Origin: Heterotrichella gracilis
Lineage: Eukaryota; Sar; Xanthophyceae; Tribonematales; Xanthonemataceae
Assembly (NCBI GenBank): GCA_032358255.1
Contig: JAULBX010015534.1
Span: 42,149-92,054 of the forward strand
DNA length: 49,906 nucleotides
Reading direction: 5' to 3'
Positions 1-49,906 of this stretch are shown in pieces (within the stretch, counting starts at the first letter, position 1; each line of letters starts with the position of its first letter). The position numbers and the translations under genes were made by a program. The notes under the pieces were generated by a model. It was given only the letters and a program-made list of their open reading frames with translations, did not search any database and was not told the origin of the DNA.

Positions 1-343
1 CACTCAACCCCTCCTCCCATACCCGCAGGCGGCCAGTATGTTCTCCTTGGCTCCGGCCATGCTGACGGTGTTTTCCGTGGCCTGGCAGCCAATGAGCTGA
101 AGGACAGCAACCAGGCTGCCCTGCTGGCGATGTTCAGCGATCAAACTCGTCGCCCCTTCCTTGCGAGACCCTCGAAACCCCTCTCTTCCAAGCCCAATTC
201 AACCCACTCAACCCCTCCTCCCATACCCGCAGGCGGCCAGTATGTTCTCCTTGGCTCCGGCCATGCTGACGGTGTTTTCCGGGGCCTGGCGGCCAATGAG
301 CTCAAAGACAGTGATCAGGCTGCCCTGCTGGTGATGTACAGCG
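1..343 (+). repeat. 204-bp tandem copy of a starch-synthase intron-exon junction
   Basis: Positions 1-139 (intron tail, gcag acceptor and about 110 nt of exon) repeat at 205-343 with a few substitutions. The shift is exactly 204 bp, or 68 codons, so both copies lie in one open frame. The upstream copy stops matching after the AGCGA at about 139 and runs into intron-like sequence without a donor. The downstream copy continues into the full exon and is taken as the used one. Confidence 0.9.
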
Positions 344-1082
344 AGAACCTGGCGCACCTCATCTACGCGGCGGCGGATATTGTGGTGGTGCCCAGCATGT
401 ATGAGCCATGCGGGCTGACTCAGATGATTGCGATGAGGTGAGGGGCTGGGGAGGTGGGCGTGCGCGTGTAGGGGGTGTGCGTGGCGCGTGGGCTGCGACT
501 TGTGGAGATGAGGCACAGATGTTGTCTGGAGGGGGCCATCGTATGACCCTCAATTAGCGTTTTGTGTGGCAGCTGGGTGGGGCATGAGTGAGCGGGTTAT
601 TTACCGCCACACAATAGAAACCGCTGATTACGGTATGCACATTATCATATGCCTGGCATGCTTCGCCCTGGCAGAACCTGCTTAAACCCTTACAATAACC
701 CCTTCTCTTGACACTTGTGATACGACACCATTTCCATGGCATGCATATAGCACCCGGCAAACCTCGTCCACATCTCAACAAACCCTACCCCAAACCCCGC
801 AGGTACGGCGCGGTGCCCCTAGTGCGCGCCACAGGGGGGCTAGCAGACACCGTGAAGGATGTGGACAACTACCAAGGGGAGGAAATCCCCAACGGGTTCA
901 CATTCGACGGGGTGGATGAGGGGTCCCTGGATGGCGCCCTCCAGCGGGCGCTCAAGGCGTACCGGGAGCGGCCCGAGTGGTGGCAGGAGCTGTCCATTCG
1001 CAACATGCAGATTGATGTGTCGTGGGAGAAGAGCGCAGCCAACTATATCGATCTGTACAACAGCATCAGTGTGACGTGGTGA
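1..1082 (+). CDS. Soluble starch synthase (GT5), C-terminal exons, partial
   Basis: This is the 3' end of a GT5 starch synthase, which moves glucose from ADP-glucose to growing alpha-1,4-glucan chains in the plastid. Two exons can be read: 233-437 and 803-1082 (stop at 1080-1082), joined at AG|gtgagg and gcag|G to give [17 protein letters not shown]. The fold's C-terminal half shows [10 protein letters not shown], a [23 protein letters not shown] block (the nucleotide-sugar binding EPCGLTQ motif) and an IPNGFTFDG to [13 protein letters not shown] tail. That tail is closest, from memory, to the SSIII/SSIV classes rather than SSI/SSII. The gene starts upstream of the window. Oddly, the start of exon 233-437 is repeated 204 bp upstream, at 1-139, in the same frame. 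The class within GT5 is less certain than the family. Confidence 0.93.
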
Positions 1083-2250
1083 GGGAACGACAAGGGGGTG
1101 TGAGGATGCTGAGAGGGGTAGGTGGGAGGGAGGCGGCAGCATGGCGTGGGGAGGAGAAGGGTGGGGGAGGGGTGGATGTGGTGTTGCTAGGGGGGGAGAG
1201 TGGGAGGGGACTCAGCACGCATTTTCCTAGAGAAGGGGTGTGAGGGAGTGCTGGGGAGGTCAGGGTCTGCAGATGTGCTGCAGTATTGCTGTAATGGGGG
1301 CATTAGGGGTAGTGGGTGGACACAGTGGGCCAACACAAGTGTGTTCCAGCCATAGCCGCAAGGAATCGGTGGACTGCACTTAGACTGTGTAATTTATATT
1401 GCTGGTAATACAGGAAAGGATACAAAGGAGTGTGGCTGTGATGCCTCCATTATTGTGGTGCAGTTCTGTGATGTTTTGGCAATGCATGGATGAATATAAT
1501 TATTGCCTAGGAGCAACAGTGTGTCACGTACTGACGGGTTTGCTTACGACAAGTAGCCGTGTTGAATGCTTTGTTACATGTAAGTGAGGCCTCATCAATG
1601 ATCATCCTAGCGGAAATTTGGCCCAGAATATCTCAGCAGCCATTGACTTGCGCCCGCCACATGCATCAAGCTTAGCCTAAGCTTACCATTGTTATAATCT
1701 ATTGTAATCACCTGAGGCTCAGATACTACGCACCATGTGAACCAAGAGGCGCGCTTTACTTCTGTAAATGTCACATTCATTGACATTCAACAATTTGTCC
1801 TTGTCCTGCGATCCAGCAGCTGGCGAATGCATAGCCGAGCACATGCATGAATGCATGCAATCACTGTGACAATCGTGAACTGGCAAACATCTCTGGACAT
1901 TCGTGGTAACCCTGCGCTCGGGTAGAACGAAAGAAAGAAACAAAACGTCCCCACACACGGCAGCACACCACAACCAGCAAAAAGGATAAAAGGATGGCTA
2001 CGCTAAGTCGGTAGAAGTATGTCTTTTGAACCAAGTCGGCTATAGCCAACTAGGCCAGAAAAAAGGTGAAGTCTATACCTACACACCGCATTTTGCAAGC
2101 CTTGGGACAATATATCTAAATCTAACGTGGCCAGTGTTGAAACTATGTTTATCACGTATGTAACCCTGTATTGAGATGAAACGTATTTCCTAAGCCCTTA
2201 GGGTTGCAGACAGCGCGGTCAATCCAGTAAACATGTCTGAGAGCTAGTGG
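1083..2250. other. Intergenic: starch synthase 3' flank to BTB1 3' end
   Basis: No gene is seen. The first part (about 1104-1210) is strongly G-rich, with many runs of three to seven G on the plus strand. TGTAA strings, the usual green-algal poly(A) signal, occur near 1285, 1387 and 1577 and could end the starch synthase transcript. An ATGCATG-type string lies near 1840-1860. The flanking genes converge here. Confidence 0.6.
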
Positions 2251-3723
2251 TCAATGATTGTCGTTGCGGCTTCGCTTGCGGGTTGCCAAGACCTTGGCTT
2301 GGTGGTCTGCCAAGGCCTTGCAGGCAAAGCGCATGTTGGCATCCACTGGTATGTAGCGCGTAGATGCCACAATCCCTGGGTGGCTGAGGCTCACTACCGG
2401 GCACAAATTCTGCGAAGTGCTTGGGGAGAAGGTTAGAGGTAGGACCATACGACCTGGATATCCCTGGCGCACCAAGCAGAACCGATTTGCTGCATCCAAC
2501 ACAACCACAACTCTGCAGGGAATAGACCACGGCTTGTCGCACTGACCGAGGTCTACCTCCTTGCCCTTACTCCAAGTGCTCCCATTGCTGCATGCCATCC
2601 ATGCCCATTCTGCATGAGGAAGATAGCTGCCTGGTTGCTCTACTGCCTGTTGCAAGGCAACCCCCACACCAAAACCCCATTCCCTGTCATTTGCGCACTC
2701 GGTGGTCAAGGCGCCATCCCGGCTGGCAACAAACTTGACCTCCCAGGCGGTGATGCCAGCGCCCAAAGTACGAGTGCCTCTTGCCGAGCAGTGTGTGGCA
2801 GGCGGGCACAGCTTCAGCGCCTTCATGCCCGCAAGCTGAACCAGGGTGCCACTGGCACTGCAGACAACATCCTCCTCCTGACCATCACCCAAGCTGTCTG
2901 GAATGCCTGCCAGTGCCTGCAGCTTGTACACCCACAACAGCTGCAATTGGCTTATGAACCCACTTGCTTCCAGCTGCTCCGCCACCACCTGTGGCGGCAC
3001 TTGTGTGAAGTTTATCATCTTCCACATGGGGTCAGAAGTGCGAGCGAAGTCCTCAGCCAGTCTAGCATCCTTACTTGCCTCAATTGCAACCTTTGTCCTC
3101 TGCACCAGGGCCACCACCAGCTTCTGTTGGGACCACAGCAATCCCTCATGTGAGCGTTGCAGCAGCCAAACGATAGCCCGAAGGGTGAACCCTTCAAGGG
3201 TGAAGGTGTCGAATGAGTTGATTGCACGTAAGGCGTAGTCCTGCACCGGCTCCGCACCATGCTCCACTGCTGCTGACCGCACCTGGCCAGCTGTTGCTGG
3301 TGTGAGGGCCCTTGACACTGCCAGCAGGATTGCACGGGATAGGGCATCGATGCCATACTGTGACGCCAAGCAGTAGGCTTCCACAGCTGTGGCATTGGGC
3401 TCGATCCCAGAAACGTTGGCTGCATACAGCGAGTCAAGTACCAGCCTGAAAGCGCTGCTGGACGCCTCTGGCAGAGGTATCTCGCTCATGCCAGTTTCCC
3501 TCATGCCTCCAAACAGCAGGCGCTCAAAGTAGGGGGACCGTGCTGCTAGGAACGCCCTGTTGGCGTGCACCTTGACGCCGTCCTTGCACGTGAAGCAGAC
3601 GTCGGTGTAGGCATCTGAGCGGAGATTGTCCCGTACACTTGCAAGAACCTCACTTTGGAGCTCCTGCTCTGCCTGGGATAGCTGCTCTCTGAAAGGGGAA
3701 GTGGGCGCCTTAACAGAAGCCAC
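2251..3723 (-). CDS. BTB1: BTB-BACK protein with SPRY-like C terminus; AUG start missing
   Basis: A single open frame of about 490 codons. Residues about 25-130 are a BTB/POZ domain (DVCFTCKDGVKVHANRAFLAAR, then YFERLLFGGMRE). Residues about 135-275 look like a BACK helical region. The C-terminal 190 residues resemble SPRY/B30.2 (ITAWEVKFV, WGFGVGV, LCPVVSLSHPG), and the tail is basic. BTB-BACK proteins usually act as substrate adaptors of CUL3 ubiquitin ligases; that role here is inference. The place where paralogues have ATGGCTTC reads GTGGCTTC (3723-3721). An in-frame TGA lies 11 codons further upstream, and no ATG precedes the BTB domain. The copy may therefore start at an upstream exon (a GTGAGT donor-like site lies just upstream), use a non-AUG start, or be dead. 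A conserved splice acceptor ends at 3847. Closest relative in the window: adjacent BTB2. Confidence 0.8.
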   Translation of the reverse strand: MASVKAPTSPFREQLSQAEQELQSEVLASVRDNLRSDAYTDVCFTCKDGVKVHANRAFLAARSPYFERLLFGGMRETGMSEIPLPEASSSAFRLVLDSLYAANVSGIEPNATAVEAYCLASQYGIDALSRAILLAVSRALTPATAGQVRSAAVEHGAEPVQDYALRAINSFDTFTLEGFTLRAIVWLLQRSHEGLLWSQQKLVVALVQRTKVAIEASKDARLAEDFARTSDPMWKMINFTQVPPQVVAEQLEASGFISQLQLLWVYKLQALAGIPDSLGDGQEEDVVCSASGTLVQLAGMKALKLCPPATHCSARGTRTLGAGITAWEVKFVASRDGALTTECANDREWGFGVGVALQQAVEQPGSYLPHAEWAWMACSNGSTWSKGKEVDLGQCDKPWSIPCRVVVVLDAANRFCLVRQGYPGRMVLPLTFSPSTSQNLCPVVSLSHPGIVASTRYIPVDANMRFACKALADHQAKVLATRKRSRNDNH

Positions 3724-4614
3724 TTGTGCTGTGGCACTGGATTTGCTGTGTACTCACGTAGTTGACCAGAATTACGGTCGCAACGAGAGCAAAGCTGGTA
3801 AGGTTGAAGCGAGTTGCTACTCTGTGAAGGGAACTTCCACTCAAGCCTGCAGCAATGGAAATAAGATTGTTCAGCTGGAGGGTCTGTTACAGGCTACATC
3901 TGCACTACTGGTAGTACTTTATTCCAGCACCGTCTATTCCACTATCTATAAAATGCACCTCAAACGCTCTCGTGTGACATCAAGACCAGCAAACGGCATG
4001 CATGCAAACAAGGTGAGATCACCACCAGAGGCCGTCAGCATACGTATCTGAATACGTTGTTGAACACGGTGAGTTCCGTTCACTTAGTCGCTTACCTTGA
4101 AGGCAAAGAACAGTGGATGGAGTTGTGGCATTTCCCCAGAAGTTGTATCAGGCTGGTAGTGCTGCCCGGCAATATATGCATGCATGCGTCTGAACTTCAC
4201 CCAGCCAGCAATATATTTCTATATCACCTGGCCGCGCATTCAATAGCGTCTGGGGTGTATGGCATGTCGTCTAGAGCTGCACAGATAGGTGTTGCAACAA
4301 CATGCCATTGCACATTGCATGCCGCCCAGTACTCCACTGCCTGTCTCCACTGGTTGCCCAAAACGACTCCAGAAGACGAAACCATGCAGGAGAAAACGAG
4401 TCCAGAAGAACGAATCGTGCAGGTGGGCCTCGTACACTTCCCCGGTGTCCTGGCACCTTAAACTAGGCCATTGATTGTGTACACTACTCTCAGTCTCTAC
4501 TGCGCCCAATAATTACAGTTACAGCCACTGGGCTGGCAGGCTGAGTGACCACCCATGTCCAGGTCTATTTTCACAGGACAGGTTGGAGTGATTCAATGAT
4601 TTGGCACAATGTGG
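3724..4614. other. Intergenic between BTB1 and BTB2, with BTB1 5' leader
   Basis: No gene is seen. The stretch holds the BTB1 upstream region, including the family-conserved splice acceptor (pyrimidine tract then ctgcag, minus strand, AG at 3848-3847), and an ATGCATGCATGC string near 4179. The rest, up to the 3' end of BTB2, shows no coding similarity that I can recognise. Confidence 0.55.
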
Positions 4615-6085
4615 TCAGTCCTCGCGATTCCGCTTCCGGGCATTTGCAGCCGCCTGCTGCCTGCATAGCATGAGCATGTGTGCATCCACAGGTATGTAGC
4701 GCATGGATGCCACCATTCCTGGGTGGCTGAGGCTCACTACGGGGCACAAGCTGTTCCACTCTCCCGAGTAGGTTCCAACCAGACGGCGTCCATGTCCCTC
4801 TAGCAGATAGCATTTCCGCTGTGGCGCATCCCCCAGAGCAATGATTTTGCAGGGGGTGGGCCACGGATCGTCACGCTCACCCACCTCCTTGCCGTTACTC
4901 CAACTGCTCCCATCGCTGCACCACATACATGCCCATTTAGCAAGTGGAAGGTAGACGTCTGGTTGCCCTACCACCACATGGTGTTGTAGACTCACACCAA
5001 AACCCCAATCCTCGTCACTTGCATCCCAGTGGTCCCTGGCCCATTCCGGCTGCCAACAAACTTGACCTCCCAGGCAGTGATGCCATTGCCCAAGGTGCGA
5101 GTGCCCCTTGCAGAGCAGTGCTGGGCAGGCCGGCATAGCTTCAGCACATTTGCACCCGCATGCTGGACCAAGGAGCCACTGGCACAGCAGACCGCGTCCT
5201 CCCCAACGTCCTGACCTTCACCCCAGGAGGTGCACGGAATGCCTGCCAGCGCCTGTTGCCTGTACACGCGAAAAAAGACGCTCCTTGCTTGCGAGCCCAT
5301 TTGCTTCCAGCTGCTCCACCACCACCAGTGGCGCCACTTGCGTGAAATCAATCAGATCCCACAGGGGTCCCAGGAGGGTAATCATATTATGAGCAGCATT
5401 GCCAGCCTCCGCCGCGTCCTTGCTCCACTGCACCAGCGCAACCACCAGCTGCTGTTGAGACCACAGCACTCCCTCGTGTGCTCGCTGCAGCAGCCAAACA
5501 ACTGCTGAAAGGCTGAATCCCACAAAGGTGAAGGTGTCAAAGGAGTTGATTGCACGCAGCACGCAGTCCTGCACTGCCTCTGCACCATGCTCCACTGCTG
5601 CTGACAGCACCTGCCCAACTGTGGTTGGCGTGAGGGCTCTGGGAACTGCCAGCAGTATCGCGCGGGATAGAGCGTCGATGCCATATTGTGACGCCAAGCA
5701 ATAGGCTTCCACAGCTGCGGCATCAGGCTTGATGGCTGCGACGTTGGCCACGTAGAGGGTGTCCAGCACCAGCGTCAGGGAGCTGCTAGAGGCCTCTGGC
5801 AGGGGTATCTCGCTCATTCCAGACTCCCTCATGCCCCCAAACAACAGGTGCTCAAAGTAGGTGCACCGGGCAGCCAAAAACGCCCTATTGGCGTGCACCT
5901 TGGCGCCATCCTTGCACGTGAAGCAGACGTCGTTGTAGGCTGGTGAGCGGAAGTTGTCGCGCACAGTTACAAGGACCCTGTTGCTGGAGCTCCTGTTCGG
6001 CTTGGCATAGCTGCTCCCTGAAAGGGGAAGCAGGCACCTCCTCTGAAGCCTGGCCATCCCCAGAAGCACTGTCCACCTCATCCAT
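4615..6085 (-). pseudogene. BTB2: BTB-BACK-SPRY-like gene with three single-base frameshifts
   Basis: Closest to BTB1 and in tandem with it. The start ATG (6085-6083) opens MDEVDSASGDGQ, then a SPFREQLCQAEQELQ stretch shared with BTB1. Reading of the whole family pattern needs three frame changes. The first is an extra base in the CCC at about 5976-5978, before the BTB domain. The second is an extra base in the A6 run at 5271-5276, between BACK and the C-terminal region. The third is a missing base near 5024-5028, inside the SPRY-like region. Between the breaks the frames stay open and conserved (YNDVCFTCKDGAKVHANRAF; ITAWEVKFVG; EDWGFGVSLQHH; CPVVSLSHPGMVASMRY). That points to recent inactivation or to assembly errors, since two of the three breaks lie in homopolymers. 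The splice acceptor conserved in the family is at 6227-6226. Confidence 0.85.
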
Positions 6086-7324
6086 CGCACTGCTGTTCAA
6101 CGCACTTTTATGGGCAGCAGATTGGAGTGCACGGAGAAAGAAGCTAGGCAGATTGAAGTAAAGCAGGGGTTTTCCTGGACCGTCTGTAGTGAGCAGCGCC
6201 AAGAACTGCCTCGCAAGGGTTTCACCTGCAGCAGTAGAAACATAACGGTGTCACTGCCTGAGTTGAGAGACATGACGTGGTTTCCTATCACTGCAATGAC
6301 TTCCAACAACACCCAGTGGAAACCTCGTTCAGTTTGAAGGGACTTTGTAGTGGTGTCACATGTATGCATGCATGCATCTGCCTTACCAGAACAAGAAGGG
6401 GTCTAGTACACGAAACCAAGCGCTCCGCACCGTTGAACTTGCCTTGTGCCTAGTCTGCGTGTTTAATTAGCAAGAAAGTCTGAAATGCAAGCCTGCAAAA
6501 CGTTGCATGCAATGTAGGCACCTAAACTCTGCTGCCTGTACCTCCCCACGTACCAGCCATGGTTGGGCCACGTGAAACTTTCCGTGTCTAGCGGCTTGCA
6601 AGCTGGGTAACGCTAACTCAAGCCCCTTTGTGGGCGACCAATGATACTGCTCCCAGCCTTTGCCCACCACCTCCCAGTTGGCCCTGACAATTTTACTAGC
6701 TTTACCCAGCCGTGGTAAATAAGCTCTGGTGCTTTGGCCTGGCGCGTGCCTTTCTCCAGTTACGAAGGTGGGTACACGGCCTAGACTCACTAACCCATTG
6801 TTGCCCCTGCATGCCTTGTGGTTGGCGCAACAGTGAGCAGCAAGGTGTGACCACACAACAACCATGGCTGCATGTAGGCACGCAGGTGATTTCGAGGAAA
6901 CCAAAACACTGGGTGCAAAAACCACACCTTGTATAACAAGTACGCCTATAATACCCAAGAAACGGATAGGGATAGTTTTATTGAAAGCGTAACTTAGCAG
7001 TCACGCCAGGAATATGGTGCGCTGGGCGAATCGTTGCAGCAAATGGGAACACACTGAATCCAGTGCAGCTTCTGTACACCCACGGTTGCCCCATATGCAG
7101 TCCTGTGAGGCATGGTGACCCTTGAATATCACTCAGCATCAGTTCCTGAACGTGATTCTATTGCTGTGTAGGTCCACCTGCTGCAGGAAGCCGCTTACGA
7201 TATCTGCGTAGGCGTAACTATACCCACTGGCACGCCATCAGCAGGGCAGTCCAGTCACGGCGTTGGTCTTTCAAAGCAGACATTATATATCCTCCTAATA
7301 GTGACAGCGCTGCTGATTGGCCCA
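6086..7324. other. Intergenic between divergent BTB2 and BTB3 with their 5' leaders
   Basis: No gene is seen. The region holds the leaders of two divergent BTB copies: the conserved splice acceptor of BTB2 (minus, exon from 6225) and of BTB3 (plus, TAG at 7169-7171, exon from 7172). An ATGCATGCATGCATC string lies near 6363-6377. The 5'-UTR exons that would donate to these acceptors cannot be placed from sequence alone. Confidence 0.55.
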
Positions 7325-8788
7325 ATGGCTTCCTCAAACCCACCAGGACCTCCCTCACCCTCCCTGGTGCAAATCCAGCAGGGGCTCCAGAAATATATCC
7401 TGGCTGCGGTACGGGACAGCCTTCTCTCAGCCTCCAACAGCGACGTCTCCTTCATATGCAAGGATGGCGTCAAGGTGCCCGCCAACAGGGCGTTCCTGGC
7501 AGCACGGTGCCCCTACTTTGAGCGCCTGCTGTTTGGGGGCATGAGGGAGACTGGCATGAGCGAGATACCCCTGCCAGAGGCATCCAGCAGCGCTTTCAAG
7601 CTAGTGCTGGACTTGCTCTACACAGGGAATGTGGGCGGCATCAAGGCGGATAGCACTGCTGTGGAGGCACACTGCTTGGCGTCTCAGTACGGCGCTGACA
7701 CACTGTGCAGGGCGATTGAGCTGGCTATCACTCAGCTGGTGACACAAGCCACAGTTGGGGTCGTTTTGACAGCTGCTTTGGAGCGACAGGCAGAGACGCT
7801 GCAGAGCGTTGCACTACAAAGTGCCCAAACCATGGACAGCAGTGCCTTCTCCATCATTGGGTTCCCAATAGAGGTCATACAGTGGTTGCTGCAAGAGGAG
7901 CGTGCAATGAGCTTCCCTGTAACCCAGGAGCAGGTGGTGGTGCAGCTGGTACAGTGGGCAAAGGAAAGGTCTAGGACCAACCGTAAGCGCTCCCTCTGCG
8001 AGGATCCTACAAGTGAGCCACAATCAGCTATGGCGCAAGTGTTAGAGCCCCTGTGGGATCTGATAGACTTCACGCAAGTGCTGCCAAAGGTGGTGGAGGA
8101 GCAGCTGGAGGCAAGTGGGCTCGCAAGCAAGGAGCAGCTGCTGGGGGTGTACAAGCAGCAGGCGATGGTTATGGCGCTTGCTGTGGCTCCTGACAACCTT
8201 CTGGGGAACGGCGCGGTGCTTGGCAGCGGATCGTTGCTATCATCGCCAGGTTCAATCACACGGCATATGCTCCAGCAAGCGCCCTCTGCACACCACTGCT
8301 CAGCCAGGGCAGGGAGCGGCATCACAAGCGGGGTTCATGCCTGGGAGTGTGACTTCGCCCCTGGTCCTAGATCAGAGAGCATTGCTACCCCGCCCAATGC
8401 CCCCGCACAGCTGCTTAGCTTTGGTTATGTCTTTGATGACTCTTTCAGCATGGAGAGATATCTTCCTGGTGATGCTGAGGCTATCATGTTCTGCAGCGAT
8501 GGCACATTGTGGATTCGGGGCAAGGAGTGCAGAAGTCGCCTAGGCACCTGGTCGGCCCCCTGCAAGCTGGTGATTGTGGTGGACATGGACAGTGCAACTC
8601 ATAGGCTGTTTGTAGGGCGTGGTGAGAATGGCTCTCTAGTTTCGGAACTCATCAATCTGTCAAAGATCGTCTACCCTGCAGTCAGCTTGGGGTACCCTGG
8701 GGCTGCGGTGTCCATGCGGCGCATAGCTCTGGATGAAGCCATGCTCAAGCAGGTGGCGGACAAGAGCAAGGAACCAGTGCCAACCTGA
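7325..8788 (+). CDS. BTB3: intact BTB-BACK protein with SPRY-like C terminus
   Basis: An uninterrupted frame of 487 residues from ATG 7325 (MASSNPPGPPSP). The frame also extends upstream to the conserved splice acceptor at 7171, but without an ATG, and paralogues start at the same MASS position. The BTB domain is at about 25-130 (SDVSFICKDGVKVPANRAFLAAR, YFERLLFGGMRETGMSEIPLPEASSSAFKLVLDLLYTG). A BACK-like region follows at about 140-285, with a basic KRSL segment in its middle. The C-terminal part has SPRY-like landmarks (GVHAWECDF, LLSFGYVFD, LVIVVDMDS, VYPAVSLGYPGAAVSMRR). It is the only copy on the plus strand and has no intron in the coding part, unlike all non-BTB genes here. A CUL3-adaptor role is inferred from the family. 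Confidence 0.88.
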   Translation: MASSNPPGPPSPSLVQIQQGLQKYILAAVRDSLLSASNSDVSFICKDGVKVPANRAFLAARCPYFERLLFGGMRETGMSEIPLPEASSSAFKLVLDLLYTGNVGGIKADSTAVEAHCLASQYGADTLCRAIELAITQLVTQATVGVVLTAALERQAETLQSVALQSAQTMDSSAFSIIGFPIEVIQWLLQEERAMSFPVTQEQVVVQLVQWAKERSRTNRKRSLCEDPTSEPQSAMAQVLEPLWDLIDFTQVLPKVVEEQLEASGLASKEQLLGVYKQQAMVMALAVAPDNLLGNGAVLGSGSLLSSPGSITRHMLQQAPSAHHCSARAGSGITSGVHAWECDFAPGPRSESIATPPNAPAQLLSFGYVFDDSFSMERYLPGDAEAIMFCSDGTLWIRGKECRSRLGTWSAPCKLVIVVDMDSATHRLFVGRGENGSLVSELINLSKIVYPAVSLGYPGAAVSMRRIALDEAMLKQVADKSKEPVPT

Positions 8789-9779
8789 GGTCAGACTACA
8801 GTGGGTAGGCGGCATCTGTTATCATGTGGCACTGCATGGGATTGCAGAAGTGGTGAATAGAACATTGAATGTGACATGTGAATGGCCAGTCCATTATATC
8901 AGATTCTCGTTGACAACAATGTTTGGAGGTAGTGACGACCTGGCATCGGTGCACTGCAGGTGATTTTCTCGCTAGTGGCCGTATTGTCACCATTGGTTGG
9001 CAACCTTAAGTGCCAAGGAAGCCGACTCGATTATAAATGCCGCAGTGCCTGCATCTGCTTTGATTAAAGGCGCACAATTGCAGGCAAATTGCTAAACAAC
9101 CAGTGCTCTGCTGTTACAGTAGATCTATCGCATGTGTTGGAACTGGTATGCGATGCTCCATACATTTTTATTTCCTGTGTAACACTTCACAGCGCAATTG
9201 TCATAGTATGTATTACATACTGTAGTATATGTATCACAATTATTAACAAAAATATATTCTGTGAATATTTGTCAATGACATAAGAAAGGAAGAAAGAACC
9301 ACAATGCCCCACAGTGTGTCACACGGTGGCACACCACAAACCAGCAATGTTGACGAGCACAATTTGTGTTTGAAAAAGGCTGGGCATCAAGCAGTGGATG
9401 ACAATAACAAAGGCAAGACAAACTCTAAATACGTCCTAGCAACACCACAAGGCAGCGCCTTAAAGTCTCTTGCTCTAGCTTGTCGCAATGGTGCACAGGA
9501 GCAAAAATAGAAGCACACTTCTTGCCTGCTACATAGCAATTCACCTACACAGGACCGCGTTCATGTCCACCTCATAGTCTGAGCTGTTTTCAGGACGAGA
9601 CATATCATGGATAGGACAGGACATATCCATCTATGGACAGGCAGTGTTGGTACAAGAAATAAACCAGGCAGTGTATAGATAGGCTGTGGTAAATTGGCAT
9701 CACGCGTCCTACACACAACCCTGCTTTCTCAATCTGCTGCATGGGCAAACCCCGCTTCCTCCATTGAAACCCCCCTGCC
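8789..9779. other. Intergenic, BTB3 and HDDC2 3' flanks (convergent)
   Basis: No gene is seen. AT-rich stretches occur at about 9160-9270. A TGTAA string at about 9177 (plus) could end BTB3. The minus-strand equivalent (ttaca in the plus text, near 9113) could end the HDDC2 transcript. Confidence 0.5.
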
Positions 9780-12121
9780 TCACTCTCCTTTGCCCCCCGT
9801 CTCCTCCCTCCTTCTGACCACCTCCCCTGCCAGCTCCTGGCCCAGGGGGGTGACAAACCTGCCCTGGGTGGAGTCGAAGAACTCCTGCAGGGAGATGCCC
9901 TGGGAGCGCTCGTACTCGTGCGCCTGCAGGATCATCTCGATCTGCGCTGGCACACCGGCATGAGCATGAGTACGAGCTGCAGTTTGTACTCCTGCATGGC
10001 CATGTGCGTCTGAGTGTGTGTGTGTGTGCGCATGTGCACCCGCATGGCCACCCGCATGGGCATAAGCACAGTCCGAGGCGCAGCGGCAGGGCAGCGCTCC
10101 CAGCGGCGACAATACCTGTATGCTGTTATTACGTGCATGTGCATGGATGCATGCGCACATGTGCACATGTGCACGCATGTGTATGGCATGTGATTGAGAT
10201 ACAAACGTTTGCATGCTGTCGCCTGCCAAAGGGATGCTGGAGGGGGGTTCATTAGCAACCAATCCACCTAACTGACCCTTGGCGCCCGACAACAACTTTT
10301 GCATGCATTGGCATGTGTGTGCATGCCTGGTGTACCACATGGTGCAGATTAATTGGTCATAGGCCAAACACCGCCCCACATCCTGCACATGCTGCAGGCA
10401 ACAGGGTGACATGTGACCAGGCCGCCCATGCTGCAACCACTACACCTTCATGGAATACTATCTTCAGGAACAATCCCTGGCACCATCGCACACTGCAATC
10501 AATTGTAGAATATATATTGATGACCGGTCTACAACATAGGTCTGAGTACCCTCCATAGAAGCAAAGTCGCCAACGCTGTGCTGGGCCCCCTATGCACAAA
10601 TCCCACCCCACCCACCTTGTCATAGTCCTTGACCAGCTGCGCCTCGGGTGTCTCCCCTGCCTCATACTCGTACCATAGCTCCTCGATCTCACGGGCTGCA
10701 GCAAGGAAGGTCAGGGTTCAGGGTTTAGGGTTAGAGGTCTAGGGTTACGTACCCCAAATTTCCTGGGGAGGTCAGCGTTTGGATGTGTGGCTGCGCAATC
10801 AGGCGATTGAAAGGTATATAAATGGTAGGTATATAAATACATTAAAGAAATACAAATCTGGAAGTGGGTGACCAAAGTATCACAATCGATTTAGTGCTGA
10901 AAAACAATCATCAGTTGGGCTTGTTGGGTTCATTTGGTACACGCAACCCACCCCGGGCCTGCATTCACGCAGGCTGGGCAGCTGTATGCTGTTTGTTGCC
11001 GTCAATCGCAGCCAATATGGTGTGTCAACACCAAATGCATGTGAAGGTGGGCCATATAAATGCTGAATGGCCTATCCCTCAGTTGCCTGATGTGCATCAA
11101 GCCATCCAATGCCCACATCCATACCAACCTTATCTACTTCTGATAAACACACTCATTGGGTGGTTACAGAATACAGAGTAGAAAATGGAATTTTATTATG
11201 ATAAGATATGTAAGAAGTACATGGGTAAGTAATTACCTGCGGCTGTTTCCTCCCCCAGCATCTCCTTGATCTGCTGTATTGCCCCTTGCTCCAATGCCTG
11301 CTTCTCCTCTTTGGTAACAGGGTCATGCGGGGTGAAATCACCCACAATGGCTGCAAGGGGGGGATTGGAGGTGTGCAAATACCATGTGCTAATCCCATGC
11401 ATGAAGCAGTGGCACTGGCTGAGGTACTCTACAGAAAGCCCAGTAGAGGCCATGTGCGATTTGCACTGGCTGCATGCACGCCATGCAGGAATAAAATCTG
11501 CAATCAGATGCACTTCTGCCCATAAGCCAACAGCAGCGTGCAATTCAGGATGGGTTAATAGGCATATATAGCCACACCCACCTTCCGCCATGTCATGCAC
11601 CACCGCCATCTTCAGGCACCGCCCGTAGTCGTGCCCGCTGCCATTGCCAAGCAGCGCCATGGCCGCCATGCGGTACATGTGATCGGCAATGCTCTCGGGC
11701 CCCGCCACCCCTCGCCGCACCCACCCCGTGCGCTTAGTAGCCTGTGGGCGGGGTTGGTGGGTAGGGTTTTCGAATAGGGTTTATATATCCGAGTGTTGGT
11801 GTGGTAGACGAGAGCGCACATATAGGTAATATGCGAATGATTTGGGACCCGCAATGTGGTTTAAAAGGAAGAAGGGGGGTGTAGGAAGAATGGGGCACTG
11901 CTGGTTCAGCCTTCAAGGGAGTGCGCCTGTGATAGGTGGTGCCATCGTCCTACCCCGAGTTGAACTGACACCTGACGAGATTGACAAACAAAGGTGCACT
12001 GTATGTACCTGCATGCGGTTTTCAGTCTTACCTTGAGGTTTTGCACCAGCATGAGGAAGTCTACTGCCTGTGCTGCTGAAGGCACCTGGCTGCTGCCTGC
12101 CTCGTGCGCTTCTCCGCTCAT
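9780..12121 (-). CDS. HDDC2: HD-domain 5'-nucleotidase, HDDC2/YfbR family
   Basis: Five exons join cleanly (12121-12032, 11741-11582, 11350-11237, 10695-10616, 9941-9780) to a 201-residue protein, close to the roughly 200 residues of human HDDC2. The HD metal site is complete: ESIADH at 46-51, VVHDMAEAIVGD around His79-Asp80, then the TPHD-x-KEEK block. The family C-terminal hallmark follows: LWYEYEAGETPEAQLVKDYDK then IEMILQAHEYE. The codon joining GAA-G|CC recreates AEAIVGD, which supports the second splice junction. Family members dephosphorylate deoxynucleoside monophosphates in a metal-dependent way, probably in the cytosol. The C-terminal 35 residues (SLQEFFDSTQGRF onward) are also typical. 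The gene is divergent from CTU2 across a 741-bp spacer. Confidence 0.93.
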
Positions 12122-12862
12122 GGTGTCAGTCCTTCCAGCCTTTAGCCCCTTGCAGGCGTTGCAGTATCGTTCCTGACTTCGACGACCGTGGAAAGGTATG
12201 AGTGCAGTTGTAGCAGCAAAGGTTGAGCGGGCTGGCGAGGGCTGGTGCTCTAGTGGCTTTGTGTGTGTGGGTGGGCCAAGGCGCATTGCTGCTCTGACCG
12301 TCTAGACAGGATTGGTGTCTGGGTATCAGGCGTGGAAGAGATCTTCAAAGGTACATAACAGGATATCCAGACGTTACTGGAGATAGACTGGGTTCAGGTT
12401 GCCCTATTGCCTTGGCATATGCATGCATGCCAGATGAATTGCAACACAGTATTTGGGCCTTGTGTCAACAACAAAGTCAGAAGTGTGCTGTGTCTGCTAG
12501 TTAAACTTTCAACTTGGATACTGCCAAGTAAAGACTCGTCTGTGGGCAGTGATAATCCGCTTTTGAACAGTGGCTCAGGGGCACAGGGCAGTGGAGTTTT
12601 GGCGCCAATATTGGCAAGGGGTGCCCATAACTAGTTCAAGCTTTCTGCCCTCAGGTGTTTCTACCTAGGCAACAGACGCGAAACATGTTTGGACTGCGCA
12701 GTCTTGCTTAGGCGATCTTTTTTTGCCTTCTGACCATTAAACGAATGGCACATGCATGCATGCATATTCTAACAAACCCAATCTTAGCCACGTCGTCTTC
12801 TGCAACCAGTGTAACTGACCTCGGGTGGAACGTAATTACCTGATCGTTGCGTTTTGGGCTCA
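12122..12862. promoter_or_regulatory. Divergent promoter region HDDC2 / CTU2
   Basis: This non-coding spacer separates the start codons of two oppositely transcribed genes, so it must hold both promoters. Two ATGCATGCATG strings occur, at about 12418-12431 and 12752-12767. The same string recurs near other starts in this window. No TATA box could be assigned with confidence. Confidence 0.55.
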
Positions 12863-15800
12863 ATGGCCACTTCTTGTGGTCGAGAGGAGGAGGACTTCCT
12901 CGATGACGGGGAGGCGGGTCACCACCTTGGCTCGGCAGCACCCACCGCCGCCAGCCCGCCACCAGTGGTGTCCGGCAGACCACGTGACATCTGCATGAAG
13001 TGCAAGCAGGCGCCACCAGTGGTGGGTGCATGGCGGCTGCCACATGGGTGGCCATATGCATGTGGTGACACCCCTCGTGTGTTGCTAAGGACGCATGATG
13101 CGGTGTCAAGCAACGGTGTTGCACATACACCGCTACTTGATTGAGTGCTAAACTACGTACAATCATGTGCGCCCTCATGAAAATGCACCTCTGTATGCCC
13201 ACAGGCCATCATCCGCCAGAACGAGCCGCTCTGCCGGGAGTGCATCTACTCAGGGGTTGTGGGCAAGGTGAGCGAAACCCCTTGGCAGGTGCTGTGCTCA
13301 TTCCTGGCACGGCTGGTCCCATTCCCAATTGCAATGGCATTTTCGCCACGACAACCCCCTTCACTGGCAGTGTCCGTTCTCATGCCAAAGTATACCAACT
13401 GTGGGTTGCAGTTCAAACGCCCTAGGTAAGGGTGTTTCCACAACCACTCTGTGCTTTTCTCAGGTACGGGGCAACACTCGGGCCAAGGCATTGATCATGC
13501 CCGGGGAGAGGGTTCTGGCGGCTGTGTCAGGAGGTACCGAGAAAACCCTAACAAAACCCTACCATAACTCGAACACTACAGTCATGACATCGCTGGCACA
13601 CAATTTCATAGGTGGTGCAACAAGTATGGTCACTACAGTGAACACAACCATCCATGTGGCATCAGTTGTCACTACAGTGCACACAACATCCGATGTTGGC
13701 CATCCAACGTGTCGAGCGCCTATCCACGATTGCCCTACGTAAATCCTACCAATACCCTACCTTGACCCTTTTAAACCCTTACTGTGCAGGCCCATGCTCC
13801 CTGGCCATGCTTCATTGCTTGCACAGCCTCAGGAATCCTGATTCTGGCAGAGTGCAGCGGAAAATGGTGTGCTGACTTGATGATGCATGGAGCTGCCTGT
13901 GTACTGCATTGATGGCTAGCCACTGTGGCCTAGACATGCAAGCATGGTGGCATTCTGTATCGGGTGGCAATGCATGGTGCTGTAGTAGACGTTTTTGAAC
14001 GTTAGCATTGGCCACCACCACCATCATTATTGGGGCATGGTTTGACATCTGCCATAAGATACATTTTCATCGGCCATCGATGATTACACATGAGCACTGC
14101 CTTGCTCCACACATCAAATCATTCTCATTAGCCATTGATGATTAGTAATCATTGATTACACATGAGCACTGCCTTGCGTCACACTTTAAATCATTCTCCT
14201 CACTCACTGCCCAGGTGGCCTATGATTTGGAGGCGATCCACATCGACGAATCAGCCGCTTTCCCGCCAAACCAGGTCCAGCACATGGACCCCAGTGCGCT
14301 CTCAGCAGCGGTTGAGGCAGCGGCCCCCGGGACAGAGCTGCACGTGGTGGGGATTGAGGAGGTGTTTCGGGATGGGCCGGAGGATGTGGTGGGGGCGGAG
14401 GTGTTGCGGGAGCGGCTGCATGCCCTGCTGCAGGTGGGTGGGTGGGTGGTGTAGTGGTGGTGTGGGTGGGTGGGTGGGTGTTGTGGGCGAGGCAAGCAGA
14501 GGCTGTGGCAACTGAGGATGCCATGTCAGCAAGGAGCTCAGAATCAGTAGATCCCAGAGTCATGCCTGCAGCAAGCAAAGAACATAAATCTGCATGGGAC
14601 GCCATCAAGCATCCAACATGCTTTCGTGCAGGTTCTGATTGACCCCACCTCCCGAGAGGACATGCTAGAAATCCTGAGGCGCAGGCTGGTGGTGGGGTGG
14701 GCGGGGACCAGGGGGTGGAACCGTGTGGCGCAAGGGGACAGCGTGAACAGGATCGGAGTGAGGGTGGTGGCGGCGGCGTGCAAGGGGGCGGGATATGCGA
14801 TGCCAGCGGATTTGCAGCTGGTGGACGCCAGGTGGGTGTGGCGTGGGGGGGGAGGGGAGGCTGTAGGGGCTTGGATTGGCTGTCCTTTGTATGTGGTGTT
14901 TGACTCGACCAATTGCAGAGTTTCATCAGAATTTGCTGCCTGATATATTGGCGCAAATGCTGTTGGTAGTGGGCATGGCGCGTTTGCAATCCTGACTGGT
15001 AGACATGACGTGCCTAATTGCATGTACCGCTCAAGATGGTGTCCTTATCGAAGTATGTGATGTCATTAGGTGATGGCCCAATACCCTACCATGTGATTTG
15101 CCGCCCCTAAAGAGATGCGCGCTGGCCAAAACAGCCAACAATACTATAATCTGTACCTTTTTTAAACTCTCAATCCTATATCGTACTACCGTATCGGGGG
15201 TATATATTTTATTAAATTATATTCAATGATTTTGGTTCCATTCAAGCTAAGAAATTGATGCACGGGGCACCACGAAATAGTTAAAAACCCTTCGAAATGT
15301 CTAATTTGTCAAATTTGCCCAAATTTGGAGGGTTTGGCCCGGTTTGACCAGGAGGACTTTAATATATCACCGGGGAGCTGCATCCCCCGTGATGTATTAT
15401 AGTCCTCCTGCTGCGGCCTCCACATAATGTTTAAAAATTCCTCGACATGCTTCGGGGCCCTCCACAATCTTTATGTCTCACAAAATAGTTACCCCCGATA
15501 CGGTACTCCCCAACTGCATAACGCAATGTTTTTGCCCCGCGGCTCATTTATTGTTGTTGCAGGTATGGCCCCCACCAGCCCTGCCTGCTGCACCCCGTGC
15601 GTGACATCACCTCAAAGGAACTCTCCCTGGTGTGCCACTTCAAGGACATCCCCCTTGCACCCCCTCCCTTCACCTCCCAAGGTGGCGGCAACGATGTGCG
15701 CAAGGGGGGGAGCATCAATGCGCTGTCGCAGGCCTTCATGTTGGCCCTGCAAGGCGGGGGTGCATCGGGGGTCCACACTGTGGTGCGAACCGCCTCCAAG

Positions 15801-16471
15801 CTGCAGGTGAGGGAAAACCATTGTACCGGCCCAGTGTACCCTAGTATCAAACCCTAAATCCCTAAGTATGTCTTGAGATGTGTTATAATCATGGAGTTGT
15901 GGTTCGAGGCACGTTAGTGTTTACATCCTCGCTCAACTGCAGGCCTGCGTACATTTCTCCACTCTACCACCCTACCTATGCAAAGGTAACAGCCAGCCTA
16001 ATTGCGCCTTCCCTCCTTCGTTCCCTCCAGGCGTTTGACTTCAACCACCTGGATGCTGCGCCATCCTCGGGTCACCGACAAGAAGCAGACACACGCACCA
16101 TACCGCCCTCCGACCCCGCACCTGCGCCCCATCCCCTGTGCGCAATTTGCCTCGCCCCCCTTGAATCCGGGGACGCCTGGACCAATGGCAGGCGAGCACA
16201 GCCGCACCAGCAGCAGCACCAACACCTGCTGGCCAAGTGCTGCTACAGCTGTGGGCACCAGTTCTGGCCAGCGCTGTTGGCCGCGTGGGACCGACAGGTG
16301 GCGACAGGCAGCGGAGTAGATGATGATGTCACAGTCACGGCAGCGGGCGATACTGTGGATACTGCTGCAGCAGCAGCCACCAGGAGTGCATCAGTGCCAG
16401 GTGGAATACGTGGAGCCGGGGCTGCCGCCCTACTGCCCATGTGCATGCAGCAATTACTGGAGCCGTTTTGA
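12863..16471 (+). CDS. CTU2: Cytoplasmic tRNA 2-thiolation protein 2 (CTU2/NCS2)
   Basis: Eight exons (12863-13021, 13205-13267, 13464-13533, 13790-13866, 14215-14433, 14632-14831, 15563-15806, 16031-16471) give a 490-residue protein. The N terminus has the paired cysteines CMKC (44, 47) and CREC (63, 66). SGGPCS at 96-101 is the PP-loop-like SGGxxS, preceded by IMPGERVLAAVSGG. Then come a PTSREDMLEILRRRL block, NRIGVRVVAAACKGAGYAMPADLQLVDAR, and a C-terminal Cys cluster (CAIC, then CCYSCGH). CTU2 works with CTU1 (a URM1-dependent system) to thiolate wobble uridine-34 of tRNA Lys, Glu and Gln. The Ala/Gln-rich stretch before the stop (about 430-480) is unusual. ATG 12863 is chosen because the longer frame upstream has only TTG. 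Intron 4 carries a 72-bp direct repeat and intron 6 a MITE-like element. Confidence 0.9.
14082..14198. repeat. 72-bp direct repeat in CTU2 intron 4
   Basis: The string GATTACACATGAGCACTGCC and its next 25 bases at 14082-14126 recur at 14154-14198 with a few changes. The interval is 72 bp. The second copy sits just before the polypyrimidine tract of exon 5, so the 3' part of the intron was duplicated in tandem. Confidence 0.85.
15189..15503. mobile_element. MITE-like element with perfect 14-bp TIRs and TA flanks
   Basis: The ends CCGTATCGGGGGTA (15189-15202) and TACCCCCGATACGG (15490-15503) are exact reverse complements. Each is flanked outside by TA, as expected of a Tc1/mariner-type target duplication. 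The 315-bp body has no coding potential. Its centre is a second inverted repeat: 15349-15375 pairs with 15384-15410 around an 8-nt loop with few mismatches. It lies in CTU2 intron 6, 60 bp before the acceptor, and is AT-richer than its surroundings. No second copy was seen in the window. Confidence 0.75.
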
Positions 16472-17607
16472 CTGGGCTTGTGTAGCCCCTATGCTGACAC
16501 AATGCCGGGTGGCAGTGGATGTACTTGCTAGTGCAGTAACTTGATTAGGATCAGTGGATGTACTTGCTATTCAAGGTTATCTGGGTACTTTATCAATGTC
16601 CAATGCAGTATTGGGCCCTATGCCACCTGTGGACGTTTTCGTTGTTCCTTCATCCCTATAGAAGACGAACGTTGCCGCCAATCTCCGAGAGTCGGACCCT
16701 TAGGAACAATGCACAAGATGCAAGCTGTGGGGAGCATGCATTGAGCTAAACATAGCCACAGAATACACAGGCAGCCGCAACAGCATACGCAAGCCTCCAC
16801 TGCAGTGCTCGTTCCTCTTGTATGTGCATTTGTTTGCATATTGTAGTTACGGCAGGAAATGGCCCGCGCATGAATACTGCAATACCACGAAACTCAGGTC
16901 CAGGACCTGGGCCATTCTCCAGCATTCCATGAGCACAGTGTTGCCAGTGCCCATGGTTGCCAAATTGGATGCCTCGGAGGCTCATGGGTGCCAGCAACTT
17001 TTTTAAAGTTGACCTGTCGATGTGCCGTCATTTGGGCAACGTACGTTAAAATTCGAATTCCAAGTGAACACAGTGATGTACATGAACGTTCATCCACATT
17101 CTTTAACTAATATTATGTGCAAGTAAATTAAGTGGCACTGGCACATTTTTTTTATGAATTTTAAACAATTATTATTGAGTGGCATGCAGCTGTCACAACA
17201 AGCACTGGCTGCACCATGTGCGGCAACAAACCAGGCACCACCAGATTGAATCTCTGCGTTGCGCCTACATGTCATGCAACAATTGCTTTCACTCTTCCTA
17301 TTGCAATTTTGAGGCGACCTACAGTTGAGCGGTGAAACAAACATTTCATGGGACCAAACCAGGTCCAGCCCGTGGACCCCGTGCACTCTCAGCAGTCCAA
17401 ATTATGCGCATGGATGTAACGTATCAGCGGCATCAGATGATTCTTAGGGACAGACTAGACTTTCAAAATTTACCCACTGCATGCTGCCCTTGCCGTTGCA
17501 CCCGCCATGGCTGGGTCATGCGGCAACCAAAGCTTGGTCTAACTAGTAGTAAAACACACCAACAGCGTTCATCTCCAATGAGTTGTGCATTTTTAGCTGA
17601 GCTGAAT
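16472..17607. other. Intergenic downstream of CTU2
   Basis: No gene is seen. Positions 17305-17398 hold a decayed copy of part of CTU2 exon 5 (separate entry). The rest looks like ordinary non-coding sequence between two convergent units. Confidence 0.5.
17305..17398 (+). pseudogene. Relic of CTU2 exon 5
   Basis: The segment CCAAACCAGGTCCAGC is identical to CTU2 exon 5 (about 14267-14282). It is followed by near-identical GTGGACCCC and CTCTCAGCAG blocks, and preceded by a weaker match to the exon's ATTTGGAGGCGATCCACA. The match breaks after about 17398. The relic lies about 830 bp past the CTU2 stop, in the same orientation, with no open frame. Confidence 0.75.
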
Positions 17608-19068
17608 CTAGCTGCTATGGCTGCTGGTTGCCGCTGCGGCAGGTGTCCTCCTCCCCTCCTTGACCTGCTTGATCATGCCTCCATCCACAGCATTGCGTCG
17701 CATGGACACCGCAGCCCCGGGATACCTCAAGCTGACTGCAGGGTGAATGATACGTCGCGGAAGAAAATGTCGCCGCTTGGATAGCACCACTGTCACCACA
17801 GCGTACAAAGAGCTCTCCAATGTCCAAGTTCGCCACCATCACCACTTTGCAAGGGGGTGACCAGCTGCCAAAGTGAACCCTAGATGACTGCCTGCTGCCA
17901 TACCACACTGCGCCATTGCTGCAGATCATGACCGTCCCAACAGCACCAGGAAGGAAGCTCTCCATGCTGACAGAATCTCTCCAACCTAATACCCAGCAGC
18001 TGGTTGTCTGCATCAGGCAAGGTACCCGCTCGGGCTGAGCCAAGCGTGAATACGTACTCCCAGGCATACCATCCCCTTGCCATGCCCCTCCTTGCAATGG
18101 CTGAGCAGTACTGTGCAGAGGGCGCTTGCTGCACCATGCAACCTTTGGCTCGCTTTGCTCCGCTGCCAAGCCCTGCACCCTTCCCCAGTAGATTGCCCGG
18201 ATCATTGTCATATGCCATAGCCATTGCTTGCTGCTTGTACACGCACTGCAGCTGCTCCTGGCTTGCAAACCCATTCGCTTCAAGCTGCTCCGCCACCACC
18301 TGTGGCTGCACTTGCGTGAAGTCTATCAGGTTCCACAGGGGTCCAGCAGCTGCGCCATAGCTGACTGGGGCCCGCATTCAGATGAGCCCCCAGGGATGTG
18401 GTCAGCGTGATCCTTCCCCCACTGAACCAACTGCGCCACCACCTGCTCCTGGGTCATGGGCAAGCTGTGTGCACGCTCCTCGTGCAGCAACCACTGCATA
18501 GCTCCCAGGGAAAACCCAGTGAAATTGATCACACTGCTGTGCATGGTTTTGATAGCTGTTAGCGCAATGGCCTGCAGCGGCTCTGCCTTGCGCTCCACTG
18601 CTGCCGTCAGGACATCCACAACTGTGGCTGGTGTCAAAAACTCTGCAATAGCCAGCTCAATTGCCCTGCACAGTGCGTCAGCGCCGTACTGTGCTGCCAA
18701 GCAGTGTGCCTCCACAGCAGTGCTGTTAGCCTCAATGCTGTCCACACCCCAGTGTACAGGGAGTCCAGCACCAGCTTGAAGGCGCTGCTGGATGCCTCTG
18801 GCAGGGGTATCTCACTCATGCCAGCCTCCCTCATGCCTCCAAACAGCAGGCGCTCAAAGTAGGGGCACCGTGCTGCCAGAAACGCCCTGTTGGCGTGCAC
18901 CTTGGCGCCATCCTTGCACGTGAAGCAGACGTCGTCATAGGATGGTGAGCGGAGGTTGTCCCGAACTGCAGCCAGTATCTCTTGCTGGAGCTCCTGGACA
19001 GGTGTGGACCTGTCATAACTTACACGCTGTCGCTTTGCTGGGGAGGGAGCTGGGGCTGAAGAAGCCAA
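17608..19068 (-). pseudogene. BTB4: BTB-BACK-SPRY-like pseudogene, at least four frameshifts and lost start
   Basis: Conserved family blocks follow one another in changing frames. The BTB domain comes first (YDDVCFTCKDGAKVHANRAF, MSEIPLPEASSSAFKLVL). A break at about 18745 leads to the BACK region (TAVEAHCLAAQYGADALCRAIELAIAEF), and a break in the G4 run at 18338-18341 to LWNLIDFTQVQPQVVAEQLEA. A break near 17986 leads to SVSMESFLPGAVGTVMICSNG, and a break near 17745 to the terminal HPAVSLRYPGAAVSMRR. The position of the paralogues' start ATG reads TTG (19068-19066, TTGGCTTCTTCA). The conserved 5' splice acceptor is still present (exon from 19226). With five fragments and no start, this copy is taken as dead. 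Closest in sequence to BTB5 and BTB6. Confidence 0.9.
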
Positions 19069-22013
19069 TTGATCCAATAGCGTAGCACAAAGAATGTGTA
19101 CCGCTAGTGGGAAAAGTCCCGGGTGTTACTCAAATTCCCAACTTCACCAATTGACAGCTGGACCAGGTCTAGGCTGTGGAGGTACGCCTGCATAGACACC
19201 TTTGACCACTGCCTGCAGAGGCTCACCTGCGCAGCATCATCAAGCGTCAGGAACGATCATTGTACGCCACACTCCTTCAAGGGTGCATCTTTTTAACCAT
19301 ATGCACCAAGTGAGAAGAAACGCACTCCTGTACAGAAAGCTACAAATGAAGGAAGAAAGCAAGCTTAACCCGGTACTAGTCGTGCTGTATGGAGCACAAG
19401 CGCAAGTCGAAAGGCTCACACCAGGACTGCCACCCAGCTATAGTGGCCGGATTGCATTGAATGCAAAAGGATGTAACATTTGTGTCTACCCAGCAGTTGT
19501 GTCTACCCAGCATGGGAGACAGGGTCTGACTTGGCAGCAAGTTGCAAGGCAGGGATCAGGGTGGCATAGCACATGAAACCATTGACAGTCAGAGCAGCAA
19601 AGGGAGGAGCGGATATGATGCCCCGCGGGGTTTGATGCGAGGCGTGTTGTCAATATTCCAAGCTTCAATGAAATCACCTTCCAGCTACAGGTGTGTGCCG
19701 CATGGCATGGCAGGTGCGTGCCATGCATGGTTTGTATATATAATAGAACCTCAGTACTGCCAGCATGGTGCTGTTGATGTGACTTTATAGGGACTTCAGC
19801 TAGGCTAGCTGTGAGCATTTTGTGTGTTCCACCTACACTGTCACATGGCTTTTTTCCTTTATTCTGTCCTATCACATCTGGAAAACTGCGCTGCGATGCG
19901 ATAAGTGCGGTGTCCTTACGTTACGAACCTCCTCAGGTGGGTGTGCTGGGCTACCTTTAGTTGACAATAGGTGCCAGTGGACGCCGTCTTGGAGGAGGAG
20001 TTTGCTGCACACAGTGCAAGGGTGCTTGCCAGGGCTACAACTTGTGCTATACCATGATGGTGTCGACAGGCGATTACCCAAGGTGTAACACCTTATCCTT
20101 TATATCATGTTAAACAAACTTTGCCAATGTGTGTGGTAGGTGAATATACGACTGTTCCGGGTGCCTCGCAGGCCCTATTCCAGTGCCCCACAACTGAAAG
20201 CTCGCAGCCTCCAATATTACAACTTGCAAAGTGACTTGCCTTAGCGGATGAACAGCTGCTCTCACGCTGCTTCACTGTGGGCAATGTCAAGGCGGCTTGT
20301 TGTCGCAGCGTGCTGACAGGTGTGCTGTAATCATTGGACAGATCCCTAGCTACACCCTCGTACCCCCCTTAGCTCCTACAACCCCCTTGAATGATGTGCC
20401 ATACATTTTACATTGGCAAATGCAGGCAAAAGCCAGCCCCAAACCAAATATGTACAGAAGAGAAACAACACATACTGATATGTCACACCATGCCTGTTTG
20501 TGCCTGGGCTTGCGGGCCGGGGGAGGTGATGCAGCGTGGAAAGAATGCCTTGTTTGACATTGACTAGCTCCTTAGCACCCAGGTAGTATCACATGTGTTC
20601 GCAGCCAACGTGGCTTAGCTGCTTCAAGGTGCCTTAGGGAGCAATATTTATACCCCATGCATATTTGTGGCGCGCGCCTCCTCCCTAGGGGCCCTCCTGC
20701 ACATTTTCAGCATTCTGTGTACTCACTGAAAATGATGGGTGCCTGCAATGGCACCGCCGCCAATGAATGCAGGTGATCAGCCTGATGGTGGTGATCAGGG
20801 TAACAAATAGCAGATAAAGCCAAGCTTGCGACTCTCAGCCGCTGCTCTTGGGCAGCAAGGATGACCCCCATGGGTGCCAGCAGCAGTTAGGAACCAAATT
20901 GGAAGCGTGGCACGTCACATGCCAATCGGCACGCCACAAGTGCCACTGTGGCACTGTGACAGTTTGTGCCGCATAGTATGATCACTTGCTCTGATAAGAC
21001 TCTGCTAATGCCATGATGAATAACCTAGTGCATGGATGAACAGAATGATTCTTGACTTCCACCGCCCAGCCTGAGGTATAATTAACATGTTTTCTCATAA
21101 CGGCTATTGCTTTGAATTATTAGTATAATTGCTCCTAGTCTCTATGACCAACGCCATTCATTTTCTTCCTCTGTGCCAACTCCTCCACAGGTCTCCTTCA
21201 AAATTGACATATTCAACATTGCAGCTGCGTACTACAGTGACAGTGTACTACAGTGACTCACATTTTGGCATATACCTACTAGGGTTTTTGCTTCCTTTGT
21301 TCACATCCTGTGTGCGGGCCATCGACTACTGTTAGTTAGGGCCCTGTTGATCAGGTTTTGTTTTTGGTTACCACAACGTATATTATAATTGATTGAATGG
21401 TGTACGCACTATCAAATAGTTCTGCTGTCACAAATATTGGGGTCGCCGCGCCGCGCGACGGCGCATTACCAACTAAGTGGAAATTTGTACATCAATGCGC
21501 AAAGTATGAAAATTCACTGTCACAGGCGTTGTAATTATATAATACTAATATGCATATGTGGAACAATGATATGCAATCATGTATTTTTTCTGCCTCCACA
21601 AAAAAGTAATACGCACAATTACTTTTTTTTCAAGTCGTCACGTCACCATCCGGGCCAGGCCCAGCCCCGGCAGATGATGGTCAAGTAGACCACAATTGTG
21701 CCCTACCATTGACAAGTGCTTGCAATTGCACATTGTGTCAACTTGAAGGCAGACCAGGCTTTTCTTAACAATAGCGTATTTATCTGATGCAGTGCGACAG
21801 ATATTTGTTTGCAAGCAAGATCATCACACCCTTCAAGAAAATATGAAATAAGTTGCAACAGTAATGTTTACTGGTCAATCGCCATTGATGTCAATAATCA
21901 CTGGCCAAAAGCAAGAACCAAAGCTTTCCTAACAAGCGCGTCCATAGCATTCATTTGCAAATCAGTGCATGAATTTAGCCGCAGGCAAAAGCCAGGCTGC
22001 CGGGCTCCTGCCC
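19069..22013. other. 2.9-kb intergenic stretch between BTB4 and BTB5
   Basis: No gene, tRNA or rRNA is recognised. It starts with the BTB4 leader (acceptor at 19228-19227). Small direct repeats are present: TGTGTCTACCCAGCA at 19481 and 19498, and GTACTACAGTGA at 21229 and 21245. A GC-rich island (gccgcgccgcgcgacggcgc) near 21431-21450 stands out in otherwise AT-rich DNA (21340-21640). No open frame shows family similarity. Confidence 0.5.
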
Positions 22014-23458
22014 TCAGGTTGGTCCCTTACTATTCTCTGCCATCTGACTGAGCATGTCCTCACTCACAGCTATGCGCTGCATGGACACCGCAGCCCCAGG
22101 ATACCTCAAGCTGACTGCGGGGTATATGGTGCTTGCAGTACGATGTCTGAGTATTGACTTCAGGGCGCCACTGCAACCAAGCCGCACAAAGAGCTCCCGC
22201 CTGTTCATGTCCACCACCATCACCACCCTGCAGGGGGTTGACCACTTTGCAGGCGACCCACGTATTCTACCTTGCAAGTCCACAATGCGCCATTGCTGCA
22301 GATCATTACGGCCCCTTCAGCTCCAGGAAGAGAAGTGTCCATGCTAACAGAGTTGCCACGAACATATCCCAAGCACAAAAGCTGTGCGGGTGCATTGGGC
22401 AAGGTTGATTTGGCCGCCGATGTCGAGCCAAGCGTGAAGGTGTACTCCCAGGCATGCACCCCGCTTGAAATCCCGCACCCTGCCCTAGCTGAGCAGTGCT
22501 GTGCAGTGGGTGCTTGCTGGACCACCGCTGCATCCATCCGACTCAGCAATGACAATGACGCTCCGCTGCCAATGATTGCATAACTCCCCAGAAGGTCATT
22601 CACACCAAGCGCCGAGGCCATTGCCTGGTGTTTGTATATGCAAAGCAGCTGCTTCTGAGTCAAGAGGCCTTTTGACTCCAACTGCTCTACTACCACCTGT
22701 GGTGGTACTTTCGTGTAGTCTACCAGATGCCACAGGGGCTGCAGCAGCCGCGCCATAGCCAATTGTGTCCCACTTGCAACCTCCTCTGCACCTCCGCAAG
22801 CAGAATGCTTACGTTTAGCCTGTTCCCTGGCCCACTCAACAAGCTGCACCACCACCTGCTCCTGCCTCATGGGTAAGCTCAAAGCGCGCTCACCTTGCAG
22901 CAACCAAGCGAGGGCGGGCAGGGAAATGCCAGTGAAGGTGAAGGCACTCTTGTTCATGGCTTGGATGGCTTTGAGTGCAAGTTTCTGCAGCGGCTCTGCC
23001 TTGCGCTCCACTGCAGCTGTCAGAAAACCCCCCACTGTTGCTGTTGTCACCAGCTGAGTAATAGCCAGCTCAATCGCCATGCATAATGCATCAATGCCGT
23101 ATTGTGCTGCCAAGCAGTGTGCCTCCACAGCAGTGCCGTTGGCCTTGACGCTGTCCACTTTCCCTGTGTAGAGCAAGTCCAGCACCAGCTTGAAAGCGCT
23201 GCTGGATGCCTGTGGCAGGGGTATCTCGCTCATGCCAGTCTCCCTCATGCCTCCAAACAGCAGGCGCTCAAAGTAGGGGCACCGCGCCGCCAGGAACGCC
23301 CTGTTGGCGGGCACCTTGATGCCGTCCTTGCATTTGAAGGAGACATCGTTGTAAGATGCTGAGCGGAGGTTGTCCCGGACCGCAGCCACAATTTGATTAT
23401 TGAGCTCCTGCTCAGCTTGTGACAGGGAAGGGGAGGGTGGTGGAGCTGATGAAACCAT
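22014..23458 (-). pseudogene. BTB5: BTB-BACK-SPRY-like gene with one late frameshift
   Basis: ATG 23458 (MVSSAPPPSPSLSQ) opens a 412-residue frame with a full BTB domain (YNDVSFKCKDGIKVPANRAF, YFERLLFGG), BACK region and most of the SPRY-like part (ISSGVHAWEYTFTLGS, LLCLGYVRGNSVSM). Around 22250-22285 the frame is lost and the 412-residue product ends with an unrelated tail. The family sequence resumes in another frame (CRVVMVVDMNRRELFVRLG, IYPAVSLRYPGAAVSMQRIAV) to the normal stop at 22014. The likely product lacks the last 75 or so residues of the family pattern. It could be a recent pseudogene, a shortened functional protein, or an assembly error. The frame is also open back to the conserved acceptor (exon from 23611). 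Confidence 0.85.
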
Positions 23459-26089
23459 GTATCCAAGCCAACGCTGTTGTTGACAGCGTATCAAGCAGAG
23501 GCCAATCCAGGAATTACTGCCTGCAACGGATTGATATTGGGACCCCCAACTTGGAACAGCATCGCTGTTGGTAGTGGAAGGTGGCTTATAGCCAAGCCTG
23601 CAGGGTTTCACCTGCACAGCGTAGAAGCAACATTACTCAGGATTGCCTCCAAAGGCACTTTGGTTACCCTGTGCCTCCCAAAGCTAAACTACCCAACGGT
23701 ATTTGTACTGCTTGCAAAATGCCCCCTTTTCCCCACAAAAATAGCTCAGAGCACACACACAGTAATGCACCACATTTTCAACTGCCAATTCCGTGTACAT
23801 TAAGGACGCCCAGGCGAATATGCGATGTTATATGCTTGTGCGGTGTTACTTGCGTGTGTTAAAGAGCAACAGTGGTTCCTTGAACTGGAGCAACGTATAC
23901 GTACCCTGGAGGTTGCGAAGCACAAGGCAGCAAATCGCAGGATGGGTAACCATGTTTTCGTACACGCACCTTATGAAAAGGAACGCGCCGGGGCACAAGC
24001 TTTCATATTTGAATACCAACGGGCGCCCACATCATGATTGCCCAAGTCAACTTTCAATCGCGAATTGGGTGGGGGTGACCCTTAATGGCTGGGAGCAGTG
24101 CACACAGTAAATCACCTGCAGATAAGCTGTTGAAAATGGTGGGATCTGCACCCGGCTCTGCATATTCCAACGCTTTGAAGTGGCTCTTGGGGGTTCTTGG
24201 TGATACAGGCAGCGGAGTGCAGGGCGGCATGCATCATGCCGTTGCTGCTGAGGCACACGTTTACACGCAATAAGGTATTGCCAATAACCCTGCTTGACGC
24301 GTGGCGTGATTCCATTAACTCGTGCAATCCTTTTGTTTGTCTGTACCAAGTCACGCGAAGGCACATGCAGATTGCCTTTTACTAGCGTCCCAGACTGCAG
24401 TCAGCTCCAAACCACTGCAGTCAAGTGCAACATGATCTTCATAACCTTTTGTCTTTAGTCTTTTGTCTTTTGTCTTTAATGTAATTTCCTGCAAGTGCCC
24501 TAATTACGTATGGTTGAAGAGGGTAGGATCTGCAGGATCACCAGGAAGTAACCCGGGAACTAACCCTAATCGTTACCCTTTGAAAGGGTACCCTCAGGAT
24601 GATTAATAATGAAGGTGGTGAACTTTTCTGCACTGTTGGTACCTGGTAATGTATTTTGAAACCTCAGTATTTATTCCTCTAATTTGTACTAGCAATTTTT
24701 CGGTAAACTATAAGGAGATAAACGTTGAGCATCATGCAAAACGTCTGAGAGGTTCGGCCGGCGCCAGTGGCAGTGCCGGGCAGTGCGTGCACCTCTGCAC
24801 GCGAGCCATCAGAACATATTCAAAGGCCTACAGCAAGATCCTTTCAATTAAGCTCCCTCCGGCAACTGGCTTCAATTCCATGTTCCGCACTGGCTGCGCT
24901 CTCCCTGAGTCACCAGCAAGGGGGTGTCACATCGATGAATCCACCAAAACCACCACCAAATTAGCACAGGCCCTGCGCAGGCATGGATGATGACATTATT
25001 GCAGTGCAATGCCAGCACCAGGCACTCCACAGAGTGGCTACAATAACTGCGGCAGCAGCCAGTGGCTCCAGTAGATGCACAGCTATGGACTGGGGTGGTG
25101 GCCCAGCTCCCAGTGGGCCCATTGTGGGGGGTCATGCCTGATGGGGTGCGGATGATACCATCATTGGGCCCTGGCCTCAGCTGACTGCTCGATATCATCA
25201 TGGCAGTGTTTGGTGACAATGCATTACACAGCGGCCAGATCATCACATGCTTAACAGGGCGGCAATTTTAACTACGCACTCCACCTCCACACATGTGGTG
25301 ATCCTGCCATGTGTGCACACCTGCGGCAGAACTAATGCGATAATTCTTGCATGCAACAATTATTGATCCCAGCCAGTCACTGGTTGAATGACCATGGGCT
25401 CGTGCAGAGTCAGATGTGTTGCTATTACTACAGTTTTTAAAATCCTGAGGGCAACTAAACTTATACAGCTGGGTAAATGCATAGCTGGCCCGGGTATTGC
25501 TAGCCTCATAGCCATGCCAAGGCGCAGCCTGAGGGCATCTACTTTTACCATAATACGTGGCATCATCAGCAACCATAAATACATAGTGTGTCACAGTCTT
25601 AGCAAGCTCCGATGCAAGTGTTGCTGTCTGTGTCTACCAAGCTCTTTAATGCCATTCAATGCCAATTTGGACAGCATTCTTAACAAAATTGTTGACGTTA
25701 TTACTGCCGGCAAATTGTAAAATTGTTGAGCAGTTGCAACGTAGTACTATCTGTCACAAGTCATGAGGTCCAATCGGCTCCACCAAACTGGGCTAAGCCC
25801 CAGTCACTTTGTGTTATTATCCCGTATCAATAAAACAATTTGCAGACCATCATCTCTGCAAGGAAAAGCAATGCATCTAGATGGCAGCGTGAAGCGATGC
25901 ATCAACAGTGCCCAGGGGAAAAGTTCACTTGCATGCAGTGTGTGCTGCCACGACAATTAAAATGAAAATAATGTGTCACATGGGTACCAGCTGAGCCATG
26001 CACTGCATTTGATGAATGCCATAATTAATTTGCAATGTCTGTTGGTGTTGAATGACACACAAAGACCCAGTGTTGTCTGGCTGCTGCCC
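23459..26089. other. 2.6-kb intergenic stretch between BTB5 and BTB6
   Basis: No gene is recognised. It contains the BTB5 leader, a short TTTTGTC-type tandem repeat (24447-24478) and a small palindrome around 24574-24590. No conserved frames or RNA genes were seen. Confidence 0.5.
24447..24478. repeat. Short TTTTGTC/TTTAGTC tandem repeat
   Basis: About four imperfect heptamer units of the TTTTGTC type in a row. Confidence 0.7.
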
Positions 26090-27520
26090 TCAGGTTGGCA
26101 CTGCTGCCTTGCTCTTGTCCGCCACCCGCTTGAGCATGGCTTCATCCACGGCCATGCGCCGCATGGACACTGCAGCCCCAGGGTACCTCAAGCTGACTGC
26201 TGGGTAATATGTGTTGCTGGGCAATCGGACAACCACCAAAAGTAGGGCACCGTTGTTGCCTTGTTGCACAAACAGCTCCCGCCTGTTCATGTCCACCACC
26301 ACAACCACCTTGCAGGGGGGCCACCACTGAGCCAACCGCAGTGATGATTGCCTGCTGCCTACCCATACTGCGCCATCGCTGCAGACCATGGTGGCCCCAG
26401 CTGCACCAGGAAGAGAGATCTCCATGCTCACATAGTCATTGACAACACCAACGCTCAGCAGCTGTGCAGATGCGTTGGGCAAGGTAGTGGTGCCCTCTGA
26501 GGATGAGCCAAGCGTGAAGGTGTACTCCCAGGCATGCACCCCGCTTGTGATGGCGCGCCTCCCCCTTGCTGAGCAGTGCTGTGCAGAGGGCGCTTGCCGT
26601 ACCACCGTCACATTTGTTCCGTTCCCTCCTTTGCCAAGAATTGCGCCATGTCCCAGGAGATCATCGGCATCCTGCGCAACTGCCATTGCCTGCTGCTTGT
26701 ACACGTGCAGGAGTTGCTCCCGGCTCAGGAGGCATTTTGCCTCCAGCTGCTCCTCCACCACCCGTGGCGGCACTTGCATGAAGTCTACCAGATCCCATAG
26801 GGGCTCCAGCAGCTGCGCCATAGCTGATTGTGACCCACTTGCAGGTTCCTCAGCATCTCGCTTGCGTTTAATCTGTTCCCTGCCCCACTGTATCAACTGC
26901 ACCACCACCTGCTCCTGGGTCATGGGCAATGTCACTGCACGCTCTTCTTGCAACAACCAGGGGAGGGCTGCCATGGTAAATCCGGTGAACGTGACTGCAC
27001 CGCTGTCCATGGTTTGGATGGCTTTGAGTGCAACGGTCTGCAACAGCTCTGCCTGGCGCTCCACTGCAGCTGTCAGCACTATCCCAACTGTGGCTGGTGT
27101 CACAAGCTTGGCGATAGCATGCTCAATCGCCCTGCACACTGTGTCGATGCCGTACTGTGATGCCAAGCAGTGTGCCTCCACAGCAGTGCCATCAGCCTGG
27201 ATGTCGTCCACTTTCCCTGTGTAGAGCAAGTCCAGCACCAGCTTGAAAGCGCTGCTGGATGCCTTTGGCAGGGGTATCTCGCTCATGCCAGTCTCCCTCA
27301 TGCCTCCAAACAACAGGCGCTCAAAGTAGGGGCACCGTGCTGCCAGGAACGCCCTGTTGGCGGGCACCTTGACGCCGTCCTTGCAAGTGAAGCCGACGTC
27401 GTCATAGGATGGTGAGCGAAGGTTGTCCCGGACTGCAGCCAGTATCTCTTGCTGGAGCTGCTGCTCTGCTGTTGACTGCTTTGCTGGGGAGGGAGGGGCT
27501 TGCGGGGCTGAGGAAGCCAT
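26090..27520 (-). CDS. BTB6: intact BTB-BACK protein with SPRY-like C terminus
   Basis: An uninterrupted 476-residue frame from ATG 27520 (MASSAPQAPPSPAK). An in-frame TAA seven codons upstream confirms this as the first possible start. The BTB domain is at about 25-125 (YDDVGFTCKDGVKVPANRAFLAAR, YFERLLFGGMRETGMSEIPLP). The BACK region is at about 130-270, ending in a LWDLVDFMQVPPRVVEEQLEA block. The SPRY-like part spans about 315-460 (ITSGVHAWEYTFTLG, VVVVVDMNRRELFVQQG, YYPAVSLRYPGAAVSMRRMA). The coding part has no intron. The conserved splice acceptor lies about 160 bp upstream (exon from 27680), so the 5' UTR probably carries an intron. This is the cleanest member of the cluster. A CUL3-adaptor role is inferred, with target unknown. 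Confidence 0.9.
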   Translation of the reverse strand: MASSAPQAPPSPAKQSTAEQQLQQEILAAVRDNLRSPSYDDVGFTCKDGVKVPANRAFLAARCPYFERLLFGGMRETGMSEIPLPKASSSAFKLVLDLLYTGKVDDIQADGTAVEAHCLASQYGIDTVCRAIEHAIAKLVTPATVGIVLTAAVERQAELLQTVALKAIQTMDSGAVTFTGFTMAALPWLLQEERAVTLPMTQEQVVVQLIQWGREQIKRKRDAEEPASGSQSAMAQLLEPLWDLVDFMQVPPRVVEEQLEAKCLLSREQLLHVYKQQAMAVAQDADDLLGHGAILGKGGNGTNVTVVRQAPSAQHCSARGRRAITSGVHAWEYTFTLGSSSEGTTTLPNASAQLLSVGVVNDYVSMEISLPGAAGATMVCSDGAVWVGSRQSSLRLAQWWPPCKVVVVVDMNRRELFVQQGNNGALLLVVVRLPSNTYYPAVSLRYPGAAVSMRRMAVDEAMLKRVADKSKAAVPT

Positions 27521-29513
27521 GAGTCCAGGCCAACCGTTTTAGCGGGCGGGTGCACGTATTGGGTAGGGACTGGTCTGGTTTGATGTTCAACGTTAGAAGT
27601 GAACCGCTGATGGCACCGCGCAGCAGTGGTGGCGTATACCCGTTGACCCAAGGCTGGAGCTGCTTCTTGCAGGGGTTTACCTGCACAATAATGACAAAGA
27701 TGCATCAGGAACAGGAAGGGTTTAGGGTTGCAGGAGGGCATTCAAGTGTACAGATGCATCTGCGCTAGTGCTACGGTTTGTTGATAGGTGTAACCACCCA
27801 GGTGCAGACCTGTGCCTTCCGTTGCCAATGGCGTCAGTGCACAATCAGAAACGGTAGAATACAAAAGCCAAGATCGCACCAGTTTCAGTGGTGGTAATTG
27901 AATATATCTAGTGTGAATAGCTTGTTTATTGCCACACCTTTCACCAAGCGGGGCAGGAAACTTGGCTATGCATGCAGTGATGTTGTGTATGGAAACGCAC
28001 CTTTCATAAACCACCATAACAAGACTGGTGAGCCTAGGAGGTAGTGGCGGGGGAGCATAGACTGAGACTCTCAGTGAGAGCATCTGGCTGTCCATGAATA
28101 CAGTAGTATACCCAGCACTTCAGGTTATACTTGGCCATCTGCATGGCATCTGGGTGTTCACTGTGATGGTGCTTCGGGTTCCAACAGCACCAGGATCGCA
28201 AGTGCTTCACACTTTTAACGTACTCAACGAGAGTTGGGTCACTAGTTGCAAGTGCCCACAACCCTACAATATATAGATATGACAGCCTCATCTAGCAATA
28301 TGGAGTGCCGCCGTTCAAATAACATCTTCCAACCTTTGCGAGGACCAAACCCACCAACAACGCAAACAGAGTGTGGAGTGATACATTATTCCGATAAGTG
28401 CAAAGTAAACTTCTTCACCTTGCGTGATGTGCCTGCCTTGGCAACTGTCCGTTGTTCAAGAGTTCAAAAGTCTGCATGCATGCATCGTCGGTTTCGGTTT
28501 CATTATGCATCTAACTGCAGTCAAAGTGGGCAGCGTTTCCGGTGATGTTCAGTCTGTGCGTTGCTGCATACTGGCTGTACCGTTGCAGATGCACACAATA
28601 CTGAGTGGGACTGCATGCGGCAACCCAAGGCCTTTTTTTAGGTTAGCCAGTTTTGCAGTTTGGCCGATGCATGCACTTCACAGAAGTCACAACGGGCAAG
28701 GCATGGATCACAGCCGCGGCAAGCTGCAGAGCATTATGCTTGATTTGAAAATTGAATTTGAGCCACGTTGCCAGGGTGCCATCCGAGTCACTGCAAATGA
28801 ATCGCCCTGGGGGCCAGTCACTTGCATCCCAATGGGTATACCCTCCCACTGGTAGTCTCAGTCAGTTTGCGACACACGAGTCAGTGCCAAGTACGCAAGC
28901 TGCGTGTGAGCAGTTGTGAGAGAGGTGACATAAGTTACAGAAGCATCATGGACACCAGGTGAAGCCCAACTGATACCAGTACTAAGAAGTTTAGTGGACT
29001 GCGCGCTGAGAAGCAAAAGTGGTGGTTGGTTGGCGTGAAGGCCAAAGCCTTACACGCTGAGCAAACTTGAACTGGCACTACTGGCACACTGCGACAGACC
29101 TCTAGTGCACCCCCATATATCATGCCACTGACTCTGTTATCCCTTTAAAAAATGACCTGGTTGCTCAGAACGCCAGTGCAAAAAGTGCCTCTTCCCCTGA
29201 TGCCCCAAAATGGCCCTTTTGCACCTGCCATGCCTTGCCAGCTGCCCTGCGTCCCCTGCCAACCGTCCGCGCACCATGAATAGGGTCCGAACTAAAACAA
29301 CATTGCACACCCATACCACTCATGCACATGCCATGCTCACCGCCCTCCCATACAGCTGCCAAGTGGCGTGCTCACACCTGTTGCGCATCCCTGCTGCCCG
29401 CTAGGTGGCGAAACAGAACACAATAATAAAAAAAGGCCGCTGCAGCTCTTTCAAACCACGATGTGCCATCTGCCGCGCTCCCTGCCCTCCCCATTTGCCC
29501 CAAAGTGACGCGC
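27521..29513. other. 2-kb intergenic stretch between BTB6 and calreticulin
   Basis: No gene is recognised. It holds the BTB6 leader (27521-27680) and an ATGCATGCATC string near 28478. Minus-strand TGTAA signals (ttaca in the plus text, near 28935 and 29049) could end the calreticulin transcript. Confidence 0.5.
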
Positions 29514-32360
29514 TCACAGCTCGTCCTTGCCGTCCATAGGTGCCCCAAAGTCGGCTGGGCCCCCCTCCTCATCATAGTCCTCATCCTCCTCTGTGGAGCC
29601 CTTGGTCTCGTCCTCCTGCGCAGACAGGAAGCAACACAGATTAGGGTTTTAGGGTTTTCCTAGACGGCAAGGATAGATGCATCACGTGAGAAAGGAAGGG
29701 CGAAAAGGAAACGCCCACTAAATGACAGTCCATGCATAATACACAGGTTGTTCAGCTGGCTAGGCACCAAAAAGTGTGGAACTCAAGGGCATAGCAGAAA
29801 CCGTAGCCGCCTCAGGCGTGCCACCAAGGGTATACAACCACCTCAGTGCGAACTCTCATGAGAACGACCGTGTGCAGCCCGATGAGCGACGTGTGCGCAT
29901 GGAGGAGGACAATGCACTGCCAACGTATTTCCCCATCGCCTGCCGCCCCCCTCCCAACGTCACCACGATTGGCCCCCTCCCAAACCTGAACCCTAAACCC
30001 TTAAAGGCCCCAACCCTCCCTCACCTTCTCCTTCTCCGCCTCCTCCTTTGCCTTGCGCTCCTCCTGCACCTTGTCGTACATGGCCTTCTCGCCGGCCTTG
30101 TTCTTGCCCCAGGTGTCCTCGGCAAACTGGCGCGCGTACGCCACGTCATCCGTGACCAGCACGTTGTCGAAGATGGACCCGGCCTTCACCTGCCACAGCT
30201 CAAAGCCCACGTACTTGAGGGAGGGGAAGGAGTAGAGGTCGTCCTGGTGCACGTACTCGGGGTTGGGGATGTCGGGGGCCACCCAGATGCCCTTGTAGGC
30301 GGGGTTGTCAATCATCTTGGGGCTCCACTCGCCTGCGGCAGGGGGGCGGGAGGGGGTTAGGAGGGTGGGGTGCAGTGGGAGGTGATGGCTGGGTGCAGCT
30401 CGGGTGTGGGTGTCTGTCAGAATGGTAGCCATGCATTTGGAGCCTTGTGATGTGATGAACATAATGGCGCAATGCTATGAGCTGCAGCTGCATATGACTG
30501 CCATGCCTGCTACTATCCAGGATGGCGCATTTGACATGTCAGCAACACGCTGAGACGGGCATTTCCGCCACCAGCACTTGCAACAGCATGCGCAGCTCCC
30601 AAGCGCACAATTCCCCAATGCACCGTTTGGCGCAAGGTGACCATGCCGCACGCCAGCCACGCAAGTGCTGCTCGCCACCCTGCACCGCCTCCATCAACCC
30701 TAGGCATACCCTCGCCACACCCTCGCCGTACCCTTGAACTCGGGGTTCTTGGTGGTGGGTGGCTCCCACTCGCCGTCGTCCTCGTCGCTCCAGTCCTCGG
30801 GCTTCTTGGCCTCGGGGTCGGGCAGGTACTCAGGGATGTCGTCATAGCCATCGGGCTTCTTGTCCTCAGGGTCCTCGATCTGTGCGCGCTCATCCCAGTC
30901 CTCGGGCTTCACCGCATCAGGGTCCTGCAAGGGGTGGGTGGGGATTGGGGCCTGGTTTGGGAGGGTGAGGTGGGCGTGGGAGGTGGGCGTGGGAGGTGGC
31001 GGGGTGCTGGTTGTGATGGGCGATTGGGTTGGCGGTTGTGTGGGAGGGTGGTGATCTGGTTCCCCAGGGTTCATGACATGGCATCCTTCAATTCGCGGAT
31101 AGTGAGCTGTAAAGGATATACATCCTAGTGGGCACTTATTAAGTTGATGATGCGTACAACAAAAGTTGGTATGCAAAGCGCTTGGGCATGCTCTAGTAGC
31201 AGCGAAAGTGGGAAGAACCCTCCATCTTTAATTATAGAATTCCTGCAGGCTAGCTACTTCACCTATAGGAAGTGAATAGGCTTCCTAGCATTACATAGGA
31301 TGGAAGCCTATTCACTTCCGCTTTTTTGATGGCGAAACAGCCCGGGAAGTGAAGTGTAGTTTACCTTGATGGTTTTGGGCTTCAAGATATCCCAGTCCTC
31401 GTACAAGCTGCCCTCCTCCTTTTGCTCGTTGTCAATCAGCACCTGGGCAGGTTAGTTTGAAGTGAGCAGGTGCGTTGCAGGTGTGCAAGGCGTGATTTGA
31501 AAGCTGCCAGCACATCATACTGCCCTCACCTTGTAGGTGTTGTTGGAGTGCAAGATGAGCGTGTAGACGTGCGTCAACTCGTCGGTCTCGCAGGGGATGT
31601 TCTTCTTGATCAAGTGGTTGGTCTCGTCACGGGTCAGGATGACGTGCACCTTCCTTGTGCTGAAGCCACAGATGTCTGGCCCAAACATGATGCTGTATGG
31701 GGTGGAGCCACCAAAGCTCTCGATGTCGACGCCACTGATCAGAGCACAGATATGAAAAGTTAGCAGGTATTGATAGGGAAGCCCTACCATACGTGAGATC
31801 TAGCAATGGGCAGTGGATCATGTTTTCTTACCCGGGCACCAACTTGATGTAGCCACCACCGCAGTCCAGCTTCTGCTCGTGCTTTGCTGAGAACTGCAGA
31901 GGGAGAACGTAGTTAGCTTGTATGGTCAAAGAACAGCAACAGACAGTAGTTGTTTGAATTGCAGCTGTTTGAACGCACACCCACCTGCAGCACCAAGTCC
32001 TTGCCCTTGTTGCTGAACTCATCAAACTCGGAGTAGACCGAGTAAAACCGGGCATCAGGCGAGGTCTTGATGCCCTTATCTGCCTCTGCATCGCCATACC
32101 AGTCGCCCGCCGTGTGAATCCAGTCACCAGCCTCGCCCTCCTTCACCTTCCAGTCGGACTTCTTCCACCGCTTCTCCCACGAGTCTGCATGCAGTGCAGG
32201 CTGATCAGACACCGCCACTGGTTCGAAGTGGGACCCTCAAGAAGCCAAGAATGCAGCGATGAATACACAACTCACCATCGAACTTCTCCTCGAAGTATAC
32301 CTTGGCGGTTGCTGCGCCGATTACGCAGGCCAGCACCAGGAGTGCTGCCGTTCGCCTCAT
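29514..32360 (-). CDS. CRT: Calreticulin (ER lectin chaperone)
   Basis: Eight exons (32360-32276, 32184-31985, 31893-31832, 31734-31530, 31442-31365, 30924-30732, 30332-30025, 29615-29514) give a 410-residue protein, near the usual calreticulin length. The signal peptide is [19 protein letters not shown] and mature [10 protein letters not shown] follows. The globular domain has [32 protein letters not shown] and the third conserved Cys in [13 protein letters not shown]. The proline-rich P-domain carries the [12 protein letters not shown] and [19 protein letters not shown] repeats and the [17 protein letters not shown] block. An acidic tail ends in KDEL, the ER retrieval signal. It binds monoglucosylated glycans and calcium in the ER lumen and, with calnexin, folds glycoproteins. 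Intron 5 contains an 18-bp-arm perfect hairpin. Confidence 0.97.
31268..31319. repeat. Perfect 18-bp inverted repeat (hairpin) in calreticulin intron 5
   Basis: GGAAGTGAATAGGCTTCC (31268-31285) and its exact reverse complement (31302-31319) flank a 16-nt loop, and a T-run follows. A related GGGAAGTGAAG string lies about 25 bp further on. It could be a foldback element remnant or a structured RNA. Confidence 0.85.
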
Positions 32361-33042
32361 GGCTGTCGGCTGTATCCTAATGATGGAGCGATGCAACAAA
32401 CCTGCTGCAAAACCAAACTGCCCACAATGCTGCTCGAACGCAGTCCCGACTAATATGACAAAAATATATGCTGTGCACCCTTTTGATGTGCTCTGGGCGT
32501 TTGGGTGCATCGATACGTTCGCGAACACTCTGCAACTCTGTGCACTTCCTGCAGCAACGTGGCGCTCCGGTCCACGTCATCACAAAAAGCGTTGGGACCC
32601 GGTCCAGCTCAACACGGACGAGGGTTTCTCCTTCAAAAAACTTACCCTAGGGTATTGACAAGTAGGGTTTCGGTGCCATCTTCTAGGAGGGTTTCCCTTT
32701 GGGTTTAAAACCAGACTGAGTCCCAAAGCCACCACTATCGTACCCAACAGCCACAGTCCTATCGAGTGCACAACATGTTGTAGCTGTAGCAAATTGTGAG
32801 CGGTGCAATGCCATCCACCCATGACATGTGGCACGTAGGTCCTTGGCACTTGCTCCACTGTTCCACATCGTTATTACACAGCGGTCCCAAAAATGCCCCA
32901 AATGGCATTCATTCAGTTTTCCTCAACAAAAAGCCCAACAGGTTAGCAAACAATGTACGAGTTAGTCGAACCGTCCCTGCCCCGCTCCCACACTTCCCCT
33001 CAGGGCAGCAATATTTGTTGCAATAATTCTTTGAAGATGCTC
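32361..33042. other. Calreticulin promoter / Deg8 3' flank
   Basis: The two genes run in the same direction, so this 682-bp spacer must contain the calreticulin promoter and the Deg8 3' end. A minus-strand TGTAA (ttaca in the plus text near 32873) is a plausible poly(A) signal for Deg8. No gene is seen. Confidence 0.5.
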
Positions 33043-33895
33043 TCACCCCTTGGCCTCCTCCAGGGTTACCTTCAGCTCCACTGTCTGCTCCCCTGCCTCC
33101 CCAACACCCCTCACCACCTTCAGCACCACTGTGTCACCCACCACCCGCTCATCCAACACCTCCTGCAGATCCGCAAACTTCCGCACGGGCGTGCCATCAA
33201 TCCCCACAATCACATCCCCGGTAATAATCCCCGTTAGGCCCCTGCGGGTCCCCAACAAACCTGCTTTGGCCGCCGCGCTGTTGGAGTCTAGGCTTTGCAC
33301 CAGGGCGCCGGTGGTGACCTTGAGAGACTTGGCCACCTGGTCTGTCGCCACCTGTACACACATGCCAGGTGTCACCCCCCATCACATCACTGCCGGCAAC
33401 GGCATATAGGGCATTCTCATGGCGGCGCATGAATGGCAACTACACCCCAATGGCAAGGGGTATGTTTTAATAAGCAGAACTCGTCAATGGTGTGTGCCTG
33501 AACCTCAGCTCGCACACCCATAAACCTAGTGATGCCCAGTTTGTGACAACACCTTTTGTCTGTAAATCTACATCAAGTGCAAAACAGCACACAAAGCATC
33601 TATCATGATGATATCATGGTGGCCTCCATTGCCTGCATGCCACAACCTGGCACAGCTGGATCCTTGCAGGCAGTGCCACGTACCACAGGGCTCAAAACCC
33701 TGCACTAGGTTCTCCCCTACCTGAATATTGAGCGCCGGGCGCACCACCTTTCCAAACTCAATGAGCTGCGGCACCACGCGGCGCACAGTATCTGCGGGGA
33801 TGGCAAACCCCACCCCAGCCGAGGTGCCCGTGGGGGTGAAGATAGCGGTGTTGACCCCTATCAAGTTGCCCTTGGAGTCCAGCAGGGGCCCGCCG

Positions 33896-33927
<32 letters not shown>

Positions 33928-36171
33928 TATGCCACCTGCGCAAGGGGTGTGCGGCGTGACCAAACATGGATGGCATGCATGCGCTGAAGCTGGGCTGGCC
34001 CTTTGAAGCGGAGTGTGAACCTTCGAAAGACAACAAGGAATGGCGCGTGGCCACTATCGGTGGACGCAGCCCATTTGGGGTCCGCAAATATGGTATCAAA
34101 GCGCAGGATGTATGTGACACACCTTTTTGGGGACACGCGGCAAACCTGGCCCATTCATAACCCTCTCTCCACCAGCACAAGGCAGTCTACGCCCACATAC
34201 CTGTGATGAGCGTGCCTGTCCTGCTCTGAATGCCCCTGCCCAGCCCGCTCACCACCCCCGTCGTCAGGGTGTGGTCAAAGCCAAAGGGGTTGCCGATGGC
34301 CAGCACCTGCTGCCCCACGCGCACTGCTGTGCTGTCACTGAGCACCACTGGCCGCAGCTCGTTCTGCACCGGGTGGCGATACATCTTGAGCTTGAGCCTT
34401 GCTTGTGACCAGGCAGATTTCTAAGGACAACGGCTTGTTGACAAGCTACACACAGCCATTGAGAGGAGGGAGGGGAGGTTGGACGCAAGCATGCGTGTCT
34501 GTGGTATGGTGGAGTTGTGAGCCACATACAAGGCCCACCTGGACACCTAGTGCTAGTTTCAGTTTACCACTTTGGACTCAATGGACAAAATGGCACATCC
34601 AACCCGCAATCCAACTACTGCAAGTCACATGCTCGTCAGCACCACCCACCACGCCCGCCACCCACCTCCGGCGCCGACACCCTGAGCACAGCCAGGTCCT
34701 TGGCCTTGTCGGCACCCACCAGCTCAGCCAAATAGGTGCGCTGCAGGCCATCGGTGCCTGGGGAAAACAAGCAGGGAAGTTCAATTCGAAGACAAGCAAA
34801 TGTGGCATAAACTGGGGTTTGGAACTCAAGATTTGATTGCCAAGGTGAGTGGCTTCTTGCTGAGGGGCGATGATGTTGCGCTGTTGGCGCTGTGTAGAGC
34901 TGCAACTGGTATGCCACCATTTGCTCAGTTTGTTGGCACAAGATGGCCATCCAACTTTGATTGAGGCAATCACACACTTACTCGCTGTGATTTGCAAATG
35001 CAATCACATCCCCAAAACAAAAACAGCCGGTGATTGCTTGTCAAAAATGCAGGCGGGGACCCTACCTAGCAATGTGACGCGCGCCGCCTTGAGCCCCGGC
35101 TTCCTGATGAGTGCTGGGTTGAGGCCCTTGAGGTAGCTGCCAATCACGTGGTAGTTGGTGACGATGTTGCCGCTGGAATCCCACACAAACCCCGTGCCAT
35201 TGCCCTCGGGGACTTCCACAGTCTGGCCGTTGCCGGAGCCGCGCCCCTGTGGTGTAGGATGTAAGGATGACGGGTGTCCAAGGGTTTTTCAAGGGTTTGT
35301 TGAAGGGTTCAAAGGGTGGGGATGTGCAAGGGCAGGAGGTCACGCAGTCCAGGGATTGCCTGATGCTGAAACATGGTTGATGCAGGATGCGGGGTATATT
35401 GAGAATGATCACGTCGAATGTCCCCCGCATGCTGTTTAAGCGTACATTCAAGCTTTCCAATGTAAAAGTATTGCTGCACCCTGAATAGGAAAATGGATGA
35501 AGGGTCTGTACCATGCAGGGGTCAGGGGTCCAATCATACCTGTATGGTGACGTCAAAGATGTTGACCACGGAGTAGGTGTTCCTCTCAAAAACATCGATG
35601 ATGCTCTGCTCCCGGTCCGTGAGGGGCCCTGCGGGGGCCACTGGCGGGGTCACCTGTTCCAGGGTGAACTCCCCTGCCCGCGCTGGCAGGGTGGGAAGCC
35701 CTAGGGTTGCCACGAGGGCGAGGAGGGGCGTGTGAGTAATGACTTGGCGGCGTGTGGCGGCGCCAGGTGGCAGGGACTGGCTGGTGGAGCTTGGGGTGCT
35801 GCATGAGGTCTGAGGCAAACGCGGGAGAATTGGAGGGTTGGTTGCTGGAGGGGAGGGGGGCGGTGTTGCACTATTTGAGGGCGGTATTAGATGCATATAT
35901 TGGTATGGTTTGTGAGGTGATTCCCTGCTTGGTCTTAACAGTGGAAGCATGCCACATATGAAGTTGCACTGTACCCAGCATGCCATCACGCCACCCTGAT
36001 GGGCGTCCATATGCATGCATATGACTGAGCGTAGATGCACGCACTTACATGTATTAGTAACCTCACCTGGACTGCACCGCGCCTAGAGCAAGATGGTTTC
36101 GGTTTCCCTGCAAAAGGTGCTGGTCCCCGTGACGAGCCAGCGGGTACTCTGCATAGCGCCGGGTTCGCCAT
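33043..36171 (-). CDS. DEG8: Deg8-type thylakoid-lumen serine protease (HtrA family)
   Basis: Seven exons (36171-36067, 35809-35540, 35246-35066, 34757-34666, 34363-34201, 33935-33721, 33351-33043) give 444 residues; plant Deg8 is about the same size. The Arg/Ser/Pro-rich N terminus is a plastid transit peptide. [21 protein letters not shown] ahead of GEFT looks like a lumenal targeting segment ending in AxA. The catalytic triad is complete: His158 (VTNYHVIG), Asp206 (KAKDLAVL) and Ser284 ([12 protein letters not shown]). One PDZ domain follows ([21 protein letters not shown]) and the end is VTLEEAKG. The block [18 protein letters not shown] and the end point to Deg8 rather than Deg1. Deg8 forms complexes with Deg5 and degrades photodamaged photosystem II D1 protein from the lumen side. 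It shares a divergent promoter region with DDX24. Confidence 0.94.
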
Positions 36172-36883
36172 TGTAGTAGGGTTGAGGACTTGCGCCCAGA
36201 ATTGCGGGCTCGACAGCCGTATGTTTTACACAGTGTAGAGCGATCAAAGTTGAGCTATCTACGCATGGCGCGACTTTTAGTGTTGCTCAAGGCCGGTGTG
36301 GGGAGAAAAGCTGGTCGATAGCCACACACCACAAGTTTGTGTCTGGGCCTATGGCCGATGGTTGCTATTGTATTGGTACTATACCTATCCTTGACGAAGT
36401 GCAATGATTCGTCTCGTTTATACCAGTCCCACTGTCAACTTTGACGGAGGGTGGCTGCACCTTTTGATATGTGTTTGGCGTTGCACCCAAGTGCATCAGC
36501 GGGCAACAGAGTGGCCACGCGGCAGGCCCACAATGCTGCTGCAGTTTACTGCTTGCTGAAGCCGCCGTGCACTGTTTGCACTGTTTTGTCATCAAACATC
36601 GTTCACTAGGTAGCCTGGTGTGTTGTGTGCTACACTAGTGTGTGTATTTTGCGGCCTGACACACTCCTTTCGCTCAGTTACGCTTCTGATAGCAGGCACG
36701 CCCCAGCAATATACAACCCCTGCAAGCCACTTGCTAGCAGCAAAGCAACGTGTTTTGCTTCACCCCGCTTGGCAACACCACACTTTAGGTATACAACTAG
36801 AACAAAACCAGTGTGACTAACTCTCAGGCGTTGCCTGCAACGCACCTGTGGGCCTTTGGCACATGCATGCATATTGAGCCACC
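36172..36883. promoter_or_regulatory. Divergent promoter region Deg8 / DDX24
   Basis: A 712-bp non-coding spacer between two start codons pointing away from each other. A CATGCATGCATATTG string ends about 10 bp before the DDX24 ATG. No gene is seen. Confidence 0.55.
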
Positions 36884-39800
36884 ATGGCAGAAGGCAAGAA
36901 ACCTCGAAAGAAGACAAAAAGCGGCAGCCCTACGGACTTCTGGGACGGCGTCGGCGGCTGGAAGCCGGTGGATGTGGGCGAAGAGTTCCTAGTTGGCGCC
37001 ACAGAGGGCGGCTTTTTCGGGCTCGAAGTGTTGGACGACCCTGTTGTGCTTGGTGGCTTGCAATTGGAGGGACCTATAGGCGGGCTAGTCAAGCCAGACG
37101 CACCCATATCGGCTGCTGGGGCTGCGGCTGATGGTAAGGGAAAGGGGACGAAGACCAAGAAGGAGAAAAAGGACGGGAAGCGGAAGCGAGGGGATGGGGA
37201 GGTGCCTGCTGGTGGCAAGGGGGAGGCGCCTGCTGGTGGGGAGGGGGATGAGGGCGATGTTGAGCAGCTGAAAGCTCGGCTGGCAAAGCTCGAGGCGGAG
37301 AACCAGCGCCTGAAGAAGAAGCAGAAGAGCGACAAGCAGGACGCAAAAAAGAAGGAGAAAGCTGCCGCCAAGAAGGGGAAAGGGGAAGCAGGCAAAGGAG
37401 GCTCAGCCGGCGCGGCCGCCCCAGGTGGCAAGAAGTCAGGCAAGGCAGCAAACAGCAAAGTACCAGCTGGACAGCAGGCAGGGGAGAAACCAGTTCCAGT
37501 GGCAGATGTGAGCGCTTGGCTGCCGTTTGAGCTTGACCCAGCCATCACGGGGGCGCTGAGTACCCTAGGGTTTGCCGAGCCAACCCCCATCCAGCGGGAG
37601 TGCATGGCGCCTGCCATCAAGGGCAGGCAGGACATCATCGGGGCGGCGCAAACGGTACTCTAAACCCTAGCACACACCCTACATGTGCTCATCTGTGGTG
37701 CAATAACTAGAAGGTCATGGGCATTGTGTATCCGTCATCATTTTTTTGAATAACATAGGGGTACGCGTTGTTAACTGCATCACCGCTCATTGCTGAGTAG
37801 TCACTGTGCGTCAACGCCTATCACATGCCTCATCATGGGACAATGGGACATGGACCTCCCATCACAGTTAGGGTCAGAAGATGCACCACTGTGTGCAAGA
37901 GTGTGCATGTTGCTTTGCATTCCATGAGCCTCGTGCCTTCCATTTCTGACAGAGCGCTTGACCCGCTTGACCCGTAGGGTTCCGGCAAAACCCTAGCCTT
38001 CGGCCTGCCCATCCTGCAGCATCTGCTGGCTGAGCGCCACATGGCGGGGGAGGGTCAAGGGGAGAAAGGCGGGAAGCTGCGGGCTCTCATCCTGGCGCCC
38101 ACGAGGTACATGAACACCCCATGTACCCTTAAACTCCAGATCCTTTCCTGTAGTATTTAGATCTTCCCCCCTGGCTCCCCCATCTCCTCGCATAATTGCG
38201 TTTGCCACAGCTTGCAATCACGCAGCCGGAAGTCAAATCAAACCTAAAGCTGACCCAAAACCTACTTCTGACCCTAATCAGACCCTAACCCATATCCTAT
38301 CGTCCGCAGGGAGCTTGCCATGCAGGTGTGCAGCCACCTGTCTGCCGTGGCCCAGCCCTGCGGCATATGGGTGGTGCCAATCGTGGGCGGAATCTCCCCT
38401 CAGAAGCAGCAGCGGCTACTGGCAAAGTGCCCCCAGGTGGTGGTAGCCACACCAGGCAGAGTGTGGGCGCTGATGAGGGACGAGGGTGAGTCTGAGTTTT
38501 TATATGATAAAAATTATGTCTGTGTGGGGCGGTGGGGATGTGTGTGGGGGGTAAATTGGCAGTGTGTTGTCATTTCCCCAGAAGTTGCACCACCTGCTGG
38601 CCAAGTGCCGGCAAGTGGTGGTGGCCACGCCGGGCAGAGTGTGGGCGCTCATGAGGGACGAGGGTGAGTGGGGTGTGCAGTGGGTGTGGGTTGTGGGGTT
38701 AGGGGCGGGGTTTAAGTATGTCGTCGTGTGCGTGTGGTTCATGTGTGCACGTACACAGTTTATGTTTCCTGGTCGTCTTCTTTGGCCTTTGAAGATGTGC
38801 TGTGCCACGCAGGTGATCGCCACTTGTCGGATCTGTCCCAGCTTGACTTCTTTGTACTGGATGAAGCCGACAGGATGGTGCAGCAGGGGCACTTCCAGGT
38901 GGGTGGGGTGGGGATGTTGCAGGCTGTTTGCAGCAACTTGCAGCATGGGGCACTTCTTGTTTGTTTTGGTGCTGTTGGTTTGAGTGGTTGTGTATATGGT
39001 AGCAATAGTTTAGTAAAATTGTATTTGTCTTCCGTGGCCTATGAGTTTGTTATAACATATTTTCAGCTTTCCTAACATTGTAAAGCCCTCATCAAACCCC
39101 TATTTGTGGTAGCATTTCCAAACCCTTAATTCCACTCTGTCTCAGGAGCTCACCTCCATTGTGGAGCTAGTGCGCATGCACATGCTCCCACAGCCACTCC
39201 ACCAGCACCAGCCCGACGCCCCAACACAGGCTGAGGAGGGTGCCGAGGAGGGTGCAGAAGAGGGTGCTGGGCCACCGGCTGGTGCTGAGGCGCCCCAGCA
39301 CCCCACCGGTGGGGGGAAGAGGGGCAAGCAGGTGCTTGGCAAGGGGAGGCTGATGCAGACCTTTGTGTTTTCCGCAACCCTAACGCTCCCCGATGGGTTG
39401 AAAAAGAGGGTCCGCCAGGGTACCGGGGGTGCCTCGGGGGGTGCCACGCTGGAGCATTTGATGGAGAAAATACCCTTCCGGGGTAAACCCAGGATCGTGG
39501 ACCTCACCTCGGAGCGCAAGGTGGCGGACGCGGTGAGGAAACCCTATGAAACCCTAGAAAATTTGAGAAAACCCCAATGTTGGGCCTGCTCAGTAGGGGT
39601 TCAGTGCCAGAAGAGCGGTCAAGCTTGCACAGACTGCGTCATTTGGTTCTTCTTGGTACGCATGATACCATATCATTGAGTCTTTTGTAAAACTATAAGA
39701 TTCTCGGTAACCTCTTGACAAAACCCTTGACAATTCCTCCCCAGGTCCAAGAATCCTGGCTCCAGTGCCCCGAGGAGGAGCGAGACGCCCTGCTCTACTA

Positions 39801-42800
39801 CCTCCTATCGCGCCACCCTGGCCGCACCATCGTGTTTGCCAACGCCATCTCATCCATCAGGCGCTTAGGAGCCCTCCTTAAGGGTTTGGGCCTCAACTGC
39901 CAGCCGCTGCACGCATCCATGCAGCAGCGGCAGCGTCTGGCGGCACTGGATCGGTTCCGCAAGGGGGAGGATGCGGTGCTGGTGGCGAGTGATGTTGCGG
40001 CCAGGGGCCTGGATGTGAAGGTGGGTGGTGGGCGGGTTTGGGGGAGGTGGTGGGGTGGATGTGAAGGTAGAGGGCGGTTGTGGTGGGGGATGTGTGACAG
40101 TACCCTAGTCGCAATCCACATATGCAGGATGTGAGTTGCCTGATCCATACAAACCCCACACAATCACGACCCCTTATTCCAGCGCACAAATCCCTCATAA
40201 AACCCAACCAAAACCCTATCGTGCAGGGTGTCCGGTGCGTGATCCACTACCAGCTGCCCGCCAATGTGGACATAAACCCTACACAAACCCCAAATAAAGC
40301 CCTAACCAAAAACCCTGTCGTGCAGGGTGTGCGGTGCGTGATCCACTACCAGCTGCCTGCCAGTGTGGACACCTACGTGCACCGCAGTGGGCGCACAGGC
40401 AGGTGGGGTGCAGGTGAGGGGCTGAACGTGGCGCTGGTCAGCCCCAAGGACAGCACGAGATTCCTGGCGCTGATGAGGGCAATGCAGAGGTGCGAGGGGT
40501 GGGATGGGTTGTTTTTCTTTGGGGGGCCGCAATCGCTATACACCAAAGAACCCTGGAAAGCCACAAAACCCTAGAAGCCTACTTATTCTACAACCCTTAA
40601 ATTTGGGAATGCCGTACCCAATGTGGCCATGGTTAACCATCAAAACCTAGAATTATCATAGGTACTAGATAGGTCCACTTGTAACATACTCCGCCTGTAT
40701 GAGTCCTTTGTGCACCCCAACCCTGATCCTACCCCACTCCTGCCCGCAACCAACCCCAACAGGGGCAGCGGCCCCTGTAACTCAGCCTCCACATACCCTA
40801 ACCCTTACCCTAACCACGCAGGGACATGCCCCCCGAGTTCCCTGTAGACACCTCCCTCCTGCCCGAGGCGCGCGAGCGTGTGCGCCTGGCTGTGCGGTGC
40901 GACGACCTGTCCCGCCGCCATGCCAAGGCCAAGGCCAATAGGAGCTGGGCGCTGCGCCAGGCAGAGGAGCTGGAGCTGGACCTCAGCGAGTCTGACATAG
41001 AGCAGGTGGGGATTGGGTGGGGTGTGGGTAGGTTTTGGGTGGGGTTTTAGGAGTTGGTGTGCCAGGCAGAGGAGCTGGAGCTGGACCTCAGCGAGTCCGA
41101 CATAGAGCAGGTGTGGCGAGGTCTGGGGTAGGGTTTTTGGTAGGGTTTTGATAGGGTCAGGAAATTGGTGGTGCAGGCAGAGGCTCAGCGAATGTGACAT
41201 AGGCCAGGTGGGGAGGGGTTTGGGTTAGGGTTTCGGGAGGGTTAGGAGTTAGGATAGGGCTTCAGTGCCTGGTGTGGCAGGCTGCGGAGTTGGAGCTGGA
41301 GCGAGTCAGACAAAGGAGCTGGTGGGGTTTTGGGGAAGGATTTTACGGTACCTATTGGAATTGTATTACTAACTTCTTATCTCTGCATTTTTGATACTTT
41401 GTTATTGGTGGACGCAAAGATAGAGAATAAAATACTGAAGTGCGTTGTTTTTGGTGCCCATATCCTATTTTGCGTGTGCCCGGCATGATGGTGTGCACGT
41501 TTTGTGCATATCCTCCCTTGACGCTCAACTCCCTCCTCTCCCCGGCCCCAGATGAACAGCAAGAAGCACCGCAAGGGGAGGAAGGGTTTGGTGAAGGAGG
41601 GGCGAGGGGAGGACGAGGAGGTGGTGCTGGCACAGCTGCAGCAACAGCTGGCGCACAGGCTGGCGCAGCCGCTGCAGGTGGGAGGAAACCCTAACAAAAC
41701 CCCTAATGAAACCCTCTCGCGGGCTTTTTAGGTGCGTGGTCACGGGTGCAGCTGCTGCAGATGGGAAAACCCTTGACAAAACCCCTAATATAACCCTAGG
41801 GCTTCTTGCATGTGTGCGCCGCTGCATGTAAGGGTTTCTTCCTGCCCAAGCACACCCGAAGAAACCCTGCAAGGCACCCTGGCTCATCCCCTTCATTCGC
41901 AAATCATATACCCCCTTTCCTCCCCATTTACAGGCTCGCTACAGCCCCAAGTTCTTCACGGGCGGCCAGGGTGCAGGGGGGGGTAAGGCAGCTGTGGCGG
42001 GCGGGTCAGGGGAGGAAATCGTTGGTGGCGAGGCCATGAACCAGGTGGGCATTCCTCTGCGGTATTCTGTTATTGCACTTGGGATTGAGATTACCGTACG
42101 TTATTGGCACTTTTTGGCATAAACGGTGGGTATTGCTCTTGCACGAGGTATTGGAGGCATTCCCGAGGTTGGATTTGCTGCGCCCGAAATGTGCGCATGG
42201 TTCATCCAAATAGCACATAGCATTTATTATATAATTCATAACACTCTGAGATATGTCTTGTATTTTCCCCTTTGCAGGTTGTGGCTCGTGCCCAGCACAG
42301 GGCAACCAGCCAGGCTGAAGCCAAGGCAGGGGTGGAAAAGAAGAAAGTGAAAATGGTAAGGAAGCGGCGCTGCTGTGGGGCTCGCTGGGGGGTTGCTGGG
42401 TACAGTACCCCTTGGCTGCACCACATTGTGGTGTCCATGTGGTTGCCATATGGCACTGCTGTGGTTCCGTCTTGTGCCTGACCAAGGTTAAGGTGGTGGT
42501 TGTGGCTGATTGTGGTACAATTCAATTGCACTGTGCACCTGTTAAGTGCCCTGCTCGGCGCCGCATGTGCAAGGGTGACAGCTAATCTGGCTGTATTGCT
42601 GCAACGCAAGTAGCTAACTAAGTAGATGTGACACAATGTATTATGTGCGCGCAACAATTTACAACTCGACTGGTTTCCACTGCAGGCCAAGAAGCAGAAG
42701 CTCCACAAGGCACAGGCCGCAGCGCTGCACAAGGCCATGGCGGCAGGGGGGAGCAAGGGCGCCAAGAGCAAGGGGAGGGGCAGGCTAGTGGTCATACCCG

Positions 42801-42877
42801 CTGCGCTGGGGAGGGAGGCGTCTGGGCCGGATGCGCTGGCGGCCCTCAGGCAAAAGATGGCAGGGTTGAAGCGGTAG
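36884..42877 (+). CDS. DDX24: DEAD-box RNA helicase, DDX24/MAK5 (plant RH13) type
   Basis: Twelve exons (36884-37654, 37978-38105, 38310-38485, 38813-38898, 39146-39532, 39745-40020, 40326-40489, 40822-41005, 41552-41677, 41934-42044, 42278-42355, 42686-42877) give 892 residues. The Lys-rich N terminus suggests nucleolar targeting. The Q motif (EPTPIQ) precedes the Walker A AQTGSGKT, which is split by intron 1. PTRELA is split by intron 2. Then come ATPGR (346-350), DEAD (375-378), SAT (463-465), [19 protein letters not shown] (598-608) and HRSGRTGR (627-634). The acidic insert between DEAD and SAT and the [13 protein letters not shown] block are typical of DDX24/MAK5, which acts in 60S ribosome assembly. 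The C-terminal tail ([34 protein letters not shown]) also matches. Four exon-junction duplications lie in or next to this gene. Confidence 0.93.
38401..38663 (+). repeat. Tandem copy of DDX24 exon 3 end (ATPGR segment)
   Basis: The last 85 nt of exon 3 (38401-38485) recur at 38579-38663, 178 bp downstream, with about 15% change and the same gtgag donor. The encoded text [23 protein letters not shown] is nearly identical. In the copy, the ctcccctcag inside exon 3 appears as a ttccccag that looks like a usable acceptor. Splicing the copy after exon 3 would shift the frame, so it is treated as a pseudo-exon. Confidence 0.9.
40212..40371 (+). repeat. Tandem copy of DDX24 exon 7 start
   Basis: The intron end, gtgcag acceptor and first 46 nt of exon 7 (40311-40371) are preceded 99 bp upstream by a near-identical copy (40212-40272), also reading [11 protein letters not shown]. 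The upstream copy loses similarity after GTGGAC and has no donor. The downstream copy continues into the full HRSGRTGR exon. Confidence 0.9.
40958..41330 (+). repeat. Four-unit tandem array of DDX24 exon 8 end
   Basis: The end of exon 8 (caggcagaggagctggag..., from 40958) recurs from 41063, 41174 and 41278, giving intervals of 105, 111 and 104 bp. Unit 2 is almost identical over 48 nt and keeps an AG before and a GT after its 45-nt in-frame insert ([15 protein letters not shown]). Units 3 and 4 are progressively shortened and mutated. The intervening intron segments (ggtagggttttggg type) are also alike. Confidence 0.9.
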
Positions 42878-42963
42878 CGGTACTTCAACAGGAGGGTGCA
42901 GGGGGGGAGGATGCAATGTAGGAAAGGGGGGTTGCTGCGCTGCGCGCGTACGTCTGTAGGCGC

Positions 42964-43036
42964 GGTTGTGGATGGCAGGGAATGCCGGGGGATGGCAGGG
43001 AATGGCAGGGAATGCACGGTTGTGGATGGCAGGGAG
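42964..43036. repeat. GATGGCAGGGAATG tandem repeat block
   Basis: GGTTGTGGATGGCAGGGA occurs at both ends, with GGATGGCAGGGAATGGCAGGGAATG variants between them. A further GGCAGGGAATGCAGGGG lies near 43221. This is an imperfect minisatellite just past the DDX24 stop. Confidence 0.8.
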
Positions 43037-43624
43037 GGAACGAGGGAGCAGGTCAATTACGCATCCAAGCTGCGCGGGGGGCGGATGCGCTGGCAGGCCC
43101 TTATGACATGGTGGTGGAGCTGGCAAGGTAGCCGTGGGGGAAAGGGGGTGGGTGGGTGGGGTTTTCAAAGCCAATGCAAGGGCTGCGCTGCGCAATCACT
43201 GGTAGATTTGCATTGCTACATGGCAGGGAATGCAGGGGCAGGCTGGTGGTGATCCTTGTCCGAGGTTCACTGGAGAATAGAGATATATCATGATTCATGT
43301 TTGGATCCCACGTGATCAGCATGCATGCGTGCAGTACCTACTTTCGTGGTCGAGGAGAAATTGTTTGCATCCCATGGCTGTTGCTTTGCTGTGCGCCACA
43401 TTGACTGTTACCGTGTCACCTGGGGAACTGTGTCGTTATGTTGATGTATTACATGCCATGGAATAGATATGCCTATAAGCCTTGCGGCATGACTGACTGC
43501 TAATCTGGCTGCATTGATGGATTCCGTTCCAAATGCATGTAAACAATTGACTACATGGTATGTCAATGAGCAGAGGCTTGCCACATTGATTTGCAATCAA
43601 ACTAATAGATCATGTGATCTATTT

Positions 43625-43650
43625 CTCACATTAATGTGCATTAATGTGAG
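43625..43650. repeat. 12-bp perfect palindrome arms with 2-nt spacer
   Basis: CTCACATTAATG and its exact reverse complement CATTAATGTGAG are separated by TG. It could serve as a transcript-end hairpin or be chance in AT-rich DNA. Confidence 0.6.
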
Positions 43651-43982
43651 GAATATTGTTGTTCAGACTCGACTGGCACATTTAGCAAGCCTAACACAAC
43701 AGCAGGCATGGTCATGTATCATATATGATATGCCATTGGTGGTAGTAAATAACTTCTGGTGTGGCCCGTAAGGGATTGTTTGTGGTAAATAGGGTGTCAA
43801 ATGGGTACATTATTGGTACAAGGTCCATTGGAAAAGTGGGTGAGTATTACTGTAGTAGAGGAAGTTCCCACCAATGAGAAAACTGTACGTGCTCCTGGTC
43901 ACCCCCACCTCAACCCAACCAACAGCCTTTTCAATCCACAACAATCCGCAATACAGCATGGGCCATTCAGAAACAAGCTGCA

Positions 43983-46395
43983 TCACGCCACCGCTGCCTG
44001 CACCCCTGCCTGTACCCTCCCTTCCACCTCGGCAGCCACCTCCCCTGGTTCCTCATCTTCAGCCACCTTGAAGAAGGTGTACGACAGCGTCAGGTTGTTC
44101 ACCCCCTTGAGGCGCTCATCGCGCACAAACTCGGGGTCGATGTAGAAGAACACGGGCATGTCGATTTTTTCTCCGGGGCGCAGCTTCTGCTCCTGCATCC
44201 CAGGGACAAGCAGCAGCTCAGCGCTGGGATTCAAGGGAACAGATTGATTGATGACTCAGCACAGATTAGAGACATGGGGCTTGAAACCCAAATAAATTTT
44301 CAAGCCCCGTGCCCTAATCTGTACTGTATTGCCAACTTTCTGGCCCTGTGCAGGTGTCTGCAGATGCCAGGTGCACCACTTTTGGTTTTAGCTAATGTGA
44401 GCAACTTCCTAGGGTCTGGAGTCCCTTCCCTCCCTTCTGTTCCTTACCCATCACGCTGTTGATGAATGAGCAGCGTGTTCTTCCATCAAATCCCCAGACC
44501 CGCTCGACCGCCCCCCCCCACTTCCACACACCACCCCCACATGTGATGATAATGGATCGTATTTGAAATTCCTCCTGCCACACCCACCTCAAAGCAGAAG
44601 CACTGGATTTTGTTAAAATACACCCCCGCCTGCTGTGGCGCCACGTTGTACGTCGATACCCCTGTGATGGCGCTGTCGCTCAGGTTGTGCGCCACATAAA
44701 ACACAAGCGTGGACTGGCCTGGCTTCACCTGGTGGGGAAAACAATACCGGTAGAGGCGTGTGTTAATCTACATGCGGGTCGATTTACAATGTGCAGAACC
44801 TGATATCAAAGTTGAATCTTGATTTGACTTGAACTGGTCTGGCTTCAATCGGCAGGGTAAATAATTGGGGGGGTGTTAAGCACATGTGACCCTAACCTAG
44901 GTTTACCCCCCCTCACCTTGACGCTCCGCTGCAGGGGCACAAACTTCCAGGGCATGCCGTCCGACACGTCAGCATTGAAAGTGACGGTTATCTCCCGCGC
45001 TGCCAGCTGGCGGTTGAGCTCCACGTCATCCATGGACTCACGCAACCGGTCCTCCACTTTCTGCAAGGGTTGTAGGGTTTGGTTAGGATTCTGAACCTGG
45101 AGGGCCCGACGTTGATCAATGCATGCAATGTCCGTTGGGGAGAGCATGGTTTAGGATACAGGGTATGAGCAATTCCTGGTAGGGTTCATACATACATGGC
45201 GCAGAAATGCGTTTAGGTGCAGGTGGCAAATGGTACAGAAACATATTTGTATTTGGATGCAGGTCAGATGGCAGATAACCTACTATGTTTCAATCGCTGA
45301 TGTACCCACCTGGCCTTGTTGTACCGTTCCTCCAAAACCAGTTGCCTGCGCCACAAAACAGACATGCTTTTAACGGGGTACATGTTTAAAACAGGGAAAG
45401 GATTTCATTGCCAGTGCAACTGGGTGCAATGCCATTTGAATGCACGGGGTTTGCAATGCCATTGAAAACGCATTGACAAAGGTGCAAGGCCACTACAATA
45501 CCCCTGCCACATCGAGCTTAAGTACACGTATCAGTATGCTTGCTGCAGCCCAAGTCCCTGCGTTAGGGTTATTCCTGGCACTGCACCGCACCTGACAGAA
45601 CATCCGGTACAGCGGCACTGAGGCGTATGTCAGGCCAACCATGCTGACCACGATGGCAACCTGCAGACACAGCCCACGTGGGTTTCACAGTCCTGCCGTA
45701 GTTTGCAGCCAGACCCACTCGCTTTCCCTTCCAACTGTTGACTAGTGCGCCCAACTGCGCAGCTCAGGACGTGCGCGCATGGGGACACTAGTGAGGACAC
45801 ATATATACCTGCATAGCATATACGTACCACAGCACCATATGCTCATCAACACTACTCATGCGCCTAAACACTTTGCCGTGTGCACGCGCCTGCTCAAACT
45901 GATACAGCATGGAAGCTATTGGTGCACACAGTATCGGAGTACCACACACACCACAGTACAAGACCCCTACTCACAGTACCACAGTTTAAACACCTGGCAC
46001 CGCCACCCATGTACCTATATAGGTTTGTGCACGTGGTACGTGGTACATTCGCAGTACCACGTGCACATACGCACCATATACATCGCCTGCTCCCCGCTCT
46101 TTTTCTGTTGCTCCTTAATCATGCGCTGCTGCACCGCCCGCTGCGGGCCGGGGCCGGACGCAAACCCTCGTAGGGTTTGCAGGGCTTGAGAGCACGTGCC
46201 GCCCCTGGGTTGTAGGTGCCAACACCGGCTGTGGCTGTGGAACATGTGCCGGAGTGCGGGCTGGTGGTGCAGCAGGATGGGGGGGAGCGATGGCATGGCT
46301 GATGGCAGGCAGGAGGGTAGCTGCTGAGGGGTAAAGGGCTGAGGGAACGGGTGGTGCAGGTGCAGGAGAGCCCGCAACCTGCTTAATCGTGTCAT
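43983..46395 (-). CDS. COX11: Cytochrome c oxidase copper chaperone COX11
   Basis: Six exons (46395-46075, 45660-45592, 45345-45310, 45060-44917, 44728-44588, 44192-43983), all in phase 0, give 306 residues. The N terminus is a long His/Pro/Leu-rich mitochondrial presequence with an RGFAS cleavage-like site near 75-80. One transmembrane segment (about 106-122, [16 protein letters not shown]) leads to [15 protein letters not shown]. The copper-binding pair is CFC (Cys233, Cys235) in [11 protein letters not shown], and Cys129 is in [21 protein letters not shown] and [12 protein letters not shown] are classic family blocks. COX11 sits in the inner membrane and delivers copper to the CuB site of COX1. 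ATG 46395 is chosen because the longer frame upstream begins with GTG. The C-terminal Ala/Val/Glu tail is extra. The gene diverges from THOC3. Confidence 0.95.
44261..44322. repeat. Imperfect 26-bp-arm hairpin in COX11 intron 5
   Basis: ACAGATTAGAGACATGGGGC (44261 onward) pairs with the CCCCGTGCCCTAATCTGT end (to 44322). About three mismatches interrupt 26 bp, around an 11-nt loop rich in A. The fold resembles a foldback remnant or a small-RNA precursor. Confidence 0.8.
44708..44870 (-). repeat. Likely decayed tandem copy of COX11 exon 5 start
   Basis: The start of exon 5 and its acceptor (plus text ACTGGCCTGGCTTCA from 44713) recur 120 bp away as ACTGGTCTGGCTTCA from 44833. A following GGxAGGGxAAAxAAT-like stretch also aligns to the intron side. 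The copy lies upstream in the gene's direction, inside intron 4, with the acceptor degraded. Similarity spans about 40 bp. Confidence 0.6.
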
Positions 46396-46884
46396 GGCTG
46401 TGCTCTGTAAGAAAATGCTTCCAATGAGGTCGAGGGTGACGTATACTGACCACCACGCCCAAAGTAAATGCAACAGGGCACAAGACAGTAAGCGACTCAC
46501 TGAAGCAATACGTACATGGACATTTAACCCTAGCTTTGAAGTGTGTACAGCAGAATGTCGTGGTGTATGTTGGAAGGACTGCCTTTGGTTGAGAACCCAC
46601 TCCAAGGTTCGCTGCAGGCCACGCACTGGAGCCACATGCGTTTAAGCAGTTTCATAACCGAGACGTGGACCATATCGACAACAGCTACCCAATAATTTTC
46701 TGTAGCATGTATTGCAAACCGATACCTAGGCTGGGTTGACAGTCGGTGCCGGAGCGCTCTGGGGCCCTATGCGTAATGCATGCATATGGTAATGCATGCA
46801 TAAAAATAAAAAATGCATGCATGCGTCGCAAGCCGGGTGTGAGGTAGAGCCCTGCTAGCCCCCCAACCTACATCAAAGGACGCG
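46396..46884. promoter_or_regulatory. Divergent promoter region COX11 / THOC3
   Basis: A 489-bp spacer between the two start codons. At about 46777-46826 it carries three ATGCATGCAT strings in close succession, 60-110 bp before the THOC3 ATG. The whole block is RY-rich. No gene is seen. Confidence 0.6.
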
Positions 46885-49800
46885 ATGACGGTTGAAACGC
46901 AAGTGCCCTTCGAGCAGTACAAAATAAAGGAGGTCGTTGCACACAAGAGACGGGTACGAGCCTGGCAGTAAACTAACCTCTGCACTTGCGTCCGTGAACA
47001 CGATACCTTGTTGGATACGTGCCGCAAATGGGAAGGCTGCACCTAAGTTGCGAGTATCCCGAACAGGACACGTTGCCTGGAGGCTGACTTGCAGCTTGGT
47101 CCATGCTCTTGGACCCAACCTCCATTGACCCAGCCCACACAAGACCCTGCACGCCCTGTGCATGGCCTGTGCAGTTCTGAGGTATCCCCTTCTCCCTTGC
47201 AGATAGTAACACTGGGATGGAATTGCGATGGCTCGAAGATGGCCACAGGTGAGGCGCATGCACAGCGCATGCACAGGGCATAGGTGCACACCTTATTTGG
47301 TTCGCGGTGCTTGCCTCCGTCACAGTCCCAACGCGCCATGCACTACCTGCTGTGTCGGCGTAAAGGGTAACCACCCTATCCTCTTGCATTCCACCATGCA
47401 TCATAGGGTGCTGCAATACATCCCCCCTCCCACCCCCCACCCCCCACCCACACACACCCTCCTGGGGGTCCCGCCAGCATACTCCCGTCATCCGCCTCTC
47501 AGTGTCCACAACAGTCCCATCCATCAAACTCTCATCACCCACCACCCATTGACGACACCCCCCCTTTCCTTGCCCCTCCCCCACGCAATAGGCAGCTTGG
47601 ACCGCATCATCAAGGTGTGGAGCCTCAACTCCCTGCTGCGGTCCAAGGAGCAGCCCGAGACTGAGCTGACGGGGCACTCTGCGGAGCTTCAATGCGTGCG
47701 GTGGCACCCCGATAGGCCAGACAGGCTGGCAAGCGCAGCCGTGGAACGCAACATACGGTGGGCTGAAAAACCCTAGAAAACCCTAGAAATCTTTAGAAAC
47801 CCTAGGAACACTTGCAGGGGTTGTGTGGGGTATGGGCTACTGGTGCAACTGGCCAGGACTGCTGTGGGGTGCAGTATGCTGTGTGTGAGCATACCTTGAA
47901 ACCCATGCACAGGGTTTCGGTTTGAGGTACTGGGGACAAAGGCATCCTCGCCAACCCTACACCTTTGCAAGCTGTGTCCCCACACGCTGCTCCACCGCCC
48001 TCACACAAGCTCTACACCCCAAATCCCAAATACCTCTACCCTAATTTCCACAACCCTACACCCTGCCGGATGTGGGACAGCGGGCGGCGCGGCTCAACCG
48101 CCTGCATCCCCACGCGCAGTGACAGCCTCATCATGGAGCTTGTGTGGAGTGCAAACGGGTCATCATCTTTGCACCCACACAAACCCTACATCCTACACAA
48201 AGCAGGCTATTGGAACAGCTTGTTGCTTGGCTCAATACACTGCTGCAACCCCTGACCCTAACCCCCCTTGCAGGCTGTGGGACAGCCGGCGGCGCGGCTC
48301 CACCGCCTCCATCCCCGCCCCCAGCGACAGCCCCATCATGGAGCTGGTGTGGAGCGCAGATGGGGCCACCCTGGCCGCCATCACCAAGAACCGCGAGGTG
48401 GCGCTCATTGACGTGCGCAAGGAGAAGGTGGCCAAGGTGCACCGGCTACAAGGGGAGGTGCGTGGGTAATACTGACAATTTGCTAGAACCGCACGGTGGC
48501 AATGCAGTTACCACGGTGAGATGGATAATGGTTATCGAGCGGGAGGCACGTGGGTGCTGGCAGGGAATGCAAAACACAATGCACAATGTGATAGATGGCC
48601 TGATTTCTTGTTGGGCAAGAGGATTGCTTCCACTTTGCTGCTTGTATCAGGGTGTCAAATGCAGCCCAGCTGGGGCGTAAAATGATGGCTCGCATTTTTG
48701 CCCTGAGTTCTACCTTCTTTGCGTGTGACACCACCTGATGGTCCCCAATATTTTAGAGGGATGGGATCTTACATCATCAAACCTCCCCTTGCTTTCCTGC
48801 CCATTTTTCCCTCTCCAATCTGCACCATGCAGCAATTCCCTCCCCGTTTGAACCCCGCCACCCCTTTCACCCCCTCTGCAGGTGTATGCTGCTGCCTGGT
48901 CCAAGGACATGAAGGCAATGTACGTGGCCACTGGAGCAGGGGAGGTGGAGGTGCGTGGGGGTGAAGGGTGGGGGGTGCGGGGTGGGGTGGGGCAGGACCA
49001 GGCGCCACTCGCTGATTGGTCAGCAACGATCAGCTAGTGTCAGTGTATGCGTCATCTGTAGTAGATAATGATCACCACTGGTAGATCCACAATCATGACG
49101 AATTGTCATCTCCTATTGTCCATGATTTAATATCAGAGATATGTTCTCCAATAATTGGTGTACTTAGCAGTAAGGACATGGAGATGGGTGGGGTTTGTAT
49201 CGGTGAATGTGGTATATGTGATGGTTTTGTCAATGATGATCGCCGCTAGTGCTACCCCTCCCACCACCCACCCCTCCAACACCCCCCTCCCAGGTGCTCC
49301 GCTACCCCTCGATGGAGCTTGCCAACACCCTCAAGGGCCACACCTCAGCCGCATACTGCCTGGCCATGGACCCCAAGCAGCGCTACCTGGCCTCGGGGGG
49401 CGAGGACGCCACGGTAGCGATATTCGACCTGGACACAATGCTGTGCAAGCATGTGCTCACCTACCCCGACCACGAGGTGGACATGCTGGGGTTCAGCTAC
49501 GACAGCCGCTACCTAGCGGTGGCTGCTGTTGGGGAGCTGAGCGTGAACATTGTGGAGGTGGAGACAGGTAGGGCAAGCTTCTATTTGAACCCTAAACCCT
49601 AGCCGCAGCGGTGTTTGACCTGGGCACGATGCTGTGCTAGCACGTGCTCCACACGGTGCGGAGGCACCTAATTGAGCCCTAAACCCTATTTAGTGTCCCC
49701 GCACGCGGTTGCCATCCCGCACCCCACTTCTTCGGTTTCTGGGGACGCGGTTGAACCCCCCACCTCCTTCATCCATGCAGGCCACATCGTCCACTGCTTC

Positions 49801-49906
49801 ACCCTTAGCCCCCCACTGCCTCCATCCCTGCACACACCCCAACCCTACCTGCGCACATCCCCTCACATCCCACCATCTCCCTGTCTCCCTCGCTTCCCCT
49901 CTCCCC
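46885..49906 (+). CDS. THOC3: THO complex subunit 3 (THOC3/TEX1), WD40 protein, 3' end cut off
   Basis: Exons 46885-46953, 47203-47248, 47592-47757, 48274-48457, 48882-48950 and 49294-49567 join in frame; a seventh may start at 49781. The product starts MTVETQVPFEQYKIKEV and then shows WD40 repeats: KRRIVTLGWNCDGSKMATGSLDRIIKVWS, GHSAELQCVRWHPDRPDRLASAA to NIRLWDS, SPIMELVWSADGATLAAITKNREVALIDV, GHTSAAYCLAMDPKQRYLASGGEDATVAIFDL, and EVDMLGFSYDSRYLAVAA to VEVETG. Order and wording match THOC3/TEX1, the WD40 propeller of the THO/TREX complex that couples transcription to mRNA export in the nucleus. The C-terminal blade is missing. The sequence after 49781 (HIVHCFT) soon stops resembling the family and lacks a clear donor, so the next exon is uncertain. 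Two exon-junction copies lie in its introns. Confidence 0.88.
48065..48379 (+). repeat. Tandem copy of THOC3 exon 4 start (pseudo-exon)
   Basis: About 105 nt of exon 4 (from 48274: LWDS, GSTASIP, SDSPIMELVWSADG) recur 205 bp upstream, at about 48067-48171 (MWDS, GSTACIP, SDSLIMELVWSANG). In the upstream copy the acceptor tgcagG has become tgccgG, so its 3' splice site is lost, and no donor follows the match. Confidence 0.92.
49412..49652 (+). repeat. Decayed copy of part of THOC3 exon 6
   Basis: The exon segment around TTCGACCTGGACACAATGCTG (from 49423) recurs 191 bp downstream as TTTGACCTGGGCACGATGCTG (from 49614), followed by TGCTAGCACGTGCTC. The copy has an in-frame TAG in place of AAG, so it is a dead fragment in the following intron. 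Confidence 0.88.

Follow-up and report, generated by a model that had tools for sequence, protein, structure and literature searches.

Eight direct local sequence pairs at E≤1e-4 are present in the window, by which we mean the whole 49,906-nucleotide stretch of DNA analyzed, including partial exon copies in DDX24, THOC3 and a gene that presumably encodes a starch synthase (Table 1). In a Pfam comparison, the starch-synthase exon gave a weak match to Glycos_transf_1 (E 0.0018, below the curated cut-off), and we otherwise take its identity to be as read from the sequence in the initial annotation and by us; homologs of the DDX24 gene bear the names DDX24/MAK5. A separate Pfam comparison covered 29 of 58 listed open reading frames.

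Table 1. Members of the local copy pairs in the window
Feature	Positions	Strand	Details
Starch-synthase exon-start copy, truncated	1..140	+	28 nt intron with acceptor within the window and 112 nt exon; 94% to 205-344, spacing 204
Starch-synthase real acceptor and exon start	205..344	+	Exon from 233; reading frame continues
Intron-only pair	14081-14126/14153-14198	+	46 nt each, 91%, spacing 72; just 5′ of apparent acceptor
DDX24 exon 3, 3′ part with donor GTGAGT (source)	38398..38491	+	DEAD domain E 6.5e-7
Copy of DDX24 exon 3 end	38576..38669	+	84%, spacing 178
Copy of DDX24 acceptor and 46 nt exon	40185..40272	+	89%, spacing 97; then telomere-like TAAACCCTA join
Real DDX24 acceptor and exon start	40282..40371	+	Exon from 40326; Helicase_C E 1.5e-6
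DDX24 array	40939..41344	+	Real exon end, donor at 41006; three more copies near 41058, 41177, 41279
DDX24 exon end with donor and intron start, and copy	41662-41715/41745-41797	+	84%, spacing 83
Copy of THOC3 acceptor and exon start	48061..48159	+	85% to 48266-48364, spacing 205; acceptor dead, GCCG instead of GCAG
Real THOC3 acceptor and exon start	48266..48364	+	Exon from 48274; Beta-prop_THOC3 E 1.3e-8
Source inside THOC3 exon	49416..49458	+	Beta-prop_THOC3 E 1.9e-25
Telomere-like AACCCTAAACCCTA tract, then stop-containing copy 49607-49649	49585..49649	+	84%, spacing 191; in-frame TAG by eye

The DDX24 array comprises, by eye, four copies, two of them decayed, at shifts of 109 (73% identity), 202 and 320 bp; the copies are increasingly decayed, and the DNA between them is G-rich with some telomere-like units. 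The initial annotation had placed copies 99–254 bp from their originals, and the measured distances are instead 72–205 bp, or 320 bp up to the fourth DDX24 copy. Its stop-containing and acceptor-dead THOC3 copies are both present; its DDX24 exon 7 copy corresponds only to a 34-nt family at 74% identity, absent from the BLAST pairs, and the copy suspected at COX11 has no counterpart, with no pair at E≤0.01 across 44,500–46,300. Several pairs do span a splice site, which had been described as the usual case, but the source at 49416 lies within an exon and the pair at 14081 is wholly intronic.

Direct local duplications across the genome

The local duplication is genuine and genome-wide. Across 27 sampled stretches (269,896 bases), 87 direct pairs and one inverted pair were found within 600 bp at E≤1e-6, as against none in the shuffle control (one dinucleotide shuffle per stretch). 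The algal set of 23 stretches (255,896 bases), from which L003 (GC 0.36) and L021 (GC 0.37) were left out as non-algal by judgement and L002 and L008 were also omitted, contains 76 non-redundant direct local duplications, i.e., one per 3.4 kb, vs. three inverted local pairs. These counts support, across the genome, the proposal that local copying in direct orientation recurs, making introns longer and leaving pseudo-exons to decay. That the process is ongoing, as was also proposed, is not established: the copies of the 76 pairs differ by 3–31%, with none below 2% and one at 2–4%, though the assembly could collapse identical copies. A spacer of at least 10 bp separates the copies in 58 of the 76 events and is shorter than 10 bp in the other 18; several events resemble plain tandem arrays.

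Specificity for exon junctions was not seen, exonic copies being found in 39 of the 76 events vs. 714 of 1520 random pairs matched in length and spacing (score ≥0.2), on a crude hexamer coding score that separates sense from antisense poorly and whose table was trained on long ORFs including those of the non-algal L021. Clustering at exon ends would probably be expected in any case, because insertions within exons would be purged and a constrained copy would stay recognizable. Overlap of neighboring exons in protein-HMM matches, which occurred on C24, C46, C54, C93 and C402, was dropped as a copy signal, since the overlaps examined, those of the kinesin genes on two of these contigs (C54, C402), proved to be alignment overrun into introns.

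Spacing of the copies and content of the spacers

The start-to-start distance is bimodal, with classes at about 107 and about 193 bp, and exceeds 250 bp in only two of the 76 events. A fit to the 74 events of up to 260 bp gives two components, at 103 and 193 bp (BIC 767.6 vs. 791.5 for a single component; Silverman test on the same events, p 0.016), and an independent gap-free scan places its top peak at 100–130, its second at 160–220 and a trough at 130–160 bp. Copy and spacer lengths each vary, yet their sum is constant: it falls within 97–117 or 180–210 bp, windows picked post hoc from these data, in 36 of 56 events, vs. 16.1±3.3 under permutation, with 11 and 8 stretches contributing to the two peaks. 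A hidden middle copy behind the class of about 193 bp was rejected, such a copy reaching p<0.05 in just four of the 27 events at spacings of 160–260 bp (in six of which the spacer was too short for testing); three of these four candidates lie at spacings of 219–244 bp, and the remaining one, L013:6990, matches over a short length.

Two further features of the geometry were observed. Spacing modulo 3 is uneven (19, 35 and 20 for 0, 1 and 2), and base composition at the boundaries (56 events, 64 positions, not strand-resolved) deviates most for C two bases 5′ of the left copy (p 0.0002).

Degenerate TTTAGGG-like DNA is enriched about 20-fold in the spacers, at 107 telomere-like bases per kb, vs. 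46 in the copies, 15.8 in the flanks and 5.3 elsewhere. Such bases occur in 31 of the 76 events (12.0±2.9 under random placement), leaving 45 events without any, among them 20 of the 27 events of the 160–250 bp class. TTTAGGG is the alga's own telomere unit: (TTTAGGG)5 stands at contig starts (e.g., C70, C140, C609 and C770) that are probably chromosome ends, exact (TTTAGGG)2 occurs 5,629 times, overlapping matches included, vs. 5 for the reversed unit, and the interior tracts are built of this same repeat. Directly repeated flanks border 25 of 68 interstitial telomere tracts, not all of them independent as some share one array, vs. 61 of 1020 control points (6%), and inverted flanks border one of the 68. 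AAACCCTA, which occurs 47,061 times on both strands of 68.5 Mb, i.e., 687 per Mb, clusters at the duplications: of its 159 sampled occurrences, 70 lie no more than 150 bp from one, vs. an expected 32.7.

The orientation of 40 tracts is not the one predicted by extension of the adjoining 3′ end: G tracts are nearer the left copy in 11 cases and the right in nine (two ties), C tracts in 11 and six (one tie), and we therefore reject telomerase extending the adjacent 3′ end, for which a pattern of G-rich tracts by the left copy and C-rich tracts by the right would be expected. The tracts also show no special closeness to the insertion point. Recombination between flanking telomere tracts is unlikely, since the flanks are far poorer in telomere-like DNA than the spacers.

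Beyond the telomere units, the spacers have little in common. No common family, and no set of many similar elements at different loci, was found among 45 spacers; nine have counterparts elsewhere in the sample, the listed matches being 18–38 bp long, and these are due, judging by coordinates and reading, to telomere units in eight cases, while the ninth is due to a simple repeat of the CCACC type. One spacer end (L024:6652-6716) is part of a dispersed repeat with four other places at 81%, and two other genome queries matched themselves alone. Of 43 events tested against their outer flanks, the spacer resembles the right flank at z≥3 in five and the left in two, with mean z of 1.03 and 0.68, respectively, vs. 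0.30 for a control stretch; some of the spacers reaching z≥3 are, by eye, full of telomere units. Of the 13 pairs with an identity of at least 88%, 12 have a spacer whose likeness to either flank stays below z=3, and such pairs therefore do not look like plain tandem units. A full-length duplicated unit is found in some arrays (L013:702, 106 bp; L024:7805, 114 bp; L005:3064, 213 bp) and not in most spaced pairs.

Proposed repair scars and competing origins

We put at about even the chance that the copies were left behind by local DNA repair of the staggered-break or fork type, recurring throughout the genome and often with telomeric filler. Such an event would start where two offset nicks make a staggered break or where a fork collapses, whereupon repair would re-synthesize 30–140 bp of the neighboring sequence and join the ends, converting L-X-R into L-X-filler-X-R, with an insert (copy plus filler) of either about 107 or about 193 bp. 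The filler would often consist of the alga's telomere units, as if telomerase or CST-type processing had acted on the broken ends. Copies of exon ends would persist because the outer splice site, still intact, would serve for splicing and the inner copy would be skipped and then decay, and repeated events would yield arrays and a longer intron. Against this repair model stand the tract orientation, the 45 telomere-free events, the 18 spacers below 10 bp, the arrays that look plainly tandem and the slightly raised spacer-flank similarity, which is as decayed tandem units would show; nor is the fixed total length of copy and filler something that fill-in of staggered ends would predict.

That constancy of the start-to-start distance, rather than of copy or spacer length, is directly accounted for if pre-existing intron tracts (telomere-like, G-quadruplex-prone or other) stall synthesis and the nascent strand switches template to re-copy from 107 or 193 bp back. 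The spacer would then be original DNA and the offset alone fixed, with the geometry of nucleosomes or of Okazaki fragments as a possible cause. The near absence of inverted copies and the independence of tract position from orientation also favor template switching, but it leaves the telomere-unit density of the spacers unaccounted for, unless the units were placed earlier, and it sits poorly with tracts that are not specially near the insertion point and with the telomere-free majority of the larger spacing class; we regard it as possible, though doubtful. Ordinary tandem duplication of 60–215 bp units by slippage or unequal exchange, with the intronic part decayed and the exonic part preserved by selection on one copy, would explain the full-length arrays of like unit size and the mean spacer-flank similarity slightly above control. 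It is nevertheless unlikely as the general origin, given the spacers unlike both flanks in nearly all of the least diverged pairs, the few events with z≥3 and the telomere-filled spacers.

The genic insertions of nucleosome-like size and the one spacer end in a dispersed repeat would suit an introner-like mobile element that duplicates its target on insertion, but the spacers share no family, their matches elsewhere are short telomere or simple repeats, the two further queries found themselves alone and "target duplications" varying over 30–140 bp are unlike those of transposons (we know of none that makes them), so we think such an element very improbable. Equally improbable is a function of the copies as duplicated exons of the mutually exclusive or cassette type: an acceptor, a donor and an open frame do survive in some, the DDX24 exon 3 copy being the best-looking, but this would form a frame-shifting pseudo-exon of 82 nt (CCCCAG...GTGAGT), the other window copies are, as read from the sequence, truncated, stop-containing or acceptor-dead, and one pair is purely intronic. 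None of the window copies reproduces an entire exon that is open, compatible in phase and flanked by both splice sites, and the suggestion that the copies offer raw material for new exons is thus unsupported. Although the assembly has 903 contigs and includes bacterial-like DNA, an assembly artefact is extremely improbable in view of the divergence between copies, several of which keep to the frame in which conserved genes are read, and the absence of events in the two AT-rich 10-kb stretches set aside as non-algal (L003 and L021).

Relation to known systems and implications

Tandem exon duplications, mammalian "doublets" and paired-nick tandem duplications in plants are short local direct duplications, as are those described here; work by Schiml in 2016 and Vaughn in 2014 is reportedly associated with duplications of this kind. 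To our knowledge, neither telomere filler nor classes of 107 and 193 bp have been described for any of the three.

The initial view that no described system fits was overstated, as small tandem duplications at staggered breaks (PMC8355091) and telomere-repeat insertions with flank duplication (PMC7215372) are both known. Interstitial telomeric sequences inserted at double-strand breaks (Nergadze 2007, PMC2246262; human/horse study, PMC7215372) are likewise described as short intrachromosomal tracts built from the repeat of the species' own telomeres, some with direct flank duplication, which the horse study ascribes to staggered breaks. Flank duplication alone is given for three of 66 horse loci (plus two in combination), six of 130 rodent and four of 25 primate loci (PMC2246262, PMC7215372), vs. 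25 of the 68 tracts in this alga, where repeated flanks are defined by similarity rather than by an empty site; the passages of these papers on such insertions report no fixed offset like the one seen here. Fill-in by CST-guided Pol alpha-primase, the machinery of telomere C-strand fill-in, is described as generating small tandem duplications at breaks with complementary 3′ overhangs, which are similarly local, direct and tens of bp long (PMC8355091). As presented in that account, however, the overhang is duplicated in tandem, whereas here most copies are split by an unrelated or telomeric spacer with copy plus spacer constant, and direct adjacency is not what we find in the 58 events with at least 10 bp between copies. 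Plant telo boxes (PMC3022908) resemble our case as scattered single telomere units of a green-lineage genome, and their authors also propose telomerase action on free 3′ ends; however, they are concentrated in 5′ UTRs and tabulated genome-wide at 155 per Mb in Arabidopsis and 81 per Mb in rice, vs. the 687 per Mb on both strands, clustered at duplications, seen here (the strand basis of the plant counts may differ). Introners (PMC9860276) also add intron sequence to genes, in algae too, with a reported nucleosome-linker bias, but the spacers here lack a common family. The ingredients are thus known, while the density, the fixed offsets and the telomere link look new.

Tentatively, these features may reflect a distinct, quantized form of local copying, in which 30–140 bp would be re-copied during repair or replication at either of two offsets, about 107 and 193 bp, that chromatin might determine. 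This copying would be coupled to telomere-unit addition at breaks within the chromosome, and through thousands of scars it could be a principal builder of introns in this alga. Extrapolation from one event per 3.4 kb gives a number of scars of order 10,000 or higher. Intron growth and the fate of broken ends inside genes have mostly been inferred from rare polymorphisms; here, repair scars of varied ages, at two offsets and with telomere-unit filler, seem to number in the thousands within one compact genome. If so, models of overhang fill-in, telomerase capture and template switching would become separable across a few strains, and the supply of intron sequence would become directly countable.

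Local direct copies in the window and across the assembly

The initial annotation described recurrent forward copies of exon-intron junctions beside unrelated genes, and self-BLAST of the window (49,906 bases of contig C157, in an assembly of 68.5 Mb in 903 contigs) recovers eight direct pairs at E ≤ 1e-4 and at most 600 bp apart, located in starch synthase, at four places in DDX24, at two in THOC3 and within an intron. Read by eye, the DDX24 exon-end array and both degenerate THOC3 copies are as annotated; the supposed exon 7 copy of DDX24 reduces to a 34-nt likeness at 74%, and self-comparison of the window at E ≤ 0.01 yields no COX11 copy. The DDX24 protein has its closest matches in green algae, with Myrmecia (52%) and Trebouxia (56%) as top hits. 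Related stretches of ~1.4 kb, of which the table gives example pairs, also recur in the window and are likely to be members of a gene family or copies of a dispersed repeat.

Positions of the copies and associated features
Feature	Position	Description
Intron-only pair	window 14081	both copies intronic
DDX24 array	window 40939	exon end four times, decay rising copy to copy
THOC3 copy	window 48061	acceptor gone
THOC3 copy	window 49607	in-frame stop
~1.4 kb stretches	window 2331-27534	both strands, about 70-84% identical
~1.4 kb family pair	window 2331-3721 / 4674-6050	
~1.4 kb family pair	window 17663-19009 / 26124-27476	
~1.4 kb family pair	window 7325-8794 / 26084-27520	inverted
Amidase intron	L011:3915-4534 (C9)	~620 bp
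PHD/SNF2-type gene	L013:8138-9872 (C20)	four duplication events in successive parts; PHD exon array of three copies at 94%
Dispersed repeat at spacer end	L024:6652-6724 (C300)	81% at four other places (C313, C28, C183, C862); runs 8 bases into copy

The wider sample comprised C157 upstream of the window and one fixed position on 18 other contigs, then five more stretches, with two 3-kb pieces around kinesin genes joining later; of the first 24 stretches, L002 and L008 did not enter the analysis. At E ≤ 1e-6, the 27 stretches (22 fetched plus the window as five pieces; 269,896 bases) contain 91 direct pairs, of which 87 lie no more than 600 bp apart and none falls in the 601-1200 bp range, and a single inverted pair within 600 bp; one dinucleotide shuffle per stretch gives neither direct nor inverted pairs. 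At E ≤ 1e-4, with overlaps removed, there are 76 non-redundant direct events and three inverted pairs. Two AT-rich, non-algal-looking stretches (L003 on contig C1 and L021 on C100; GC 0.36-0.37) hold no events; with these excluded, the 76 events come from 255,896 bp (16/23 stretches positive), and stretches not picked for any gene carry 67 events in 200,000 bp (14/20 positive). The assembly seems to be mixed DNA, because these two stretches are AT-rich and that of C1 is bacterial-like (ORF coverage 0.86).

Pfam was tested on 29 of the 58 ORFs overlapping copies, and 12 matched a family at E ≤ 0.001 (a single stretch passing alone), six of them reaching the curated cut-off, although the copied piece and the match may lie apart in the same ORF. 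These families are p25-alpha, CAF1B, pyruvate kinase (two), amidase (two), PHD, SNF2, serine carboxypeptidase, ribosomal L21, adaptin and heme oxygenase, and the copies therefore strike unrelated housekeeping genes. No exon preference emerged with a coding score of weak discrimination (39/76 events vs 714/1520 random pairs at ≥0.2); the prominence of copies at exon ends would follow from selection and constraint on one copy.

Anatomy and spacing of the events

The typical young event has the form X-spacer-X, with a spacer unlike either outer flank: among pairs of at least 88% identity, spacer-to-flank z is below 3 on both sides in 12/13, and across 43 tested events the mean z is 1.03 on the right and 0.68 on the left (control 0.30). 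In the amidase intron, the upstream exon end recurs twice and the downstream exon start three times besides the real ones, with degenerate TTTAGGG between copies and hardly any other sequence (by eye). The dispersed repeat in L024 is possibly captured filler.

Two features, a two-class spacing and telomere units, are absent from the initial annotation. For the start-to-start spacing of the 74 events at ≤260 bp, a model with two components (103 and 193 bp) fits best (BIC 767.6, vs 791.5 for one and 772.6 for three), and one mode is rejected (p 0.016). The short class has a median of 107 bp (33 events at 85-125) and the long class of 193 bp (24 at 165-220), with six events in the trough at 126-164. 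Spacing modulo 3 is uneven (19, 35 and 20 for 0, 1 and 2). A hidden middle copy was rejected as the cause of the long class, except for three events at 219-244 bp. Where the spacer measures 10 bp or more (56 events), copy and spacer lengths (both median 64) vary widely, but their sum falls within 97-117 or 180-210 bp, windows picked post hoc, in 36/56 (16.1±3.3 with spacers permuted), the peaks drawing on 11 and 8 stretches, respectively. A separate gap-free scan, leaving out telomere units, found 125 direct segments at 25-1200 bp, and 10 inverted ones by a seeded count; its profile is similar to that of the BLAST set, peaking at 100-130, dipping at 130-160 and rising again at 160-220, with 17 direct segments at ≥250 bp and 20 at 25-70 bp, distances mostly missing from the BLAST set.

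Telomere units and the origin of the copies

We take TTTAGGG to be the alga's own telomere repeat because runs of five exact units begin several contigs. Bases resembling two such units reach 107 per kb in spacers, 46 in copies, 15.8 in flanks and 5.3 elsewhere, and mark 31/76 events (12.0±2.9 under random placement within the same stretches), with a single orientation of the listed tract bases in each; they occur in 18/34 events at 85-135 bp vs 7/27 at 160-250 bp (Fisher p 0.04). Conversely, 25/68 interstitial tracts, several sharing one array and hence not all independent, are flanked by direct repeats at a local score of ≥40, vs 61/1020 control points; inverted flank repeats occur at 1/68 vs 2/1020. 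Exact double units number 5,629 vs 5 for the reversed motif (overlapping matches counted). The roughly 47,000 AAACCCTA units in the genome (47,061 vs 2,771 reversed; 687 per Mb, 17x reversed) are unusual, duplications aside; PMC3022908 tabulates telomere-unit densities of 155 per Mb for Arabidopsis and 81 for rice.

We give an even chance to an origin in staggered breaks, in which fill-in together with filler would generate the X-spacer-X anatomy. Staggered-break repair with fill-in and filler is described for a minority of mammalian interstitial telomeric insertions (PMC7215372, PMC2246262), a type that the algal copies fit; they also resemble the small tandem duplications which CST-guided Pol alpha-primase makes at 3′ overhangs (PMC8355091). 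The simplest form of break repair is opposed by tract orientation, which is not what simple elongation of the neighbouring 3′ end would predict, and by the copy-plus-filler sum, which it leaves unfixed. Template switching at a set distance accounts better for the offsets but leaves the telomeric filler unexplained, and we regard it as rather improbable.

Pair divergence is below 2% in 0/76 and 2-4% in one, the fullest two-point bin being 14-16% (14 pairs). Either past activity was higher or identical copies have collapsed in the assembly, so the process may or may not be ongoing, as initially annotated. If the rate is unusual, the argument lies in the two spacing peaks and the association with telomere units, not in a comparison with other algae. 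The ingredients are known; as spaced duplications, fixed offsets and telomeric filler in introns were not found together in the open-access literature searched (most subscription papers lay outside its scope), their combination and density look new.
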